DNA of 64,000 bases from Termitomyces sp. T153 (Eukaryota > Basidiomycota > Agaricomycetes > Agaricales > Lyophyllaceae). The position numbers and the translations under genes are program-made. The stretch covers positions 1 through 64,000 of the forward strand of contig JACKQL020000150.1 of the NCBI GenBank assembly GCA_018296165.2, written 5' to 3'. The notes under the pieces were generated by a model, which saw only the letters and a program-made list of their open reading frames with translations, had not been told where the DNA came from and searched no databases. This document shows, one piece after another, positions 1 through 64,000 of this stretch. Each line of letters opens with the position of its first letter. Positions within the stretch are counted from its first letter, which is position 1.

Positions 1-104
1 AGGATAGGGCACTACAAGTGCATGTGTCAGACATTGTAGCAGAACATGTTTTGTATTGTATGCTACATGTCCAGTGGAGTCCTCTGCATTGTAGTGGAAG
101 TTAA

Positions 105-168
105 CAATGTTATGTCTGCGACAGTGCCATTGCAATGTTATGTCTGCGACAGTGCCATTGCAATGTTA
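105..168. repeat. 28-bp tandem repeat, just over 2 copies
   Basis: A 28-base unit beginning CAATGTTATGTCTGCGACAG starts at 105 and again, identically, at 133, with the first bases of a third copy from 161. Perfect identity between the copies suggests a recent slippage duplication. No gene is visible here. Confidence 0.85.
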
Positions 169-277
169 TAATGTGTTATCATAAACATTCTGAGCAGACA
201 TCTTTGACTGCCCTCTTGGTTAGTAGGAGTCATACATTGTATTGTTGTCAATAGTATCAGTGGACATTCACTGTCTA

Positions 278-433
278 CTTTCTGTTGCTATATCACATCC
301 ATTGCAAAAAGCGATTCCATTAGCCAGTGTGTGCTATTATATAACTCTTTCTGTTGTCTCTGCTTTCTGTTGTTATATGACATTCATTGCAAAAAGTGGT
401 TCTGTTAGCCAGTGTGTGCTGTTATATAACTCT
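278..433. repeat. 85-bp direct duplication
   Basis: A segment beginning CTTTCTGTTG at 278 recurs at 363 with a few transitions; both copies contain TGCAAAAAG and end near TATAACTCTT. The differences are mainly C/T and G/A, in line with the decay pattern elsewhere. The plus-strand reading frame through it looks like chance, so I treat it as non-coding. Confidence 0.75.
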
Positions 434-556
434 TTAGGCTGCTCCATTGTTGATTTTTTTTCTGTTGCTAGATCCCATCACAAAAGCATATCTGTTACAG
501 AAGCATTTTCATTCAAAAGCTCTTGGTTTGTCTGTATAGATATTTGTTGAAATCTG

Positions 557-2030
557 TCAAAGTGTTAGGCATGGGAAGCTATCACAGAAGCATTTTTGTA
601 GGGGAAAGAAGCCATCACAGAACTGTTCATCTGTTGCAAGCCCAGTGGAAATGACCATGCCAATGATTTGGGCACTCCACAGATGATTGGTAACAACACT
701 GATGTAGTGCACACCAGTTGTGTGTACAATGCATGTGATTGGGTTTCCAAAGCAATAAATTCTCCCAATATGGCACCCATATGCAGATGGCAGATTGAAA
801 CCAGCAGTGGCTGCAGAGGGAGGAAGTCCATCAACATAAGCAGTATGATTTTCCTTCATTTCTTGTGGTCCATATGAAGGAACATCTTCCATTGGTACTT
901 GTTCTAATGGCAGTTCTCCACTTTCTGTAGTGTCATTGTCCTCTAGTTTCTGTTGCTCCTCCTCTAGTATCTGAATTCTAGCCAGAGTTTTGGTGTGTGA
1001 AGTAGGTATAGAGACATTTGATGAATTTGACCCCATATCCATGGAATCTGCTGACAAAAACCATTGCTCCTGCTGCAGCAACTAATTGGACAGTGGATCT
1101 GCCACCCTGTGGGATGGATCCACTGCTAAAAACTGCATTTCCAGGGATGGATTACTTAATAAAAACTGCATTTCTGCTGGCAGATCCAGTGCTGGAAACA
1201 TGTTTCTATCAATTCCTGTTTCTACATTAATATCAATTGGTTCATTATGACCTGTATCAGAAATTTCAGCATGCCTGATAACATTGTGACAATGTTGACA
1301 TACTCTGGATGGCTTGCAGCAAGTCTTGCTCTTTAATGTCATTTTTTTATTCATAGTCCTCAAGAACATTCACCTGGGTCATGCCACCATGGCAATTGAG
1401 AATTGCATGGTGGGGAACATTGAAATAACCACCTGCATCAGATAGGTTCATGGGCTGGAAGTATTTGCCATTCCATATCTCTGATCAGTGAAGTGGGTTG
1501 GACTGGTGTGTTCAGTGTAAACACCTACATCAAAAAAGTCTTGAACCAATGCAATCACAGCATTGTCATTGTGCAAGATGTTTGTCAGGACATGCATGAC
1601 AATAGCTGATATCACCAATGGATTCACAACTGAGTAAACCATTGAGCAACTGTGGAACATAGTTGATGAAGTCATTGACATAGTCTGCTTGTGTCTATAA
1701 GATATGAACAATAATCTGTTGCACAATTTTTCCATAAAAATTTACCTTGCCATGCTTCATGGGGACAGGATATATATCATCTACCATTGTAGCATCCCCA
1801 AAAAAATCATGGTCATCATCAGTGGCTGGGAATGGTACAGCAGAAGTGACAACTGGAATTGGACCAATGGGCACTTGTCCTTTCACCAGTATAGGTAATC
1901 CTCTAGAGTTCTGGATGACTCTTGTCTTTTCTTCAGCAAGCATAAAATCTCTTTGCCTGAGAACTGTAGGTTTTGGTTGCTTGTGCTACTAGCACTTCAT
2001 CATAGTATTCAAATTCATGGTGCAAATAAG
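557..2030 (-). pseudogene. Decayed KDZ-family transposase with CxC2-like cysteine cluster
   Basis: Reading the minus strand from about 2020 to 1390 gives a broken protein. It has a segment with VIQNSRGLP and PIGPIP, then an acidic stretch, then a cysteine cluster with C-H-A-C (minus-strand codons at 1590-1601), CCDCIGSRLF, a cysteine/histidine run, NPLH and WNGKYF. This order (paired cysteines, then C-x-x-C-F/I-G, H-x-x-NPLH, and W-N-G-x-F/Y-F) is what I know from the CxC2-type cysteine cluster of KDZ (Kyakuja-Dileera-Zisupton) transposases, which are common in agaricomycetes. The frame holds several stops (TGA, TAG) and at least two frameshifts. A longer open stretch at 557-1081, rich in Glu, Ser and Pro, follows on the same strand and may be downstream coding sequence, but I cannot align it to the catalytic core. 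The DDE-like core is not seen, so this is a fragment. Family assignment is moderately sure; exon limits are not. Confidence 0.55.
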
Positions 2031-2685
2031 GTGTCAAAGAGTGTGCCTGCCAGCAGGAGATTTCCTCTAATATATGTAGCAGCACATATGAGATGGGAAA
2101 GGAAAATTGTTATGAGCCCTGTCCAAGATGACTGGTTGATGTGAAGAGGTGTAAGTGATGTACAGCAGATGATGATTGATATCAGCAATCTTTCCACAAC
2201 ATTAGGTATTCTTAAAGAAAATTTTGTTGTGAAAGTTTTCCTCAAGTGATATGCACTAAGCTAAAGTAGGAAAGCCACCATCAGACTGTCTGCCAAGATG
2301 GACAATAGAAGGGAAAATAGAAAAACAGATATTCATTGCAACAAATTGGATTTCCTCACTGCTGGTATAGTTCTTCAAGGTTATCTGAAATCTATGTGCC
2401 CCTTAGTAGGTGAGGAAAAAATTAGCAAGATCAGTACAAGACAATTTGATTAAATTGGCAGAACTTGTGGACTGCTAGCCAATGTCCAGTCCACTGAACA
2501 GACATCTGATTCAGTAGGTCATCTGATCTTGTAGGCCATCTATGGACATTCTTCAATTGGTGCAAGACAATTTAATGAAGAGACAAACAGTTTTTGACAC
2601 AGAGAGAGACAGACCTTCCCAGCTAGCCTTCATCCACTCTAGTGGGTGGATGCTGGCTCCAGTGCATTCTCTATGAAAGTTTTTC
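2031..2685. other. No convincing gene
   Basis: Frames on both strands are short and low in information. The stretch separates the minus-strand transposase remnant from the plus-strand gene starting near 2686, and may hold the upstream region of the latter. I see no RNA gene or clear repeat. Confidence 0.5.
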
Positions 2686-5600
2686 ATGTGGGTGAAAGAT
2701 CATGTGATTCAGTGTTTGCCAAAAATTGAATTTAACAAATGGGCCTACAAAATGTCCTTGTCCTATGAGCCCATATCCAATGTCTGCCAGGTGCCAGAAC
2801 CAATATTTTCTCTGAGAAAAAAACAAACAGAACCACTCTTCACTGTGGATGAGAGGGCATTTTATGAACCATATAAGGAAATGTACTGGTGAGAGCCAAA
2901 TTGTCAGGCTAGAACCACAATCTTAAAAAATAAAATCCTCATCAATATTTTCAACTACTGGGCCAGTAAGGGAACAGCACTAGAAACTGGAGAAGAGTGG
3001 GCAGAGAGAATCAAGGTAAGTCCTCATTCATATTTGCTAAATCCAGACATCTAATGCCTTCCAGTAGAAAGTTGGAAACTACATAAAAAAATTCCTGGAG
3101 ACCATATAATCAACATAAAAATCCAAGGGCACTCATGCAAATTTCTTTTAGGGATGTGGTCTGGCAAACAATGTCAAAGGAAATCAATCAGGAGATAAGA
3201 AACTTGCTAGGTGTTGAGGATCTTGACAGCTCACAACCAGAGGCATTTTCACAGTACAATGTGGCTGTGAAAAATGTTATGAATTGGCTAAGTCTGGAGG
3301 AGGAAAACTGCTTATGGAGGACAGCCACTCAGTGGAGTGAGAAAGGTAATTCACAAGATATCCAGCACAAGTGAGTAGTCTTTTTTTTGTTCCAAAGTCA
3401 TCATATTGCTCCTCAACCTACTGGCTGTCCACTATAGTGCCCACTGTCCAATCCTCACTTCTGTCCAATGTGGAGCTGTTGGTCTCCCATCTACTCCAGC
3501 CTCTGGTATCTGGTATCTGTCTCATGATCTGTTCTGATGTTTTTTTTTAGAAAGGCAGACAAATATGGTTTGAAATGGGTTGATGATGCAGACATCCTTT
3601 GTTTTAAGGAGATGGGCATGTTGAGTTGGACTGTTGTAGGATGGATTGCAGAAGAAGGCATGACTCTTAGGATGTAGGTGCATATTATGCTAGATTCAAA
3701 TCTTTTCAACCATGTTGTACTTGTAGACATGACAATATGTCTCACTTGACATGGACTAACTGGCATTCATTTGAAAATATGTTTCCTGACCTTGTAGGTG
3801 ACTTCAAACAGAAGATGGTGGACTACATGTCCATTCTCCTGGGTACACATAGAGCAGCAAATAACACCTTGCAACAAGACACTACTCCTTCTGTTTTGAC
3901 CTGTTCTGATTCTGCTCTTGAGCAAGACAGTGATGGTTTTCCAATACTACCACCTCCACCAAGCAACATGGTCCAAACCCAGCCAGAATTGGAAATGCTC
4001 ATCCAAGACTACTTGAACAGCCATTATAGTAAATTGGTTGTCCTGGTTCTTTGAATCTTTCTCACTGAAAAATTCTCAGAAATTGCCTCAGGCTTCCATT
4101 ATGAATTGGCTCCATACAATGCTGTGCAGTTGAATTGTACCAAATTCATCAATTCAAGATATCTTCCTGAATCACTGGAATTCAAGGATCCCCACAATCT
4201 TGGTTGGTCAGAGCTGTTGCACCTTCTGAAGTTCTGGAGAGATTGTCAGGAAGAACATGGATCCAGTGATACCTTCTGGTGGAAGGTTTATATCAACAAG
4301 AATAAGGACAGGGTTCCTGCTGAGTATGGCACTCATGCTGACCATCAGCAGATTGGTCTCCTTGTTACACAGTTTCTAGATCTGTTCTTGAAATTCTCAA
4401 CCAGGAAGAGGACATACATGAAACAGAAACAGAGGAAACACCATCTTATCAACTGGCATATCAGAAGCACAAAACATCACCTGACCTGCTACTGATTGTC
4501 AGGTTCTGCTGACCATGGGGGCTCAGCTACACTGAGCAAGTCCTTACTAGGTGGATGTAATTCCCTGCACTGACAACCGGGCACTCGGAGGTGTTCCAAA
4601 CATTGGGGACTGGTGAGGATAGTTGGTGGAGGTTGGTCCAAGCAAGTCCGGGGAGGTCCGGAGGAGTAGAGGATGAGTTGCAGGGACAGGGGACAGGCTT
4701 GGCAGGGTTCAGGCATAAGTCTGTGTGTGAGTATTGTGGGTGCAGAGGAGGCAGAGGCTACACAGATGACAGGAGTGGAGCTGGAGTTCTGACAGGGGAT
4801 CAACAGGGATTGATGGAGTTTGGAGCTGAGCGTGTAGCAGGGTCCAGAGTTGGTAAGGAGTGTTGGTGGTTTGTAATTGTAACTGCGGAGTTCATGAGGA
4901 CATTATGGTCGAGAGGACTTGAACACGATAGACAGAATCAAACAAGATGAGATGGAGTCGAACAAAATGAGACAAAGATGAGATGAGAATGAGAATAGAT
5001 TCAGGTGGAGACATGGAATGATAACAAAAAATAATGGAATAGAGACAAGATAAGACCAGGAGACTGAGAATAAGGAAAATGAGACATGGAACACAAAACA
5101 TGAGAAGAAACAATCAGAAACACATCAGGTAAGGCAGGTAAGTAGGTAATCTCCAGACTAGAGTACAAGAAGCTACTCTATGTCTTATATACTGACTACT
5201 GAAGAGCTCCAGAAATCTCAGCTGTGGTGGCAGGGCTTGGCGGAGCTCGACAGAGTTGACAGGTGTTGGTTATGACCAGAGGGCAGGCTGTGTTGATATG
5301 TTGATGGGATCAATTGTGACGTGGTCTGTTCCGAGGTTGTCATGATACCCCAGAGTAAGTTGGGGGAGCCAGGGTGTTGAGTTGATGATGTGTAATGGGG
5401 TCAGGCACAGCGGGGGAGTGGTCCCAGGGGCTCAGGAAGTCCAGGGGAAGTGCTGGCAGCTGCAGGGAAGATGTCGGAGCTGGCCAGGGGGCCGTTGGAG
5501 TTAGCTGAGAATGCATTGGAGTTAGCCAAGAATGCGTCGGAGTTAGCCAGAGTAGGCGTGGAGTGCTGGGGAAGTTTGATAAAGCATTGGGGGAGGTTCC

Positions 5601-5728
5601 GGGGGGATGGGGGTTTGTCAGGCAATGTATGGGGCTTCAGGGAACAGGTTGTGACACTGATCATCTCAAAGAGACAAAGGAGATCTCAAGCAGAGAGATT
5701 GAAAGAGGATGCAGCTCATTATGTCTAG
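2686..5728 (+). pseudogene. Multi-exon gene of unknown function, split by a solo LTR
   Basis: I do not recognise the family. Exon joins are convincing. The first coding stretch from 2686 passes one in-frame TGA at 2890 (a CGA would fit) and reaches a donor at 3016. Introns 3016-3067 (52 bp), 3371-3550 (180 bp), 3674-3726 (53 bp) and 4029-4079 (51 bp) all keep one frame. One more acceptor lies at 3151, but its donor is degraded. The later exons encode WTNWHSF, then FWRDCQEEHGS and FWWKVYIN. After 4380 a one-base shift is needed to continue into an acidic tail (EEDIHETETEE). At 4497 the gene is cut by a solo LTR. After the second CTGAT copy the frame resumes at 5662 with ISKRQRRSQAERLKE and stops at 5726-5728. 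The conserved frames imply a gene that was functional until recently. It may belong to an expanded, possibly transposon-linked agaricomycete family; that is a guess. Confidence 0.6.
4497..5656 (-). mobile_element. Solo LTR, family A-related, TSD CTGAT
   Basis: The segment begins TGTCAGGTTCTGCTGAC and ends GTTGTGACA, so it has TG...CA ends. It shares the family A start (GGGGGCTCAGCTACACT, AAGTCCTTACTAGG) and middle (GAGTTACTC-like block, TATATACTGACTACT) but is diverged. It is flanked by identical CTGAT at 4492-4496 and 5657-5661, a 5-bp target duplication. Orientation is minus, judged from the other A copies. At 1160 bp it is slightly longer than the 1.03-1.05 kb A LTRs. No internal retrotransposon sequence remains. 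Confidence 0.88.
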
Positions 5729-5985
5729 GGATCTACAACTCCAACAAGAAGTAGTACTCACAACAAATCTGCTTGAACAGCCTGGCATTGTTGATGGACT
5801 GCATATGCTGGCAGGTTTCATTTTCTGTTGCTCCCAACAGATATATCTGGTGCTACTGCTGGTAGGACTTTTCAATGGTGCAGCCTGTCTGCTTGTAGCA
5901 TATTGTTATTCCAGAAATGCTCAGTAGCTCCAATAAGTTTTTAAAAAAAGACTTTGCAGGTGTTAAACAAAAATAAAAAAAAATT
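5729..5985. other. No confident feature
   Basis: A 72-codon frame from 5709 to 5927 (plus) has a hydrophobic middle (FIFCCSQQIYLVLLLVGLF) that could be one membrane segment. It overlaps the end of the preceding broken gene in another frame and has no supporting context. An A-rich run at about 5970-5985 precedes the first SINE-like unit. Confidence 0.3.
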
Positions 5986-6100
5986 AGCATGGAACATGAT
6001 AGACAATGCAAGGACAGGGAGTCAAACTCATAACCTGCTGGTATGGAAAGCTTCAAAGCTTCAATGGGAATTCCACTACACCATAGGAGGTGTTACACAC
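5986..6100 (-). repeat. tRNA-derived SINE-like unit 1
   Basis: On the minus strand there is an A-box-like TGGTGTAGTGG (plus 6073-6083) followed about 55 bp later by a B-box-like AGTTTGACTCC (plus 6017-6027). This is the internal RNA polymerase III promoter layout of a tRNA gene. There is no good cloverleaf, so I call it a tRNA-derived SINE remnant rather than a tRNA. An A-rich stretch lies just left of the unit. Confidence 0.6.
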
Positions 6101-6154
6101 ATGCAATTGAAAATGATTGTTTGTTAAAAAATTTACACCATATCTGCATGGACA

Positions 6155-6255
6155 TTGCCAGCTACAGGAGTTGAACCTGCAACCAACACAATACATTGAT
6201 CAGACTGATGGAAGACTTTGAAGTTTGAAAGCTATTTCCACTATACCATAGACAT
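6155..6255 (-). repeat. tRNA-derived SINE-like unit 2
   Basis: The minus strand carries TGGTATAGTGG (plus 6238-6248), a very good A box, and GGTTCAACTCC (plus 6167-6177), a near-perfect B box (consensus GGTTCGANTCC). Spacing is about 60 bp between boxes. This is the best preserved unit of the cluster. The B box differs from consensus at the CpG position, as expected after deamination. Confidence 0.68.
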
Positions 6256-6271
6256 GTGATGAAAAAGTGTC

Positions 6272-6375
6272 ATGGAACATGATCAATAATGCAAACATTG
6301 GAGGTCAAACCCAGAGCTCATGGAGGATAGAAGGCTAACAAGCTTCAAACACAATTCCACTACAGCAGAGAACTG
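6272..6375 (-). repeat. tRNA-derived SINE-like unit 3
   Basis: It repeats the CATGGAACATGAT start seen in unit 1 (5989 and 6272) and contains the B-box relic near 6299-6311 and the A-box relic near 6354-6366 (CCACTACAGCA on the plus strand). Units 1 and 3 therefore belong to one subfamily. Confidence 0.5.
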
Positions 6376-6469
6376 TGTTTGGTTCAGTGAAAATGCATTA
6401 TGAGATGTGTAATGTAAAAGTACAAAGTGTCAATGCAGTACCAAGGTCAAAAATACAAATGAAATTGTG

Positions 6470-6575
6470 ACATTGGCAATTATAGGAGTCAAACCTGCAG
6501 CTGCTGCATAACATTGATACAAAGTGACAACACAGTACAAATATACCATGTTGCTGTTGTAATACTGTTATATTT
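6470..6575 (-). repeat. tRNA-derived SINE-like unit 4
   Basis: It shares GGAGTCAAACCTGCAGCTGC (B-box side, plus 6484-6503) with units 5 and 6. The A-box side near 6541-6550 (ATATACCATG on plus) is degraded. Units 4, 5 and 6 form a second subfamily. Confidence 0.5.
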
Positions 6576-6639
6576 ATTATATAACAAACAAAAATGTCAT
6601 GTACTTCCTTTATCAAGAATGCAAAAACTATATTCCACA

Positions 6640-6750
6640 ATGATTATTGCCAACTGCAGGAGTCAAACCTGCAGCTGCCACATGGGATTGAGACAAAGCA
6701 TCAACACACTACCAGTAGACCACATTGCCATTGTAATAGTGTTGTATTTT
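6640..6750 (-). repeat. tRNA-derived SINE-like unit 5
   Basis: On the minus strand TGGTCTACTGG (plus 6713-6723) fits an A box and GGTTTGACTCC (plus 6659-6669) a B box. It matches unit 6 over CAGGAGTCAAACCTGCAGCT and the CACATTGCCATTGTA tail that reappears at 8041 beyond the inserted LTR. Confidence 0.6.
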
Positions 6751-6824
6751 AGGCATTCTGTTCAATGAAACAACTTACACATGTTCAACACAAGGTTAAA
6801 AACCAAATGAGGTTGTGACCTATT

Positions 6825-6886
6825 GCCAGTTACAGGAGTCAAACCTGCAGCTGCCACATGAAATTGATACAAAGTAACAATGCAGT
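6825..6886 (-). repeat. SINE-like unit 6, left part, split by an LTR
   Basis: The B-box side (GGAGTCAAACCTGCAGCTGC, 6835-6854) is followed by the usual GATACAAAG block and then breaks at 6886. The rest of the unit (CAGTACCAATAGACCACATTGCC) resumes at 8028, after the family B LTR, with CAGT present on both sides. Confidence 0.62.
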
Positions 6887-8027
6887 TAATGTGCTCCTAT
6901 GCTGCCTAGTGCTGTGCAGGAAACCTAAAAGGAGGACCTAACACTAGTCACTAGATAGGGTAGCTGGCAGTAGGAAGTTAATAGTACAGAGTGAGTCAGT
7001 AACTTTCCCAAAAAACAAGAGCTAACATGGGTGTGAGGTGTGAAATGGAAAGAGTCACTATTGCTAGCCTGAGTTGCTAGATGGTAACAAAGGATTGCTA
7101 ATGAGAGAAGGGGAAACAAGTGATGGTGAAAAATGTTGCTAAGGCAGAGCAAACTTAAGCAATACAAGGGAGAGATGGGAGAGAAACAGGGGAGTGATGA
7201 TAAAAAGACTGAAATGGAGGATGAATGCAAACTAGTTGCTTGCCATAGTTGCTAATGTTGCTAAATCAAAATGTATGTGAAGAACACCCACAGTTGGTGT
7301 TACATGAAGTCAAAGACAAGGTTGGCAAAACTTGTTGCTAAGTCATTGTCAAAAGGGAGAGAGTGTGAGTGAGAGTGAGAGTGAGCAATAGAAATAAAGT
7401 GAAATCTCAAGCTGGTAAGCTTAGAGATAGAAAGAGTACAATTCAATGGGGTGATATGATTCCTTGCTGGTGTCTATGTACAGGGAGTATTTATATTGTT
7501 TGTAGGTATAGTATGGGAAAAGAAACAAATAGTTGCCACTAGCAATGGCATCTGCCAAAGTATTTATAATACATACAAGTTGTCAATCTGTAACCAAGTG
7601 AAAAAAATAAGCAAAGTCAATGTGATGTGTAAAGGCAATAAATCTCAAAAAGAGTGAGTCTGATGTCAATACTTGAAGCATAGATGCCATTCAAGTATGT
7701 TTGTAAGCTTGATAAGCAAACTGATAAGTAAGAAATCACATGACTGTCAATATATCCATGTATGGTGGAAAAGCCATGTTGTTGCCAAGAAAGTTGCTAG
7801 CAATTGTCACTAAGAAAGGTCTCAGCCTTGTTGTTCTAGATCCAAAGTCCAGACTTCACATGATAAGTCTTGTGATCACTAAAATCCAATGCAAAGGCTA
7901 TGTTGTTCCAGACTTTGGGGCTAGGCCTCACATGCCAAGTGTTGTGACTTGTGCCATGTCAAAATAGTTAGCTGCCATTCAGTCCAAAATGCCAAAAATG
8001 GTGCTCAGCAACAAGTGGGTCTTATCA
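6887..8027 (-). mobile_element. Solo LTR, family B, TSD CAGT
   Basis: The left end TAATGTGCTCCTATG matches the family B end TGATGTGCTCC, and the right end (GGTGCTCAGCAAC...TTATCA) matches the other B end. CAGT at 6883-6886 and 8028-8031 is a 4-bp target duplication. A TATA-like TATTTATA lies near 7488 in minus orientation, upstream of the conserved TGTACATAGACAC block, so the LTR promoter would fire leftwards. It has lost most CpG sites compared with the LTRs of the full B element, which suggests it is older. Length is 1141 bp. Confidence 0.85.
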
Positions 8028-8411
8028 CAGTACCAATAGACCACATTGCCATTGTATTTCTATTATATTCATGCAACCACAAATGAGTTACTGTAGCTAC
8101 AGGAGTCAAAAAATTCCAAAGGACATTGCTTTAGGAGTTGAATCTACAATTTCAATTCATATCAAATAGTATATATATATTTTCATTGAGTATTACAAAA
8201 TATAACAATGTAATAACTAGGCTGGAACATCTCAAAAAAGTCCAAAAAATGTCAAGAAAGTTCAGTGGCCCTCATCCTCTTCATGCTTCCTTTATCTTCT
8301 TGGCTATTGCTTCCTTAGCATGTTCATTGGCCTTTCTCTTACCTGCTAGACAACTGGAATACCAGATAGTTCAGTGGGAGGTCATGTGGCACAAGAGGCA
8401 CTGCAGCCACA
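8028..8411. other. SINE unit 6 remainder, then no clear gene
   Basis: The first 35 bases finish the split SINE-like unit (A-box side). Around 8085-8115 another weak B-box relic (CTACAGGAGTCAAA) is seen. From 8130 to 8411 there is AT-rich sequence with a chance frame and no supported feature. Confidence 0.45.
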
Positions 8412-10559
8412 TCATGGCACAATCTCATCTGGAGCATGATGTAGTGCTGGGCCTGTTGTATCCACATCCATCAATTGCTCAGTTGCAGCAATGAGACCAG
8501 CCAAAATGGATTCTACACCAGTGGGCACAGTAGATTCATTGCTGGCTGCCAGTCCAGTGGTGAGGGCAAAGTTGATGATACTGGCAGTGGGCCTAGTGGG
8601 GGTGATGGAGTCAGTGGCAATGGCCAAGTTGGTGATGCTGGCAACAGGCCCAGTGGGTCTGATGAATTCAGTGGTGGACCTGCTGGAAATACTGGAGTTA
8701 GTGACAGTAGCAATGGGGTCACTGATGAGAGCAGAATCATCAGCAATGATGGACTGATTGACAGCAGTGGCTACAGTGGTGGCATAATCCATCTCACTCT
8801 CATACTCCTTGGGCTGGGCAGCCTTGTCATTGTTGAGCTCTTCTGCCTCAGCAATGGGTGCTAGAGTGGGAGCCAGCACAGGTGGAAGGCTGCTGGTGCT
8901 GGAGGCTGGTTGGATGGGGGGAAGGAGATTTGAAGCTGGTTTTGGAGGTTGTTGACTATGCCCTAGAGTGCAACAATGTTGACTTTGTTCTGTGTGAGAC
9001 ACCTAGCATGAGCCTTGACAGTTTGCTTTGTCCTGTTGAGGTCAGATGTCATGCCTACAACACTTGTGTCCATAATGTCCATGCACTTGTTAAGCACTCT
9101 AAGCATTGTATTGTACTACCAGAGCATCTTCTCCATCTCTGTAAACCTTGTCTCCTCAGCTAACACAAACCCCAACCTCATCTCTTCTGATACAACCTTG
9201 ATCCACTCATTGATGACATCAAGCCATTGGTTCAACCCTGCTATAGCTCATGAAATGATGGCTTTGACAGATTCAGTGGAGATGGTCAGATCTGCCTGCT
9301 GCTTGCCCTTTCCCTTCCCACTAGTCATTGACAGGTCTGCTCACTCCTTCCCCTTTCCACTGGCCTCTGGCAGATCTGTCTATTCCTTTCCCCTTCCCTT
9401 TCTGCTGGCCACTTGCATATCTGTTAGCCAGATTGTTGATGGCCCAGCAACTGGTGTTGTTGGTTCTGTCTGTTGTTAGTAAATGATTTCAGTTGGGAAA
9501 ATCAACACTTACCCTTGACATACTCAACATGCTTGGGTTTTCTCTGCCTTTTCTCCTTCTTTCCCTTCTTACTCTTGTTACTCCAGACCTCTTCCTTGTG
9601 ATCCCTCATGAGACTGCATGTTTTCTTGAGGACAAGCTAGCAGGCATTGCACAAGGTTCCTCCCTTCATCTTAACACATTGGAGCTCCTTCTTTTGACAG
9701 TGATAGCAAGGGGGGTCCAGCCATGCCCCTTGGCAAGGGGGTGCTGTCATGAGATATCTTCCTAACCTCATTGATGGTGTGATCTCTCCCCACCAATGTT
9801 CCTTGTCATCAGAATGCTTGTCATCATCATTCTTATCATTCTTGTTGTCTTTGTCCAAGGCAACAGATTGATATTTGGACTGGCTGGATGGGGGAGAACT
9901 ATGAGGCAGAGTTTGGGCAGTGTATTTCCTCCATTCTCATTGGGGAATCTGTGCTTTGCTAGCCTTTCTGATCAGCCAGAGTCAGCCTGGAACTGGCTCT
10001 GCTGGGGATGATGGACTTGATGCCAATACTCTACCAGGTTTTGATGAGGGACCTGCTGGAGACACTGGACCTGCTGGAACCACCAGACCTGCTGCCAGCA
10101 TTGGCAGATCAATTGCTGAAATCTGTTCAAAAATTTCCAAAGATGAGGGATCCAACATTGAATACAGACCTGCCACTCCTCCTGCTGCCTGGCCCTTGTT
10201 GATCTCCTGGGCTTCCTTTCTTCCCTGTGAATCCTTGAAATATGCCCCTGCCTTCTCTTTCAACTCCTCAATTGCCTTTGCATCTGACCTCTTGCCTAAT
10301 AAAATTCAGAGGGCCTTATTGAAAAAGCTTTTCCTAGCCTCCAGAACAAGTTGTTTGTCCTTGGCCTGGGAAATTTGCTTCTACAAAGATTTCTTGAACA
10401 CCATCTGTGAGTGTTGCATAGTATCCTACAAGTAGGGTTGCTCACCAATTCTTTAACCCTACCCCAGAGATCTGACAAGTCTCCTCTCAGAGCAGAGACC
10501 AACACAGAGTTCTCAGTGTTGTAGAGCTGTTGGAAAAGAACCTCAGTGGATGGAGACAT
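8412..10559 (-). pseudogene. Decayed zinc-cluster/coiled-coil gene with introns
   Basis: A probable ATG at 10557-10559 (MSPSTEVLFQQLY) opens a frame reaching a donor at 10445. A 41-bp intron (10405-10445) joins in phase to a Lys-rich exon (KSDAKAIEELKE-like), then a Pro/Gly linker and an acidic DDDKH stretch. A cysteine cluster follows: CYHCQKKELQC, then C-N-A-C and a last Cys seven residues on, roughly CX2CX6C-x8-CX2CX7C. The spacing resembles fungal Zn2Cys6 DNA-binding clusters. A basic tail (KKGKKEKRQRKPK) follows, then a 43-bp intron (9470-9512) with a perfect TACTAAC branch region, then GKGKQQ-rich and coiled-coil sequence (KAIIS, NQWLDVINEWIK, EETRFTEMEKML). There are multiple in-frame TAG/TGA stops, all explicable by C-to-T or G-to-A, and a frameshift near 9000. 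The 3' end is uncertain. The architecture echoes the antisense genes carried by Gypsy families A and B here; it could be a host relative or a stranded copy. Confidence 0.6.
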
Positions 10560-11339
10560 AGTGTAGCAGACAGTGATGAGTAGATGAGCAGTGGCTAGTA
10601 AGCAAAAGAGGACTTCAAAGTCAAGAATTTGAAAATTAGGGTCACATGCAAGTGTTGATTTACATGTACTATCCAAAAGCAGTGTGGCTGCTAAAGAAGG
10701 TTGAATTTGATCCTTTGATGAGATTTTAATGGCTGCCAAAAAAGATTGATGCCTTCCAAAGAATTCTGATCCTCTATAAAGAATTCTGATGCATTCCAAA
10801 GCATCTAAAAAAACTGTGACCAATATGATGTGTTCTCCATTGATTTCATTGAACTGGCACAATGCTGTGTTTCTGCTGTTCCTTGATTGTTATTTCTGCA
10901 GTTAAAATAGATCTTCATATCACTTTTCATTTAAGTGGCTTGTTGCCAATGGTGGTACCAGCTTTGGCCACCCATCTTCTCAGCAGCTTTCTGATGGTGC
11001 TAGGTGGATACATTCCTGAGGGCAGATTTTGTCACAAGCAGTGGCAGCCAGTCATGAGAAATAGCTGGCAGACAGACCCACTGCCAGTCTGCTAACACCA
11101 GCAGATTTTAGTGTTGAGTGGGGCCAGTCACTGTTAAATGTAATTGCAATGGACCCAGTAGTAATTAGCAGCTCCAGATCCTGGTCAAAGGACTCAACTG
11201 GATATATATAATATGTCACAATGTACAGCCTCCATGGCACCTATATAACACACTACATCATGGGGATTCTGCTATGGTGTAGCAGACTCCACCAGTGATG
11301 TAGGATACAATCCAAAGCATGCTCCACCATAATAGAGAA
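10560..11339. other. Upstream region, no confident gene
   Basis: Frames here are short. A TATATATAA run is present at about 11200-11210 (minus reading TTATATATATCC) and a purine/pyrimidine mix without repeats recognised elsewhere. The stretch probably spans the 5' region of the zinc-cluster gene and an unidentified element that truncates the Copia sequence near 11340. Confidence 0.4.
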
Positions 11340-12640
11340 CACACTACATATGTATGTCTCTATGTGCAAGGCATTGATGGAGTGTGTTGACATTGATGGA
11401 TGTTAGAGCATGTAGTGTCAGGGAGGCATTCAAGTGGTACAGTTCATCTTTGTGTGACTCAATGAGCACATTTTTTGTCCTTTGATGGTTTTAACCTTGC
11501 ACAGGCCATTTTTAAACACTATATAGTGTGCTGATTTGTTCAGCCTTCATACAAATATGAGTGTGAGTTGGAAGAGAGGTATATGGAGGATGTTCTTGAG
11601 TTCAGTCATTTTTGTAACATCATTGACTTTGCAGTTGAAGATTATTGTGCCAATGCCAATGGCTTTGACATGAGAGTTATCTCCAAAATGTATTTTTTGT
11701 GTCAGGTTCAATTCTATGAAGGTTCTGCATTTGAACCAGTCCCAATGTGATGTCATATGAGCAGATGCACCAGAGTCTGCTATCATGTTGAGGTTAGTGA
11801 GTTCTTTTGAGGCACTCCCAGTATCAGCCAAAATGTGTGTCATTAGTGCTTTAGAAACACAAGCTGATTCTGTATTCAAATATCCTGCCATCCCACTATC
11901 TGCATCACTGTCCAACTCATCTGAGTTTTTGTGGTCAGAGTCCAAATTGTGGCTGGCACAATTTGCTTTGGTTTTTGGTTTATTATTCCCTTTTCTTTTC
12001 TGTCCATCCTTTTGTTTCTTCAGAGTCCAGCAGTCAGCTGTGTTGTGGCTAGTGGCCTTGTGGAAATTATACCACATGTCTGACTTTGCCTTTGTCTTTT
12101 GCTTTGAGCTTGTTTCAGCTTGGAGTGCAGCATTGACAGAGGCTCCTTGCTGTGCTGCTGCTCTGAAAGTGAGTCAGTCCACAAGTTCTGAAAAGGACAT
12201 TGCTTTTTCTGGAGCTAAGGATCTGGAGCTAAGGAGTTTAGGACCATTATGCAGAACATATCCCAGACATTGTCATTTGGGAGTGAGTGTAGGAGGATGA
12301 AAGCTAGGAATTCAGTCAATTTGATTTTTTCATTGCCATAAGTTTTGAGTCAGCTGCAGATATTGTAACAATGTGGTTGTTAAATGTGGAGGGGATCCAT
12401 CCCATTTGACATTGAGCATGTGGACAAATGTGTGAAATGCACTAACACTGGCATTTGTGTCCTGATGGATTTTCACAAGTTTGTTGTACATTTTCTTTGC
12501 ATGCACTAGTTCACCAATTTTGAGTGCTAGGTGGTCAGACATGTGTGTGACTATGATGCCTGCAGCTTTGGAGTCATGGGTGAACCAGCTCTCTGCATAA
12601 GATTGAGTTTCAGTAGTTGCTGCTGAGGAGGAAGGAAGTG
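11340..12640 (-). pseudogene. Copia gag-protease-preintegrase fragment
   Basis: Minus-strand reading gives a Ty1/Copia polyprotein. Gag comes first (SDHLALKIGELVHAKKMY, then WDGSPPHL), which fits the UBN2-type gag. Then comes a zinc-knuckle relic (HKATSHNTADCW) whose first two cysteines are lost. The aspartic protease start IADSGASAHMT at about 11750 is the hallmark of Copia. A GAG-pre-integrase relic (LYHLNASLTL, LHQCLAH) runs to about 11340. Integrase, reverse transcriptase, RNase H and the downstream LTR are missing, so the element is truncated on its 3' side. Upstream, gag is interrupted at 12641 by chromovirus A2 and continues at 33555-33659. Several stops and shifts show it is dead. It is the oldest layer of the nest, since three later elements lie in it. 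Confidence 0.8.
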
Positions 12641-12645
12641 GTTAC

Positions 12646-13695
12646 TGTCAGGTTCTGCTGACTATGGGGGCTCAGCTACACTGGGCAAGTCCTTACTAGG
12701 TGAACATGATGTCCTGCACTTATAACCTAGTGCTCCAGGGTTGTTACGGGGTGAAGGGACTTGCAAGGGGAATCTAAGGGGAGCAGTCTAAGCAAGTCTG
12801 AAGTGGTCCAGGGGGAAGTCTAAGACCAAGTATATTAGACATTGGGCTTGGGCAGCATTAGAAACAAGTTTGTAGGCATACAAATAGATTGTGGGGCAAG
12901 TGGAGGCTTTGCTAGTGATGGGAGCAGAGCCAGAGTTTGATGGGGAATCAATTAAGACTTGATAGGTTCCAGGGCCAAGCAAAGAGTGAGGTCCGGAGTT
13001 GTCATAGGAATGTTTGGGGTTTGTAGTGCAGGCACAGAGTTTGTACTGACATCAGAGATGGAAAGAACTTAGAAAAACAAAGGAAGTAGAGACAATCAAG
13101 ACAAGACAGAGATGAGGCAAGATGAGACAGAGAAAATAATAGATTTGAGACTGAAAATAGAAACAGAGACAGAAAGAAACATGAGACACAAGTAACCAGT
13201 TAATGCAATATCAAGACTAGAGTACGAGGAGTTACTCTACGACTTATATACTGACTACTGGATAGCTCCAGAGGACAGTGGGTATGGTGGCAGGGCTTGA
13301 CAGAGCTGTGCAGAGTCAATGGGTATCAGGTACAATCAAGGAGCAGGCTGCAGTGAGATTCTGATGGGATCAGCTGGGGATGTGGGCCACTCTGGGGTTG
13401 TTGTGATGCTCTGGAGCAGATCAAGTGAACTAGGGCAGTGAGTCAGAGGCATAGGACAGGGACAGGAACAATTCGGGAGGGTTCCAGGGGCTTAGGGGAA
13501 GTGTCAATGGCTGTGAAAAAGGCATCAGAGTTGGTCAGGAGGCCATCAGGGTTTGCCTGAGAAGTGTTGGAGTTACCCAGTGTGGGCACAGGGGATGGGC
13601 AAGAGCTGGGAGAGTTTGATGGGGCATTGGGGGAGACTCCGGGGGAATGAGTGGGCTGGGAACAATATTGGGGGTCCAGGGAGTGGGTCATGACA
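12646..13695 (-). repeat. 3' LTR of chromovirus A2
   Basis: A 1050-bp LTR starting TGTCAGGTTCTGCTGACT and ending GGGTCATGACA (plus strand). A TATA-like element sits near 13240 (CTTATATACTGACTACT read on minus). On its right, CATTACCCCACCCTCAG reads on the minus strand as the purine-rich tract expected next to a 3' LTR. Confidence 0.9.
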
Positions 13696-13909
13696 TTACC
13701 CCACCCTCAGCATTAAGACTCTCAAGATGCAGGGTGCAGTTCAGGGATTGGCAGGGTGTGGGAATTGAAGTCGAGCAATATTGATCAGACTGCAGCAAGC
13801 AGTAGCAGCATGGGGAACAAAGTCGAAGCATGGCTGCCATTTGCCAGGGAGTTCTTCCCAAGTCATTGAAAAGGATCAGACATATCCTGGAGTTCCCCAA
13901 CTCTTTGCA

Positions 13910-15582
13910 ATGTCATCCTCTACTTACTCCCCATTGTCATCAGTACTATCTGCATTGCAATCAGCATCTCCTGCTTCCTCCTCCTTAGAGGAATCTGATC
14001 CTCACTGTGGTTGCATTGAGCACATGTACCATAGTTGTGAGTGCTAGTTTGTCCCTCTGTGTCCTGTCATGGTTGATTTAGGTCAACAGAGTTGTCTGCC
14101 ACAGTGGCTGGCTCCTCCAGGGCTTTGTCCCAAGGCACAGTTCTAGTGCTGCCTGTCTCAGTGTTGGCAGGGCATTTCTTGAGGCCCAACTTTGGCTCAG
14201 AGCAGGTTATGGTTATTCTGAAGGCATTGCAGATAGCCCAGGTGGACATGACCCCTGAGAGGTTTGTGGAGGCAGTGGAGTGAGCACAGGGTCCCCTCAC
14301 CCTAGAATGGTGTTAGACAGAGGCCCCAGTAAGCTTGTAGCATTGTTTGCAGAGTTCTGAGTTGATCTGACATCTTAGTGCACTCTCTGCACCTGCTGCA
14401 AGGAACATTGTGATTTTGAGGAGCTGATGCAGGGGTCCTGTCAGGACACTTCTGTTTGCATTCCTTGCCACACCAGGTATGAGAAGTGTCCAATGTTATT
14501 AAGTTGGCATGTGGCCTATATGGCAAAGCAGCAGGGGTGGGACATGGAATGGGTAGTGGAGCAGTTGCTTGAGGGGTGCAAGGGGAAGGTGTCAGGTTGG
14601 AGTTCTGGAGTGGAGGGCAGAGCAAGCATGGGGTGGCCTGTGATAAAGGTGGGGCCCTTGCAGGGTGGGTGGAGGGAGGGGGCTTTGTCAGTGTGGGATA
14701 AGGAGAAATAAAGGGCATCCCCCTCACTAGAGGCAGAGGCAAGCAAGTGGCCACAAGGGGGGGAGTCAATGGCAGGTCCTCCAAGGCCACACATGTACTC
14801 CCCTGTATCAGGAGTTCTGGTGGGGGGTTCCAGAGGAGACTCCTGTCTGCCTCTAGTGGTTCCCAAGACATTCAGGCAGTGACAAGCAGAGGTGTTGTCC
14901 CAACTACTAGCATTGCATGAGAAGGAGATTGGGGGGGTTGAAAGGGATTGTGATACAGTCCAGTGGGAGCATGACAAGGTAAGGAGGGACTGGGATGTAG
15001 TGCAGTGGGAGTTGGGGGAGGCCATGCACATAATCATAGAGAGTTCTTTGGAGGTGTGGGGGTTGCAGGAGCACCTAGAGCAGCTGGAGGTGGAGGCAGC
15101 ACAGTAGGTGGAGGCCTAGTAAGGAGCCACAGAGGCAAAGGGGGCCTGGGTGGAGGCAGGGAGGCAGTGTGAGGAGTGGCTAGCCAACAAGACAGCTTTG
15201 GAGTGCAGAGAAGTGATGTGTAAGTTCCTCCACTTCTTGCTCCTTTCACCCTGCTGACACTAAGCCATTTAGATTGGGTCTATCAACACTGCATCCTCCT
15301 CAATGGGGCATCAGCCACACACACCTCAATACAAGATGGATTGGCATGGATGCTTGGGAAGCTCCTGTTGGAGTTAGAGCAGGGGTTCTGGCAGATGGGG
15401 TGGTTGTTGGTGGAGCACCAGCAGAGGAGTGTAGCAGACTCTGAAGTGTAGTGGGAGATAGTGACCAATGTGGGAGAGCCATTGCCGGGGCAGCCAGAGG
15501 TCCTCACCATTGTGGTGGTGCAGATGGAGGTGGACCTGATTGGGGGTAGGGTGCAGAGGATTCCAGAGAAGGAGGAGGGGTG
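13910..15582 (+). pseudogene. Antisense zinc-cluster/coiled-coil gene of chromovirus A2
   Basis: The gene lies opposite to pol, between the chromodomain and the 3' LTR. ATG at 13910 starts MSSSTYSPLSS, followed by an acidic Ser/Glu stretch. A GTGAGT...TTTAG intron lies at about 14036-14080. The next exon has LKALQIAQVDMTPERFVEAV. A 50-bp phase-0 intron (14329-14378) ends directly before the first cysteine codon of CTLCTCCKEHC (CX2CX6C), followed by CIPCHTRYEKC (CX2CX6C), a Zn2Cys6-like cluster. Then come SWHVAYMAKQQGWDMEW, a Gly/Pro linker, a coiled coil (MLSQLLALHEKEIGG; repeated VQWEHDKV and VQWELGEA) and a conserved C-terminus (LLELEQG, QMEVDL) ending with TGA at 15580-15582. Copy A3 has the same protein on its minus strand. 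Stops TAG/TGA interrupt the frame. The role is unknown; DNA binding is inferred only from the cluster spacing. Confidence 0.75.
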
Positions 15583-15879
15583 AAGGGGGTGGAGCTCCAT
15601 TTTCTTGCTGTCTTGCATTTTCTCCTGTATGATTTTACATTTTATAGCCTTGTACATGACTATTTCTTGCTGTTCTGTTGATTGTGTGAGGTTTGAGATT
15701 GTATGGGGAGAGAGTAAGAGTAAGTGAAAACACATAGGGGATTACTTATAGGAGTTGAATCCCTGATAAGTCCAGAGGTGGGGGTTGCACCCACTGATGC
15801 CATCTGTATTTGCTAGTCCCAGGGGTCCTAGGGCTTAGTGGAGTGCCTTTGATGGAAGTTTCAGAGCCTGTTGGGGGCT
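15583..15879. other. Spacer between antisense gene and pol end
   Basis: No frame is convincing. The antisense gene and pol converge here, so this should hold both 3' ends; the ACTTATAGGAGTTGAATCCC block near 15747 resembles the corresponding spacer of copy A3 (about 46900). I cannot point to a specific polyadenylation signal. Confidence 0.4.
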
Positions 15880-16367
15880 TTATCAAGGTTTTTTTTGAGG
15901 TTTCCAAGTGTTGTCCTCAGGTCTGTAGTCCTTTCAGTGGACCAAGTATTGGAGTTGGCTGTGGACTATGCAGGAGTTGAGAATTTGGTTGACCTCATAG
16001 TAATATTTGTCCTCAACTTTGACAGGAGGTGGTCGACTGGGGCGCTGCTCAGGGAAAGGGTCCAGAGTGTGTTTTTCAAGAAGTTGCACATGGAACACTG
16101 GGTGGAGGCCCTTCAGGCCCAGAGGTAGGTCAAGCTTGTAGGCATGCATTGAGACCTTCCAGAGGACTTTGAAGGGGCCAAAACATTTGTAATTGAGCTT
16201 GATGGAGGGCCTCTAGGTCTTGAGATTTTGTTGATTGAGCCAGATCAAGGTGCTAGAGGGCTAGTCAAGGGTCAGTTTGCATTGGGCATCAGCATGCTTG
16301 GAGTAGGCTTGATTGGTGGTGTTGATCTCATTCCAGAGGAACTGGTGAAGGGATCAGAGGTCCTCGG
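15880..16367 (-). pseudogene. Integrase C-terminus and chromodomain of A2
   Basis: Minus-strand reading gives [20 protein letters not shown] then [12 protein letters not shown] and LQYLVH. This matches the tail of chromovirus integrases: the G-x-H-P-V-F-H-V module and the start of a chromodomain (Y-E-V-x-x-I-L...YLV.W.G). The aromatic core is partly lost by mutation. The reading breaks at 16367, where element B begins; the upstream integrase part lies at 26943 onward. Copy A3 gives the uninterrupted comparison at 46300-46871. Confidence 0.8.
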
Positions 16368-17412
16368 TGATGTGCTCCTATGCCGCCTAGTGCCATGCAG
16401 GAAACCTAAAAAGAGGACCTAACACCAGTCACTAGATAGGGTAGCTGGCAGTAGGAATTTAATAATTGAGGGCGAGTCAGTAACCATCCCAGAGAACTAG
16501 AGCAAAAGTTGTGATGTGGGGCGAAGTAGAAAGAAGGCACTATTGCCAGCTGAGGTTGTTGTAACGGTGGTGAGAAGAGTAGGGAAAGAGCAACGGTAAA
16601 GGAAGGACTGAAACTAGGGGACGAACATGAACCAGTCACTAGCATTGCTAAGTCAAATTAACGCAAATAGGCACCTGCAGTTGGTACCAAACTAAGTCAA
16701 AGTTGAAGTCGAGGAGGCTCATCACTAAGCCGGAGTTAAAGGCGAGATAAAGGAAATAGGCTTAGAGAGAGAGAGCAGCTAGTTGACTCTGAAGGGGGTT
16801 CTCTGTTCCGTTTTTCTCCCTCCCCCTAGTGTCTATGTACAGTCAGTATTTATACGTTTTGAAGTATAGTATGTGAAAGTAAACAAATAAGTACTACTAG
16901 CAACGGCATCTGTCACTGTGCTTATGGTGCATACAAGGCGTCAGTCTGTAACTAAGTGAAAAATCCTAGGCGAAGTCTTGGCAACACTTAATTGCTAATA
17001 AAAACCAAAACAAGAAACGAGTCCAATGTCAACACCTGAAGTGTAGACGCTGTTCAAGTATGTTGGTAAGCTCAACAAACAAAATGATAGTAAAAGGTAC
17101 GCATCTGATAATTTGTCCGTATATGGTAGGAGAACGCCGTTTTGTTGCCAGGATCGCTAGGGTCACTAATAATCGTTGCTAGGGGGTCTAGGCCTTGATG
17201 ATCTAGGCCCAAGCTCCAGACTCCACATGATATTTCTCGTGCTCAATAAGTCTTGTAGTTGCTAGGGTCTCATGCTTTGGTCCAACCCTTGGGCTCGGTC
17301 CCATGTGCTGAGTGTTGTGACTTGTGTCAAATACAAAGTAGTCAACTGCCGCTAAGTCCGCAATGCCAAAAGAATGCCGAAAATGGTGCTCAGCAATAAC
17401 TGGGGCTCATCA
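16368..17412 (-). repeat. 3' LTR of element B
   Basis: A complete 1045-bp LTR: TGATGTGCTCCTATG at the left and GGGGCTCATCA at the right. It is the reference for the family; the partner at the other end lacks the first 165 bp. Confidence 0.92.
16847..16854 (-). promoter_or_regulatory. TATA-like element in B LTR
   Basis: TATAAATA on the minus strand, about 20 bases upstream of the conserved TGTACATAGACAC block. The same arrangement is present in all B LTRs, for example TATAAATA at 42138-42145 on plus. It is the likely promoter of genomic RNA; the start site itself is not determined. Confidence 0.5.
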
Positions 17413-17427
17413 TCCTCCCCCATACTG
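17413..17427 (-). promoter_or_regulatory. Polypurine tract of element B
   Basis: The minus strand reads CAGTATGGGGGAGGA directly before the 3' LTR start TGATGAGCC. A purine run at this place is the plus-strand primer site of LTR retrotransposons. Confidence 0.65.
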
Positions 17428-17590
17428 AAATATTGACTGTCCTCAGTCAACCTTGAAGTCACATGCTCGATTGCCTGGTCCGTGCGCCAAAGAGATTCAA
17501 ATAAAAACTGGCTGGCAGTATTGCTTGAACTTCATCATCCCCACTTTCTTCTTATCTACTATTCTCCCCTACCATCTCGATCTTATTGCT

Positions 17591-19543
17591 ATGTCCGATC
17601 TGGCCTCTCAGTTCAAAAAAACTATGATGGCCCATGCTTTCCTGGAATGTGTTGACCAATTGCTTGCCGTGGCTCGTGCTTCCCTGGCAAAGGATCCTCG
17701 CTTGGCGGTCACCACTATCTTTCAGACGTGGCTGCAATGGTTCAAGACTGTGGGGAGTGGAGTTGAGTGGCCGGAGTTGGCAACTGTCGAGAAGGAGTGT
17801 TGCCAGTTATACGAGCAGTACAAGGGGGAGGAATGGGTTTGCCCATTTGACATTCATTTTATAAGTCTTTGCTTTTATTTTCTTAATGACATTTCTAACT
17901 CGATCACTAGGCGCCAGTTGATCCCTCCTTGGAATTCCTAATGGACAACCTTACTGCGGGAATGACGGTAAGTGCCCCAGCAGTCGCTAGCGCTAGTGAC
18001 ACCGCTAAGGTATGTCAGCTTTTTGAAGAATTGTCACCAAATGACCAGTTCTTCTTTCAGCACCCGGTAGGTGCATTAGCGGTGGCGAGGGGGGAGGGAT
18101 GGAGCAAGGGTCATGAGGATGATGAGGCGGCAAATTGTGGGGACATTCAGGAGGTGGGCCCCTTAACTCCCAAGGCTGGGGCTGGCGGCGTTGCTAGGGG
18201 GTTGGCAACATCGCCAAGAATGGCAACAACTCCGAGGAGCAAAGGGAAGGGGAAGGGAAAGGCATGGGAAGAAGAGGACAAGGATATTGAGGTGAGTCCC
18301 TTTTCTTCTTTTTCACTAACTCTTGACAACGCTCGCTAACTTTTTCTTGCAGGATCATATTGAAGAAACATTTACTGACAAGCACTTGGCGACACTCCTT
18401 TGTTGGTGAAAGGCCTTGACGGTGGTGGATGCTGGACTGGGAGCTGGGGTGAAGTTAGAGAAGGCCAAGGGGAAAGTAACAGTGTCGCTAGAGAAGCAAC
18501 AAGAGTATAAGCGCACGCAAGAAGCGGTAAGCACTTAGCAATTGTTTCTTTCTGTGTCACTAACAAATTCCTCTAGTGCGACAACTGTTGGGCCGATAAT
18601 GACCCAGAGGGCTGCTGGTACCCCACTGGGGTCCAGCCCTGTTATCGCTGCGACAGTACGAGGAAAAGCTGCTCACACAGCGGACGGTCGTCGAGGAGCA
18701 CTGGCGGCAAGTTCACTAAGAGGATAGCGACAAAGGCGGCGTTGGTAAGGAATGCAAGAGCTTTTGTGGAGCAGCAGAGGGAGTTGGCAAAGCGAGGGGA
18801 GCACATTGAGGTCAAGCATTTGAGCTTGCTCCTACCGACATTGCAGGAGGGAGCTGTGGTTGGAGGCAGTGGAGGCGCTAAGGTGAAGAGCAGAGAGGTG
18901 GTGGAGAGCGACGAGGACGACAACGACAGCAACAGCGACGTGCCCTTGGCACAAAAATGAGCAGCAAGTCCCGTGTTGGTCGCTGGCACTAAGTGACCTC
19001 AAATGGTCGCTAGCGAGGAGGGAGAGGGGGATGTGGAGATGAGGGAGACTACTCCCTTAGCGACGGTCGCTGAGGCGGAGCGGGAGGCAAGCGACATGGA
19101 GGAGAAGAGGGCTGAGGAAGCCAAAGTCCGGTGAAGGGTAAGTCCTTCTCTTTTGCTAGTTTCTTGATCGCTAACCATTTTGCTGGGGGACCTGGAGCGA
19201 CACGCCTTTGCGCCAGGTTGGCGATGATGAGCTGGAATGGCTGGGCAAGGACCTTGGTTGGCCGATGCTGCTAATGTCAGTAGCGTTGCTAGTGGATTTT
19301 GATGAGAGGGCAGCAGGAGTGGAACGGTGGTTCCAGAGGGAGCTGGAGGCAGCCAGGGAGGAGTTGTTAGCGGCTCGGGCTCATTACACTGTCACTAAGC
19401 AAACGTTGGCAACACTGGCGGGATATCGGTGCGACTGTCAGGCTTTCTTGGCCTGGCAAAAGGAGAACAATGTCGGAGAGGGAGGTTGGGAGGAGGCAGG
19501 GGCAATGGAGGTGCCTGACAATGACGCTGACCTCGACGCTTAG
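17591..19543 (+). pseudogene. Antisense zinc-cluster/coiled-coil gene of element B
   Basis: Five exons on the strand opposite to pol, all joined in phase 0: 17591-17836, 17911-18291, 18353-18526, 18577-19137 and 19217-19543. Introns are 74, 61, 50 and 79 bp, with GTNNGN donors and CGCTAAC-type branch sites in two of them. The reading gives about 562 residues. An N-terminal helical part (MSDLASQFKKTM, WLQWFKTV) is followed by a Ser/Gly/Lys linker. A Zn2Cys6-like cluster from residue about 268 reads CDNCWADNDPEGC then CYRCDSTRKSC, the exon opening on its first Cys. A basic tail, an acidic DEDDNDSNSD stretch and a C-terminal coiled coil (WFQRELEAAREELLAAR) follow. The only breaks are four TGA codons (18407, 18958, 18994, 19132), each explained by CGA to TGA at a CpG. 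Function unknown; nuclear DNA binding is inferred from the cluster. It shares exon structure at the cluster with the A-family antisense gene. Confidence 0.82.
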
Positions 19544-20024
19544 TGCCAGTCACCTCCTGTAATTTTTTTTTTTTTTTTTCTTTTTAGTTTTTATAGTACG
19601 GACATAGACTAGCCCCCTTAAAGGGCCCCAAAAAATGTATAGTATATTTTAGCGAAGACTCTGAAACCGATGGAACAGAAAAAAAAGAGAGCAAAATCAC
19701 TTGGGGATACTAGCGACTATTGTCTAACACTAGCGACGTCTGACGGCAAACGCTCAGTAAATCATCATGGCAAAGCACCTCTGGAGACGTGCCAGGCGCT
19801 AGCAACAGAAGGGCCAAGCACAGCATTGAAACAAGGAAGGAATGTCAAGTAATGGGTTGTATTTGTGATAGTTTCCTAGATAATAGAGGGGGTTGGCACA
19901 ATAAGAAACGAAGCAGAGTCAAAATAAGTTGCTAAAGCTTAGCGAAAAGGTAGTTTTCTTCTTCATTGGTGACGTCGCCAGTATTGTCATTGTTGACGAG
20001 TTCAGTCTGCTCCAGTTCTCTGAG
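19544..20024. other. Convergent spacer in element B
   Basis: This lies between the stop of the antisense gene (19543) and the end of pol (20025). It contains a run of T (about 19562-19580) soon after the antisense stop. No further gene is visible; a short plus-strand frame at 19670-19852 has no recognisable content. Confidence 0.5.
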
Positions 20025-21191
20025 TCAAGAGGTGTCGACATCAAAAGCGTCACTAGGCACTGTTATGTGTTCTCTAGCGAAATAGGGGACTAGGCAAAAG
20101 GCGGCAATGGGGCAATGTAATACGGAGCCATCTAATTCACAAACAATGTAAGCGCCTCCACAGTTGCGAGAGATTACCACTAGTGGGCCTAGGTAACGAG
20201 GTTTCATCTTCTTGTTATGCGTTACCTCAATTCTAGTATTCCTCATGAGTACAAGGTCACCTGTTTTGAAATTGTAATCACAGATCATAGCGGTGTGTTC
20301 TGTCTTGAAGCAAATGGCTGCTAAGCGATGAGCGCTAAGAACTTGGCTGTGAAGGCAATCTAGATTTTCTTGGCGACGCTAAAGGTCAATTGCTCAATGG
20401 GCTATGAGGTCAGTTGTCAACAACAGTGAGTTTGGCGGCAGTTGCAAATATGTCGCTTCTACTATGTCAGCAGGCAGGAGAGAGTGGGTACCAGTTGTCG
20501 CGAAATAAGGGGAGCAACCCATTCGCTTGCGCACTGTAACATGTTCTGACCAAAAGACCAAGTAAGTAGCAGTACTCCACCTAGACTGATCACCATCAAC
20601 CGCTTTGAAGAGGGCTTGGCAAACATTGAAATGAGGCCGCTCGACTATTCCATTAGCGTGCTTATTGTAACCAGAGATCTGGATGTGGTGCAAGTTATAC
20701 TTCTTTGCCAAGTAGGTAACTGCCTTTAGGATTGGTGGTCCATTGTCGGTAACTATTTTGCTAAGCACCCCCCATCAACAAATGACATCCTCATACAGCC
20801 ACTTAGCGATGGCTTTGGTGTTCTCTCTGGCAAGCATACAAAACTCGGGGTAATGAGTCAGCAAACAACGTCCTTGAATGATGTATTTGAACTTATTGGA
20901 GGGTGGCATGAACATAGTGTCAACATATATTTTGCTGAACAAGGGCGCTGGCATAGCGACAGTTGGCGGAATGAGAACCTTGGTCATCTGATGTATCTGG
21001 CAGGGATGGCACGTCCAAAGGTACCACACAATATCAGCGCTAACTTCAGGCCACCAAAATCGTTCTAGGAGGGCTGAGCGAGTAGCAAAAAGACCTCTAT
21101 GTCCCAAGTCATCATGCATAGCCTTCAGGACTTGTAAATGACTCGCGGTGGGAACAAACAGCTTGTGAGCGCCATCTCGCTTTCTCGCCAA
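20025..21191 (-). pseudogene. Integrase of element B
   Basis: Continues pol after a one-base shift near 21190. The N-terminal zinc-binding motif appears as H..LGHRGLFAT followed by CHPCQ. The catalytic core shows YVDTMF (first Asp), IVTDNG (second Asp) and the NGIVERPH block (Glu), the D,D-35-E triad, then a C-terminal part GDLVLMRNT with YLGPLVVI. A TGA-type break near 20770 interrupts the core (DVIC, then WGVLSKIV in another frame). The triad residues are present, so the shifts alone inactivate it. No chromodomain follows, unlike family A. Confidence 0.8.
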
Positions 21192-23749
21192 AGTTTGCCT
21201 CCCATGACGAAGAACATTGAGGCATAGTGAATGAAAGCGGCGTAATCTTTGTTGCTAAGACCTTTGGGTCTGACAAGATTGTGAAGCCATTTCTCTACTA
21301 AAAGTATGCAAGCATCACTGGTGATAGCTTTGGCACTGCAGGGTACGTCGCTATAAGTAGAGGTGCCATCATCTCGGAGAGGTAGTATATTGTTGCTGGT
21401 TGCTACTTGGGGGAGAGTGTGGGTGCCGCTAGCAAAACTCGCTAAAGGATGCAAATAATTGTACTTGACCAAGGGAGGTAGACAACGGGAGGCCGTGGAA
21501 ACTTGGCGAAGTAGCGGCAGCGGTGACTGGACTTGATGGACAAACCCATGTAAGCAATCAATCCAATCCTCGTAGACAGAGTTGTCACTATTGTCGACTG
21601 GAGGGTCGCCAGGCTGTGTCGGGCGTCGCAAGAGACCATCAGGACCATAGAAAGTTCCCTTAACATGAACCAGCTCAAAGTGAAACATCAAAATTGCCAT
21701 GATCCAGCGGTTCATGCTAGCGGAAGGCTGAATGTCGGGGTTCTGAAGCATATCCTTAATGTAGCGAGCATCAACTTCAGCAATAAGATTCCTGATGCCA
21801 ATAAGGTACATCCGTAAAGCTTGTAGCGCTCGATAAAGACCATAGAGTTCCAACTTGGGCTGGCTGAATTGGGCTTCTCTGTTGTTTAGCATGATCAACC
21901 CAAAGCGGTTGTAGCGGCGTTCCTTGCGATTATCACTAGTGCATTGACAGAGGTAATATCCAACCGCTATGTATGACGTATCCACCGCTAAGATAACAGG
22001 GTCAGGCAATTCATAATCGATAGGAACTAGGGGCTTAGCGTCTCGTAAAGCTTTCACGAGGTCCCGTTGAGCATTTATTTGATCGGGGCCAAACTCAAAA
22101 GGGATGCCAACGCAAGTAAGTTTTGTTAGGTTGTTGGCTCGATGGGCGAAGTTCTTGACAAACATCCTTAGTACTCCAATGGTACCTAGGAAGGCCCGAA
22201 CTTCCAATAGCGACTTGCAAGGGCCCCATTGCTTGATTAGCACTAGGCGACTTTCGTCAGGAATTTGACTGCTAGGCGTGCAGACATGGCCTAGAATCTT
22301 GAATGTAGGGGCGCAGAGCACAAGCTTGTGACCTGAGAAGGTTCCACCACAGTATTTCATTTGCTGGAGAATCCTGTTGAGAAGTTCAAAGAACTCCCAT
22401 AGCGCTAGGCAAATGTTTGAGTTAGCAGGATGTTTAGCGGGTTTACTGTTAACAATCTTCCAGTCCTTGGGTCCTTTAGCGCCAACGTTGTCAATAAAGC
22501 TGAGCACGTTATGGGGAATCTCTGGCTGCAAAATAAAGGTAATGTCATCGTGAAATATAGGCACAGAGTTGGTCCATCCCATCGGCAAGGTCACTAAGCG
22601 AAGGGCGCCAAACGGAGTCTGGAACGTTGTTAAGTCACGTGATGCTGGGTCAATAAGTCGCTCATCGTAGCCAACGTAGAGGTCAAGAGTGGCACCACAG
22701 ATGCATCCAGCGAAAGATTCTGCAATGTGATCTGGAAAAGGTGGTACTCCAGAATGGCAGATGGTGATGCGGTTTAGCGGCTCGAGACTGTGCACAATCC
22801 TGAGCTTACCATTTTTCTTGAGAACGCAAAACCATTGCGAGCAGTAAGTGGAGTTTGAAGGTTCATAGATGCCAGCGCTAATTTTGCCACGAATAATCTT
22901 GCATATTTCCTTTTCTAGCCCTGGAGGTATGGGGCGATTGTGCTGGACCCACAGTACATGTGGAATTGTCGGTATGCGTACTGGCGGGAAGAAGTCGGGG
23001 CGCAAGCTTCCCCATTTGGAATCTTCCCAAGCAAAAGCTTTTTCCTGTTTGGCGACCATGTTGACTAATACATTGATTTTGTCACTAGTGAGGAACCCTG
23101 TGTCATGGTCCTTAACCAGTTTCGCTCGTTGCTCGCTAGTGAATTGCTTTGTTGGGACAAAAGGTGGCGGATTCAGGTTAAGCAGAGGGAGTGTTGCTAG
23201 TGGATTGCCAATAATCTGGCGCTTGATTCGAAAGTCCTCGCTAACATGGCTGGTGACTGGTTTGGTCTTCATAGCGACGGGCTTGTACTTCTTCTTGACC
23301 TGGACTCCTTTTTGCTTAGGGGGTTTGTTAGTGACATATTGAGCAGGGAATGGAATGTTAACGTAGGTGGGGGTAGTGTCTGTAACATATGTATCAAGTG
23401 GTAAAGTCTGTCCAAGAATCAAGGGGTTAGAGGTATCAGTAGAAACAAGATAAGCACGAGATGGAAGGGACAAATTGGAAACGTCGCTAGCCATAGTGTA
23501 AAAGTATGCTAGTGTGGGATCAGTCTGTGGGTCAGAATTGGTAAGTAAAACATCTTTGTCCAAGTCACAAGAAGCTATACAAGTCGCTAGACCAGTTGAA
23601 TGGTCATAGCTGATAACGATCACTATGTTGCTATCTTCTTCAATGCCTTCGGCGATGAAAGCAACGGGGTGCCTCTGTTTCAAAGCGAACATTTTGGCAG
23701 TTGTTTTCTCTTGGATTTGCCACGTGGAAAGGTAGGGATAGTGCGCCAT
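21125..23749 (-). pseudogene. Reverse transcriptase-RNase H of element B
   Basis: A continuous 874-codon frame, the longest in the window. The first part carries the end of the protease/linker; RT begins near residue 240 (PHVLWVQHNRPIPPGLE). Motifs follow in order: CVLKKNGKLRIVHSLEPLN, DLYVGYDERLID, TFQTPFGALRLVTLPMGW, and the polymerase site read as FIDN instead of FIDD (near plus 22490), so the second metal-binding Asp is now Asn by a G-to-A change. RNase H follows with AVDTSY, KLELYGLYRAL and AEVDARY. The GYDER/MGWTNSVPIF signature is shared with element C, so B and C are related and distinct from chromovirus A. The first codon lacks ATG, consistent with a gag-pol polyprotein read-through or shift. 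Confidence 0.88.
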
Positions 23750-23851
23750 TGTCCAGTATTGGGGTCTGTGATTGTTATGGTGGTTTCAACGTTGCTAATT
23801 GTGTTGACCGTACTTCGAGTTAATACATCAAAGGGGCATCCAAGTAGAATG

Positions 23852-24346
23852 TCATAGGTGGGGGACCGTAAAACGTGAATGCGGAGGTAAAATTGTTATG
23901 CTGCCAATAGTGCAGGGTACGTTGCACACAAGTCCTAGCAATTGATCCATGGTACCATTAGCGCTCTGCATATTTAACACAATGTTAGGGTTGTAAGATA
24001 GCCCAATGTCGCTGGCGATTTCTGCAGACATTGAAATTATCTGAGAACCACTGTCGTGAATGCATTCCACTTCCTCTTTGTTGTCGATCAGCATCATGAT
24101 GGTATGAAGTGACTGAGAATTCTTAGCAACAGTGAGCACCACAGGCTCTTCTCCGTGGGGTAGCGAATTGATGTAAGCTTCAACAGGGTCAACAGAAGTG
24201 AATGGTGCCTTGTCAGAGGTAAGTCCATTAGCGGTATCGGTGTTGGATCCAAGCAAAAACTGGGGTTCTTCAATAGCAAACGTCGGCAAAATATCTTCAA
24301 AAATGTTGCTGGGGTCCTGTACCGTATTAGCGCTAGCGCCTACCAA
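23852..24346 (-). pseudogene. Aspartic protease of element B
   Basis: Minus frame with ECIHDSGSQIISMS, the catalytic D-S/T-G motif of a retropepsin, preceded by an acidic linker (LPHGEEPVVL). Element C has the same DSGSQ form (LDSGSQIVCM). The frame ends at 23852 and the family's ILLGCPFD-like loop continues in the neighbouring frame around 23845-23820 (ILLGCPFDV read across the shift). Confidence 0.75.
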
Positions 24347-25040
24347 TCATTTGGGCGTAACTGCTGTCCTAAACTGATTCCTAATGTCCTGTGATACTGA
24401 GCAAAGTTTGCCAACCAATACTGTAACCTTGGTGCTTAAAACCCATTCAAAAACTGCCTTGGATTGCTCAATATTGTAAATGGGTAGCATAGTTTGATAT
24501 GCGCCATCATTAGTTCTGTTGGGAGCAGCAAAATTCCTGTTAGTGGGGGGGGGCGTAGCGACTAGGGATGCCAGAAAACAGATGGATGGGGGGCTGAGCA
24601 ACAGGTTCCTTAGCGACGGGTGGTTGTTCTTTAGCGACGGTATGTTCAGGGGCTTTGCCTATGTTGGCAGGCTTAGCGTCAGGAGCTGGCATCGAATCAG
24701 GAGGGGATGAAGTTGCAGAAGTGTTGCTAGTCAATGGGGTTGCCATTGGTGTTGCCTTTGGGGTAACATTTGTTGGTCAATAAGCCACATGGGGAACTTG
24801 TATGCCGTCAAATTTTTCACCATTTCGCCTGAGAGCAAAGAGTTTGCGCTCCAAAGCCTCTATCCGTTCTTTCTTGCTTAGTGCTCAGCTCATAACAATG
24901 TCCTGTTGCATTACCTCATGGATTAGCGACTGCTGCATAGCCGCCTGCTCTGGATCTGGGTTAGCATTAGAAGAGAGTCTGCCTGTGACAATTTGTCCTA
25001 GGTTAAGCCGGTGCCATTCCTCGATGTGTTCCATATATAG
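24347..25040 (-). pseudogene. Gag-protease linker of element B, frameshifted
   Basis: Minus frames carry a Pro/Ala/Lys-rich segment (PDSMPAPDAKPANIGKAPE) and an NRNFAAPNRT segment in shifted frames, as in the disordered region between the gag zinc knuckle and protease. A run of G at 24543-24552 is a likely shift site. Confidence 0.55.
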
Positions 25041-25988
25041 TCACTTGCCAAAATAATTGGGAATCATAGCACCAGATGGTAAAACAATCTTGCCTTCAGC
25101 ATTACAATGAACCTTACCCTGTAAGATCATTTGCTCCAGCTTTATACAAGTGCCCCGGACCATAGTATGACCAGTTTTACCACAAAAGTGGCAAGTGCTG
25201 TTAGCGAACTGTTGGCAAGGTTGGGCATTACCATTGGTCAACAGAGCTTCCAAACATTCCAGGGTGCTGACAATCGCTGTAGTGGTCGCTAATTCCAAAG
25301 TTTCTTGCTTAGGCGCATGCGAAGGGGCAGGTGGCAGTGACGTATGAATACTGCTGGTGCCATTGCTTATCTTGGTTGTAGAGGTGTCTGTTCCCTTTAA
25401 AACCCACTTTGCGCCTTCAAAAACTTGATCAACTTCATAAGGGTCCTCAGGATGGTGGTCGGGAAGAGTGATTTTGAGATGGCGAATGATTTTAGACCAT
25501 AGCAACGTAGGGATACCTTGTTGGAACAAGCAACATTCCTCATTTCGATAGAGTTTGCCATTAGCAAGTAACCATCTGGCAATACGTTGGAAATCTCTGT
25601 AGTAGTCAGAGAATCTTCCCAAAGTCGCTAAGCCGCTGTTGAAAGTCTGGTTGACAAGTCGTTCCAGGTCGCCAAGATTATAACAAGCGCTAGCATCAGC
25701 GCCAGGGTACAACCTAAGCACTGCCGCTTTCCATTCCTGGTACGTATATGGTTGAGGAGCGTTGTTGCCGATAATAGTGTTGTCGCCAAATTCAGGTAGG
25801 CCAAGCCAGGTTTCTGCCATGTCATAAGAGACGTATCAAGCTGCATATTCCTTCTTCTGCATGTTGTCAGTGATGCCACAGTCAGCAAAGAGATATTCCA
25901 GTTCCTTGAAGTATTGGGGAAGTTCCCTAGGGCGACTCTCATCCCACTTAGGCGCAGTTGTGTCGTTGCGCAGTGGCATTCTAGCACG
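25041..25988 (-). pseudogene. Gag of element B, N-terminus cut
   Basis: Capsid-like reading from about 25988 (MPLRNDTTAPKWDESRP, ELEYLFADCGI) through TWLGLPEF, LYPGADASACYNLGDLE and RFSDYYRDFQRI to a zinc-knuckle-like CHFCGKTGH ending in a Cys six residues on (the family norm is four). A TGA/TAA-type stop lies near 25842. The protein begins abruptly where the truncated 5' LTR starts, so the leader, primer-binding site and the true start codon are missing. Confidence 0.75.
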
Positions 25989-25990
25989 CC

Positions 25991-26938
25991 GAAGGCACTA
26001 TCGCCAGCTGAGGTCATCGTAACGGTGGTGAGAAGAGTAGGGAAAGAGCAGATGGTAAAGGAAGGAGGGGAACTAGGGGACAAACAGGATCTAGTTACTA
26101 GCCAAAGTCGCCAGCGTTGCTAAGTCAAATTAACATGAATAGCCACCTGCAGTTGGTACCAAACTAAGTTGAAGTTGAAGTTGAGGAGGCTCGTCGCTAA
26201 GCTGGAGTCAAAGACAGGATAAGGGAAAGAAAGGCAAAGTGTAATCTCAAGCTGGTAGGCTTAGAGAGAGAGAGAGGGAGCAGCTAGTCGACTTCAAAGG
26301 GGGTTTTTTGTTCTCTTCTCCATGGGTATGTGTATATTTCTAGTGTCTATGTACAATCAGTATTTATACGTTCTGAAGTATAGTATGTGAAAGTAAACAA
26401 ATAAATACTACAAGCGACGGCGTCTGTCACTGTGCTTATGGTGCATACAAGGTGTCAGTCTGTGACTAAATGAAAAATCCTAGGCAAAGTCTTGGCAACG
26501 CTTAATTGCTAACAAAAACCAAAACAAGAAAAAAGTCCGATGTCAACACCTGAAGCGTAGATGCCGTTCAAGTATGTTGGTAAGCTCGGCAAATGAACTG
26601 ATAGTAAAAAGGTATGCGTCTGATAATTTGTCCATATATGGTAGAAGAATGTCATTTTGTTCGCCAGGATCGCTAGGGTCGCTAATAGTCATCGCTAGGG
26701 AGTCTAGGCCTTGATGATCTAGGCCCAAGCTCCAGACTCCATGTGATATTTCTCATGCTCGATAAGTCTCGTGGTCGCTAGGGTCTCGTGCTTTGGTCCA
26801 ACCCTCAGGCTCAGTCCCATGTGCTGAGTGTTGTGACTTGTGTCAAATACAAAGTAGTCAGCTGCCGCTAAGTCTGCAATGCCAAAAGAATGCTAGAAAT
26901 GGTGCTCAGCAATAACTGGGGCTCATCATTGGCAACCT
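25991..26938 (-). repeat. 5' LTR of element B, inner 165 bp deleted
   Basis: This matches the left LTR from GAAGGCACTAT (position 16533 there) to the CATCA end. The first 165 bp, which should face gag, are missing together with the primer-binding region, so a deletion joined LTR to gag at 25990/25991. Confidence 0.88.
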
Positions 26939-26942
26939 CATA

Positions 26943-27846
26943 GGTGATGTGGGGAGGAATATTCTTGAGGGATAGCATGAGTTGGGGATTGTAGCTCTTG
27001 TTGGCATAGAAGAGGGAAACTCCAGTAGCAGAATGAGGCATATTGTTGTAGGTAAACTTGGCAAGGGGAAGTTCTGCACACCAGTCATTCTGTAAATAGT
27101 TAATGTAGAGGTGGAGATACTGTTCCAATGTCTAATTGACTTGTTCTGTCTGTCCATTGGTCTCCAGGTGATAGGCAGTGGAGAGATTGGTCTTTATTTG
27201 AGCGCTTTGCATAGCAATTGCCAAAAATGGGATATGAACAGAGGTCTGTGGTCAGAGACAATATTGTTCAGGAGTCTGTGTTTGGAGAATACATGTTTGA
27301 AGAATAGTTTGGCAAACTCTGGAGCATTGTCAGTGGTGTGGCAGGGGATGAAGAGGGCTTGCTTTGTGAGGCAGCAGACAACGACGAGGATTGCATCAAA
27401 ACCTTTGGAGTCAGAGAGTTCAACAATGTGATCCATTGAGGTTGAGGACCAGGGGCACCAGCCAATGGGGAGGGGTTTCAGTAGTCTGTGGAGGTGGTGG
27501 CAGGGTACCTTGGCTTGGAGACAAGGTTCACAGGCCCTTACATATTGTGTGATGTTCTTCTTCATTCCTAGCCAAAAGTAAGTTTGAGAGATGAGCTAAA
27601 GGGTCTTACAAATTCCTGGGTGTCTGCAGAGTTTGTGGTCATAGTGTTGCTGGAGTATATTGAGGCAAATGGATTTGTGGTCCAGAGCATAGATTTGTCC
27701 ACTCCAGAGCAGGAGGTGGTGGTCCAGAGATAGCATGAAGGGGTTTTCAGTGTTTGACCTGTTGGTAGAGTTGCTGCAGGGATTGTGCTGGGTGAAGAAG
27801 GAGTCCAGGAATGAGTTTCTGATTTAATGGAGGATTCCTTCTTCAT
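26943..27846 (-). pseudogene. Integrase core of chromovirus A2
   Basis: Minus reading gives a zinc-binding relic, then VRACEPCLQAKVPC, SMDHIVELSDSKGFDAILVVV (first catalytic Asp), NNIVSDHRPLF (second; SDRG in most relatives) and NGQTEQVN (Glu, at about 27140-27165, other frame), then [13 protein letters not shown]. The reading is cut at 26943 by element B; its C-terminal part is at 15880-16367. A stop after TEQVN and frame changes show decay. Confidence 0.82.
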
Positions 27847-29776
27847 TTAAAATTAGCATGGCATGTAGATGTTTGAGGGGGATTACCACTCAATAGTTGA
27901 ACATGTTCTGTTCAGCTTCAAATGACTTTTTTAAATACATGTTAGACCTCCAAGTGAGGGCATCAGGCTTTGCACCAAGTCATCTGAGGTGGTAGTGGAT
28001 GGTAAAGTCATACTCCAAGAGGATTTCAGACCATCAAGCTTGGCAGCAGCTGAGCTGCTTTGTGGTCATGAATTATTGCAGGTTGTTGTGGTTGGAGTAG
28101 ACTTAAATATGGTGCAGGGATGCCTCGAGGTAGGCCCACCACTGACAAAAGGCTTCAACAATCACAAGGAGTTCTTTGTTATAGATGTTATAGTTGAGCT
28201 CCATAGGAATCATCAAAATGGGTGTAGAAGGTGACAGGGCAGAGTTTCTTGCCTCTGGAGTCTGACTAGGAGAGTATTCTAGCAATGGCATAGTTAGAGG
28301 TGTCACATTCAAGCACAATCAGTAGGGAGGGGTGGAGGACCAGGGTGGAGGTGAAGGCCTTCTTGAGGAGGAAGAATACACTCTGGCATTTGCTGTTCCA
28401 GTCCTAAGGGGTGTCCTTTCATGTAAGTCGGTTGAGGAGTTTGGTGATTCTGGAGTAGTTGTCAATAAATAGTAGTAGAAGTTAGCAAAACCCAGGAACA
28501 ACTGTACCTCTTTGATGCTCCACAGCAGGGGCCAATTGAGTATAGCTTCAACCTTGGCAGGGTCCATGCACATGCTATTGGGAGTAACATTGACTCCAAG
28601 GTATTTGATCTCCATTGTGTGAAAGGAGCATTCCTCAGGTTTGGCATGGAGGTGGTACTCCCAGAGTTGTTCTAGGATGTGGCAAACATGCTCTGGATGC
28701 TGCTCCAGCAAATTTGAGTAGATCAATATGTTGTCCAGGTACACAATAACAAAAACATTGTTTATGTCATGGAAGATGTCATTTATGAAGTACTGGAAGG
28801 TGGCAGGGGAGTTAGTCATTCTGAAGGGCATTATAAGGTACTCAAAGAGGCCATAGTGGGTGCAAAAGGCAGTCTTCCATTCATGTTCCAAGGCAATTCA
28901 GACATTGTTGTAGCAGGAGCAGAGATCTATCTTTGTGTAGATCTTAGCACTGCAGAGACAGTCAATGAGGTCTCTAATCAGAGAGAGGAGATACCAGTTC
29001 TTTTTGGTGACTTTGTTGAGTCCCTAATAATCTACACAGAGTTGGAGTGATCCACCCTTCTTCTTGGCAAACAAGACTGGAGTGCTGGTGGTGGAGATCA
29101 ATGGGCATATAAAGCCCTTGCCAAGCATGTCATCAAGGTACTCCTTCAGGGCCTGGAGCTTGATCTTGGACATGTTGTAGATCTTGCCAAACAGGGGTGA
29201 GGCACCTTCTTTGAAGTTGATCTTATAGTCATAGGAGTGGTGTAGGGGAAGTTCTTTGGCACTCTCTTCAGAGAACACATCAGCAAATTCATAATACTCT
29301 GGGGGAACTACTTCATATAGGATCTGTTCCTCCATTTTGCACTCTGGCAGAGTAGTTTCTGCATGGAGGTGCTTCTCAGGTAAGGCTGGCGTGATCTGTA
29401 ACTGGAAGGCAGGAGTGCTGTCTTGTAAGATGCATGCAAAGAGGATGGCACCAATTATTTTGATATCAAGGTTTTTGGAGTCAGCAGAGGTGGGCAATGG
29501 GGTGGCAGTGGGTGAGCCTGGAGTGGTGGCAGAGTTGTCTGGAAGGGTCAAGCATGGTTGGTTGGGGTACTGTGGGCCTTTGTATTGGTTCCAGGGTATG
29601 TTGGGGGGCAGCCATCGAGATTTGATCAAGGGTGACTGAGGTGGGGGTGCATTTTCTTCAACTTCTGAGTTGCCACGGGGAGTGGAGGAGCTTTGGGTTG
29701 CTCTGGAGGTGCTAGTGCTGTGGTCAGAGACATTGGGGTACAAGGTGGACTGGAGGCAGAAGGGGATGGCAGCCAC
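27847..29776 (-). pseudogene. Reverse transcriptase-RNase H of chromovirus A2
   Basis: RT starts with YKINFKEGASPLFGKIYNMS and PVLFAKKKGGSLQLCVDY, then shifts into EHEWKTAFCTHYGLFEYLIM and PFRMTNSPATFQYFIND. The polymerase motif reads VYLDNILIYS (about 28729-28746), so YLDD has become YLDN by G-to-A. The thumb/connection LFLGFANFYYY and an RNase H relic (NYNIYNKELLVIVEAF) follow. A3 carries the same protein with YLDD intact. Confidence 0.85.
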
Positions 29777-29799
29777 TAGACTTGCTTTGGGGCTGGAGA

Positions 29800-30663
29800 A
29801 TCACATGGTGAGGTTCTTCCAGTCAATGTTGGGGTTGATGTCTTGCAGCCATGGAAGTCCAAGCACAATCAGAGTTGACAAGGGGAGTTGGGTGATGAGA
29901 AACTAGGCCTAAAACTGCAGATCATTGTCAAGGGTGAGGGTGTTGTCATGGTATTGAGTGATCCCTGTTGTGGCAGGGCTTCTGTTGAAGAGTTGGAGCT
30001 CAAGGAGCTTGTTGAGGTTGTTGCACCAGAGGTTGAGTTGACTGCTGACAAAGGTGCTAGAGGCACTGCTGTCAATAAGGATGGGGAGGACTTTGGGCAA
30101 GCTGTTGAGTTGAACATTGATGATGAATGACTACACTGACCTCAAGTGGAGCTATAGAAGTCAGGGGTTGGTTGATTGCAGTCTTGGGGTTCTCAGAGGG
30201 GAGTGAGATATTGAAAGGCACTAGTCCAGAGTTGGTTGGGTTGTCCTGGTTAAAGCAGAGGGTGAGGCTTGGCCAGTCAATGTGGGGATTGGTGGAGCAG
30301 ACCCAGGAGAAGCCTAAGATGATGAGGGCAGAGGGGTGTAGTTTTATGACAAGTAGCTGGAGTTCTTGCTGTCATCCATTAGCAAATGTCATGGTCATCT
30401 CCAGGCGGTGTGTGATGTCTCCTGCAGGGGTGGGGTCACCATCAAAGAGCTTGAGGAGGATCAGGGTGGGGAGGTGTCAAAGGTGTTGGAGAGTGAGTGC
30501 CACCAGTGATTTGTCAATGAAATTATCTGTGGCGTTGCTGTCAACTAATGTGGCAATGGGGTTGTTGGAGGAGGGGAGGGTGGTGTGGAGAAGGAGGGTG
30601 GTGTGGAGAAGGAGGGTGGTGGAAGAGTGGGAGGGGAGGTGTGCTGGAGAGTTGTCCAGAGCA
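29800..30663 (-). pseudogene. Two tandem retropepsin-like domains of A2
   Basis: Upstream domain (about 30220-30560): ATLVDSNATDNFID with the distal loop LIILGFSW and NPHIDW. Downstream domain (about 29800-30117): PILIDSSASSTFVSSQ with LIVLGLPWL and NPNIDW. Each has the catalytic D-S-G position and the hydrophobic-G loop followed by N-P-x-I-D-W typical of Ty3/Gypsy proteases, so both look like complete domains rather than halves. In this copy both DSG motifs are mutated (DSN, DSS). Confidence 0.72.
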
Positions 30664-30744
30664 AGTACTATTGCACAGAGGAGTGTGGCCAGAGCAGAGA
30701 AGACATTGGGGTCTAGTCTATAGTCTAGTGTGTCTTCAAGACCT

Positions 30745-32650
30745 AAACTGCTGACTTGTTTTCCATAAACTGGTAATTGCAGTCCTCTCCATCAATTGTC
30801 CACATAGCACATCCCATTACCTATTGTTTGAGACAACTGTGGATAAAGTGTCCCTGCTCACCACATAGGATGCAGGTGCCATTTTTCTGTTGTTTTTCCT
30901 AAATCTCCTCCAGTACATCACTTATTAGAGAATTTCTGGGTAAAAGCAAGCCAGTTGGAGAGTATGGAGTTGCTTGGATTGAATTGGAGTAGCATCGTGT
31001 AATGGTCAAAGGTGATACCCTGCCAATAGAATGCAGCAAAGGATACTTGTGAGCTCTCAAGCTAGAAAGTGATGAGCTTAGCTTGGAACATAGTTAGACA
31101 CTGGGTCAGGAAGATGCACCACTTCCAGGGGTTATGGCCAGTGAAAGGTTTGGGCTTTTGAATATTGAGTTTCTCTTCTTGAGCCAGTGTGTTGCAAGTG
31201 TTGTCCTGGGTGTTTTGAGTTCAGGGTGGGAATCTAGTGTTGTAGTCATAATAGTAGTTGTTTCCATTTCTGCACTGGGGGAGTTGTTCATAGCCAGGCC
31301 CCATCCTCTAGGTGATCTGCCATTGGGAGGTCCACCACTGGGGGGTTGGCCAACATTGCCTGGGGGAGGCCCTGGGGCCCATTGAGGAGGAGGGGGTCCT
31401 CTGGGGGTGGAGGGTCCAAAGTAGTTAGTGTTGGCAGGAGGGTTGGACATTGAAATGGGTGGGGGACAAGGGGGGTTAGTGGGGAAAGGGGGTCATGGTG
31501 CCCCAGAGCCCATAGGCTGTCTTGGAGGTGCTGGGAGGTTTTGGTAGGGCAGATGGACATTGGTATGGGGGGCATAGAGATCAAAGTGGAGAGGTCAGTC
31601 CTGTGGAGGGTTGTTGCATGGGGCAGGCTTGTTGGCAGGGTTTTCAGGCTTGTCAATGTAGGAGAGAGTCCAGTTGTTGTTGTCAATGCACAAGGGCAGC
31701 TGTTGTGAGCAGGGTTTGGGGATGGCAGGCTGATCCCATGTTTGGAAGGCACTGGGGACAGAGTTGGCCTGGGGGCAAGCAGAGAGGGCCAAAGTGTGAG
31801 TGGCAGGTTGGTCAAACAATCTCCCTGCAGAGTTGAGGTTTCTCAAGATGCTGGAGGCCACATTGAGTTCTTTCTGCTAGTGGGAAATGAGAGGTGGGGC
31901 TTTGCTTTGTGTTCTGACAGGTTCCTTGTACTGCACATGGAAGGAATGGGAGGGGTCCAGAGGATCTTTGAATAGGTGGGGGTTTGGACTAGTGTGGATC
32001 TTTTCAACCAATGCATGGAGCTGGTTCCATAGATTAGCATCAATACTCAGGGTGCCTTGCATGGTTTCCAGGAGATTTCCTTGCAGGTAGTGTTTGTGGA
32101 AGTTGAGGAGTTGATCTGCCCAGACTTCCAGAGTTGTGGAAGTGTCAGGGTAGCCTAGGTTGACAAGAAGAATGTGAGTGTGTCTTGCAAACTCTGCAGG
32201 AGAGAGGCAGAGGAAATGGAGGACTTCATCATGCTGTCAGGCATAGGCTTCAACCCTTTGCTGCCTGGGGGAAGAGGGAACTTGAGTGAAAAATAGCAGA
32301 CAAGAGGAAGAATAATTATCTATGTGCTCTGAAGGGGCTGAGTATGCATAGTAGTGGGCAGGGGGAAGGTAGGTAGGGTTGGAGGGTACTGCGGAGTATT
32401 CTCTAGGGTATATGTGGAGGTTGTTGCCATCAGCGGGGAATGCTGGGGGGCAGTGCTAGCCTGGAGGTATTCCTTAGCTGATGGGGGAGGCATAGAACAT
32501 CTGGTTGGCATCAGGGGTCCAGTGGTGGGGGATGTACTGATCTGCAGGGGGGCCTGGGTAGAATGGAGCATATGGATTTTCAGGGACCAGCTGACCATAG
32601 ATGTTAGTTAGGTAGCTGGCAGGGTTGTACATGGAGTTATACACAGACAT
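30745..32650 (-). pseudogene. Gag of chromovirus A2
   Basis: ATG at 32648-32650, 33 bp inside the LTR, starts MSVYNSMYNPA, the same start as in A3. A Pro/Tyr-rich N-terminal part follows, then the capsid (WKWRIFLTQCL-like block on minus near 31110) and a zinc knuckle before the end (CILCGEQGHFIHSC in A3). It is badly frameshifted; the Pro/Gly-rich frames around 31106-31815 are inserted or shifted linker sequence. Confidence 0.7.
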
Positions 32651-32682
32651 CAAGAACAGAGTAAGAGGAAGTCTTGATGTTA

Positions 32683-33549
32683 TGTCAGGTTCTGCTGACT
32701 ATGGGGGCTCAGCTATACTAGGCAAGTCCTTATTAGGCAGACATAATGTCCTGTGCTTATAACCTAGTGCTTTGGGGTTGGTGCATGGTAAAGGGACTTG
32801 CAAGGGGAATCTAAGGGGAGTGGCATGAGCAAGTCTGGAGTGGTCCAGGAAAGTCAAAGATCAAGTATATTAGACATTGGGCTTGGAAGGTGCCAGAAAC
32901 AAGTTTGTGGGTGTGCAAATGGACTGTAGGGCAAGCAGAGGCTTTGCTAGTGATGGGGGCAGAGCCAGAGTTTGACAGGGGATCGAGAAAGAAATAGATT
33001 TGAGGTTAAAAATAAAAATAGAGATAGAGAGAAACACAAGACACAAGTAACCAGTTAATGCAATATCAAGACTAGAGTACGAGGAGTTACTCTACGACTT
33101 GTATACTGACTACTGGATAGCTCCAGAGGACAGTGGGTATGGCAGCAGGGTTTGACAGAGCTGTACAGAGTCAATGGGTGTCAGGTACAATCAAGGGGCA
33201 GGCTACAGTGACATTCTGATGGGATCAGCTGAGGATGTGGGCTACTCTGGGGTCATTGTGATGCTCTGGAGCAGGTTGAGTGAACTAGGGCAGTGGGTCA
33301 GAGGTGTAGGATGAGGCTAGGAATGATGGGGGAGGGTTCCAGGGGCTCAGAGGAAGTGTCAATGGCTGTGGAAAAGGCATTGGAGTTGGTCAAAGGGCCA
33401 TCAGGGTTTGCCAGAGAAGCGTCGAGTTACCTAGTGTGAGTGCAGAGGATAGGTGAGGGCTGGGGGTGTTTGATGGGGTGTCAGGGGGGACTCCAGACAA
33501 TCAAGCAGGCTGGAAACAATGTTGGGGGTTCAGGGAGCAGGTCATGACA
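32683..33549 (-). repeat. 5' LTR of chromovirus A2 with internal deletion
   Basis: Same ends as the left LTR, but 867 bp against 1050 bp. About 180 bp are missing near 32983, where GGGGATCGAG joins directly to AAAGAAATAGATTTGAG. Confidence 0.88.
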
Positions 33550-33554
33550 GTTAC

Positions 33555-33659
33555 CATGTCCCATACTTTTTCTTGTCTGAGTTTTTCTGTGATCTTTATC
33601 TTCTAGATTTGAAAGTTATCAGGTCCAGTTAGCATTGGGCACAATATGGCTTCTGACAT
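33555..33659 (-). pseudogene. Copia gag N-terminal fragment
   Basis: Minus reading from the ATG overlapping 33659 gives MSEAILCPMLTGPDNFQI, a stop, then KITEKLRQEKVWDMV. This is the classic start of a Copia gag (LTGPxNFxxWK then KLRxEKVW). The Trp codon after FQI is now TAG. The fragment sits between element C on the right and A2 on the left, and continues at 12640. Confidence 0.78.
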
Positions 33660-34548
33660 TGATATGCCTGTCTTGTACTTTGAGACAGGGCAAAAGTACT
33701 AGAAAAGCAAAAAATTACCAAATAACAAGCTGAAAACTGTAAGCTTGGGTGATGTCAAAAACTGTAGATATAAGAAAGCATACCTAGTACAAAGAGAAAC
33801 CACCAAAGAACCCAAAAGCATGCATTGAACAACACCAGCAAAAACAGTAAAAGCTCTGACATTGAGAATTGAGGCTGATCACACATTTGATGGGCAATCA
33901 GTGGCTGTGCTCAGCAACACAGCTAGAAATCTAACTGACACCAAGGACAGCCATTGACATCTATCACAATGATGATGCCCTACCCCCCTTGATACTATAC
34001 ACCAGACTATCTAAAACCTGAGCCAGCCACCATCCAAACCACACCTAGTCTGCTAGAAAGAAGTTGGAGGAAAAAAGAGCAAAAGAAAAGACATTGGATA
34101 TACAAAAACCAAGTAATGCTAACCCAGCATGCCATCTTGTCCTATCAACCAATGGAAAGGAAAAGCCAAGAAAAACCACATGGTACAACCATGGTCATGC
34201 ACAGAAAGCACCCTGATCTGTGCATGTGCAACAAGCTATAAAAGGGGAGGGGAATTGGAGGAGAGGAGAAGTAATGACATACCATGGCTTGGATAACCCC
34301 AGGGAGCAGTTATCTTAGGCTTATGAGTGTTTAGTTGTTTTGGGTTTTTTTAATTGATAATATTTGGACCCTTTCAATAGTACAAGACTGTCTCAAACTT
34401 GCAAATAAACCATTTAAATTTATATCTACTATTGTTATGTCTATGTGAGCTTGCATGCATGTAACTAAAAGCCTCCAAAACTTCTGTGAAACAAAGTTTG
34501 ATCTGTTGATCCAATCAATTGATGGCATCAAACTTACATTTCACATCA
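33660..34548 (+). repeat. 5' LTR of element C
   Basis: 889 bp, TGATATGCCTGTC...CATCA. It differs from the 3' LTR (886 bp) mostly by transitions and small indels, for example an extra GCAT within GCTTGCATGCATG near 34450. Confidence 0.9.
34237..34245 (+). promoter_or_regulatory. TATA box in C 5' LTR
   Basis: TATAAAAGG is a canonical TATA element inside the LTR, conserved in the 3' LTR at 55138-55146. It should drive the genomic transcript rightwards. Confidence 0.65.
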
Positions 34549-34570
34549 TCTGGAGCCCACTGCAAGGGGC
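34549..34570 (+). promoter_or_regulatory. Candidate primer-binding site of element C
   Basis: Immediately after the LTR the sequence reads TCTGGAGCCCACTGCAAGGG. TGG two bases from the LTR end is the usual start of a tRNA-primed site; which tRNA is not determined. Confidence 0.5.
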
Positions 34571-34686
34571 TTTTGTTGCACAAAAATCACTTTTTGGATT
34601 TCCATGAGGAAGTCCAACCCTTGTGAAACATTAGTTTTGCACCACCTGGGTCTTGGCCCAAAACACCTGAAGTTATTACAACTAAG

Positions 34687-36156
34687 GTGAAAAACTCTGT
34701 TATATTAAGGAAAAGAGAAACTAGGACCAATAGCAGTGGTTCAAAGTCCTTTTTGCCTGACCCTGAAATCTTACTCAGAAGAAGAAAGCTTTGGACTGAG
34801 AAAGTATTTTCAAGTTCACCAAAAGAACTGTGCCCTACTACTCAACCAGTTTCTACTACCTCAATTATGGAGCAAAATATCAGATATAAACTACCACTGC
34901 CAGCAGGGATGCACCTAATTTTAAGCACACTGAGCCCTCTGAGGTTTGTTGCTTTTTACAAAGGATGATCTCTCTGTTTGAGCATGCTGGGATCCAAGGA
35001 GATAAGGAAAGGAAAAAGAGAATCTTAGAGTATGTGTATGCTCAGACTGAACAGGAATGGCTGGGCTTTGATTCCTTTGGAGATGACTATACTTGGTCTG
35101 CTTTTGAGAAAGAGATCAAGGAGTCTTATACAGAAGCAGTGGATGACACAGGTAGTGTTGCAAACCTGGACAGAATCTGCAGAGAACATGCCAGACTTAG
35201 TAGGAATGACACCACAGAAATCCATTCTCTGATAAGTAAATTTAGAGCTGAGGCTAAGAAGTTGGCTAAGGTCACTGGGAATGGGTCTCTGGTAGACAAA
35301 TTAATGGGGTGCTTTACACCAGCTTTTGGAGATGTAATTGAGGAAAGGTTGATCAGTAGATATGGCCACTACAAAGACCCTGCTAGAAATAGACACAAGG
35401 ACAATAAGTATGACCTATCAGAAGTGCTGACAGTAGTAGGGACCTTGATAGATGGTGCTATTGTAAGGAGCTCTAGAGAGGAGAAAATAGAAAAAATGGA
35501 AACTAGTAGGGGGAACATTAAGGAGGAGGAAGTGGAGGAGAAAATGGCTCATCTCCAAGATGCTGTGGTTACCATTGAAAAACAAATGAGGAGCATCCAG
35601 AGTACCATGCAAGCTTTGCAAGCTGGTCAGTTGGACATGCACAATACCTTCTTGCATACCAAAGGGAGCCAGAGTATAAGGGGCAGAAGGGCCTCCTACA
35701 TTTCCAACTTCTGGGAGAAGTGGTGTTACTTGCTTCTATTGTTGGCAAACTGGACATAGAATCTCAGAGTGTGAAGTCATCAAGGGAGATGTACAAAAAG
35801 GATGGATTATCCTATTGGAAGGGAGAGCCAGACTACCTAATTGTGCTCCTTTACCTAGGGATCCTGCTGGTATATCTCCTCATGCTAGACTAGCACAGGT
35901 ACATGATAAGCAAGTGAACATGTTTTTTGAATGGCCAGAAGATGACCCTCCAGAGACAGTCACTTACTTTACCTATGTAAACTCTGCTAGAGACACAAGG
36001 AATGACATGCTAAAGCACATTCAATATAAGAAGTCAGACTGCTTGGAGGACTTGGAGAAAGATTTCAATAAAATGGCTGAGATGCTCAGTGTGTTGGTCA
36101 GCACAAGGAACACAGCTAGTCCTGAGGGACAGAAATCTTCCTCTAAGGATCCTTAA
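34687..36156 (+). pseudogene. Gag with zinc knuckle, element C
   Basis: The N-terminal part is frameshifted (IRYKLPLPAGMH, then LISLFEHAGIQGDKERKKRIL). The main capsid frame 34965-35759 has WLGFDSFGDDYTW and EIHSLISKFRAEAKKLAK, plus a coiled coil (TIEKQMRSIQSTMQALQ). A shift before 35731 leads into the CCHC knuckle CFYCWQTGHRISEC and then a linker (RLPNCAPLPRDPAGISPHARL) ending at 36156. The order matches element B gag, with a longer spacer before protease. Confidence 0.75.
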
Positions 36157-36164
36157 ATAACTCA

Positions 36165-37202
36165 ATGAAGGCAATTAGAAAAGAGACATCTCAACCAGAA
36201 GTATCCTCATTGCCAGAGAGAACTCCTGAAAAACCCTGGAAAGAAAAGCTGACTCTGGTGATTCCACCTAGAGTTGCACCAAAACTGGATCTACCTTTTG
36301 AGAAGGTTCCAGCCCTCAATAAGGGACCAGACTTGTCAGTGCAGGACACTGTTCTAGGTTCCTTAACAGAAACAAGGGGGAAGGAGTGGAATAGGACCAT
36401 TGATAGGCTCTGGGAGGCTATTGTACCTCTCAGTACTGGAGAACTGTTAGATGTGGCTCCTGGATTAAGAGAAGCAATGATACAAAAATTGACTCTCAAA
36501 TCAGGGACTCAGTCTAGGGACCCCAATATCCCAAGGGTAGCAGTTCAACAGCAGACTGTAAGGGAGAAGAAACCACCTGACAAAGTAGATGTCAATGACC
36601 TACCAATGGCAACCTATTTCATTGCAGATGGGACACAGGATAATTTGCCTACTGGTGCAGTAGTGCATCAGGATTGTGTAGCCACTTACTTGGAAAATAT
36701 CTCTCCAGGAGAAAAGCCAGTAGTGGTGTATGTGGCTAGAGATCTGCAAGTGTTGAGATCCTTGAACCCCATTGTCAATCAAAGGGGGCAAGTAGAGACA
36801 ATTCTAGATAGTGGTTCTCAGATAGTCTGTATGGCACTAGATGAGGCATTTCATTTAGAATTGACTTGGGATCCAGACATATGCTTAAGGATGGAGCGTG
36901 CCAACAGTCAAGTGAATACATCAATTGGTTTAGCCAAAAATGTGCCATTTACTTTTGCTGAAGGCTTCACTATTTATCTACAAGTGCATATCTTTGTCAA
37001 GCCAGCTTATACTGTCTTGTTGGGTTGTGCTTTTGACACACTGACAGAAAGCAACATACAAAATCTTCAAGATGGCAGTGCCATATCAACTATCAGAGAT
37101 TCTAATACTGGTCACTGGACAGCTCTGCCCACTCTTCAAACAGGGAAGGTGCCAAAGGCAGGTGTGGAGGAGATAGTGATCCAAAATTTTAAATCTCAAT
37201 GA
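36165..37202 (+). pseudogene. Aspartic protease region, element C
   Basis: A 345-codon open frame. The first two thirds are a charged linker; the protease has ILDSGSQIVCMA (catalytic Asp) near residue 220 and the loop YTVLLGCAFD near residue 285. It is intact within this frame, with a stop just after the protease core. Confidence 0.8.
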
Positions 37203-37645
37203 TCTGGTCAGTGACCAGGGAGAGGTGGCAGTACCAATTGGAGAAAAGGAGAATGGTGAAGTAGTGGTGACTGGATACACTATAAGTGATAGTGGATTCA
37301 AGAACCAGGAGTTGAGAGATGTGTATCTGCAGGCCTTTGCTGCAGAGGGAGATATTGGAGGAAGAGATGAGAAGACATTAGCAGCCTATCTAAATGGGCA
37401 GCTGTATCAGATACCAGAGAAGTTGGAGGAAATCTTAGTACATTAGGAAAGCTTAGAGTTAGAAGCAGGCATGGGGGAAACTGCACAAGTATTTTCTAAG
37501 AAATACAAACCTATTGCTAGAAAGGTGAAACCTGTATTAGGAACCTCTCCTGAGGAGTATAGGATTGAAAGGTATATCATTGAGGATCCACTAGCAGACA
37601 TGCCAAAGTTGGACCCAAACCCACCTGATTTCAAACCCACAGGGA

Positions 37646-38341
37646 TGTGTAACTGCTGAGTGCAAGGAGATGTCAGAACCACAGTCCTGGAGGGGGACTC
37701 TTACAGGGGCCAAAACCACCTTGGGGAGGTGATGCCAACAACAAGTATGTAAATAGGGAAAGAAATTAAGAAACTAAGAAATGAGAGTGAGTAATGAATG
37801 GAGAGAAGATCAGATAACAACAGAACACAAACAAGATATCAGGTAATGTCAAGGCTAGGGTGTAGCTACAGACTAAGGGACCTTATATAGCTGTAGGACA
37901 CTGCCAAAAGGAGAATATGGAAGTGATCTAAATCAGGTGGGAGTGATCTAACACAAGTGGAAGTGATCTAAGTTAAGTGGAAGTGATCTAAGTCAGGTGG
38001 AAGTAATCTGAGTCAGGTGGAAGTGATCTAAGTCATAGCAGGAAGTGATCTAAGTCATGAGGAAGTGATCTGGAACAAGGGAAGCAATCCTGGAAGTGAT
38101 CTCAGGCAGGTGGAGTCATCTGGGACAGGTAGAAGTGATCTGGAACCTGTGGAAGTGATCTGTGCCTGTGGGAATGATCTGGAACAGGAAAAGTGGTCTT
38201 AGAGGTGGCTAAAACCTGGATGTGGCTGAAACAGGACTGTGGCTAAGATCTGGGGGTGTGGCTGAGATCCAGAGAGGGACTGTGTAGAATCTGAGGTTGG
38301 ATAATGGTGAAGGGAAGGGGGGTTTGGAATGGGTCATGACA
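37646..38341 (-). mobile_element. Solo LTR, family E, TSD AGGGA/AGAGA
   Basis: Ends are TGTGTAACTGCTGAG and GGGTCATGACA, flanked by AGGGA (37641-37645) and AGAGA (38342-38346), a 5-bp duplication with one transition. Removing the LTR and one copy restores the RT frame of element C exactly. The terminal TGTCATGACC (minus) resembles family A, but the body differs and carries a minisatellite. A TATATAAGG on the minus strand near 37884 may be its TATA box. Confidence 0.85.
37920..38190. repeat. 20-bp minisatellite inside LTR E
   Basis: About 13-14 copies of AAGTGATCTAAGTCAGGTGG with drift (GTGATCTGGAACA variants towards the right). There are no spacers between units. It is absent from family A LTRs. 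Confidence 0.85.
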
Positions 38342-38865
38342 AGAGACCATTGACCAAGCACATAGTGATGGTTTCTTATGGCCAGAGGAGATGAAGGCAG
38401 TACATCATCTAATGATGCTGCAGAATGAGGCTTTTGCATGGGATGATCCTCAAAGAGGTAGGCTCAAGGAGGAATTCTTCCCTCCTGTGGTAATATCAGT
38501 AATTCCTCACACTCCCTGGGTATTGAAGAACATTTCCATTGCTTCTGGACTCAGAAATAAAATATGCCAGTTGATAAAGCAGAAAATTGAGGCAGGAGTG
38601 TATGAGCCATCCAACTCTTCATACAGATCCCAGTGGTTCATAGAAGATTGAAAAGGGATAGTGAGAGTTGAGGATAGTTCACAGTTTTGAATCCTTAAAC
38701 AAAGTGACCATAGTGCATTCTAGGTTGCCACCAGCAACTGAAGAGTTAGCTAGTCACTTTGCTGGCAGAGCTTGTGGAGGGATCTTTGACCTGTATATGG
38801 GATATGATGAGAGAGTGTTGGATGTAAGGTCTAGGGACTATACCACCTTTCAGACTGTCACAACC

Positions 38866-39904
38866 TGCTCTCTGGACCCTGACATTGTTCCCACCCTGCT
38901 CATTTGTCTGGAGTTCCCCCTGATGCCCCTGAAACTCCTCCAGCCCTTGCCCATCCCCCATGCTCACATGGGGTAACTCTGACACTTCTCTGGCAAACCC
39001 CAATGGCCTCCTGACCAACTCTGATGCCTTCTCCACAGCCATTGACACTTCTCCTAAGCCTCTGGAACCCTCCCCCATTGTTCCTGGCCCACCCTATGCC
39101 TCTGACCCACAGCCCTAGTTCACCCAACCTGTTCTGAGGCATCACAACAACCCCAGAGCAGCCCACATCCCCAGCTGATTCCATCAGAATACCACTGTGG
39201 CCTGCCCCTTGATCATACCTGACACCTGTTGACTCCACACAGCTCCATCAAGCCCTGCCACCATATCTGCTGTCCTCCAGAGCTATCCAGTAGTCAGTAT
39301 ATAAGTTGTAGAGTAACTCCTCATACTCTAGTCTTGATATTACCTACATTAACTGGTTACTTGTGTCTTGTGTTTCTCTCCATCTCTGTTTTCATTTTTA
39401 ACCTCAAATCTATCTCTTTCTCTGTCTCATTTTGCCTCATTTCCATCTTGTCTCAATTGTCTCTGCTTCCTTTGTTTCTCTAGGTTCTTTCCATCTCTGA
39501 TGTCAGTACAAACTTCACACCCACACTACAAACTCCAAACATTCCTACAACAACTCCAGACCTTGCTCCTCACTCAGCCCCAGAACCCATCAAGTCTTAA
39601 TTGATCCTCCATCAAACTCTGGCTCTGCCTCCATCACTAGCAAAGCCTCTGCTTGCCCTGCAGTCCATTTGCACACCCACAAACTTGTTTCTGGCACCTT
39701 CTAAGCCCAATGTCTAATATACTTGATCTTTGACTTTCCTGGACCACTCCAGACTTGCTCAGGCCACTCCCCTTAGATTCCCCTTGCAAGTCCCTTCACC
39801 CTGCACCAACCCCAAAGCACTAGGTTATAAGTGCAGAACATTATATCTGCCTAGTAAGGACTCACCCAATGTAGCTGAGTCCCCATAGTCAGTGGAACCT
39901 GACA
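38866..39904 (+). repeat. 5' LTR of chromovirus A3
   Basis: 1039 bp, from TGTCACAACCTGCTC to GTGGAACCTGACA. A TATATAAG element at 39298-39305 precedes the conserved GTAGAGTAACTCC block. Confidence 0.9.
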
Positions 39905-39936
39905 TAATATCAAGACTCCCCCTTACTCTGTTCTTA

Positions 39937-41563
39937 ATGTCTGTGTATAACTCCATGTACAACCCTGCTGGCTACCTAACCAATGTCTATGGTTGGCTAG
40001 TCCCTGAAAATCTATATGCCCCATTTTACCCAGGCCCCCCTGCAAATTAGTATGTTCCCCACCACTAGACCCCTAACACCAACTAAATACCTCCAGGCTG
40101 GTGCTGCCCCCCAGCATTCCCCACCAATGGCAACAACTCCTACATGTACTCTGGAGGACACTCCACAGTGCCCCCCAACACTGCCTACCTTCCCCCTGCC
40201 CACTACTATGCATATCCAGCCCCTTTGGAGCACATAGATAATTATTCCCCCCCCTCATCTGCCATTTTCTGCTCAAGCTCCCCCTTTCCTCAGGCAGCAA
40301 AGGGTCAAAGCCTATGCCCAACAGCATGACAAAGTCCTCCATTTCCTCTGCCTCTCTCCTGCAGAGTTTACAAGATGTGCTCACACTCTCCTTATCAACC
40401 TAAGCTACCTTGACACCCCCACAACTCTGGAAGTTTGGGCAGATCAACTCCTTGACTTTCACAAATGCTACCTGCAAGGACATCTCTCAGAAACCATGCA
40501 AAGTACTCTAGGTATCAATGCTAATTTGTGGAACAAGCTGGCTTGGGAAGGAGAACTCAACATTCAAAAGCCTGAACCTTTCACTGGCTGCAACTCCTGG
40601 AAGTGGCGCATCTTCCTGACCCAGTGTCTAACTATGTTCCAAGCTAATCCCATCACTTTTCAGCTTGAGAGCTCATGAGTAGCCTTCACTGCATCCTATT
40701 TGCAGGGTATCACCTTCAACCATTACATGGCACTACTCTGATTTGATCTAAGCAACACTGTACTTTCCAACTGGCTCACTTTTACCCCGGAATTCTCTAG
40801 TAAGTTTGGCATCTTTGACACTGTAGCAGAGGTGGAGGAGAACCTCTTCAATCTCCAAATGTGTGACAACAAACATTTCATGACCTTTATTGTACAATTC
40901 AAATGGAAAGCCTACAAAACTGAGTGGAATTACAACACCCTTTGCTTTGCCCTCTGTCACACCCTGCCTCAATGGATCAAGAACATCCTCCATCTTGCAC
41001 TCAAGCAAACCACCTACAACAGATACAAGGCACTTGTTACCAGGTTGACCAATGTTACTAGGAAGATCAGAGCAAGAACATGGCATTCCAGACCTTGTGG
41101 AACACCCCCAGTAACACCAACTGGCAGGTTGGAGCAACTAACAGCACTCAACCCTCAATCCCTGTCAACCCCACCAACTCCATGTCCTGTCTCCCTCTAG
41201 GCCAAAGACCTCCCAGTGCCAATTGACCCTCAGAACAGCACCTCCCTTGCCCAACTTAATGCTGCTGACCTCCATGAGGCCCCAGAACTCTTGGACACCA
41301 ACTCTAACAACCTCAACAATTTTCTGGAGTCCACCAACAACCAGAAAACCCTATGCACAAACAAGATTTGGGATAGGCCATGGATTGATGTACCAGAGGA
41401 GATTCAGGAAAAACAACAGAAAGATGGTGCCTGCATCCTATGTGGTGAGCAGGGACACTTTATCCACAGTTGTCCTAAACAACAAGTAATGGAACATGCC
41501 ATGTGGATGATCAACAGAGAGGGCTGTGATTACCAATTTATGGAAAACAAGTCAGCAATTTAG
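39937..41563 (+). pseudogene. Gag of chromovirus A3
   Basis: ATG at 39937 begins MSVYNSMYNPAGYL, 32 bases after the LTR. A Pro/Tyr-rich region follows, then the capsid with PFTGCNSWKWRIFLTQCLTMF, FNHYMALL and MCDNKHFMTFIVQFKWKAY (Retrotrans_gag-like), a linker, and a CCHC knuckle CILCGEQGHFIHSC near 41440. Stops at about 40048, 40678 and 40741 and a shift before 41216 interrupt it. Confidence 0.82.
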
Positions 41564-41621
41564 GTCTTGAAGATGCACTAGACCATGGATCAGACCCTGA
41601 TATCTTCTCTGCTCTGGCCAC

Positions 41622-42568
41622 TGATGAGCCCCAGTTATTGCTGAGCACTATTTTTTGGCATTTTGGACTTAGTGGCAGCTGACTACCTTGAATCCGACAC
41701 AAGTCACAACACTCAGCACACAAGATTTTAGTGACTGCGAGACTTACCAATCACAAGAAACATCATGTGGAGTCTGGAACCTGGGCCTAAACCATTAAGG
41801 CCTAGACTCTCCCTAGCAACAATGATTAGTGGCCCTAGTGACCCTAGCAACAAAACGGCATTCCTGTACTATATATGGACAAATTATCAGACGTGTACCT
41901 TTTACTGTCATTTCTTTTGCCGAGCTTACCAACATACTTGAATGGCATCTATGCTTCAGATATTGACATCGGATTCATTACTTTTTGGTTTCATTTGCAA
42001 TTAGGTGCCACCAAGACTTTGCCTATGATTTTTTACTTAGTTACAGACTGACGCCTCATATGCACCCTAAACACAGTGACAGACACCATTGCTAGTGGTG
42101 CCTATTTGTTTACTTTCCCATACTATACTTTAAAATGTATAAATACTGACTGTATATAGACACTAAACAAGCAAGAACAATTGGAGAACTGCTATCTTTG
42201 AACTCACCAGCAAGAGATTTCACTTCACCTCTTTTGCTCTTTTTATCACTTTCGACCCAGGCTTAGCAATAAGTCTTCTTGACTTTGACCTCAACTTAGT
42301 GGGGTGCCAACTGCAGGCACCTATTTTAGTTAACCCGACTTAACAACACTAGCGACTATGGTTAGTGACCATTTTACTGACTTCTGCTAGTAATAGCGAC
42401 TCCTATAGACTTCACTCCACAACATAACTCCTGCTCTCATTCTCTGGGACAGTTACCGACTCACCCTCAACTATTAACTTCCTACTGCTAGCTACCCTAT
42501 CTAGTGACTAGTGTTAGGTCCTCTTTTTAAGTTTCCTGCATGGCACTAGGCAGCATAGGAGCACATCA
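41622..42568 (+). mobile_element. Solo LTR, family B, TSD CCAC
   Basis: TGATGAGCCCCAG...GGAGCACATCA, flanked by CCAC at 41618-41621 and 42569-42572. TATAAATA at 42138-42145 is its TATA-like element. At 947 bp it is about 100 bp shorter than the reference LTR. It splits the region between gag and the first protease of A3. Confidence 0.9.
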
Positions 42569-42572
42569 CCAC

Positions 42573-43500
42573 ACTTCTCCACACAATGGTACTTGCCCCA
42601 GACAACCTCCCAGCACACCTCTCCTCCCACTCCTCCACCACCCTCCTTCTCCACATCACCCTTCTCTTCTCCAACAACCCCATCCCCACATTAGTTGACA
42701 GCAGCACTATGGATAACTTCATTGACAGATTACTGGCAGCACTCACCACCTAACACCTCCAATGCCTCCCCACTCCAATTCTCCTGAAGCTCTTTGATGG
42801 TGACCCCACCCCCGCCAGAGACATCACACACTGCCTGGAAATGACCATGACATTTGCCAATGGACAATAGCAAGAACTCTGGTTACTCATCACAAAACTA
42901 CACCCCTCCACCCCCATCATCTCAGGCTTCTCCTGGCTCCACTCCACTAATCCCCACATTGACTAGTCCAGCCTCACCCTCTGCCTGGACTGGGACAACC
43001 CAACTGACTCCAGACTAGTACCATTTGATGTCTTACCCCCCTCCAAGAACCCCAAGACCATGATCAACCAATCCCAGACTCCCCTGCAGCTCTACTTGAG
43101 GTCTGCACATTTGTTTGTCATCAATGTCCAACTCAATGGCTCACCCAAAGTCCTCCCCACCCTCATTGACAGTGGCACCTCTGGCACCTTTGTCAGCAGT
43201 CAACTCAACCTCCAGCACAACAACCTCAACAAGCCCCTTAAGCTCTAACTCTTCAATGGAAGCTTTGCCACAACAGGGATCACTCAATACCATGACAACA
43301 CTCTCACCCTTGACAATGATCTGCAGTTTCAGGCCTAGTTTCTCATCACCCAACTCCCCTTATCAACTCTGATTGTGCTTGGACTTCCATGGCTGCAAGA
43401 CATCAACCCCAACATTGACTGAAAGAACCTCACCATGTGATTCCCCAGCTCCAAAGCAAGTCTAGCAGCTGCTATCCCCTTCTGCCTCCAGTCCACCTTG
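42573..43500 (+). pseudogene. Two tandem retropepsin-like domains of A3
   Basis: First domain: PTLVDSSTMDNFID (DSG now DSS) with distal loop IISGFSWLHSTNPHID at about 42910-42965. Second domain: PTLIDSGTSGTFVSSQ at 43150-43200 with LIVLGLPWLQDINPNID at about 43365-43420. Both have the full start-and-loop pattern of Ty3/Gypsy proteases. Copy A2 shows the same pair, so the duplication predates both insertions. The second domain keeps its catalytic DSG here. Confidence 0.75.
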
Positions 43501-43611
43501 AACTCCAATGTTTCTGACCACAGCACCAGCACCTCCAGAGCAACCCAAAGCTTCTCCACTCCCCATAGCAACCCAGAAGTTGAAGAGAATGCACCCCCAC
43601 CTTAGTCACCC

Positions 43612-45300
43612 TTGATCAAATCTCGATGGCTGCCCCCCAACATACTCTGGAACCAATACAAAGGCCCACAGTACCCCAACCAACCATGCTTGACCCTTCC
43701 AGACAACTCTGCCACCACTCCAGGCTCACCCACTGCTACCCCATTGCCCACCTCCACTGACTCCAGAAACCTTGATATCAAAATAATTGGTGCCATCCTC
43801 TTTGCATGCATCTTACAAGACAGCACTCCTGCCTTCCAGTTACAGATCATGCCAGCCTTACCTGAGAAGCACCTCCATGCAGAAACTACTCTGCCAGAGT
43901 GCAAAATGGAGGAACAGATCCTATATGAAGTAGTGCCCCCAGAGTATTATGAATTTGCTGATGTTTTCTCTGAAGAGAGTGCCAAAGAACTTCCCCTACA
44001 CCACCCCTATGACTATAAGATCAACCTCAAAGAAGGTGCCTCGGCCCTGTTTGGCAAGATCTACAACATGTCCAAGATCAAGCTCTAGGCCCTAAAGGAG
44101 TACCTTGATGACATGCTTGGCAAGGGCTTCATATGCCCATTGATCTCTGCTGCCAGTGCTCTAGTCTTGTTTGCCAAGAAGAATGGATCACTCCAATTCT
44201 GTGTAGATTATTGGGGACTCAATAAAGTCACCAAAAAGAACTGGTATCTCCTCCCCCTGATTGAAGACCTTGTTGACCATCTCCACAGTGCTAAGATCTA
44301 TACAAAGATAGATCTCCATTCTGGCTACAACAACATCCAAATTGCCCTGGAACATGAATGGAAGACTGCCTTTCACACCTGCTATGGCCTCTTTGAGTAC
44401 CTTGTAATGCCCTTCAGAATGACTAACTCCCCCACCACCTTCCAGTACTTCATGAACAATAACTTCCACAACATGAACAATGTCTTCATTATTGTGTACC
44501 TGGATGACATCTTGATCTACTCAAATTTGCCAGAGGAGCACCTGGAGCATGTTTGCCACATCCTAGAACAACTCTAGGAGTACTACCTCCATGCCAAACC
44601 CAAGAAATGCTCCTTCCACATGATGGAGGTCAAATATCTTGGAGTCATTGTTACTCCCAATGGCATGTGCATGGACCCCACCAAGGTCAAAGCTATACTC
44701 AATTGGCCCCTGTCATGGAACATTGAAGAGGTACAGTTGTTCCTGGGTTTTGCTAACTTCTACTGCTGATTCATCAACAACTACTCTAGAATCACCAAAC
44801 TCCTCAACTGACTTACATGAAAGGACACCCCTTGGAACTGGAACAGCAAATGCCAGAGTGTATCCTTCCTCCTCAAAAAGGCCTTCACCTCCACCCCAGT
44901 CCTCTGCCATTTTGACCCCTCCCTACTGATCATGCTTAAATGTGATGCCTCTGATTACACCATTGCTGGAATACTCTCCTAGTCAGACTCCAGAGGCAAG
45001 GACCTCTGCCCCATTGCCTTCTACACCCATTCAATGATCCTTATGGAGCTCAACTACAACATCTATGACAAAGAACTCCTCATGATTGTCAAAGCCTTTT
45101 GCCAGTGGTGGGCCTACCTCAAGGGATCTCCACACTGCATTCAAGTCTACTCCAACCACAACAACCTATAATACTTTATGACTATAAAACAACTCAGTTG
45201 CCACCAAGCTCAATAGTCCAAAACCCTCTCAGAGTATGACTTTACTATCCACTATTGCCCTGGACAGCTTGGCACAAAGCCCAATGCCCTCACTTGGAGG
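43612..45300 (+). pseudogene. Reverse transcriptase-RNase H of A3
   Basis: FADVFSEESAKELPLHHPYD and GKGFICPL, then LQFCVDYWGLNKVT, YTKIDLHSGYNNI, GLFEYLVMPFRMTNSP and the intact polymerase motif VYLDDILIYS (YLDD at 44497-44508). A stop follows EQL at 44577; the thumb (FLGFANFYC) and RNase H (KCDASDYTIAGIL, then MELNYNIYDKELLMIVKAF) continue in shifted or stopped frames to about 45300. It is better preserved than A2 but still broken. Confidence 0.87.
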
Positions 45301-45357
45301 TCCAACATATATTCAAAGAAGTCATTCAACGCCAAGTGGAACACATTCAACCATTGA

Positions 45358-46871
45358 GTGGTAATCCCCCCTGAACATCTGCATGCCATGCTGATTTTAA
45401 ATGAAGAAGGAATCCTCCATCAAATCAGAAACTCACCCCTGGACTCCTTCTTCATCCAGCACAATCTCCACAACAACTCCATGAACAAGTCAAATGCCAA
45501 AAACTCCTTCATGCTGTCTCCAGACCACTGCCTCCTGCTCCAGAGTGGACAAATCTATACTCCAGACCACAAATCCATTTGCCTCAATATACTCCAGCAA
45601 CACCACAACCACAAACTCTGTGGACACCTAGAAATTTGTAAGACCCTTTAGCTCATCTCCCAAACTTACTTTTGGTCAGGAATGAAGAAGGACATTACAC
45701 AATATGTAAGGGCCTGCGAACCCTGTCTCCAAGCTAAGGTACCCTGCCAGTGCCCCCATGGACTACTGAAACCCCTCTCTATTGGCTAGTGCCCCTGGTC
45801 CTTGATATCAATGGATCACATTGTTGAACTCCCTAACTCTGAAGGTTTCAATGCAATCCTTATTATTGTCTGCCACCTCACCAAACAAGCCCTCTTCATC
45901 CCCTGCCACACCACCAACAATGCTCTGGAGTTTGCCAAACTATTCCTCAAACATGTATTCTCCAAGGACAGACTCTCAGTTGATATTATCTCTGACCATG
46001 GACCTTTGTTTGTATCCCATTTTTGGCAATCACTATGCAAAGCACTTGAAATAAAGACAACCTCTCCACTGCCTATCACCCAGAGACCAACAGACAGACA
46101 GAACAAGTAAACCAGACATTGGAACAGTATCTCCACCTTTATGTTAACTATTTACAGAATAGCTGGCACACAGAACTCCCCCTTGCTAAGTTTACCTACA
46201 ACAATACACTTCACTCCACCACTGGAGTTTCCCCCTTCTATGCTAATAAGGGCTACAACCCTTGACTCATGCTATCCCTCAAAGACATCCCTTCTCACAT
46301 TACCCATAAAGTTGCTGAGGACCTCCAATTCCTTCACCAGTTCCTCCAGGATGAGATCAACACTGCCAATCAAGCCTACTCCAAGCATGCCAATGCACAA
46401 TGCAGACCAACCCCCAACTGGTCCCCTGGCACTTTGATCTGGCTTGATTGACAAAATCTCAAGACCTGGAGGCCCTCCATCAAGCTTAATCACAAATGTT
46501 TTGGCCCTTTCAAAGTCCTCTGGAAGGTCTCCATACACACTTACAAGCTTGACCTACTCCTAGGCCTGAAGGGTCTCCTCCCCATATTCCATGTATGACT
46601 CCTTGAAAAACATGCTCTGGACCCCTTCCCTAGGCAATGCTCCAGCCAACTGCCCTCCATCAAAGTCAAGGACAAATACCACTATGAGGTTGACCAAATC
46701 CTTGGTTCCCATGTGGTCCATGGCCAACCCCAGTACTTGGTCTGCTGGAAGAGCTATGGATCTGAGGACAACACTTGGAAACCTCAAAGACACCTTGACA
46801 GAGCCCCCAACAAACTCCAGGACTTTTATCAACAGCATCTCACCAAGCCCTGGGACTCCTGGGACTAGCAA
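45358..46871 (+). pseudogene. Integrase and chromodomain of A3
   Basis: Begins PPEHLHAMLILNEEG, with an H..H zinc-binding relic (LQQHHNHKLCGHLE), then VRACEPCLQAKVPC, SMDHIVELPNSEGF (Asp), DIISDHGPLFVSHF (Asp) and TDRQNK where the third acidic residue is lost or shifted. A C-terminal GLKGLLPIFHV module follows, and a chromodomain at about 46670-46860: YHYEVDQILGSHVVH, PQYLVCWKSYGSEDNTW, then KLQDFYQQH. The chromodomain aromatic cage positions (Y, W, W) are visible. Chromodomains target integration to chromatin marks in chromoviruses. Confidence 0.87.
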
Positions 46872-47096
46872 ACACAGATGGCATCAGTGGGTATAGCCCC
46901 TGTCTCTGGATTCATCAGGAATTCAACTCTCATGAGTAACTCCTATGTCTTTTCACTTACACCTCTCCCTCACACAATCTGAAATCTTCTCATGCTCAGC
47001 AGGAATGCAAAAGAACAAAATGAATAGACTACAAATACAATTATAGAACAGAAGGGAGCATAGGGCAGCAAGAAATCAAAAGTCCAAAGGCCTCCT
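46872..47096. other. Convergent spacer in A3
   Basis: This lies between the pol end and the stop of the antisense gene. It corresponds to 15583-15879 in A2 and contains AATAGACTACAAATACAATT, AT-rich sequence that could hold 3' processing signals. No gene. Confidence 0.45.
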
Positions 47097-48766
47097 TCAC
47101 TCTCTCTCCTCCTCTAGGATCCTCCACACCACACCCCTGACTAAATCCACCTCCATCTGGGCAACCATGACAGCAAGAACCTCCAGCTGCCTAGGCAATG
47201 GCTTCTCTACATTAGTTGCTACCTCCCACCACACTCCAGGGTCCACTGCACTCCTCTGCTGATGTCCCACCAGCAACTGCCCCATTTGATGAGACCCCTG
47301 CTCCAACTCTGGTAGGAGCTCCCCAGGCATCTGTGCCAATCCATCCTACATCAAGGCAAAAGCAGCCAATGCCCCATCGAGGAGGACATGGTGCTGTTGG
47401 ACCCAGTCTAGATGGCTTTGGGTCAGCAAGATTGTAGGAGCAAAGGGCAGAAAGACACATGCATTATCCCCCTCTGCCCCAAAGCCACTTTGTTGGCCAG
47501 CCATTCCTTTTGCCACCTTCTCACCTCCACCCTGGCCCTCTCTGCCTCTGCAGCTTCTCACCCTGCCTCTGCTCTCTGCTCTGCCCACACTTCTGATTGC
47601 ACCAGCCATTCCCACAGGCCCTGCATCTCCAGTGACTCCTCCACAATCATCTGTATAGCCCCTTCCAGCTCTCCTCATGCCAGATCCTGACCTCTCTGCA
47701 CCTTGTTACACTCCTGCTGAATCTCATTGTGGTTCTCTGTGATTCTCTGGACCTCTTCCTCACACAATGCCAATAGTTGAGACAGCACCTCTGCTTGACA
47801 CTGCCAAAATGTCTCAGAAATAATGAGAGAGGAAATGGGGCCCCTGCCAGATCCCTCCATCAAGGCCCTCAATGCAGGGGAGTAAATATGTGGCCCTGGA
47901 GGACCCACCATTGATCCCTCCCCTCATAGCTGCTTGCTGGGCCCCACTTCCAGAGAGGGGGATGCCCTCCGCTTCCTCTTGTCACAAGTCATGGGGGCCC
48001 CCTCCCTCTGCCTGCCCCACAGGAGTCCCACCTTCATCAAGCACTCCATGCTGCTTCCATGCTCCACTCCAGACCTCCAACCCAACACTCTCCCCTTGCA
48101 TCTCTTGAGTATCTGCATGGCCACCCACTTCACATCTCATCCCTGCTCCTCCAACATGCACACCACTCACCAACTCAACAAAATAGGGCACTTCTAATGC
48201 CTCAAACAACAAGGGATGCATACTAAAGTGTCCCACCAGGACCCTGGCACTGGCTCCTTAAAACTGCAGTGATCCCTATGATGAGCACAAAGGGTGCACT
48301 GTAAAGTCAGGTCAGATCAAAGCTTGGCAAAAAAGACACTGGATGCTCACCAGAGCCTCTGCCTGACACCACTCCAGAGTTGAGGGACCCTGTGCCCACC
48401 CCACTGCCTCTGCAAACTGCTCTGGGGTCACCTCTACCCGAGGAACCCGCAACACCTTGGGGACAACCTGTATCTCCCCTAGATCAAAATTAGGCTTTGA
48501 GGACCATCCTGCCAAACTGAAACTGACCCTGCTGGAACTCTGCCTGAGAATGGGACCCCTGACAGGCCAGCCACAGCTGCAGATAATTCTGTTAGTGTAA
48601 ATCAGTGACTTTGGAGTATAGAAGAAATGGACTCACACTCACAAGTACAGTACATTGCTGCAACCTGTTCACAACTATAGGAGGACTCAGACTCCTCTGA
48701 GGACAAAGGGTTGGGCAAGGCCAAGGACAACACTGATGGTGTGGGAGAATAGGCAGAGGATGACAC
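47097..48766 (-). pseudogene. Antisense zinc-cluster/coiled-coil gene of chromovirus A3
   Basis: Minus strand, opposite to pol. The start corresponds to MSSS of A2 but the ATG is GTG here (plus 48764-48766), followed by SSAYSPTPSVLS. The next exon has LRVPRVEVTPEQFAEAVGWA and STLEWCQAEAL. A 52-bp phase-0 intron (48299-48350) ends directly before CTLCAHHRDHC (CX2CX6C), then CIPC...KC with a stop in place of one spacer residue. The coiled coil follows (LSQLLALCEEEVQRITENHN) and the conserved C-terminus (LLPELEQGSHQMGQLLV, QMEVDLVRG) ends at 47097. The same domains in the same order occur in A2. Protein-level conservation between two separate insertions supports a real element-borne gene. Confidence 0.76.
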
Positions 48767-48966
48767 TGTAGAAGGTTAGGGAATTCTAGAGTATGTCTGA
48801 CCCTTTTTAATGACTTGGGAATAACCCTCTAATGAACAGCAGCCATGCTTTGACTTTGTTCTCCATGCCACGACTCCTTGCTGCAGTTTGATCAATATTA
48901 CTCAACTTTGATTCCCATGCCCTGCCAACCCCTAAATTGCACCCTGCATCTTGAGGGTCTTGACGC

Positions 48967-48980
48967 TGAGGGGGGGGTAA
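48967..48980 (+). promoter_or_regulatory. Polypurine tract of chromovirus A3
   Basis: CTGAGGGGGGGGTAA lies immediately before the 3' LTR start TGTCATGACC; A2 has GGTGGGGTAA at the same place. Confidence 0.65.
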
Positions 48981-50030
48981 TGTCATGACCTGCTCCCTGA
49001 ACCCCAACATTGTTCCCAGCCTGCTCATTTGTCTGGAGTCCCCACTAATGCCCCATCAAACTCCCCCAGCCTTTGCCCATCCCCCATGCCTATACAGGGT
49101 AACTCCAATGCTTCTCCAGCAAACCCTAACAGCCCCCTTGCCAACTCCAACACCTTCTCTACAGCCATTGACACTCCCCCTGAGCCCCTGGAACCCTCTC
49201 CCATTGTTCCTGGCCTGTCCTATGCCTCCAACCCACTGCCCTAGTTCACCCAACCTGTTTCAAAGCATTATGACAACCCCAGAGTGGCCCATGTCCCTAG
49301 CTGATCCCATCAGAATACCACCACAGCCTGCCCCTTGATTGTACCCAACACCTGTTGACTCCACACAGCTCCATTGAGCCCCACCACTATATCTGCTGTC
49401 CTCCAGAGCTATCTAGTAGTCAGTATATAAGTTGTAGAGTAACTCCTCATACTCTAGTCTTGATATTACCTACATTAACTGGTTACTTGTGTCTCATGTT
49501 TCTCTCCATTTCTGTTTTCATTTTTAACCTTGAATCTATCTCTTTCTCTGTCTCATCTCACCTCATTTCTGTCTTGTTTCAATTGTCTCTACTTTCTTTG
49601 TTTCTCTAAGTTCTTTCCATCTCCAACAGCAGTACAAACTCCATGCCCACGTTATGAACCCTGAACATTCCTATGACTACTCTGAACCTTGCTCCTTGCT
49701 CAGCCCCAAAACCCATCAAGTCTTAATTGATCCCCCATCAAACTCTAGCTCCACCCCCATCACTAGCAAAGCCTCCACTTGCCCTGCAGTCTATTTGTGT
49801 GCCCACAAACTTGTTCCTGGTGCTGTCCAAGCCCAACATCTAATATACTTGGTCTTAGACTTCTTCAGACCACTCTGGACTTGCTCAGGCCACTCCCCTT
49901 AGATTCCCCTTGCAAGTCCCTTCACTCCACACCAACCCTAGAGCACCAGGTTATAAGCACAGGACATTGTGTCCACCTAGTAAGGACTTGCCCAGTGTAG
50001 CTGAGCCCCCATAGTCAGTGGAACCTGACA
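48981..50030 (+). repeat. 3' LTR of chromovirus A3
   Basis: 1050 bp, TGTCATGACCTGCTCCC to GTGGAACCTGACA, matching the 5' LTR with scattered transitions. The second CAGAC follows at 50031-50035. Confidence 0.92.
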
Positions 50031-50035
50031 CAGAC

Positions 50036-51303
50036 ACTCTTTGGTGCTCTAAGGCTGGTAACCTTGCCCATGGGCTGGACAAATTCAGTACCAATCTTTC
50101 ATGATGACATTACCTTCATCCTGAAAGATGAGATACCTCATGTAACCTGGCCATACATTGATGATGTGCCAATCAGAAGTCCCCCTCACAGGTATGAATT
50201 GCCAGATGGAGGCTATGAGGTTATTCCAGAAAATCCAGGCATTAGGAGATTTGTATAGAAACATCTGCAGAATGTAAACAGAGTGTTACAAAGAATCAAA
50301 TATGCTAGAGGAACCTTTTCTGGGAAGAAGTCAGTAGTCTGTGCAGTGTGCAGATGAGATTGTAGTGGTTGGACACAGGTGTTCCTATGAGGGACAGAAA
50401 CCTGAGACCAAGCAGTTGGCCATTGTTATGGGGTGGAGAAATTGCCAGGACAAGTCAGATGTCAGAGCTTTCCTAAGTACTTGTGGTACCTTTAGGATGT
50501 TCATTAAAGACTATGCCAAAGTGGCTGCACCTATCAACAAGTTGACTCAAAACCACACACCATTTGTTTGGGGTGAGGAACAGCAGTCAGCAATGGCTCA
50601 ATTGAAGAAATTGCTAGCTGCAAGTGCACCTCTAAAACCAATTGACTATGAGTCAGGAGGGGCAGTGGTCCTATCAGTTGACACTTCTTGGATGGCAGTG
50701 GGCTTTGGAATATTCCAGGAAGCTCCAGACAATCCTAAGCAATGCACTTGTGCTAAGCTAGGATCCATCACTTTTGAATGAGAGGGAGGCAAGATTCTCA
50801 CAACCTAAAAGAGAACTCTATGGTTTGATGAGAGCCTTGCAAGCTAATAAGTATTGGCTAGTTGGTTGTAGGAAGCTTGTAGTGGAGACAGATGCCAAGT
50901 ATTTCAAGGGAATGCTAAGCAATCCTAGAGTAGAACCTAATGCCACCATCATGAGATGGATTGAGGACGTACTACTCTATCATTTTATTTTGAGGCATGC
51001 CAGGAAAAACCTTTAGTGTTGATGGCCTGTCTAGGAGGCTCAAGCAGCCAGGAGATGAGGAGTACCCACCTGTTAATCCAGAGTTGGTGGACAACCCAAA
51101 GGCTATGCACTTTGAATATCCAGCTAAAACCAACAATGAACCAGGATGGGAGGATTGGGAACCCTTAGCACTTGAAGAGTTTGCAGATCAAATTGACACT
51201 AGAGGTGGCTATCTACATGCAGTAGCCACTGAAGTATCAGACTTTAACAAGAACTTGATAGAGCAATGTCCCAAGAGGAGGAACTTAGGAAGGCAGTTCT
51301 AAG
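50036..51303 (+). pseudogene. RT C-terminal part and RNase H of element C
   Basis: Resumes element C after A3: LFGALRLVTLPMGWTNSVPIF and the intact polymerase site PYIDDVPI (about 50151-50175), then the connection (SDVRAFLSTCGTFRMFIKDY). RNase H shows AVVLSVDTSWMAVGFG (Asp), REARFSQPKRELYGLMRAL (Glu) and VVETDAKYFKGML (Asp). A TAG after IRRFV (50258) and a shift near 50780 break it. It is closely related to element B. Confidence 0.87.
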
Positions 51304-51332
51304 TCAGTAGCAGACACCCAGAATGGATCCTG

Positions 51333-52884
51333 TTGCAGTACTATCTCTCTCACAGCTTCTATTACCTACAGAAGGTACTGAGGAAGAGAAGGGAGCAGAC
51401 TTACAAGCCTACTTGGAGCATAGGAAAGGTGAAGAGAGTGAATAGTGGGATAACTTGCTACCAATTGTACAAAGCTGGCTACAAAACTCAAGCAAAGAAC
51501 CTGAGGATTTGCAGGGTTGGAACCCAGACAAGTTCAAGAGGTTTGCAAGACAGTTCTTCTTTGATCAAAAGGGGAGACTGTATAAGTGGAATCATGAGGC
51601 CAGGCATAAGCTAGTAGTCAATATCAATAGGCAGATGTTCATGCTTAAATCAGCCCAGGATGCCTTGGGGCATAGGGGGACTTATGCAACCAAAATGTTG
51701 ATACAAGAACAATTTTGGTGGCCAGGAATTGATGGAGATGTGCAGTGGTATGTTGTTGTCACAACTGTCAGATATGTCAGAAGACAGTTGTAAACAGAGC
51801 TCCCACAGTGACCTATACACCCTCTATCTTCCAAACAATCTACATTGATACTATGCACATGACTCCAGCTTCAAATGGCTGCAAGTATATTGTCCACAGT
51901 AGGTGTGCATTGTCTTTATGGATGGAAGGGAGGCCTCTGTGCAAGGAAAACCATAAAACAATTGGTCAATGGTTGTTTGAGGATGTGATTTGTCATTGGG
52001 GCTGCATTGCAGAGATCATTACTGACAATGCTGGACAATTCAAGAAGGTCACAGTTTGGATAGAGAGCAAGTATAGAATCAGAGGCATAGCCATATCTCC
52101 ATACAACTCTCAAGCTAATGGTAAGATTGAAAGGCCACACTGGGATGTCAGGTGAGCTTTATTCAAAGCTTGTGAAGATTGCACTAAGTGGTTTTGGTTC
52201 TTCTTCCATATAATGTGGAGTGATTGCATTACTATCTGGTGGAGATTTGGATGTTCACCATACTTTATGGTCACTGGAGCTCATCCAACTCTACCTTTGG
52301 ACTTGGTAGAGGCTACCTGGTTAATAGAATTACCAGAAGGGCTATCATCTATAGAAGAGTTGATTGGTTATTGGGCTAGGGCTTTAGCCAAACATCACCA
52401 GCATGTAGAAGAGATGAGAGAGAGAGTTGGGAAGGACAAACTCCAATAGGCCTTGAAGTTTGCAGAAGAGCATAAAAACTCTATCAAGGACTTCAATTTC
52501 AAGCCTTTGGACTTAGTCTTGGTCAAGAAATATGATTACAGAAAGTTCACACAGTGCTAAAATGCTTCCCCATTTTCATGGTCCAATGGTAGTAATTACT
52601 AAGACCAGAGGTGGTAATTACATTGTGGCAGAACTGGTGGATCAGTTTGGCAGACTAGGGTGGCAGCTTTTAGGGTAGTCCCTTACAAAGCTCAAAGACA
52701 ATTGGAGCTAGCCCAAAGCCTAGAGCAGTGGGTAGATATCACTCCAGAAAAGCTAAAAGAGTTAAGGGAAGAACTACAAAAGCCTGCTAGAAATGCTATA
52801 TCTAATCTGTCATCTGGATCTATAAGGCTTCATGAGCCTCTAGACCATGACATGAATAGGTTAGACAATAGCCCTGAAAGTTGA
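51333..52884 (+). pseudogene. Integrase of element C
   Basis: ALGHRGTYATKML and QEQFWWPGIDGDVQW (zinc-binding HH), then HNCQICQKTVVNRAP (CC), IYIDTMHMTP (Asp), IITDNAGQFK (Asp), NSQANGKIERPHWDV (Glu), and a C-terminal part from about 52160 to 52884 (GCSPYFMVTGAHPTLPLDL; FKPLDLVLVKKYD; LVDQFG). The catalytic triad is present; stops at 52153, 52447 and 52558 and a shift at 51790 inactivate it. No chromodomain. Confidence 0.85.
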
Positions 52885-53171
52885 CAAAAAATTAAAGTTT
52901 TACTTAACAAAATCAAAATAAGTAAAAAGACTTAGTTCGGTCACACATTTTCAGAGTTAATGGCATTAAATTGAGGGATACAGAATAAGGAATATGTAGG
53001 GAGTTTTATATAAGTAGGGCTGGTTAAAGTATGGCTATGCTAGTTTAAGCAAAGACAATGCTGATGCTTACAATGTGGGGGCCTCTGGTATGGGGGACAT
53101 GGGGGAATGGGAAATCTTTGGAGAAGAAGTGGTGATTTCAATGTTGGAATTGGAATCAATGACCTGAGACT
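52885..53171. other. Convergent spacer in element C
   Basis: AT-rich sequence (TTAAAGTTTTACTTAAC) between the pol stop and the end of the antisense gene. No gene seen. Confidence 0.45.
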
Positions 53172-54362
53172 CTAGGTAAATAAAAACAAGTTGGGGAAGT
53201 CAATAAAAAGATAGTACCTCAGGCAAAACTTGGAGATCATTGAGTAAATCTCCAGTATGCTTGACATCAGAAGGGCTGAGAGTTTTGTTAAGACAAACAA
53301 GGCAAGCCAAAATGAGTTTGTAGGTTTGAAGGACAATGTTGAGTGAATAGAGTTGTTGCTGCACAGCAAGATGACAGCATCATGATGTTGTTGGAGATTG
53401 GCATGTGGAAGGAGGGTGCCATCATTGATGAGCTGGATGGCTTCAAGAGCAGCATCAACCTGGCTGAGGAGCAAGAGCATGGCCTTGTTCCCAAGTTTGA
53501 GGTTGGCTGGGAAGTGAGTAAGGCCAGAGAAGTGAGGAAAAAGAAAAGGGACAGACTGTAAGCTGGAAAAACTTTAACCTTCTTGAGCTTGAGTTTGCTG
53601 TTGGGTTCAGCCTGGGGATGAAAGAGATGAATGAAGGTTGAGCATGTCAAAACAATGAGTGAGGAGATCAAGCTTAAGGGCTATAACTCACATTAGCCTT
53701 GCATTTGCCAAAATGAGTGACAGATGAACCTAGCATTGTGATGTCCTGGTCTTTGGCATGATGCTTCTGAGGACTGGTGTGAGATGAGGGTGATGAGAAA
53801 GGGGAAAAAGGACAGACCTCTTCAGCCTCATGTTTATGTTGGGCTTTGCAATGGTTCTTCTTGATTTGGATGATGGCATTGGCAAAAGTCAAAAAGGACT
53901 GCACATTGGGAGAATTGCTGGCAGCACCACAGTTGAGTGTGGGAAGTATGGTGGAGAGGCTGTTAAACAGACCATTTTGCTCAGTGATGCATGGAAAGTC
54001 AGCCTGCTTGGCAAAGCACTGTAGGAAAGAGGAGGAAGTCAAGAAGGGGTTGAAAAAGGAAGAAGAAAGCTCATGAGTTGCATTGTGCCCAAATATTGGG
54101 CATGATCAGCCCCAGAACTGTTAAAACCACTCACAATTCTGCACATGCTGATGATGGCCTGTGCAAATATGGGAAACTGGAAAATGGCCAGAATAACTTG
54201 ATGGGCATCATGTTTGACTGGGCATTTAAGTAAACCAAAGTGGTCAGATGAACTCTGGATAGGGCTGGGTTGAGTGGACAGAGGGGCATGAGGAAGCCTG
54301 GCAGCAGGGCCAGTGGGGGTCCTGCAAGGAGTGGTGGAAACAGAAAGGTTCAACACCATCAT
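53172..54362 (-). pseudogene. Antisense spliced gene of element C, family unknown
   Basis: It occupies the same place as the antisense genes of A and B, opposite to pol before the 3' LTR. ATG at 54360-54362 starts MMVLNLSVSTTP, followed by PTGPAARLPHAP, LKCPVKHDAHQVILAIFQFP and IFAQAIISMCRIVSG. An acceptor at 54019 (TCCTACAG) opens CFAKQADFPCITEQNG, ending at FGKCKAN. Intron 53612-53691 (80 bp, GTGAGT...CCCCAG) joins in phase 0 to AEPNSKLKLKKVKV. A second intron 53507-53556 (50 bp) joins to NLKLGNKAMLLLLSQVDAAL, a likely helical end, to about 53172. I see no CX2C cluster, so it is not an obvious relative of the A/B genes. Stops are few. Function unknown. Confidence 0.6.
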
Positions 54363-54546
54363 TGCAGGGAGAAAGGGTTATGTCAAGGCTGTCCTTATAG
54401 GACAGTGGGTGTAATCAAGAAGAAGGAAAATAATTTTTGTGAAAAAGAGAAAGAAAATTGAATCTTTTATTGAAAATTTGAGGGATGATCATGTATGTGA
54501 AAGGCATTTGAGGATGTATAGACCTGACTGAGGGCAGTCAGTAAAA

Positions 54547-54560
54547 TGGTGTGGGAGAGG
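54547..54560 (+). promoter_or_regulatory. Polypurine tract of element C
   Basis: ATGGTGTGGGAGAGG abuts the 3' LTR at 54561, in the place of the plus-strand primer. Confidence 0.55.
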
Positions 54561-55446
54561 TGATATGCCTGTCTTGTACTTTGAGACAGGGCAAAAGTAC
54601 TAGAAAAGCAAAAAATCACCAAATAACAAGCTGAAAACTGTAAGCTTGGGTGATGTCAAAAACTGTGGACATAAAAAAGCATACCTAGTACAAAGAGAAA
54701 CCACCAAAGAACCCAAAAGCATGCATTAAACAACACCAGCAAAAACAGTAAAAGCTCTGACATTGAGAATTGAGGCTGATCACACATTTGATGGGCAATC
54801 AATGGCTGTGCTCAGCAACCTGGCTAGAAGTCTAACTGACACCAAGGACAGCCATGGGCATCTATCACAACAATGATGCCCTACCCCCCTTGATACCATA
54901 TGCCAGACCACTTAAAACCCAAGCCAGTCACCATATGAACCATGTGTAGTCTGCTAGGGAGAAGTTGGAGGGAAAAAGAGCAAAAGAAAAGACATCAGAC
55001 ATACAAAAACTGAGTCATGCTGACTCAGCATGCCATCTTGTTCTATCAACCAATGGGAAGGAAAAGCCAAGGAAAACCACATGGTACAACCATGGGCACA
55101 CATGGAAAGCACCCTGGTCCATGCATGTGCAATGAGCTATAAAAGGGGAGGGGAATTGGAGGAGAGGAAAAGCAATGACGTACCATGGCTTGGGTAACCC
55201 CAGGGAGCAGTTATCTTAGGCTTATGAGTGTTTAGTTGTTTTGGGTTTTTTTAATTGATAATATTTAGACCCTTTCAATAGTATGAGACTGTCTCAAACT
55301 TGCAAATAAACCATTTAAATTTATATCTACTATTGTTATGTCTATGTGAGCTTGCATGTAACTAAAAGCCTCCAAAACTTTTGTGAAACAAAGTTTGATC
55401 TGTTGATCTGATCAATTGATGGCATCAAAACTTACATTTTGCATCA
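54561..55446 (+). repeat. 3' LTR of element C
   Basis: 886 bp, TGATATGCCTGTC to TTTTGCATCA, with the TATA box at 55138-55146. ACAT follows at 55447-55450. Confidence 0.9.
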
Positions 55447-55650
55447 ACATGGTGCAGCATGTGGCATGAGGTCTTTATGATTTGTGGTCTGAGTAATTTC
55501 AGGAGGTCAAGTGTTGGGTCAACTTTGTTGGAAGTGAAAGGCATTGCTTTCTGTGAGTTCATCTGATCTGATTTTGGGGTCAGGCAGCAGGTCCCATAAC
55601 CTGTCAAGATTTGACATGTGATACTTTTGAATCTAAGTTTAAACAAGTGT
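55447..55650 (-). pseudogene. Copia 5' end beyond element C
   Basis: Taking out element C places this sequence directly upstream of Copia gag (TGCACCATGT on minus, with ATGT shared with the TSD). It holds the leader region of the Copia element. A frame with NKVDPTLDLLKLLRP is present but does not continue into gag. No Copia LTR is recognised, so where the element ends is unclear. Confidence 0.45.
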
Positions 55651-55803
55651 GCTCAGTTCACACATGTCATGCGAGTACAAACTGTATTATTTGTTACCTA
55701 AGTTTAAACAAGTATGCTGGGTAACGAAAGTAAGTTATAATGTAGTATTGTAGCATAAAACTCTTACCTCAGTTTGCGCGTGTCATGCGAGTACAAACTG
55801 AGG
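55634..55803. repeat. Direct repeats and an inverted repeat
   Basis: TAAGTTTAAACAAGT occurs near 55634 and 55699. TGTCATGCGAGTACAAACTG occurs at 55664-55684 and again at 55781-55800. The second copy lies within a 10-bp perfect inverted repeat, CCTCAGTTTG (55767-55776) and CAAACTGAGG (55794-55803). It could be a transposon end, a footprint or a protein-binding site. Confidence 0.6.
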
Positions 55804-55951
55804 CATTACAAACAAAAAAAATAACATAAGGAGCGGCGCAGCCAAACACGTGTGATACACTGTTAGGGGGCGACTGCCATAGGCAGTTTACCTTGGACTT
55901 TGACATGGATAACTGATATGTCGGAACCGAGTGATCTCCCTCGCGCGTTGA

Positions 55952-56335
55952 TTGCGGAAAGATAACAGCAAATTACCAGGCCTTAGATGTGAAGCATTAA
56001 GTATCCGGGTTGGCAAGGGAAGGTTATTCAACGAAATACCTTTGTTCCATGCATGCATGCTGAAATCAGCTACATTCTTGGTGGGCTATTGTCAAAAAAG
56101 CTACGAACTCAAGTGGATGAATGACCCGCTTTGCCTGTATGCTATGATTGGACGAGTTCAAGATGAAATAGAAACAATAGCGCAGCACGATATGATTGGG
56201 TGCTCAAAACAATTGTGCCGTATGTTGGTGTCGAAGGGGTCATTACACAAGGGGTCAGTCAAATTTCCTTTGTTCAAAGACTTTTTCCATCAGAAATTGC
56301 CACATAGGAAATGGCATAACAGGGTTTCCTTTTGA
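55952..56335 (+). CDS. Possible hypothetical protein, weak
   Basis: A 127-codon open frame without an ATG at its beginning (first internal ATG at about 56054), reading FLVGYCQKSYELKWMNDPL and IGRVQDEIETIAQHDM. I recognise no family. It lies in CpG-containing, non-transposon-like sequence upstream (in orientation) of nothing obvious, so it may be a chance frame or an old exon. Confidence 0.25.
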   Translation: MRKDNSKLPGLRCEALSIRVGKGRLFNEIPLFHACMLKSATFLVGYCQKSYELKWMNDPLCLYAMIGRVQDEIETIAQHDMIGCSKQLCRMLVSKGSLHKGSVKFPLFKDFFHQKLPHRKWHNRVSF

Positions 56336-56339
56336 TTTT

Positions 56340-56410
56340 TTCCCAAGGAAACCCAATTGAGTACCAGCAGTGCACGATGGTGCCAGCTGAGCCACCCATG
56401 CCCTCCGATC
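56340..56410 (-). repeat. Possible tRNA-like A-box relic
   Basis: The minus strand reads GGGTGGCTCAGCTGGCACC, close to a tRNA 5' half with A box TGGCTCAGCTGG. A matching B box is not clear, so this is at most a degraded SINE head. Confidence 0.3.
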
Positions 56411-56611
56411 TTTCTTGATGCGAGATATTTATGGACCTATGCAATTCATCATAACATGCTTCACGTACATACTATGTATACTCAACCTATCTATAACCCA
56501 AGTTCAAATGGAATCTTGAACCCGCCTCCTCCTCGTTATCATCAGTAAACGTAAGAACCAGACAAAAAAAACCAATAAAGTCTTCTTATAATCCCAGATA
56601 TATACATACAA

Positions 56612-57100
56612 CTACTCATAATAGCTATTCGTCGAATCAGACAACGCAAGAGACACAGACGTCATATCAAAACCATTATTGTCAACCCCGTTTCCTCCTC
56701 CAGAAAAGTCAAACGTCATCGCCTGTTGCGGTTGCTGTTGCTGTTGCTGTTGTGCGAGCAAAAACTGCGTCATCTGCTCGTTTTGCTGCTGCTGAGCAAT
56801 CAACTGTTGCTGATAAATATTATTGAGCTGCTGCTGCTGGGCAATGTACTGTTGCTGATAAATATCATTGAGCTGTTGTTCTTGCTGCTGCTGCTGCTGA
56901 GCTTGCAACTGTAGTGCGTCCTGCTGTGCCTGTGCCTGCGCCTGCAAATCAGAATTTTGTTGCTGTTGCTGCTGATACGCCGCAACCGCGTCAAGTTGGC
57001 TCTGGAACGGCTGTTGTTGGTCGTATGTATATATCTGGGGCGTGAGATTGGCGTCTTCTTGCTGCTGCTGGTCGGACGCCTGGTCAGTCACAGTAGTGTC

Positions 57101-57133
<33 letters not shown>

Positions 57134-59798
57134 ATGCGCAACTGCACCGGACTGAGTCTGCGCCGGCCCTCCAGCCGGGCCTGCCTGTTGCTGAGTAGCA
57201 TGCTGCTGGTGCTGCTGATGCTGATACGTCACACCTGCTCCACCATATACCAACCCTCCTTGATCATACGCCTGAACAACACTCATAGCATGCTGCTGTG
57301 GCTGTGGAAACTGATACGCCATACCGCCGGCGCCGGCACCGGCACCGGGCTGGTGATACGGCTGGTTGGGAACGGTGGTCTGATTTTGATTTTGATTTTG
57401 ATTTTGAGGCTGGGGCTTGGTTGGGAGATTCACAGACGACGACGGGGGGGAAGAGATACTAGGATGAGCTGCGAGCAGGCCGGGATGTGTGGGCGCCGTA
57501 GGCGGCTTGGGACGCTGCTGTTGCTGCTGGTGGTGCGTATTGGACGGAGGTGTCGGTGGGATAGTAGGCGGCGACACGGGGAGCACAGGCTGGGGCTGGT
57601 ACAGCTGTGATGATGAGGGTATGACTTGGTTTGAAGTCGGATGGCCGGATGAGATCGGTGATGATGATGACGCGCGGTTGGGGATCGGTGATGTTGCTTG
57701 GTTGGTCGGTGCGGTGTTTCCCATGGGAGATGTTGGTGGGAGTTGGGTTTGAGGAAGAGGGAGAGGGGGTGCAGGGGGTTGTGGGGATGCCGTGTGAGGC
57801 TGGGGCTGGGACTGTGGTGGGCTCACAGCTGGAAGCGGAAGAGGAGGGGGAGGGGAAGATTGAGGAATAGCGCCGGCTGGATGATGCGCAAGTCCCGACA
57901 GCATACCCGCCTATATACATATCCCATCATCCCATTCAGCGTCCCGTACTGAATCAAAAAGAAAGTTGAGAACTCACATTAACGGGTGGCGGCCGAGTAC
58001 CCTGTGCAGAGCCAGTCGACGTCATCAACGTAGGCTGGGGCTGGGGCTGAGACTGAGATTGGATAGTGGCAGACACAGATCCAGAGAGGTGGACACTAGT
58101 GCTAAACCCAGGCGGGGGAGCACCTTGAGTGGTTTGAGCTTGAGTAGGGGGCGTGTGGGGTCCGGAAGCGGGAGGGTATTGTGGTTGTCGATATGCCTGA
58201 TGGCCTTGTTGCAAGAGTACCTGCCCTGTCACTTGCTGCTGCTGTTGCTGGATATGTTGTGCCTGCGCCATAAACCCAGGAGCGGGAGCAGACTGTTGGA
58301 GCTGATTTATCCCTTGCAAAAAGACAGTCTGCGCCTGTTGATTCTGCACCCCAACACCAGTAGTGCCTAGCTGGTGCGGTTGCCCCACAAGCTGAGTATG
58401 GGTTTGTAATAACGCATTGTTCGCGTGGACTTGTCCGTTCGGCACAACTTGTCCTGGTACCCCTTGTCCCACCAATCCAATCTGTCCTTGTCCAGAGCTC
58501 GCTACTTGTCCCAAAGAAGTCGTCTGCTGCATCGCCGCCTGGATCCTCTGCAGCTCGGTGATCAACCTTGTATAATCGATCGCTGGAGGCGGGGGCGACA
58601 ATGCCGCTGCTCCCTGCTGTTGTTGCTGCTGCTGCGAGAGCAACGACTGCTGATTCTGCTGCTGCGCCTGCTGCTGCACGATCAACGCCTGAATCACAGC
58701 TCCATAATCCGCATTCGGCGCGCCCTGCAACACAGCCTGCAAATTCGTCTGCAAGATCCCCAATCCCGATCCCAGCGCGTCCGTATTCGTGTCGTTGCCG
58801 TTGTCATTACTAGCATTATCATTGTTGATACTATTAAGAATATTCCCCAACGCCGACGCAACGTCGTTGCTCAACAGCGTCTTGGGCGGGACACCCGTCG
58901 TGGCTTGTATAGCGTCTCCTGCGAAATTGAACATTGTCCTACCGACTCTCCAGAGGGCTTTGACGGAGTCTGTTGCATTGAAGCGGGCTTTGCGGGAGGA
59001 GGGGTCGGTAGGGAGGGGCGAGGACGACGACAAAGGCTGCGGGGGGAGGGTGTAGACCGGTGTGAAGGTCGGGGCTGCGGTGTGCTTGGGGGAGCCAAAG
59101 AAGCTTATGTGGGTGGATTTGGGAGGTTGGGGCTGGGACTGGGGAGGGAGGGGTTGGGAGTATGTCCTTGGTTGTTGATAGTCTATGCTTCCGGACACAG
59201 GTCGGTCGGAGGAGCCGAGGACGGGCTGGGGCTGTAGCTGGAGAGGCGGCGCCTGGGGCTGGAGAGGCGACGCCTGGGGTTGGAGAGGCAGGGGTTGGGA
59301 GTATATTATTGGTTGTTGATAGCCTGTGTTTCCGGACACAGGTCGGACGGGCGCTCCTTGAAGGATGGGGATGGGCGCAGCGAACGCTTGAGGACTGTAT
59401 TGAACATTAGACGCAGGAGGAGAGGCCGAATGCAAGGAACCCGTTGCGTATACGCCTGGAGGCGTCGGCAGGGCAGCCCCGACAGGCGGAGAGGCTGGGG
59501 ATGCAGCAGTCTGAGGCGAGGATGACTGCTGCGGTCGGTAAAGCTGAGTACCTACAGAAGGCAGAGCTGCAGACGCTGGTCCTGCTGGAAGCACTGAACT
59601 GTACACCGGCTGGGACATAGACACGGACATGATGCCTGCACTCGGGGGCGTCGAGAGGGCGGCTCCAGGAGGCAGAGACGTGGGTCCTAGAGAGGTTGTT
59701 GGAGGCGCACTGGAGGCTGTGTTTGGAGACAACGCAGACGCATAGAGCTCTTGGGCCTTTGACAACCTGGGGGGGCTTGGGGGTGAGCTGTTGCTCAT
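56612..59798 (-). CDS. Glutamine/proline-rich protein, two exons
   Basis: The only intact gene in the window. ATG at 59796-59798 (MSNSSPPSPPRLSKAQELY) is chosen because the longer upstream frame has no ATG. Exon 1 runs 59798-57978, a 67-bp intron 57911-57977 (GTGAGT...TATATAG) follows, and exon 2 runs 57910-56612; the join is phase 0 and gives 1039 residues. Residues 1-265 are Ser/Pro/Gln-rich with a repeated RPVSG...YQQP...YSQPLP motif. About 268-330 is the only globular-looking part (FNATDSVKALWRVGRTMF, then ATTGVPPKTLLSNDV). The rest is Q-rich with uninterrupted poly-Gln runs, an Asn/Asp-rich linker and long PQ stretches, mostly from CAG/CAA codons. This composition is typical of fungal transcription cofactors and prion-like proteins, but I do not recognise an orthologue; a nuclear role is a guess. 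Its CpG content contrasts with the transposons. Confidence 0.85.
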
Positions 59799-60389
59799 CA
59801 GTATGTAGATTTTTTTCGTTATTTGCTGATACGCACTCTTGGTCAGAGGGGGGGGCGTGCATGATCTGTGAGGCAAAACAAAAGTCTTGGGGCGACAGCA
59901 CTTATAAGGCTTTCGAAAGCTGTCGTCTGCTGTCGTTTGAGATGTACATATGGGCTGGCGTATCAGCTGGGCCGTGCCTGTCTATCAGTTCATCTTACTT
60001 TGTCACTGATGGGGATGAAGGGAACAAAAAAGTTACACGGTATGCTCATGAAGGGTATGTTCTCGATCAAGAAAGCATGTGTGCTTGTGGCCGTACATGG
60101 TTGTGCTGTGGCCGTAGTGTGCTGTGGCCGTACAGGCTGGCAACAGGCCAAATGTCAGGGCCTCCATGGCGCGTCCGGTGACTTGTGAACTCTTAGAGAT
60201 GTTGATACGCCGGTCTCAACAATGAGATCGGCAGAGGGAAAAAGCCTAAATCTATATATAGGACGACTCCTGGGAAAGTGGCTATGCCTATGCGACGACT
60301 TTTGTGCTGAGTATGACCAAGAACCTTTCTTTTTGGGTAACTTGGCTATCTTGAGCCTGGAAAAACAGTATAACTTCCAGAAACTATGA
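59799..60389. other. Upstream region of the Q-rich gene
   Basis: No gene is supported. A TCTATATATAGG palindrome-like TATA run lies at 60250-60261. Frames on the plus strand through 59696-60188 are antisense to the Q-rich gene start or chance. The Q-rich gene's promoter should lie here. Confidence 0.45.
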
Positions 60390-60847
60390 TCTGTGATGAC
60401 AATTCTGTCACTGGATTGATCTCTTCCACTTATCCTCATATTGATCACCATCAAGATGATCAGTGTTACCTGGATTCTTTCTGGCAGGAAATCTGATGTA
60501 GAGGATATCAACTCAGAAGTTCTGCAGAAATGTCCAGAAGAAGAGAAAACCTTGCACAGTGCAGACTCTATCATATCTGATGATGGGAATCCTAATGGTC
60601 TTGGATTGTATCCAATGAAATACCTCAACTCTCTCAGAGCCAGTAGTTTGCCTTTGGCTAAATTAGCTCTGAAGATTGGTGTTCCTGTCATGCTGTTAGG
60701 AATCTGGATACAACTAAAGGACTTTGTGATGAGGGCAAGAATGATTGTCACCCACATCAGCACCAGAGCTCTCAGATGTCCAATCATCAGTGGAGATGCC
60801 AAGTTTGCAAGATCAATTGTTTTGATTCCAACAATCAACATGGATGT
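60390..60847 (+). pseudogene. Helitron/PIF1-type helicase C-terminal fragment
   Basis: The reading has WILSGRKSDVEDINSEVL, then HSADSI, GLGLYPMKYLNSLRASSLP, LAKLALKIGVPVMLL, RMIVTHISTRALRC and AKFARSIVLIP. This sequence order (A/SxRNxDVxxIN; YPxEYLNSLxxSGLPxxxLxLKxGxPxMLLRNL; GTRxxVxxxxxxxxxxxxxxGxxxGxxVxIPRI) is the C-terminal motor part of PIF1-like helicases, in fungi mostly the RepHel protein of Helitrons. The RNLxPxxGLCNGTR block is mutated (GIWIQLKDFVMRARM). Upstream motifs and the Rep domain are absent. A one-base shift near 60440 links to LISSTYPHI. The fragment ends at the family A LTR inserted at 60848. Confidence 0.72.
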
Positions 60848-61981
60848 TGTCAGGTTCTGCTGATGATGAGGGCTCAGCTACACTGGCAAATCCTTACTAG
60901 GTGGACACAATGTCCTGCACTGATAACCTAGCACTCTGGAGGTGATGCAGAGTGGAGAGACTTGCAAGAGGGAGCTAAGGGAAGCAGTCCAAGCAAGTCC
61001 AGAGTGGTCCGGAGAAGTCTAAGACCAAGTATATTAATGTTGGGCTTGGGCAGGCATCGGGAACAAGTTTGTAAGCACATAAATAGATTGTGGGGAGGCT
61101 TCACTAGGCTTGGAGATGGAGCCAGAGTTTGATAGGTGATCAAGTAAGACTTGATGGGCTCAGGGCTGAGCAAAGAGCAAGGTCCAGAGTTGTTGTAGGA
61201 ATGTTTGGGGATCATAGTGCATGTGCGGAGTTCATATTGATGTCAGAGATGGAAAGAACTTAGGAAAATAAAGGAAATAGAGACAATCAAGATGAGATCA
61301 AGACAAGATGAGATGAGACAGACAAAGAGATAGATTTGAGACTAAAAATAGAAATAGAGGCAGTTGAAACACAAGACACAGGAAACCAGTAAATGCAAGT
61401 AATATCAAGACTGAAGTATGAGGAGCTACTCTACAACTTATATACTGACTATTAGATAGCTCTAGGGAACAGTGGATATGGCAGCAGGGCTTGGCAGAGC
61501 TGCATGGAGTTAACAGGTGTCAGGTATGATCAAGGAGTGGGCCATGGTGATATTCTGATGGAATCAGCTAAGGATGTGGGTTGCTCTGAGATTGTTGGAG
61601 TGCTCCAGAGCAGGTTGGAGAGACTAGGGTAGGGGGTTGGAGGTGCATGATGTGATTAGGAATGGTGGGGGAAGTCTCAGGAGTTCAGGAGGCCCCAGGG
61701 GAAGCATCAATGGCTAGGAAGAAGGCATTAGAGGTGATCAGGAGGCTGTCAGAGTTTGCCAGAGAAGTGTCAGGGTTGGCCATAGGTTGGGGAGTTTGGT
61801 GGGGTGTCAGGAGGGGCCCTGGGGGAGTGGGCAGGTTAGGAGCAATGTGCAGGGTTCAAGGAAGAGCAGGTCATGACATCACCCCCCCTTCAGCATTGAG
61901 ACCCTTGAGATGTAGGGTGCAGTCTGGGGATTGGTGGGGCATGGGAATCAAAGTCAAGTAATATTGATCAAACTGCAGTGA
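60848..61981 (-). mobile_element. Chromovirus A fragment, copy 4 (LTR plus 103 bp)
   Basis: A family A LTR (60848-61878, 1031 bp, TGTCAGGTTCTGCTGATGA to GGTCATGACA) is followed by the pyrimidine-rich CACCCCCCCTTCAGCATTGAG and internal sequence down to ATTGATCAAACTGCAGTGA. That order equals the 3' end of the element in minus orientation, as in A2 at 13695-13800. The rest is cut off by the family B LTR starting at 61982. No duplication can be paired. Confidence 0.82.
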
Positions 61982-62939
61982 TGATGAGCCCCAGCTATTG
62001 CTGAGCACCATGTTTTTGGCATTTCGGACTTAGTGGCAGCTGACTACCTTGAATCCGACACAAGTCACAACACTCAGCACACAAGACTTAGCCTGAGGAT
62101 TGGACCGGAGCATGAGACTTTAGCGACCACAAGACTTATCAATCACGAGAAACATCATGTGGAGTCTGGAACTTGGGCCTAAATCATTAAGGCCTAGACC
62201 CTCCCTAGTGACAAGTATTGGCAACCCTAGTGACTCTAGCAACAAAATGGCATTCTCTTACTATATATGGACAAATTATTAGATGCATACCTTTTTACTA
62301 TCATTTCTTTTTGCCAAGCTTACCAACATACTTGAACAGTGCCTACACTTCAGGTATTGACATCAGACTCGTTACTTTTTGGTTTCATTTGCAATTAGGT
62401 GCTGCCAAGACTTTGCTTATGATTTTTCCCTTAGTTACAGACTGACACCTTATATGCACCCTAAACACAGTGACAGATGCCATTGCTAGTGGTGCCTATT
62501 TGTTTACTTTCCCATACTATACTTTGAACTGTATAAATACTGATTGTACATAGACACTAAAAAAAAAAGAAGAACAATTGGAGCACTGCTATCTTTGAGC
62601 TTACCAGCAAGAGATTTCACTTTGCCTCTTTTGCTCTTTTTATTGCCTTTGACCCAGGCTTAGCGATAAGCCTCCTCAACTTTGACCTCAACTTAGTGTG
62701 GTGCCAACTGCAGGTGCCTATTTTAGTTAATCTGATTTAATGATGCTAGCGACTATGGCTAGCGACCTGTTTACCGACTTCTATCGACTTCACTCCATGA
62801 TGTAACTTCCACTCTAGTTCTCTAGGATGGTTACTGACTCACCCTCAACTATTAACTTTTTACTGCCAGCTACTCTATCTAGTAACTAGCGTTAGGTCCT
62901 CTTTTTAGGTTTTCTGCACAGCACTAGGCAGCATAGGAG
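61982..62939 (+). mobile_element. Solo or broken LTR, family B
   Basis: Starts TGATGAGCCCCAGC and runs to GGCAGCATAGGAG, where the expected CACATCA end is replaced by TGTAGTACTGGG. The next element therefore begins at 62940 and has interrupted the last bases. A TATAAATA near 62533 matches the other B LTRs. Confidence 0.82.
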
Positions 62940-64000
62940 TGTAGTACTGGGTTAGAGTAATACTGATAGTTCTGGGGCTTTCTTGAAGACTTAGGCAGTC
63001 TACTCCAATTCAACACTGATGTCTTGATGAATGCTTGAAGTTGAAGGGGTTTACTTCCAAAATATTTCTATTCTGAATGCAGAGGGGTCTCAACAAACTC
63101 CAGCCTAAGTGATTCACTCCCTGGGAACCACCAAGCCTTTGCCTATTAATTGCCTGTCCATTTGCTACTCTACTTGGGCTATTTATACCTCTTTCTACAG
63201 TGCACAGACCACCCCCTACATGTGACTTTTGGTTCCATACTTTCCAGCCCCTTATTCATAACTGTTATTCTAATTCCCCCTTTTGGCATGCCTGTTTCAG
63301 TGCCACAGGCCAGTTCCTGGTTCCATCATTCCTCCTTTGCATTCTTAGCTTCCCTTTGCCCCATTTATCTCTCCCTCCTTTGTATTTCTCCCATTCATAT
63401 TCTTCCCCATTCAGGTTCTTTCCCATTCAGACTCTTCCATTCATCTGTTCCCTCCCATTCATTCCATTCATCTTCCTTTGTTCATTTCATATTCTTCCCC
63501 ATTCAGGTTCTTTCCCATTCAGGTTCTTTCATTCATCTGTTCCCTCCCATTCATTCCATTCATCTTCCTTTGTTCATTTCCTATTTTTCCCCATTCAGGT
63601 TCTTTCCCATTCAGGTTCTTCCATTCATCTGTTCCCTCCCATTCATTTCATATTCTTCCATTCATCTCCCTTTCCCTTCCCTTCATTCCATTCATTTCAT
63701 ATTCCTCCATTCATCTTCCTTTCCCTTCCCTTCATTCCATTCCAATCTGGTTAGTCTTAGATCAGATCCAGATCTTGCCAGAATTGATGCCACTCAGGTG
63801 CTTTTGCCAGTCCCATGCTTCCCCTCCCATTACAGTGATTGGACTATTATTGAGTGTATAGTCTAGTATAGTCCTTGTCCTATCCTGTTCTGTCTTTCTT
63901 CTGGTGTATTTAAAGGGATAATGTTGCTGGGACTTGTTTTACCAGGAGGCTTACAGTTTTCAGCCTTAATAAATGTTTGTTTTGACTTCTGGTGTTTATT
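62940..64000 (+). mobile_element. LTR-like sequence running off the window
   Basis: Begins TGTAGTACTGGGTTAG exactly where the B LTR breaks. TATTTAAAG at 63908-63916 and AATAAA at 63969-63974, near the right edge, resemble the promoter and polyadenylation arrangement of an LTR. It contains the 92-bp minisatellite. Without the right end, its class is inferred only. Confidence 0.45.
63399..63740. repeat. 92-bp minisatellite with a 49-bp derivative
   Basis: Units starting ATTCTTCCCCATTCAGG lie at 63399, 63491 and 63583 (period 92), themselves built of TTCCCATTCA-type sub-repeats. From about 63640 a shorter unit with CATTCATTTCATATTC recurs at about 49-bp spacing. Because 92 is not a multiple of 3, all three plus frames read similar Phe/Ser/His/Ile-rich nonsense; there is no gene. 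Confidence 0.85.

Follow-up and report, generated by a model that had tools for sequence, protein, structure and literature searches.

Elements and antisense genes in the window

The DNA that we analyzed was a 64,000-nt stretch of contig JACKQL020000150.1 from Termitomyces sp. T153, a mushroom farmed by termites (the window). It contains a chromovirus on the minus strand (element A), a second element (B) nested in it, another A copy on the plus strand (A3), and an element C with LTRs at 33660-34548 and 54561-55446 (Table 1). The initial annotation had counted A2 as a separate copy. We found instead that A1 and A2 are a single A element into which B has inserted, because 15894-16365 and 26932-30621 correspond to adjoining stretches of A3. 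In self-comparison, the LTR pieces of B had 83% and 91% identity, and its flanks (TCGG and TTGG) are taken for a target-site duplication of 4 bp that differs at one base.

Table 1. Features of the window.
Feature	Position	Strand	Basis or remark
3' LTR, first chromovirus A copy	12641-13700	- (element on minus)	self-comparison; pieces pair with 32679-33555, 84-86%
Conserved core CAATATTGATCA, 134 nt upstream of A2 antisense ATG	13776-13787	+	
A antisense gene, copy A2 (pseudogene)	13910-15583	+	exon borders modelled on intact C29 copy; homologues found
A2 exons 1 to 4	13910-14036, 14090-14328, 14379-15219, 15273-15583	+	
A2 phase-0 intron, 50 nt, directly before first Cys codon	14329-14378	+	same place in stop-free A copies
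A2 six-Cys cluster, C-X2-C-X6-C-X15-C-X2-C-X6-C	14379-14489	+	
3' end of A pol, before nested B	15894-16367	-	matches A3 46788-46317
Element B, nested in A	16368-26928	-	LTRs about 16368-17413 and 25991-26928
B antisense gene	17591-19543	+	homologues, splice reading
B exons	17591-17860, 17911-18009, 18061-18291, 18353-18526, 18577-19137, 19217-19543	+	last acceptor uncertain
B phase-0 intron, 50 nt, directly before first Cys codon	18527-18576	+	
B cluster, C-X2-C-X8-C-X8-C-X2-C-X6-C	18577-18672	+	
Remainder of first A element (pol, gag)	26932-32471	-	self-comparison
5' LTR, first A element	32679-33555	-	self-comparison
5' LTR of A3	38856-39904	+	85% to 48981-50030
A3 pol chromodomain region (approximate)	46600-46800	+	motif search
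A antisense gene, copy A3 (pseudogene)	47097-48766	-	GTG start, exon 2 frame change
A3 phase-0 intron, 52 nt	48299-48350	-	
3' LTR of A3	48981-50030	+	self-comparison

Both A2 and A3 have a spliced gene on the strand opposite to pol and before the 3' LTR, at the coordinates first proposed for them, and element B carries one in the same place. Over 52600-54600 of element C, no cluster was seen in any of the three minus-strand frames. Exon 3 of A2 codes for both the cluster and the coiled coil. The two A genes in the window are broken by several in-frame stops; the start codon is ATG in A2 and the equivalent in A3 is GTG, and A3 changes frame within exon 2. The ratio of observed to expected CpG was 0.02 over 7000-16000 and 0.05 over 39000-49900. 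An intact A copy elsewhere in the genome (C29) has three introns in the antisense gene by reading of the sequence. The A antisense query matched at least 53 proteins in a protein search (best E 6.9e-129).

The B antisense gene probably has five introns. Its homologues skip 18010-18060, and a donor, now AT, is implied at 17861. The B protein matched at least 62 proteins (best E 1.1e-260). Given the protein matches to A and B, the antisense genes are not a product of chance. No relatives outside Termitomyces were found among the matches listed (at least 62, at least 53, and 94 proteins), a set in which coverage of other Agaricomycetes is uncertain. The domain DUF3716 was considered as a link for B and rejected, as it was matched by two of 17 members, at best with E 0.12, and at one weak genomic place.

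A conserved core, AATATTGATCA, lies upstream of the A antisense gene. The core CAATATTGATCA is found 132-134 nt before the antisense ATG in A, with 0-1 mismatches in all 20 A loci, both window copies (one mismatch in A3) and two of three A' stretches. It is within an 18-nt palindrome in 19 of the 20 A loci; this palindrome is absent from the window copies.

The antisense gene in families A and B

Across the genome, an LTR upstream and an opposite-strand pol tail downstream flanked the gene at all 20 A loci and at 25 of the 30 B loci (45 of 50 overall), the loci surveyed being the best matches to intact proteins and thus biased toward conserved copies. In families A and B alike, the antisense gene is a standard component. 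The element C29, an intact A copy, carries it as a whole element, with Pfam matches to RVT_1 (1e-40), RT_RNaseH (4.7e-35) and rve (1.4e-8). Its own chromodomain is broken off, and the corresponding stretch of another, intact A copy matched Pfam Chromo at 1.8e-18; 15 of the 20 A loci had the chromodomain in a motif search, as did A3. By this domain content (reverse transcriptase, RNase H, integrase and chromodomain), element A is a chromovirus of the Ty3/Gypsy group. Telomere targeting, which contig ends had suggested, was rejected, as the contigs begin a few bases inside the LTR.

The gene frame was open over the tested stretch in 13 of 16 A copies and 8 of 24 B copies, and none of the other five frames was open in any A or B copy. 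The non-synonymous share of substitutions was 0.511 in A compared to 0.683 expected (z -4.9, 5 disjoint pairs) and 0.561 in B compared to 0.669 expected (z -5.2, 12 disjoint pairs). These substitution counts show purifying selection on the antisense frame in both families. Low values were also obtained for the mirror frame, in which third positions are shared with the gene (z -4.7 in A, -3.9 in B). That frame is open in no copy and its replacements were worse than position-matched chance (z -3.6 and -4.7), which was not the case for the gene frame. Replacement type in the gene frame was no better than position-matched chance (z -0.6 in A, +0.2 in B), and the constraint signal is therefore in codon positions only. 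Stop codons in B arise at the chance rate (18 compared to 16.5 predicted).

The convergent arrangement would also fit an antisense transcript that is itself the functional product, as double-stranded RNA or in antisense control of pol, with the frame incidental; PMC7264820 discusses antisense RNA control in plant elements. We consider an RNA product improbable, because in A and B openness and constraint are specific to the gene frame and the splice sites are conserved. A passenger fragment of a host gene without function would be consistent with the two dead A copies in the window and with the lack of clear constraint in A' (see below). It is very improbable in our judgment, as it is opposed by the constraint in A and B, by the large number of listed A matches whose cluster exon has no stop, and by retention of the gene in elements that have lost pol.

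Cluster class and predicted structure

Zn2Cys6 clusters have the spacing C-X2-C-X6-C-X5-12-C-X2-C-X6-8-C, bind two zinc ions and contact DNA at CGG-type half-sites. With spacings of X2, X6, X15, X2 and X6, the A cluster exceeds this range only in the loop. The spacings in B are X2, X8, X8, X2 and X6, and to judge from its sequence the B cluster is the more unusual of the two. Ten of 13 A members matched the Pfam family Zn_clus (PF00172) at E up to 1, with a best E of 0.0052 (about 17 bits, an estimate), and PF00172 was not among the seven Pfam families matched by 17 B members. As scored on whole proteins, neither A nor B members reach the PF00172 cut-off of 21 bits (11.1 bits for the first A member); one genomic A copy passes it (22.1 bits), through C4-C6 and Cys residues after the cluster. 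The half-spacings of the A-type cluster are those of Zn2Cys6, and it could plausibly derive from a host zinc-cluster gene.

A long coiled coil is predicted after the six-Cys cluster. AlphaFold placed a helix at 273-344 in A, with block means of 85-97 over 281-340, and at 485-546 in B, with block means of 83-92 over 491-550, and modelled the cluster with low confidence in A and with pLDDT below 40 in B. Pfam detected no additional transcription-factor domain in the A or B proteins. A PDB sequence search gave three weak non-cluster matches for A and none for B, and 111 pattern matches in viral contigs, searched with A only, included no relative.

An intron abuts the first cysteine codon

A phase-0 intron of 50-52 nt had been described right before the first TGC in A2, A3 and B, and we confirmed its GT start and AG end in each. 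The splice acceptor abuts Cys1 in all stop-free clusters listed, 13 A copies (15 rows, two of which repeat a copy) and 24 B copies. It does so too in 19 of the 20 A' stretches, with the remaining one unmatched. AG directly before Cys1 was found in none of 22 host Zn_clus stretches, in which many introns lie within the cluster or some codons upstream. The host set came from 38 genomic matches to PF00172, of which 30 were read and 8 were unread. Removal of three that are decayed A copies (L117, L119, L120) left 27, and Cys1 was out of view in five of these (L102, L105, L107, L114, L118).

Relationship of the A and B genes

The pols of A and B are very different, as the initial annotation had held (25% identity over 431 aa). 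The N-terminal, cluster, coiled-coil and C-terminal blocks that it described as shared are present in A2 and A3 and are not common to A and B; they only show that A2 and A3 are copies of one family. Its proposal of a module homologous across two Gypsy lineages has partial support, in that a common exon is favored by intron position and placement and not by sequence.

The A and B clusters were no more alike than either was to host Zn2Cys6 proteins. Mean local alignment scores were 32.1 for A-B, 35.4 for A against six host Zn_clus peptides and 33.6 for B against the same peptides. The comparison drew on at most 8 of the 16 non-redundant A segments, at most 8 of the 15 from B, and 6 of the 10 host peptides. 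A host-versus-host control was discarded because it included self pairs. With Cys residues fixed, 13 of 200 shuffles reached the A-B score. The hhalign P values were 0.26 for A-B, 7e-4 for A-host and 0.013 for B-host. The host matches span only 20-23 columns, and in A-host the beginning of the A cluster is aligned to the latter half of the host one. The A profile thus matches host Zn_clus better than B, in a short match that is out of register. Comparison of the whole A and B profiles gave E 0.13.

Two explanations have to be weighed. One host zinc-cluster gene, or its cluster exon, may have been acquired in a single event and then passed between the two lineages, or acquired twice from the same family. 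We give this a chance slightly below even. Intron placement and phase are identical in A, A' and B, none of the 22 host stretches in which Cys1 is visible has that intron, chance would place a B intron on the exact junction with a probability of about 0.003, and position and strand in the element are the same in A and B. However, the intron coincidence was chosen after the fact, the spacings differ (X6/X15 versus X8/X8), and beyond the cysteines there is no sequence signal in the alignments or profiles. Alternatively, A and B acquired unrelated cluster genes in separate events, and the shared intron reflects coincidence or a general tendency of such clusters in their exon borders. The alignment and profile tests favor independent captures, as does the frequency of host Zn_clus introns inside or a few codons from the cluster, but the exact junction and phase common to three families, seen in none of the judged host stretches, do not. 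We rate independent captures equally, also a little under an even chance. Descent of the A and B genes from one capture is about an even bet.

Elements without pol

A' is a third, related family of LTR elements, in which the antisense gene is kept and pol is absent (four of four copies read). Elements that lack pol and carry the antisense gene are new here. Among the A' copies read, a full LTR pair was shown only in C64; a 1-kb match in C8 was rejected as an LTR pair because the match is inverted. The A' antisense gene had no clear constraint (z -1.7) and gains extra stops (27 compared to 16.6 expected). Over 330 nt, the gene frame was open in 15 of 19 stretches, as was one other frame. A' constitutes a natural deletion test, with pol gone and the antisense gene remaining, and this retention after loss of pol suggests that the gene has a role of its own.

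A further reading, which we regard as speculative and rather unlikely, is that a selfish regulatory module, with a cluster exon starting exactly at the first Cys, moved between deeply separated Gypsy lineages and outlived pol. A' would then have spread with the antisense regulator as the sole complete protein gene recognised, as LTRs plus their own zinc-cluster regulator.

A proposed element-encoded regulator

In our view, the best explanation, and a fairly probable one, is that the antisense gene is an element-encoded accessory gene for a DNA-binding regulator. The gene lies opposite gag-pol beside the 3' LTR, is spliced, converges with pol and is probably transcribed. Its product would be a nuclear, probably dimeric zinc-cluster protein that may act on the element's own LTR or on the antisense promoter, and so might damp or time sense transcription, or counter silencing.

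Plants are known to have elements with antisense genes next to the 3' LTR, and such genes have been reported in Botrytis. The Termitomyces candidate offers a recognisable cysteine cluster, conserved splice sites, measurable constraint in two families and many copies in one genome. If A and B were shown to share the gene, an accessory regulator would have been exchanged between retrotransposon lineages.

Comparison with known systems

Like fungal Zn2Cys6 factors (PF00172), A has the C-X2-C-X6-C half-spacing twice. It differs from them in its 15-residue loop and in whole-protein scores below the cut-off where bits are given; B differs in its X8/X8 spacing, and neither has a further detected transcription-factor domain.

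The layout also resembles that of HTLV-1 HBZ, a spliced antisense regulator from the 3' LTR side of a retroelement. HBZ is a bZIP protein and not a zinc-cluster protein, and no homology is implied. It is mentioned in PMC11963269.

In fungi, brtn is an additional antisense gene of Boty-like Gypsy elements of Botrytis cinerea (Zhao et al. 2011, as described in a citing paper). Like the gene reported here, it is an extra antisense gene in a fungal Gypsy element.

A close parallel, with the same position and strand, is provided by the TRP28 ORFs of plant Retand elements, antisense accessory genes (aORF-3R) of Gypsy elements with a proposed DNA-binding regulator as product; the Retand lineage also includes non-autonomous elements (PMC11963269 and PMC7264820). 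No TRP28 or other known aORF domain was among the Pfam matches listed for A and B members. The Termitomyces gene differs in having a fungal rather than a plant host, a cysteine cluster and coiled coil in place of TRP28, and multiple introns; the main text of the Retand paper (PMC11963269) nowhere uses the word intron. In addition, two very different lineages bear the Termitomyces gene, one of them with a chromodomain.

A spliced antisense gene in two Gypsy lineages

In the window, the chromovirus family A and the very different Gypsy lineage B (25% identity over 431 aa of pol) both carry a spliced six-cysteine cluster gene antisense to pol. The initial annotation had placed the gene and its intron correctly in B and in the A copies A2 (+ 13910-15583) and A3 (- 48766-47097). 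In each, a phase-0 intron (50 nt in A2 and B, 52 nt in A3) ends directly before the codon for the first cysteine (Cys1), and the splice acceptor lies directly against Cys1 in those clusters listed as stop-free, which come from 13 of the 20 A loci, 23 of the 30 B loci and locus L064.

The antisense gene belongs to the A and B elements. At 45 of 50 loci, fetched using the antisense gene alone, an LTR of the family lay upstream and the pol tail lay downstream on the opposite strand (A, 20/20; B, 25/30). Exon matches in the 72.4-Mb genome, whose contig C150 includes the window, numbered at least 187 for the A gene and at least 172 for the B gene, scoring being limited to the top candidates. All matches listed in protein searches were labelled Termitomyces, and we accordingly regard this fungus as the host. 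An A copy on contig C29 has long open frames, a pol with protease, RT, RNase H and integrase, and an antisense gene that we read as four exons. This copy lacks a whole chromodomain, which a motif search detected in 15 of 20 other A loci and Pfam confirmed on one stretch.

The gene's own frame was open over the stretch tested in 13 of 16 A and 8 of 24 B copies, and the other five frames in none, among loci that were the best matches to intact proteins and so under-represent dead copies. Substitutions between neighbouring copies were shifted to synonymous sites (z = -4.9 for A, -5.2 for B). The mirror frame, which shares third positions and was open in no copy, likewise gave a low score in this comparison; its replacements were worse than position-matched chance (z = -3.6 for A, -4.7 for B), and those in the gene frame were at that chance level (z = -0.6 and +0.2).

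The starts of contigs C10, C112 and C289 fall within an A LTR, a few bases from its outer end, and those of C9 and C89 fall likewise within a B LTR. These starts are probably assembly breaks at repeat borders, and their position disfavours telomere targeting by A and B elements.

Elements in the window and on other contigs
Element	Sequence	Position	Strand	Remarks
First A element	window	LTRs 12641-13700 and 32679-33555	-	self-comparison of window
B	window	16368-26928		nested in first A element; self-comparison of window
A3, second A element	window	between 38856 and 50030		self-comparison of window
Element C	window	LTRs within 33660-55446		encloses A3
A copy	C29	LTRs 274781-275833 and 284667-285671		gag 889 aa, pol 1160 aa, then antisense gene
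A'	C64	about 139837-146614		full LTR pair, 93% identical
A'	C8	about 549900-557360		65 nt of second LTR in view
A'	C6			second LTR outside stretch read
A'	C17			second LTR outside stretch read

Relationship of the A and B genes

The initial annotation inferred that the two genes are homologous, which would predict clusters more alike than those of random Zn2Cys6 proteins and an intron position uncommon in unrelated host genes. The intron part was borne out. Thirty host stretches matching Zn_clus (PF00172) were read; three were A copies and were dropped, and 22 of the remaining 27 had Cys1 in view. None of these 22 had AG directly before Cys1. Judged by eye, an intron interrupts the cluster itself in nine, and others seem to carry one a few codons upstream. 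The chance of a B intron landing on the Cys1 junction is about 0.003, before allowing for post-hoc selection.

The similarity part did not hold. Beyond the cluster, no block shared between the A and B proteins was detected, and the A-B cluster alignment score was reached by 13 of 200 shuffles with the cysteines fixed. Against each of the two clusters, six host Zn_clus peptides scored higher than the other cluster did, and profile comparison gave P = 0.26 for A-B, 7e-4 for A-host and 0.013 for B-host. The profiles have little depth (Neff about 1.7), six peptides make up the host set, and the A-host match covers 20 columns and is out of register. The result therefore shows that A and B are not unusually alike; it does not show that A descended from host Zn_clus. 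Intron placement speaks for homology but cluster and profile similarity do not, and from the sequences we would rate homology of the two genes as about evenly balanced.

A family that keeps the gene without pol

The A matches include a divergent subfamily, A', for which the genome has at least 241 exon matches, some of them perhaps A copies; in the cluster region, antisense protein P0149 is 51% identical to P0066. We read four A' elements (C64, C8, C6 and C17; loci L073, L076-L078, L099 and L100), starting at the gene and ending at the 5' LTR. In all four, this interior of ~3.4-4 kb had no more of gag than residues 16-92, and about 3.4 kb of the A' interior has no assignment. The one pol match within it was a piece of 21-31 residues where the antisense gene ends; other pol matches in C64 and C17 fall outside the A' LTR. 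Over the interior, C6 and C17 are 87-89% and C64 is 85-86% identical to C8. We interpret A' as a non-autonomous LTR element family that lacks pol and most of gag and has retained the antisense gene. An autonomous partner with an A'-type gene may exist.

Of 20 A' stretches, 19 have the intron before Cys1 and one was unmatched. The gene frame gave no clear sign of constraint (z = -1.7), with 27 stop changes against 16.6 expected; in copies mostly chosen for few stops, this frame and one minus-strand frame were equally often open (15/19 each over 330 nt).

Just beyond the A' LTR in C64 (L076 3006-3674) lies a pol only 46% identical to that of A, from a further chromovirus-like family. The flank outside the 5' LTR of C8 recurs in inverted orientation as a 1-kb piece separating LTR and gene.

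Possible function

Retention of the antisense gene without pol argues that it acts on transcription or chromatin of the element itself and not in reverse transcription. Its transcription would begin in the stretch separating the 3' LTR from the ATG. All 20 A loci have the motif CAATATTGATCA, one of them with a mismatch, at 132-134 nt upstream of the ATG, inside an 18-nt palindrome in 19 of the 20, and its core is kept in the window A copies and in two of three A' stretches. AlphaFold models a helix over residues 273-344 of the A protein, with block means of 85-97 over 281-340; this predicted coiled coil would dimerise the protein. The cluster, with a putative fold over which model confidence is low for both A and B, would bind DNA.

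Decay of the elements

Self-comparison of the window merged the stretches A1 and A2, initially annotated as separate copies, into a single A element split by B. Both window A antisense genes are broken. CpG observed/expected is 0.02 over 7000-16000 and 0.05 over 39000-49900, both A stretches, and 0.63 in B; near-absence of CpG would explain the stops in the A genes. The A3 LTRs are just 85% identical, against 92% for those of the enclosing element C, yet A3 must be younger; faster CpG decay in A LTRs would explain this.

Point changes have apparently removed splice sites in B: at 17861, where homologues imply a donor, the sequence reads AT, and the last-exon acceptor implied at 19183-19185 reads CTG. 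Two B-like LTR pieces (41622-42561 and 61982-62939, 84% identical) are also present, one inside A3. Elsewhere, three PF00172 matches (C6:739455, C56:319758 and C28:138940) are decayed A antisense genes, and their automatic Zn_clus labels mislead because the match uses cysteines after the cluster.

Relation to known antisense genes

The words 'antisense' and 'zinc' are absent from the available main text of a survey of fungal LTR elements (PMC3248453), and among the literature matches listed for Termitomyces or other basidiomycete elements we recognised no antisense gene. According to the accessible parts of two papers, plant Retand and its relatives commonly have antisense ORFs at this place, and TRP28 of the Retand-type ORFs is a likely DNA binder (PMC11963269, PMC7264820). 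The Botrytis element Boty is reported to carry an antisense gene, brtn (Zhao et al. 2011, as cited in the available part of PMC8365987). Antisense genes in LTR elements are therefore already known, and the Termitomyces cysteine-cluster gene is a new version of this arrangement: as far as these sources go, A and B resemble plant Retand and Boty in carrying an antisense gene within an LTR element.
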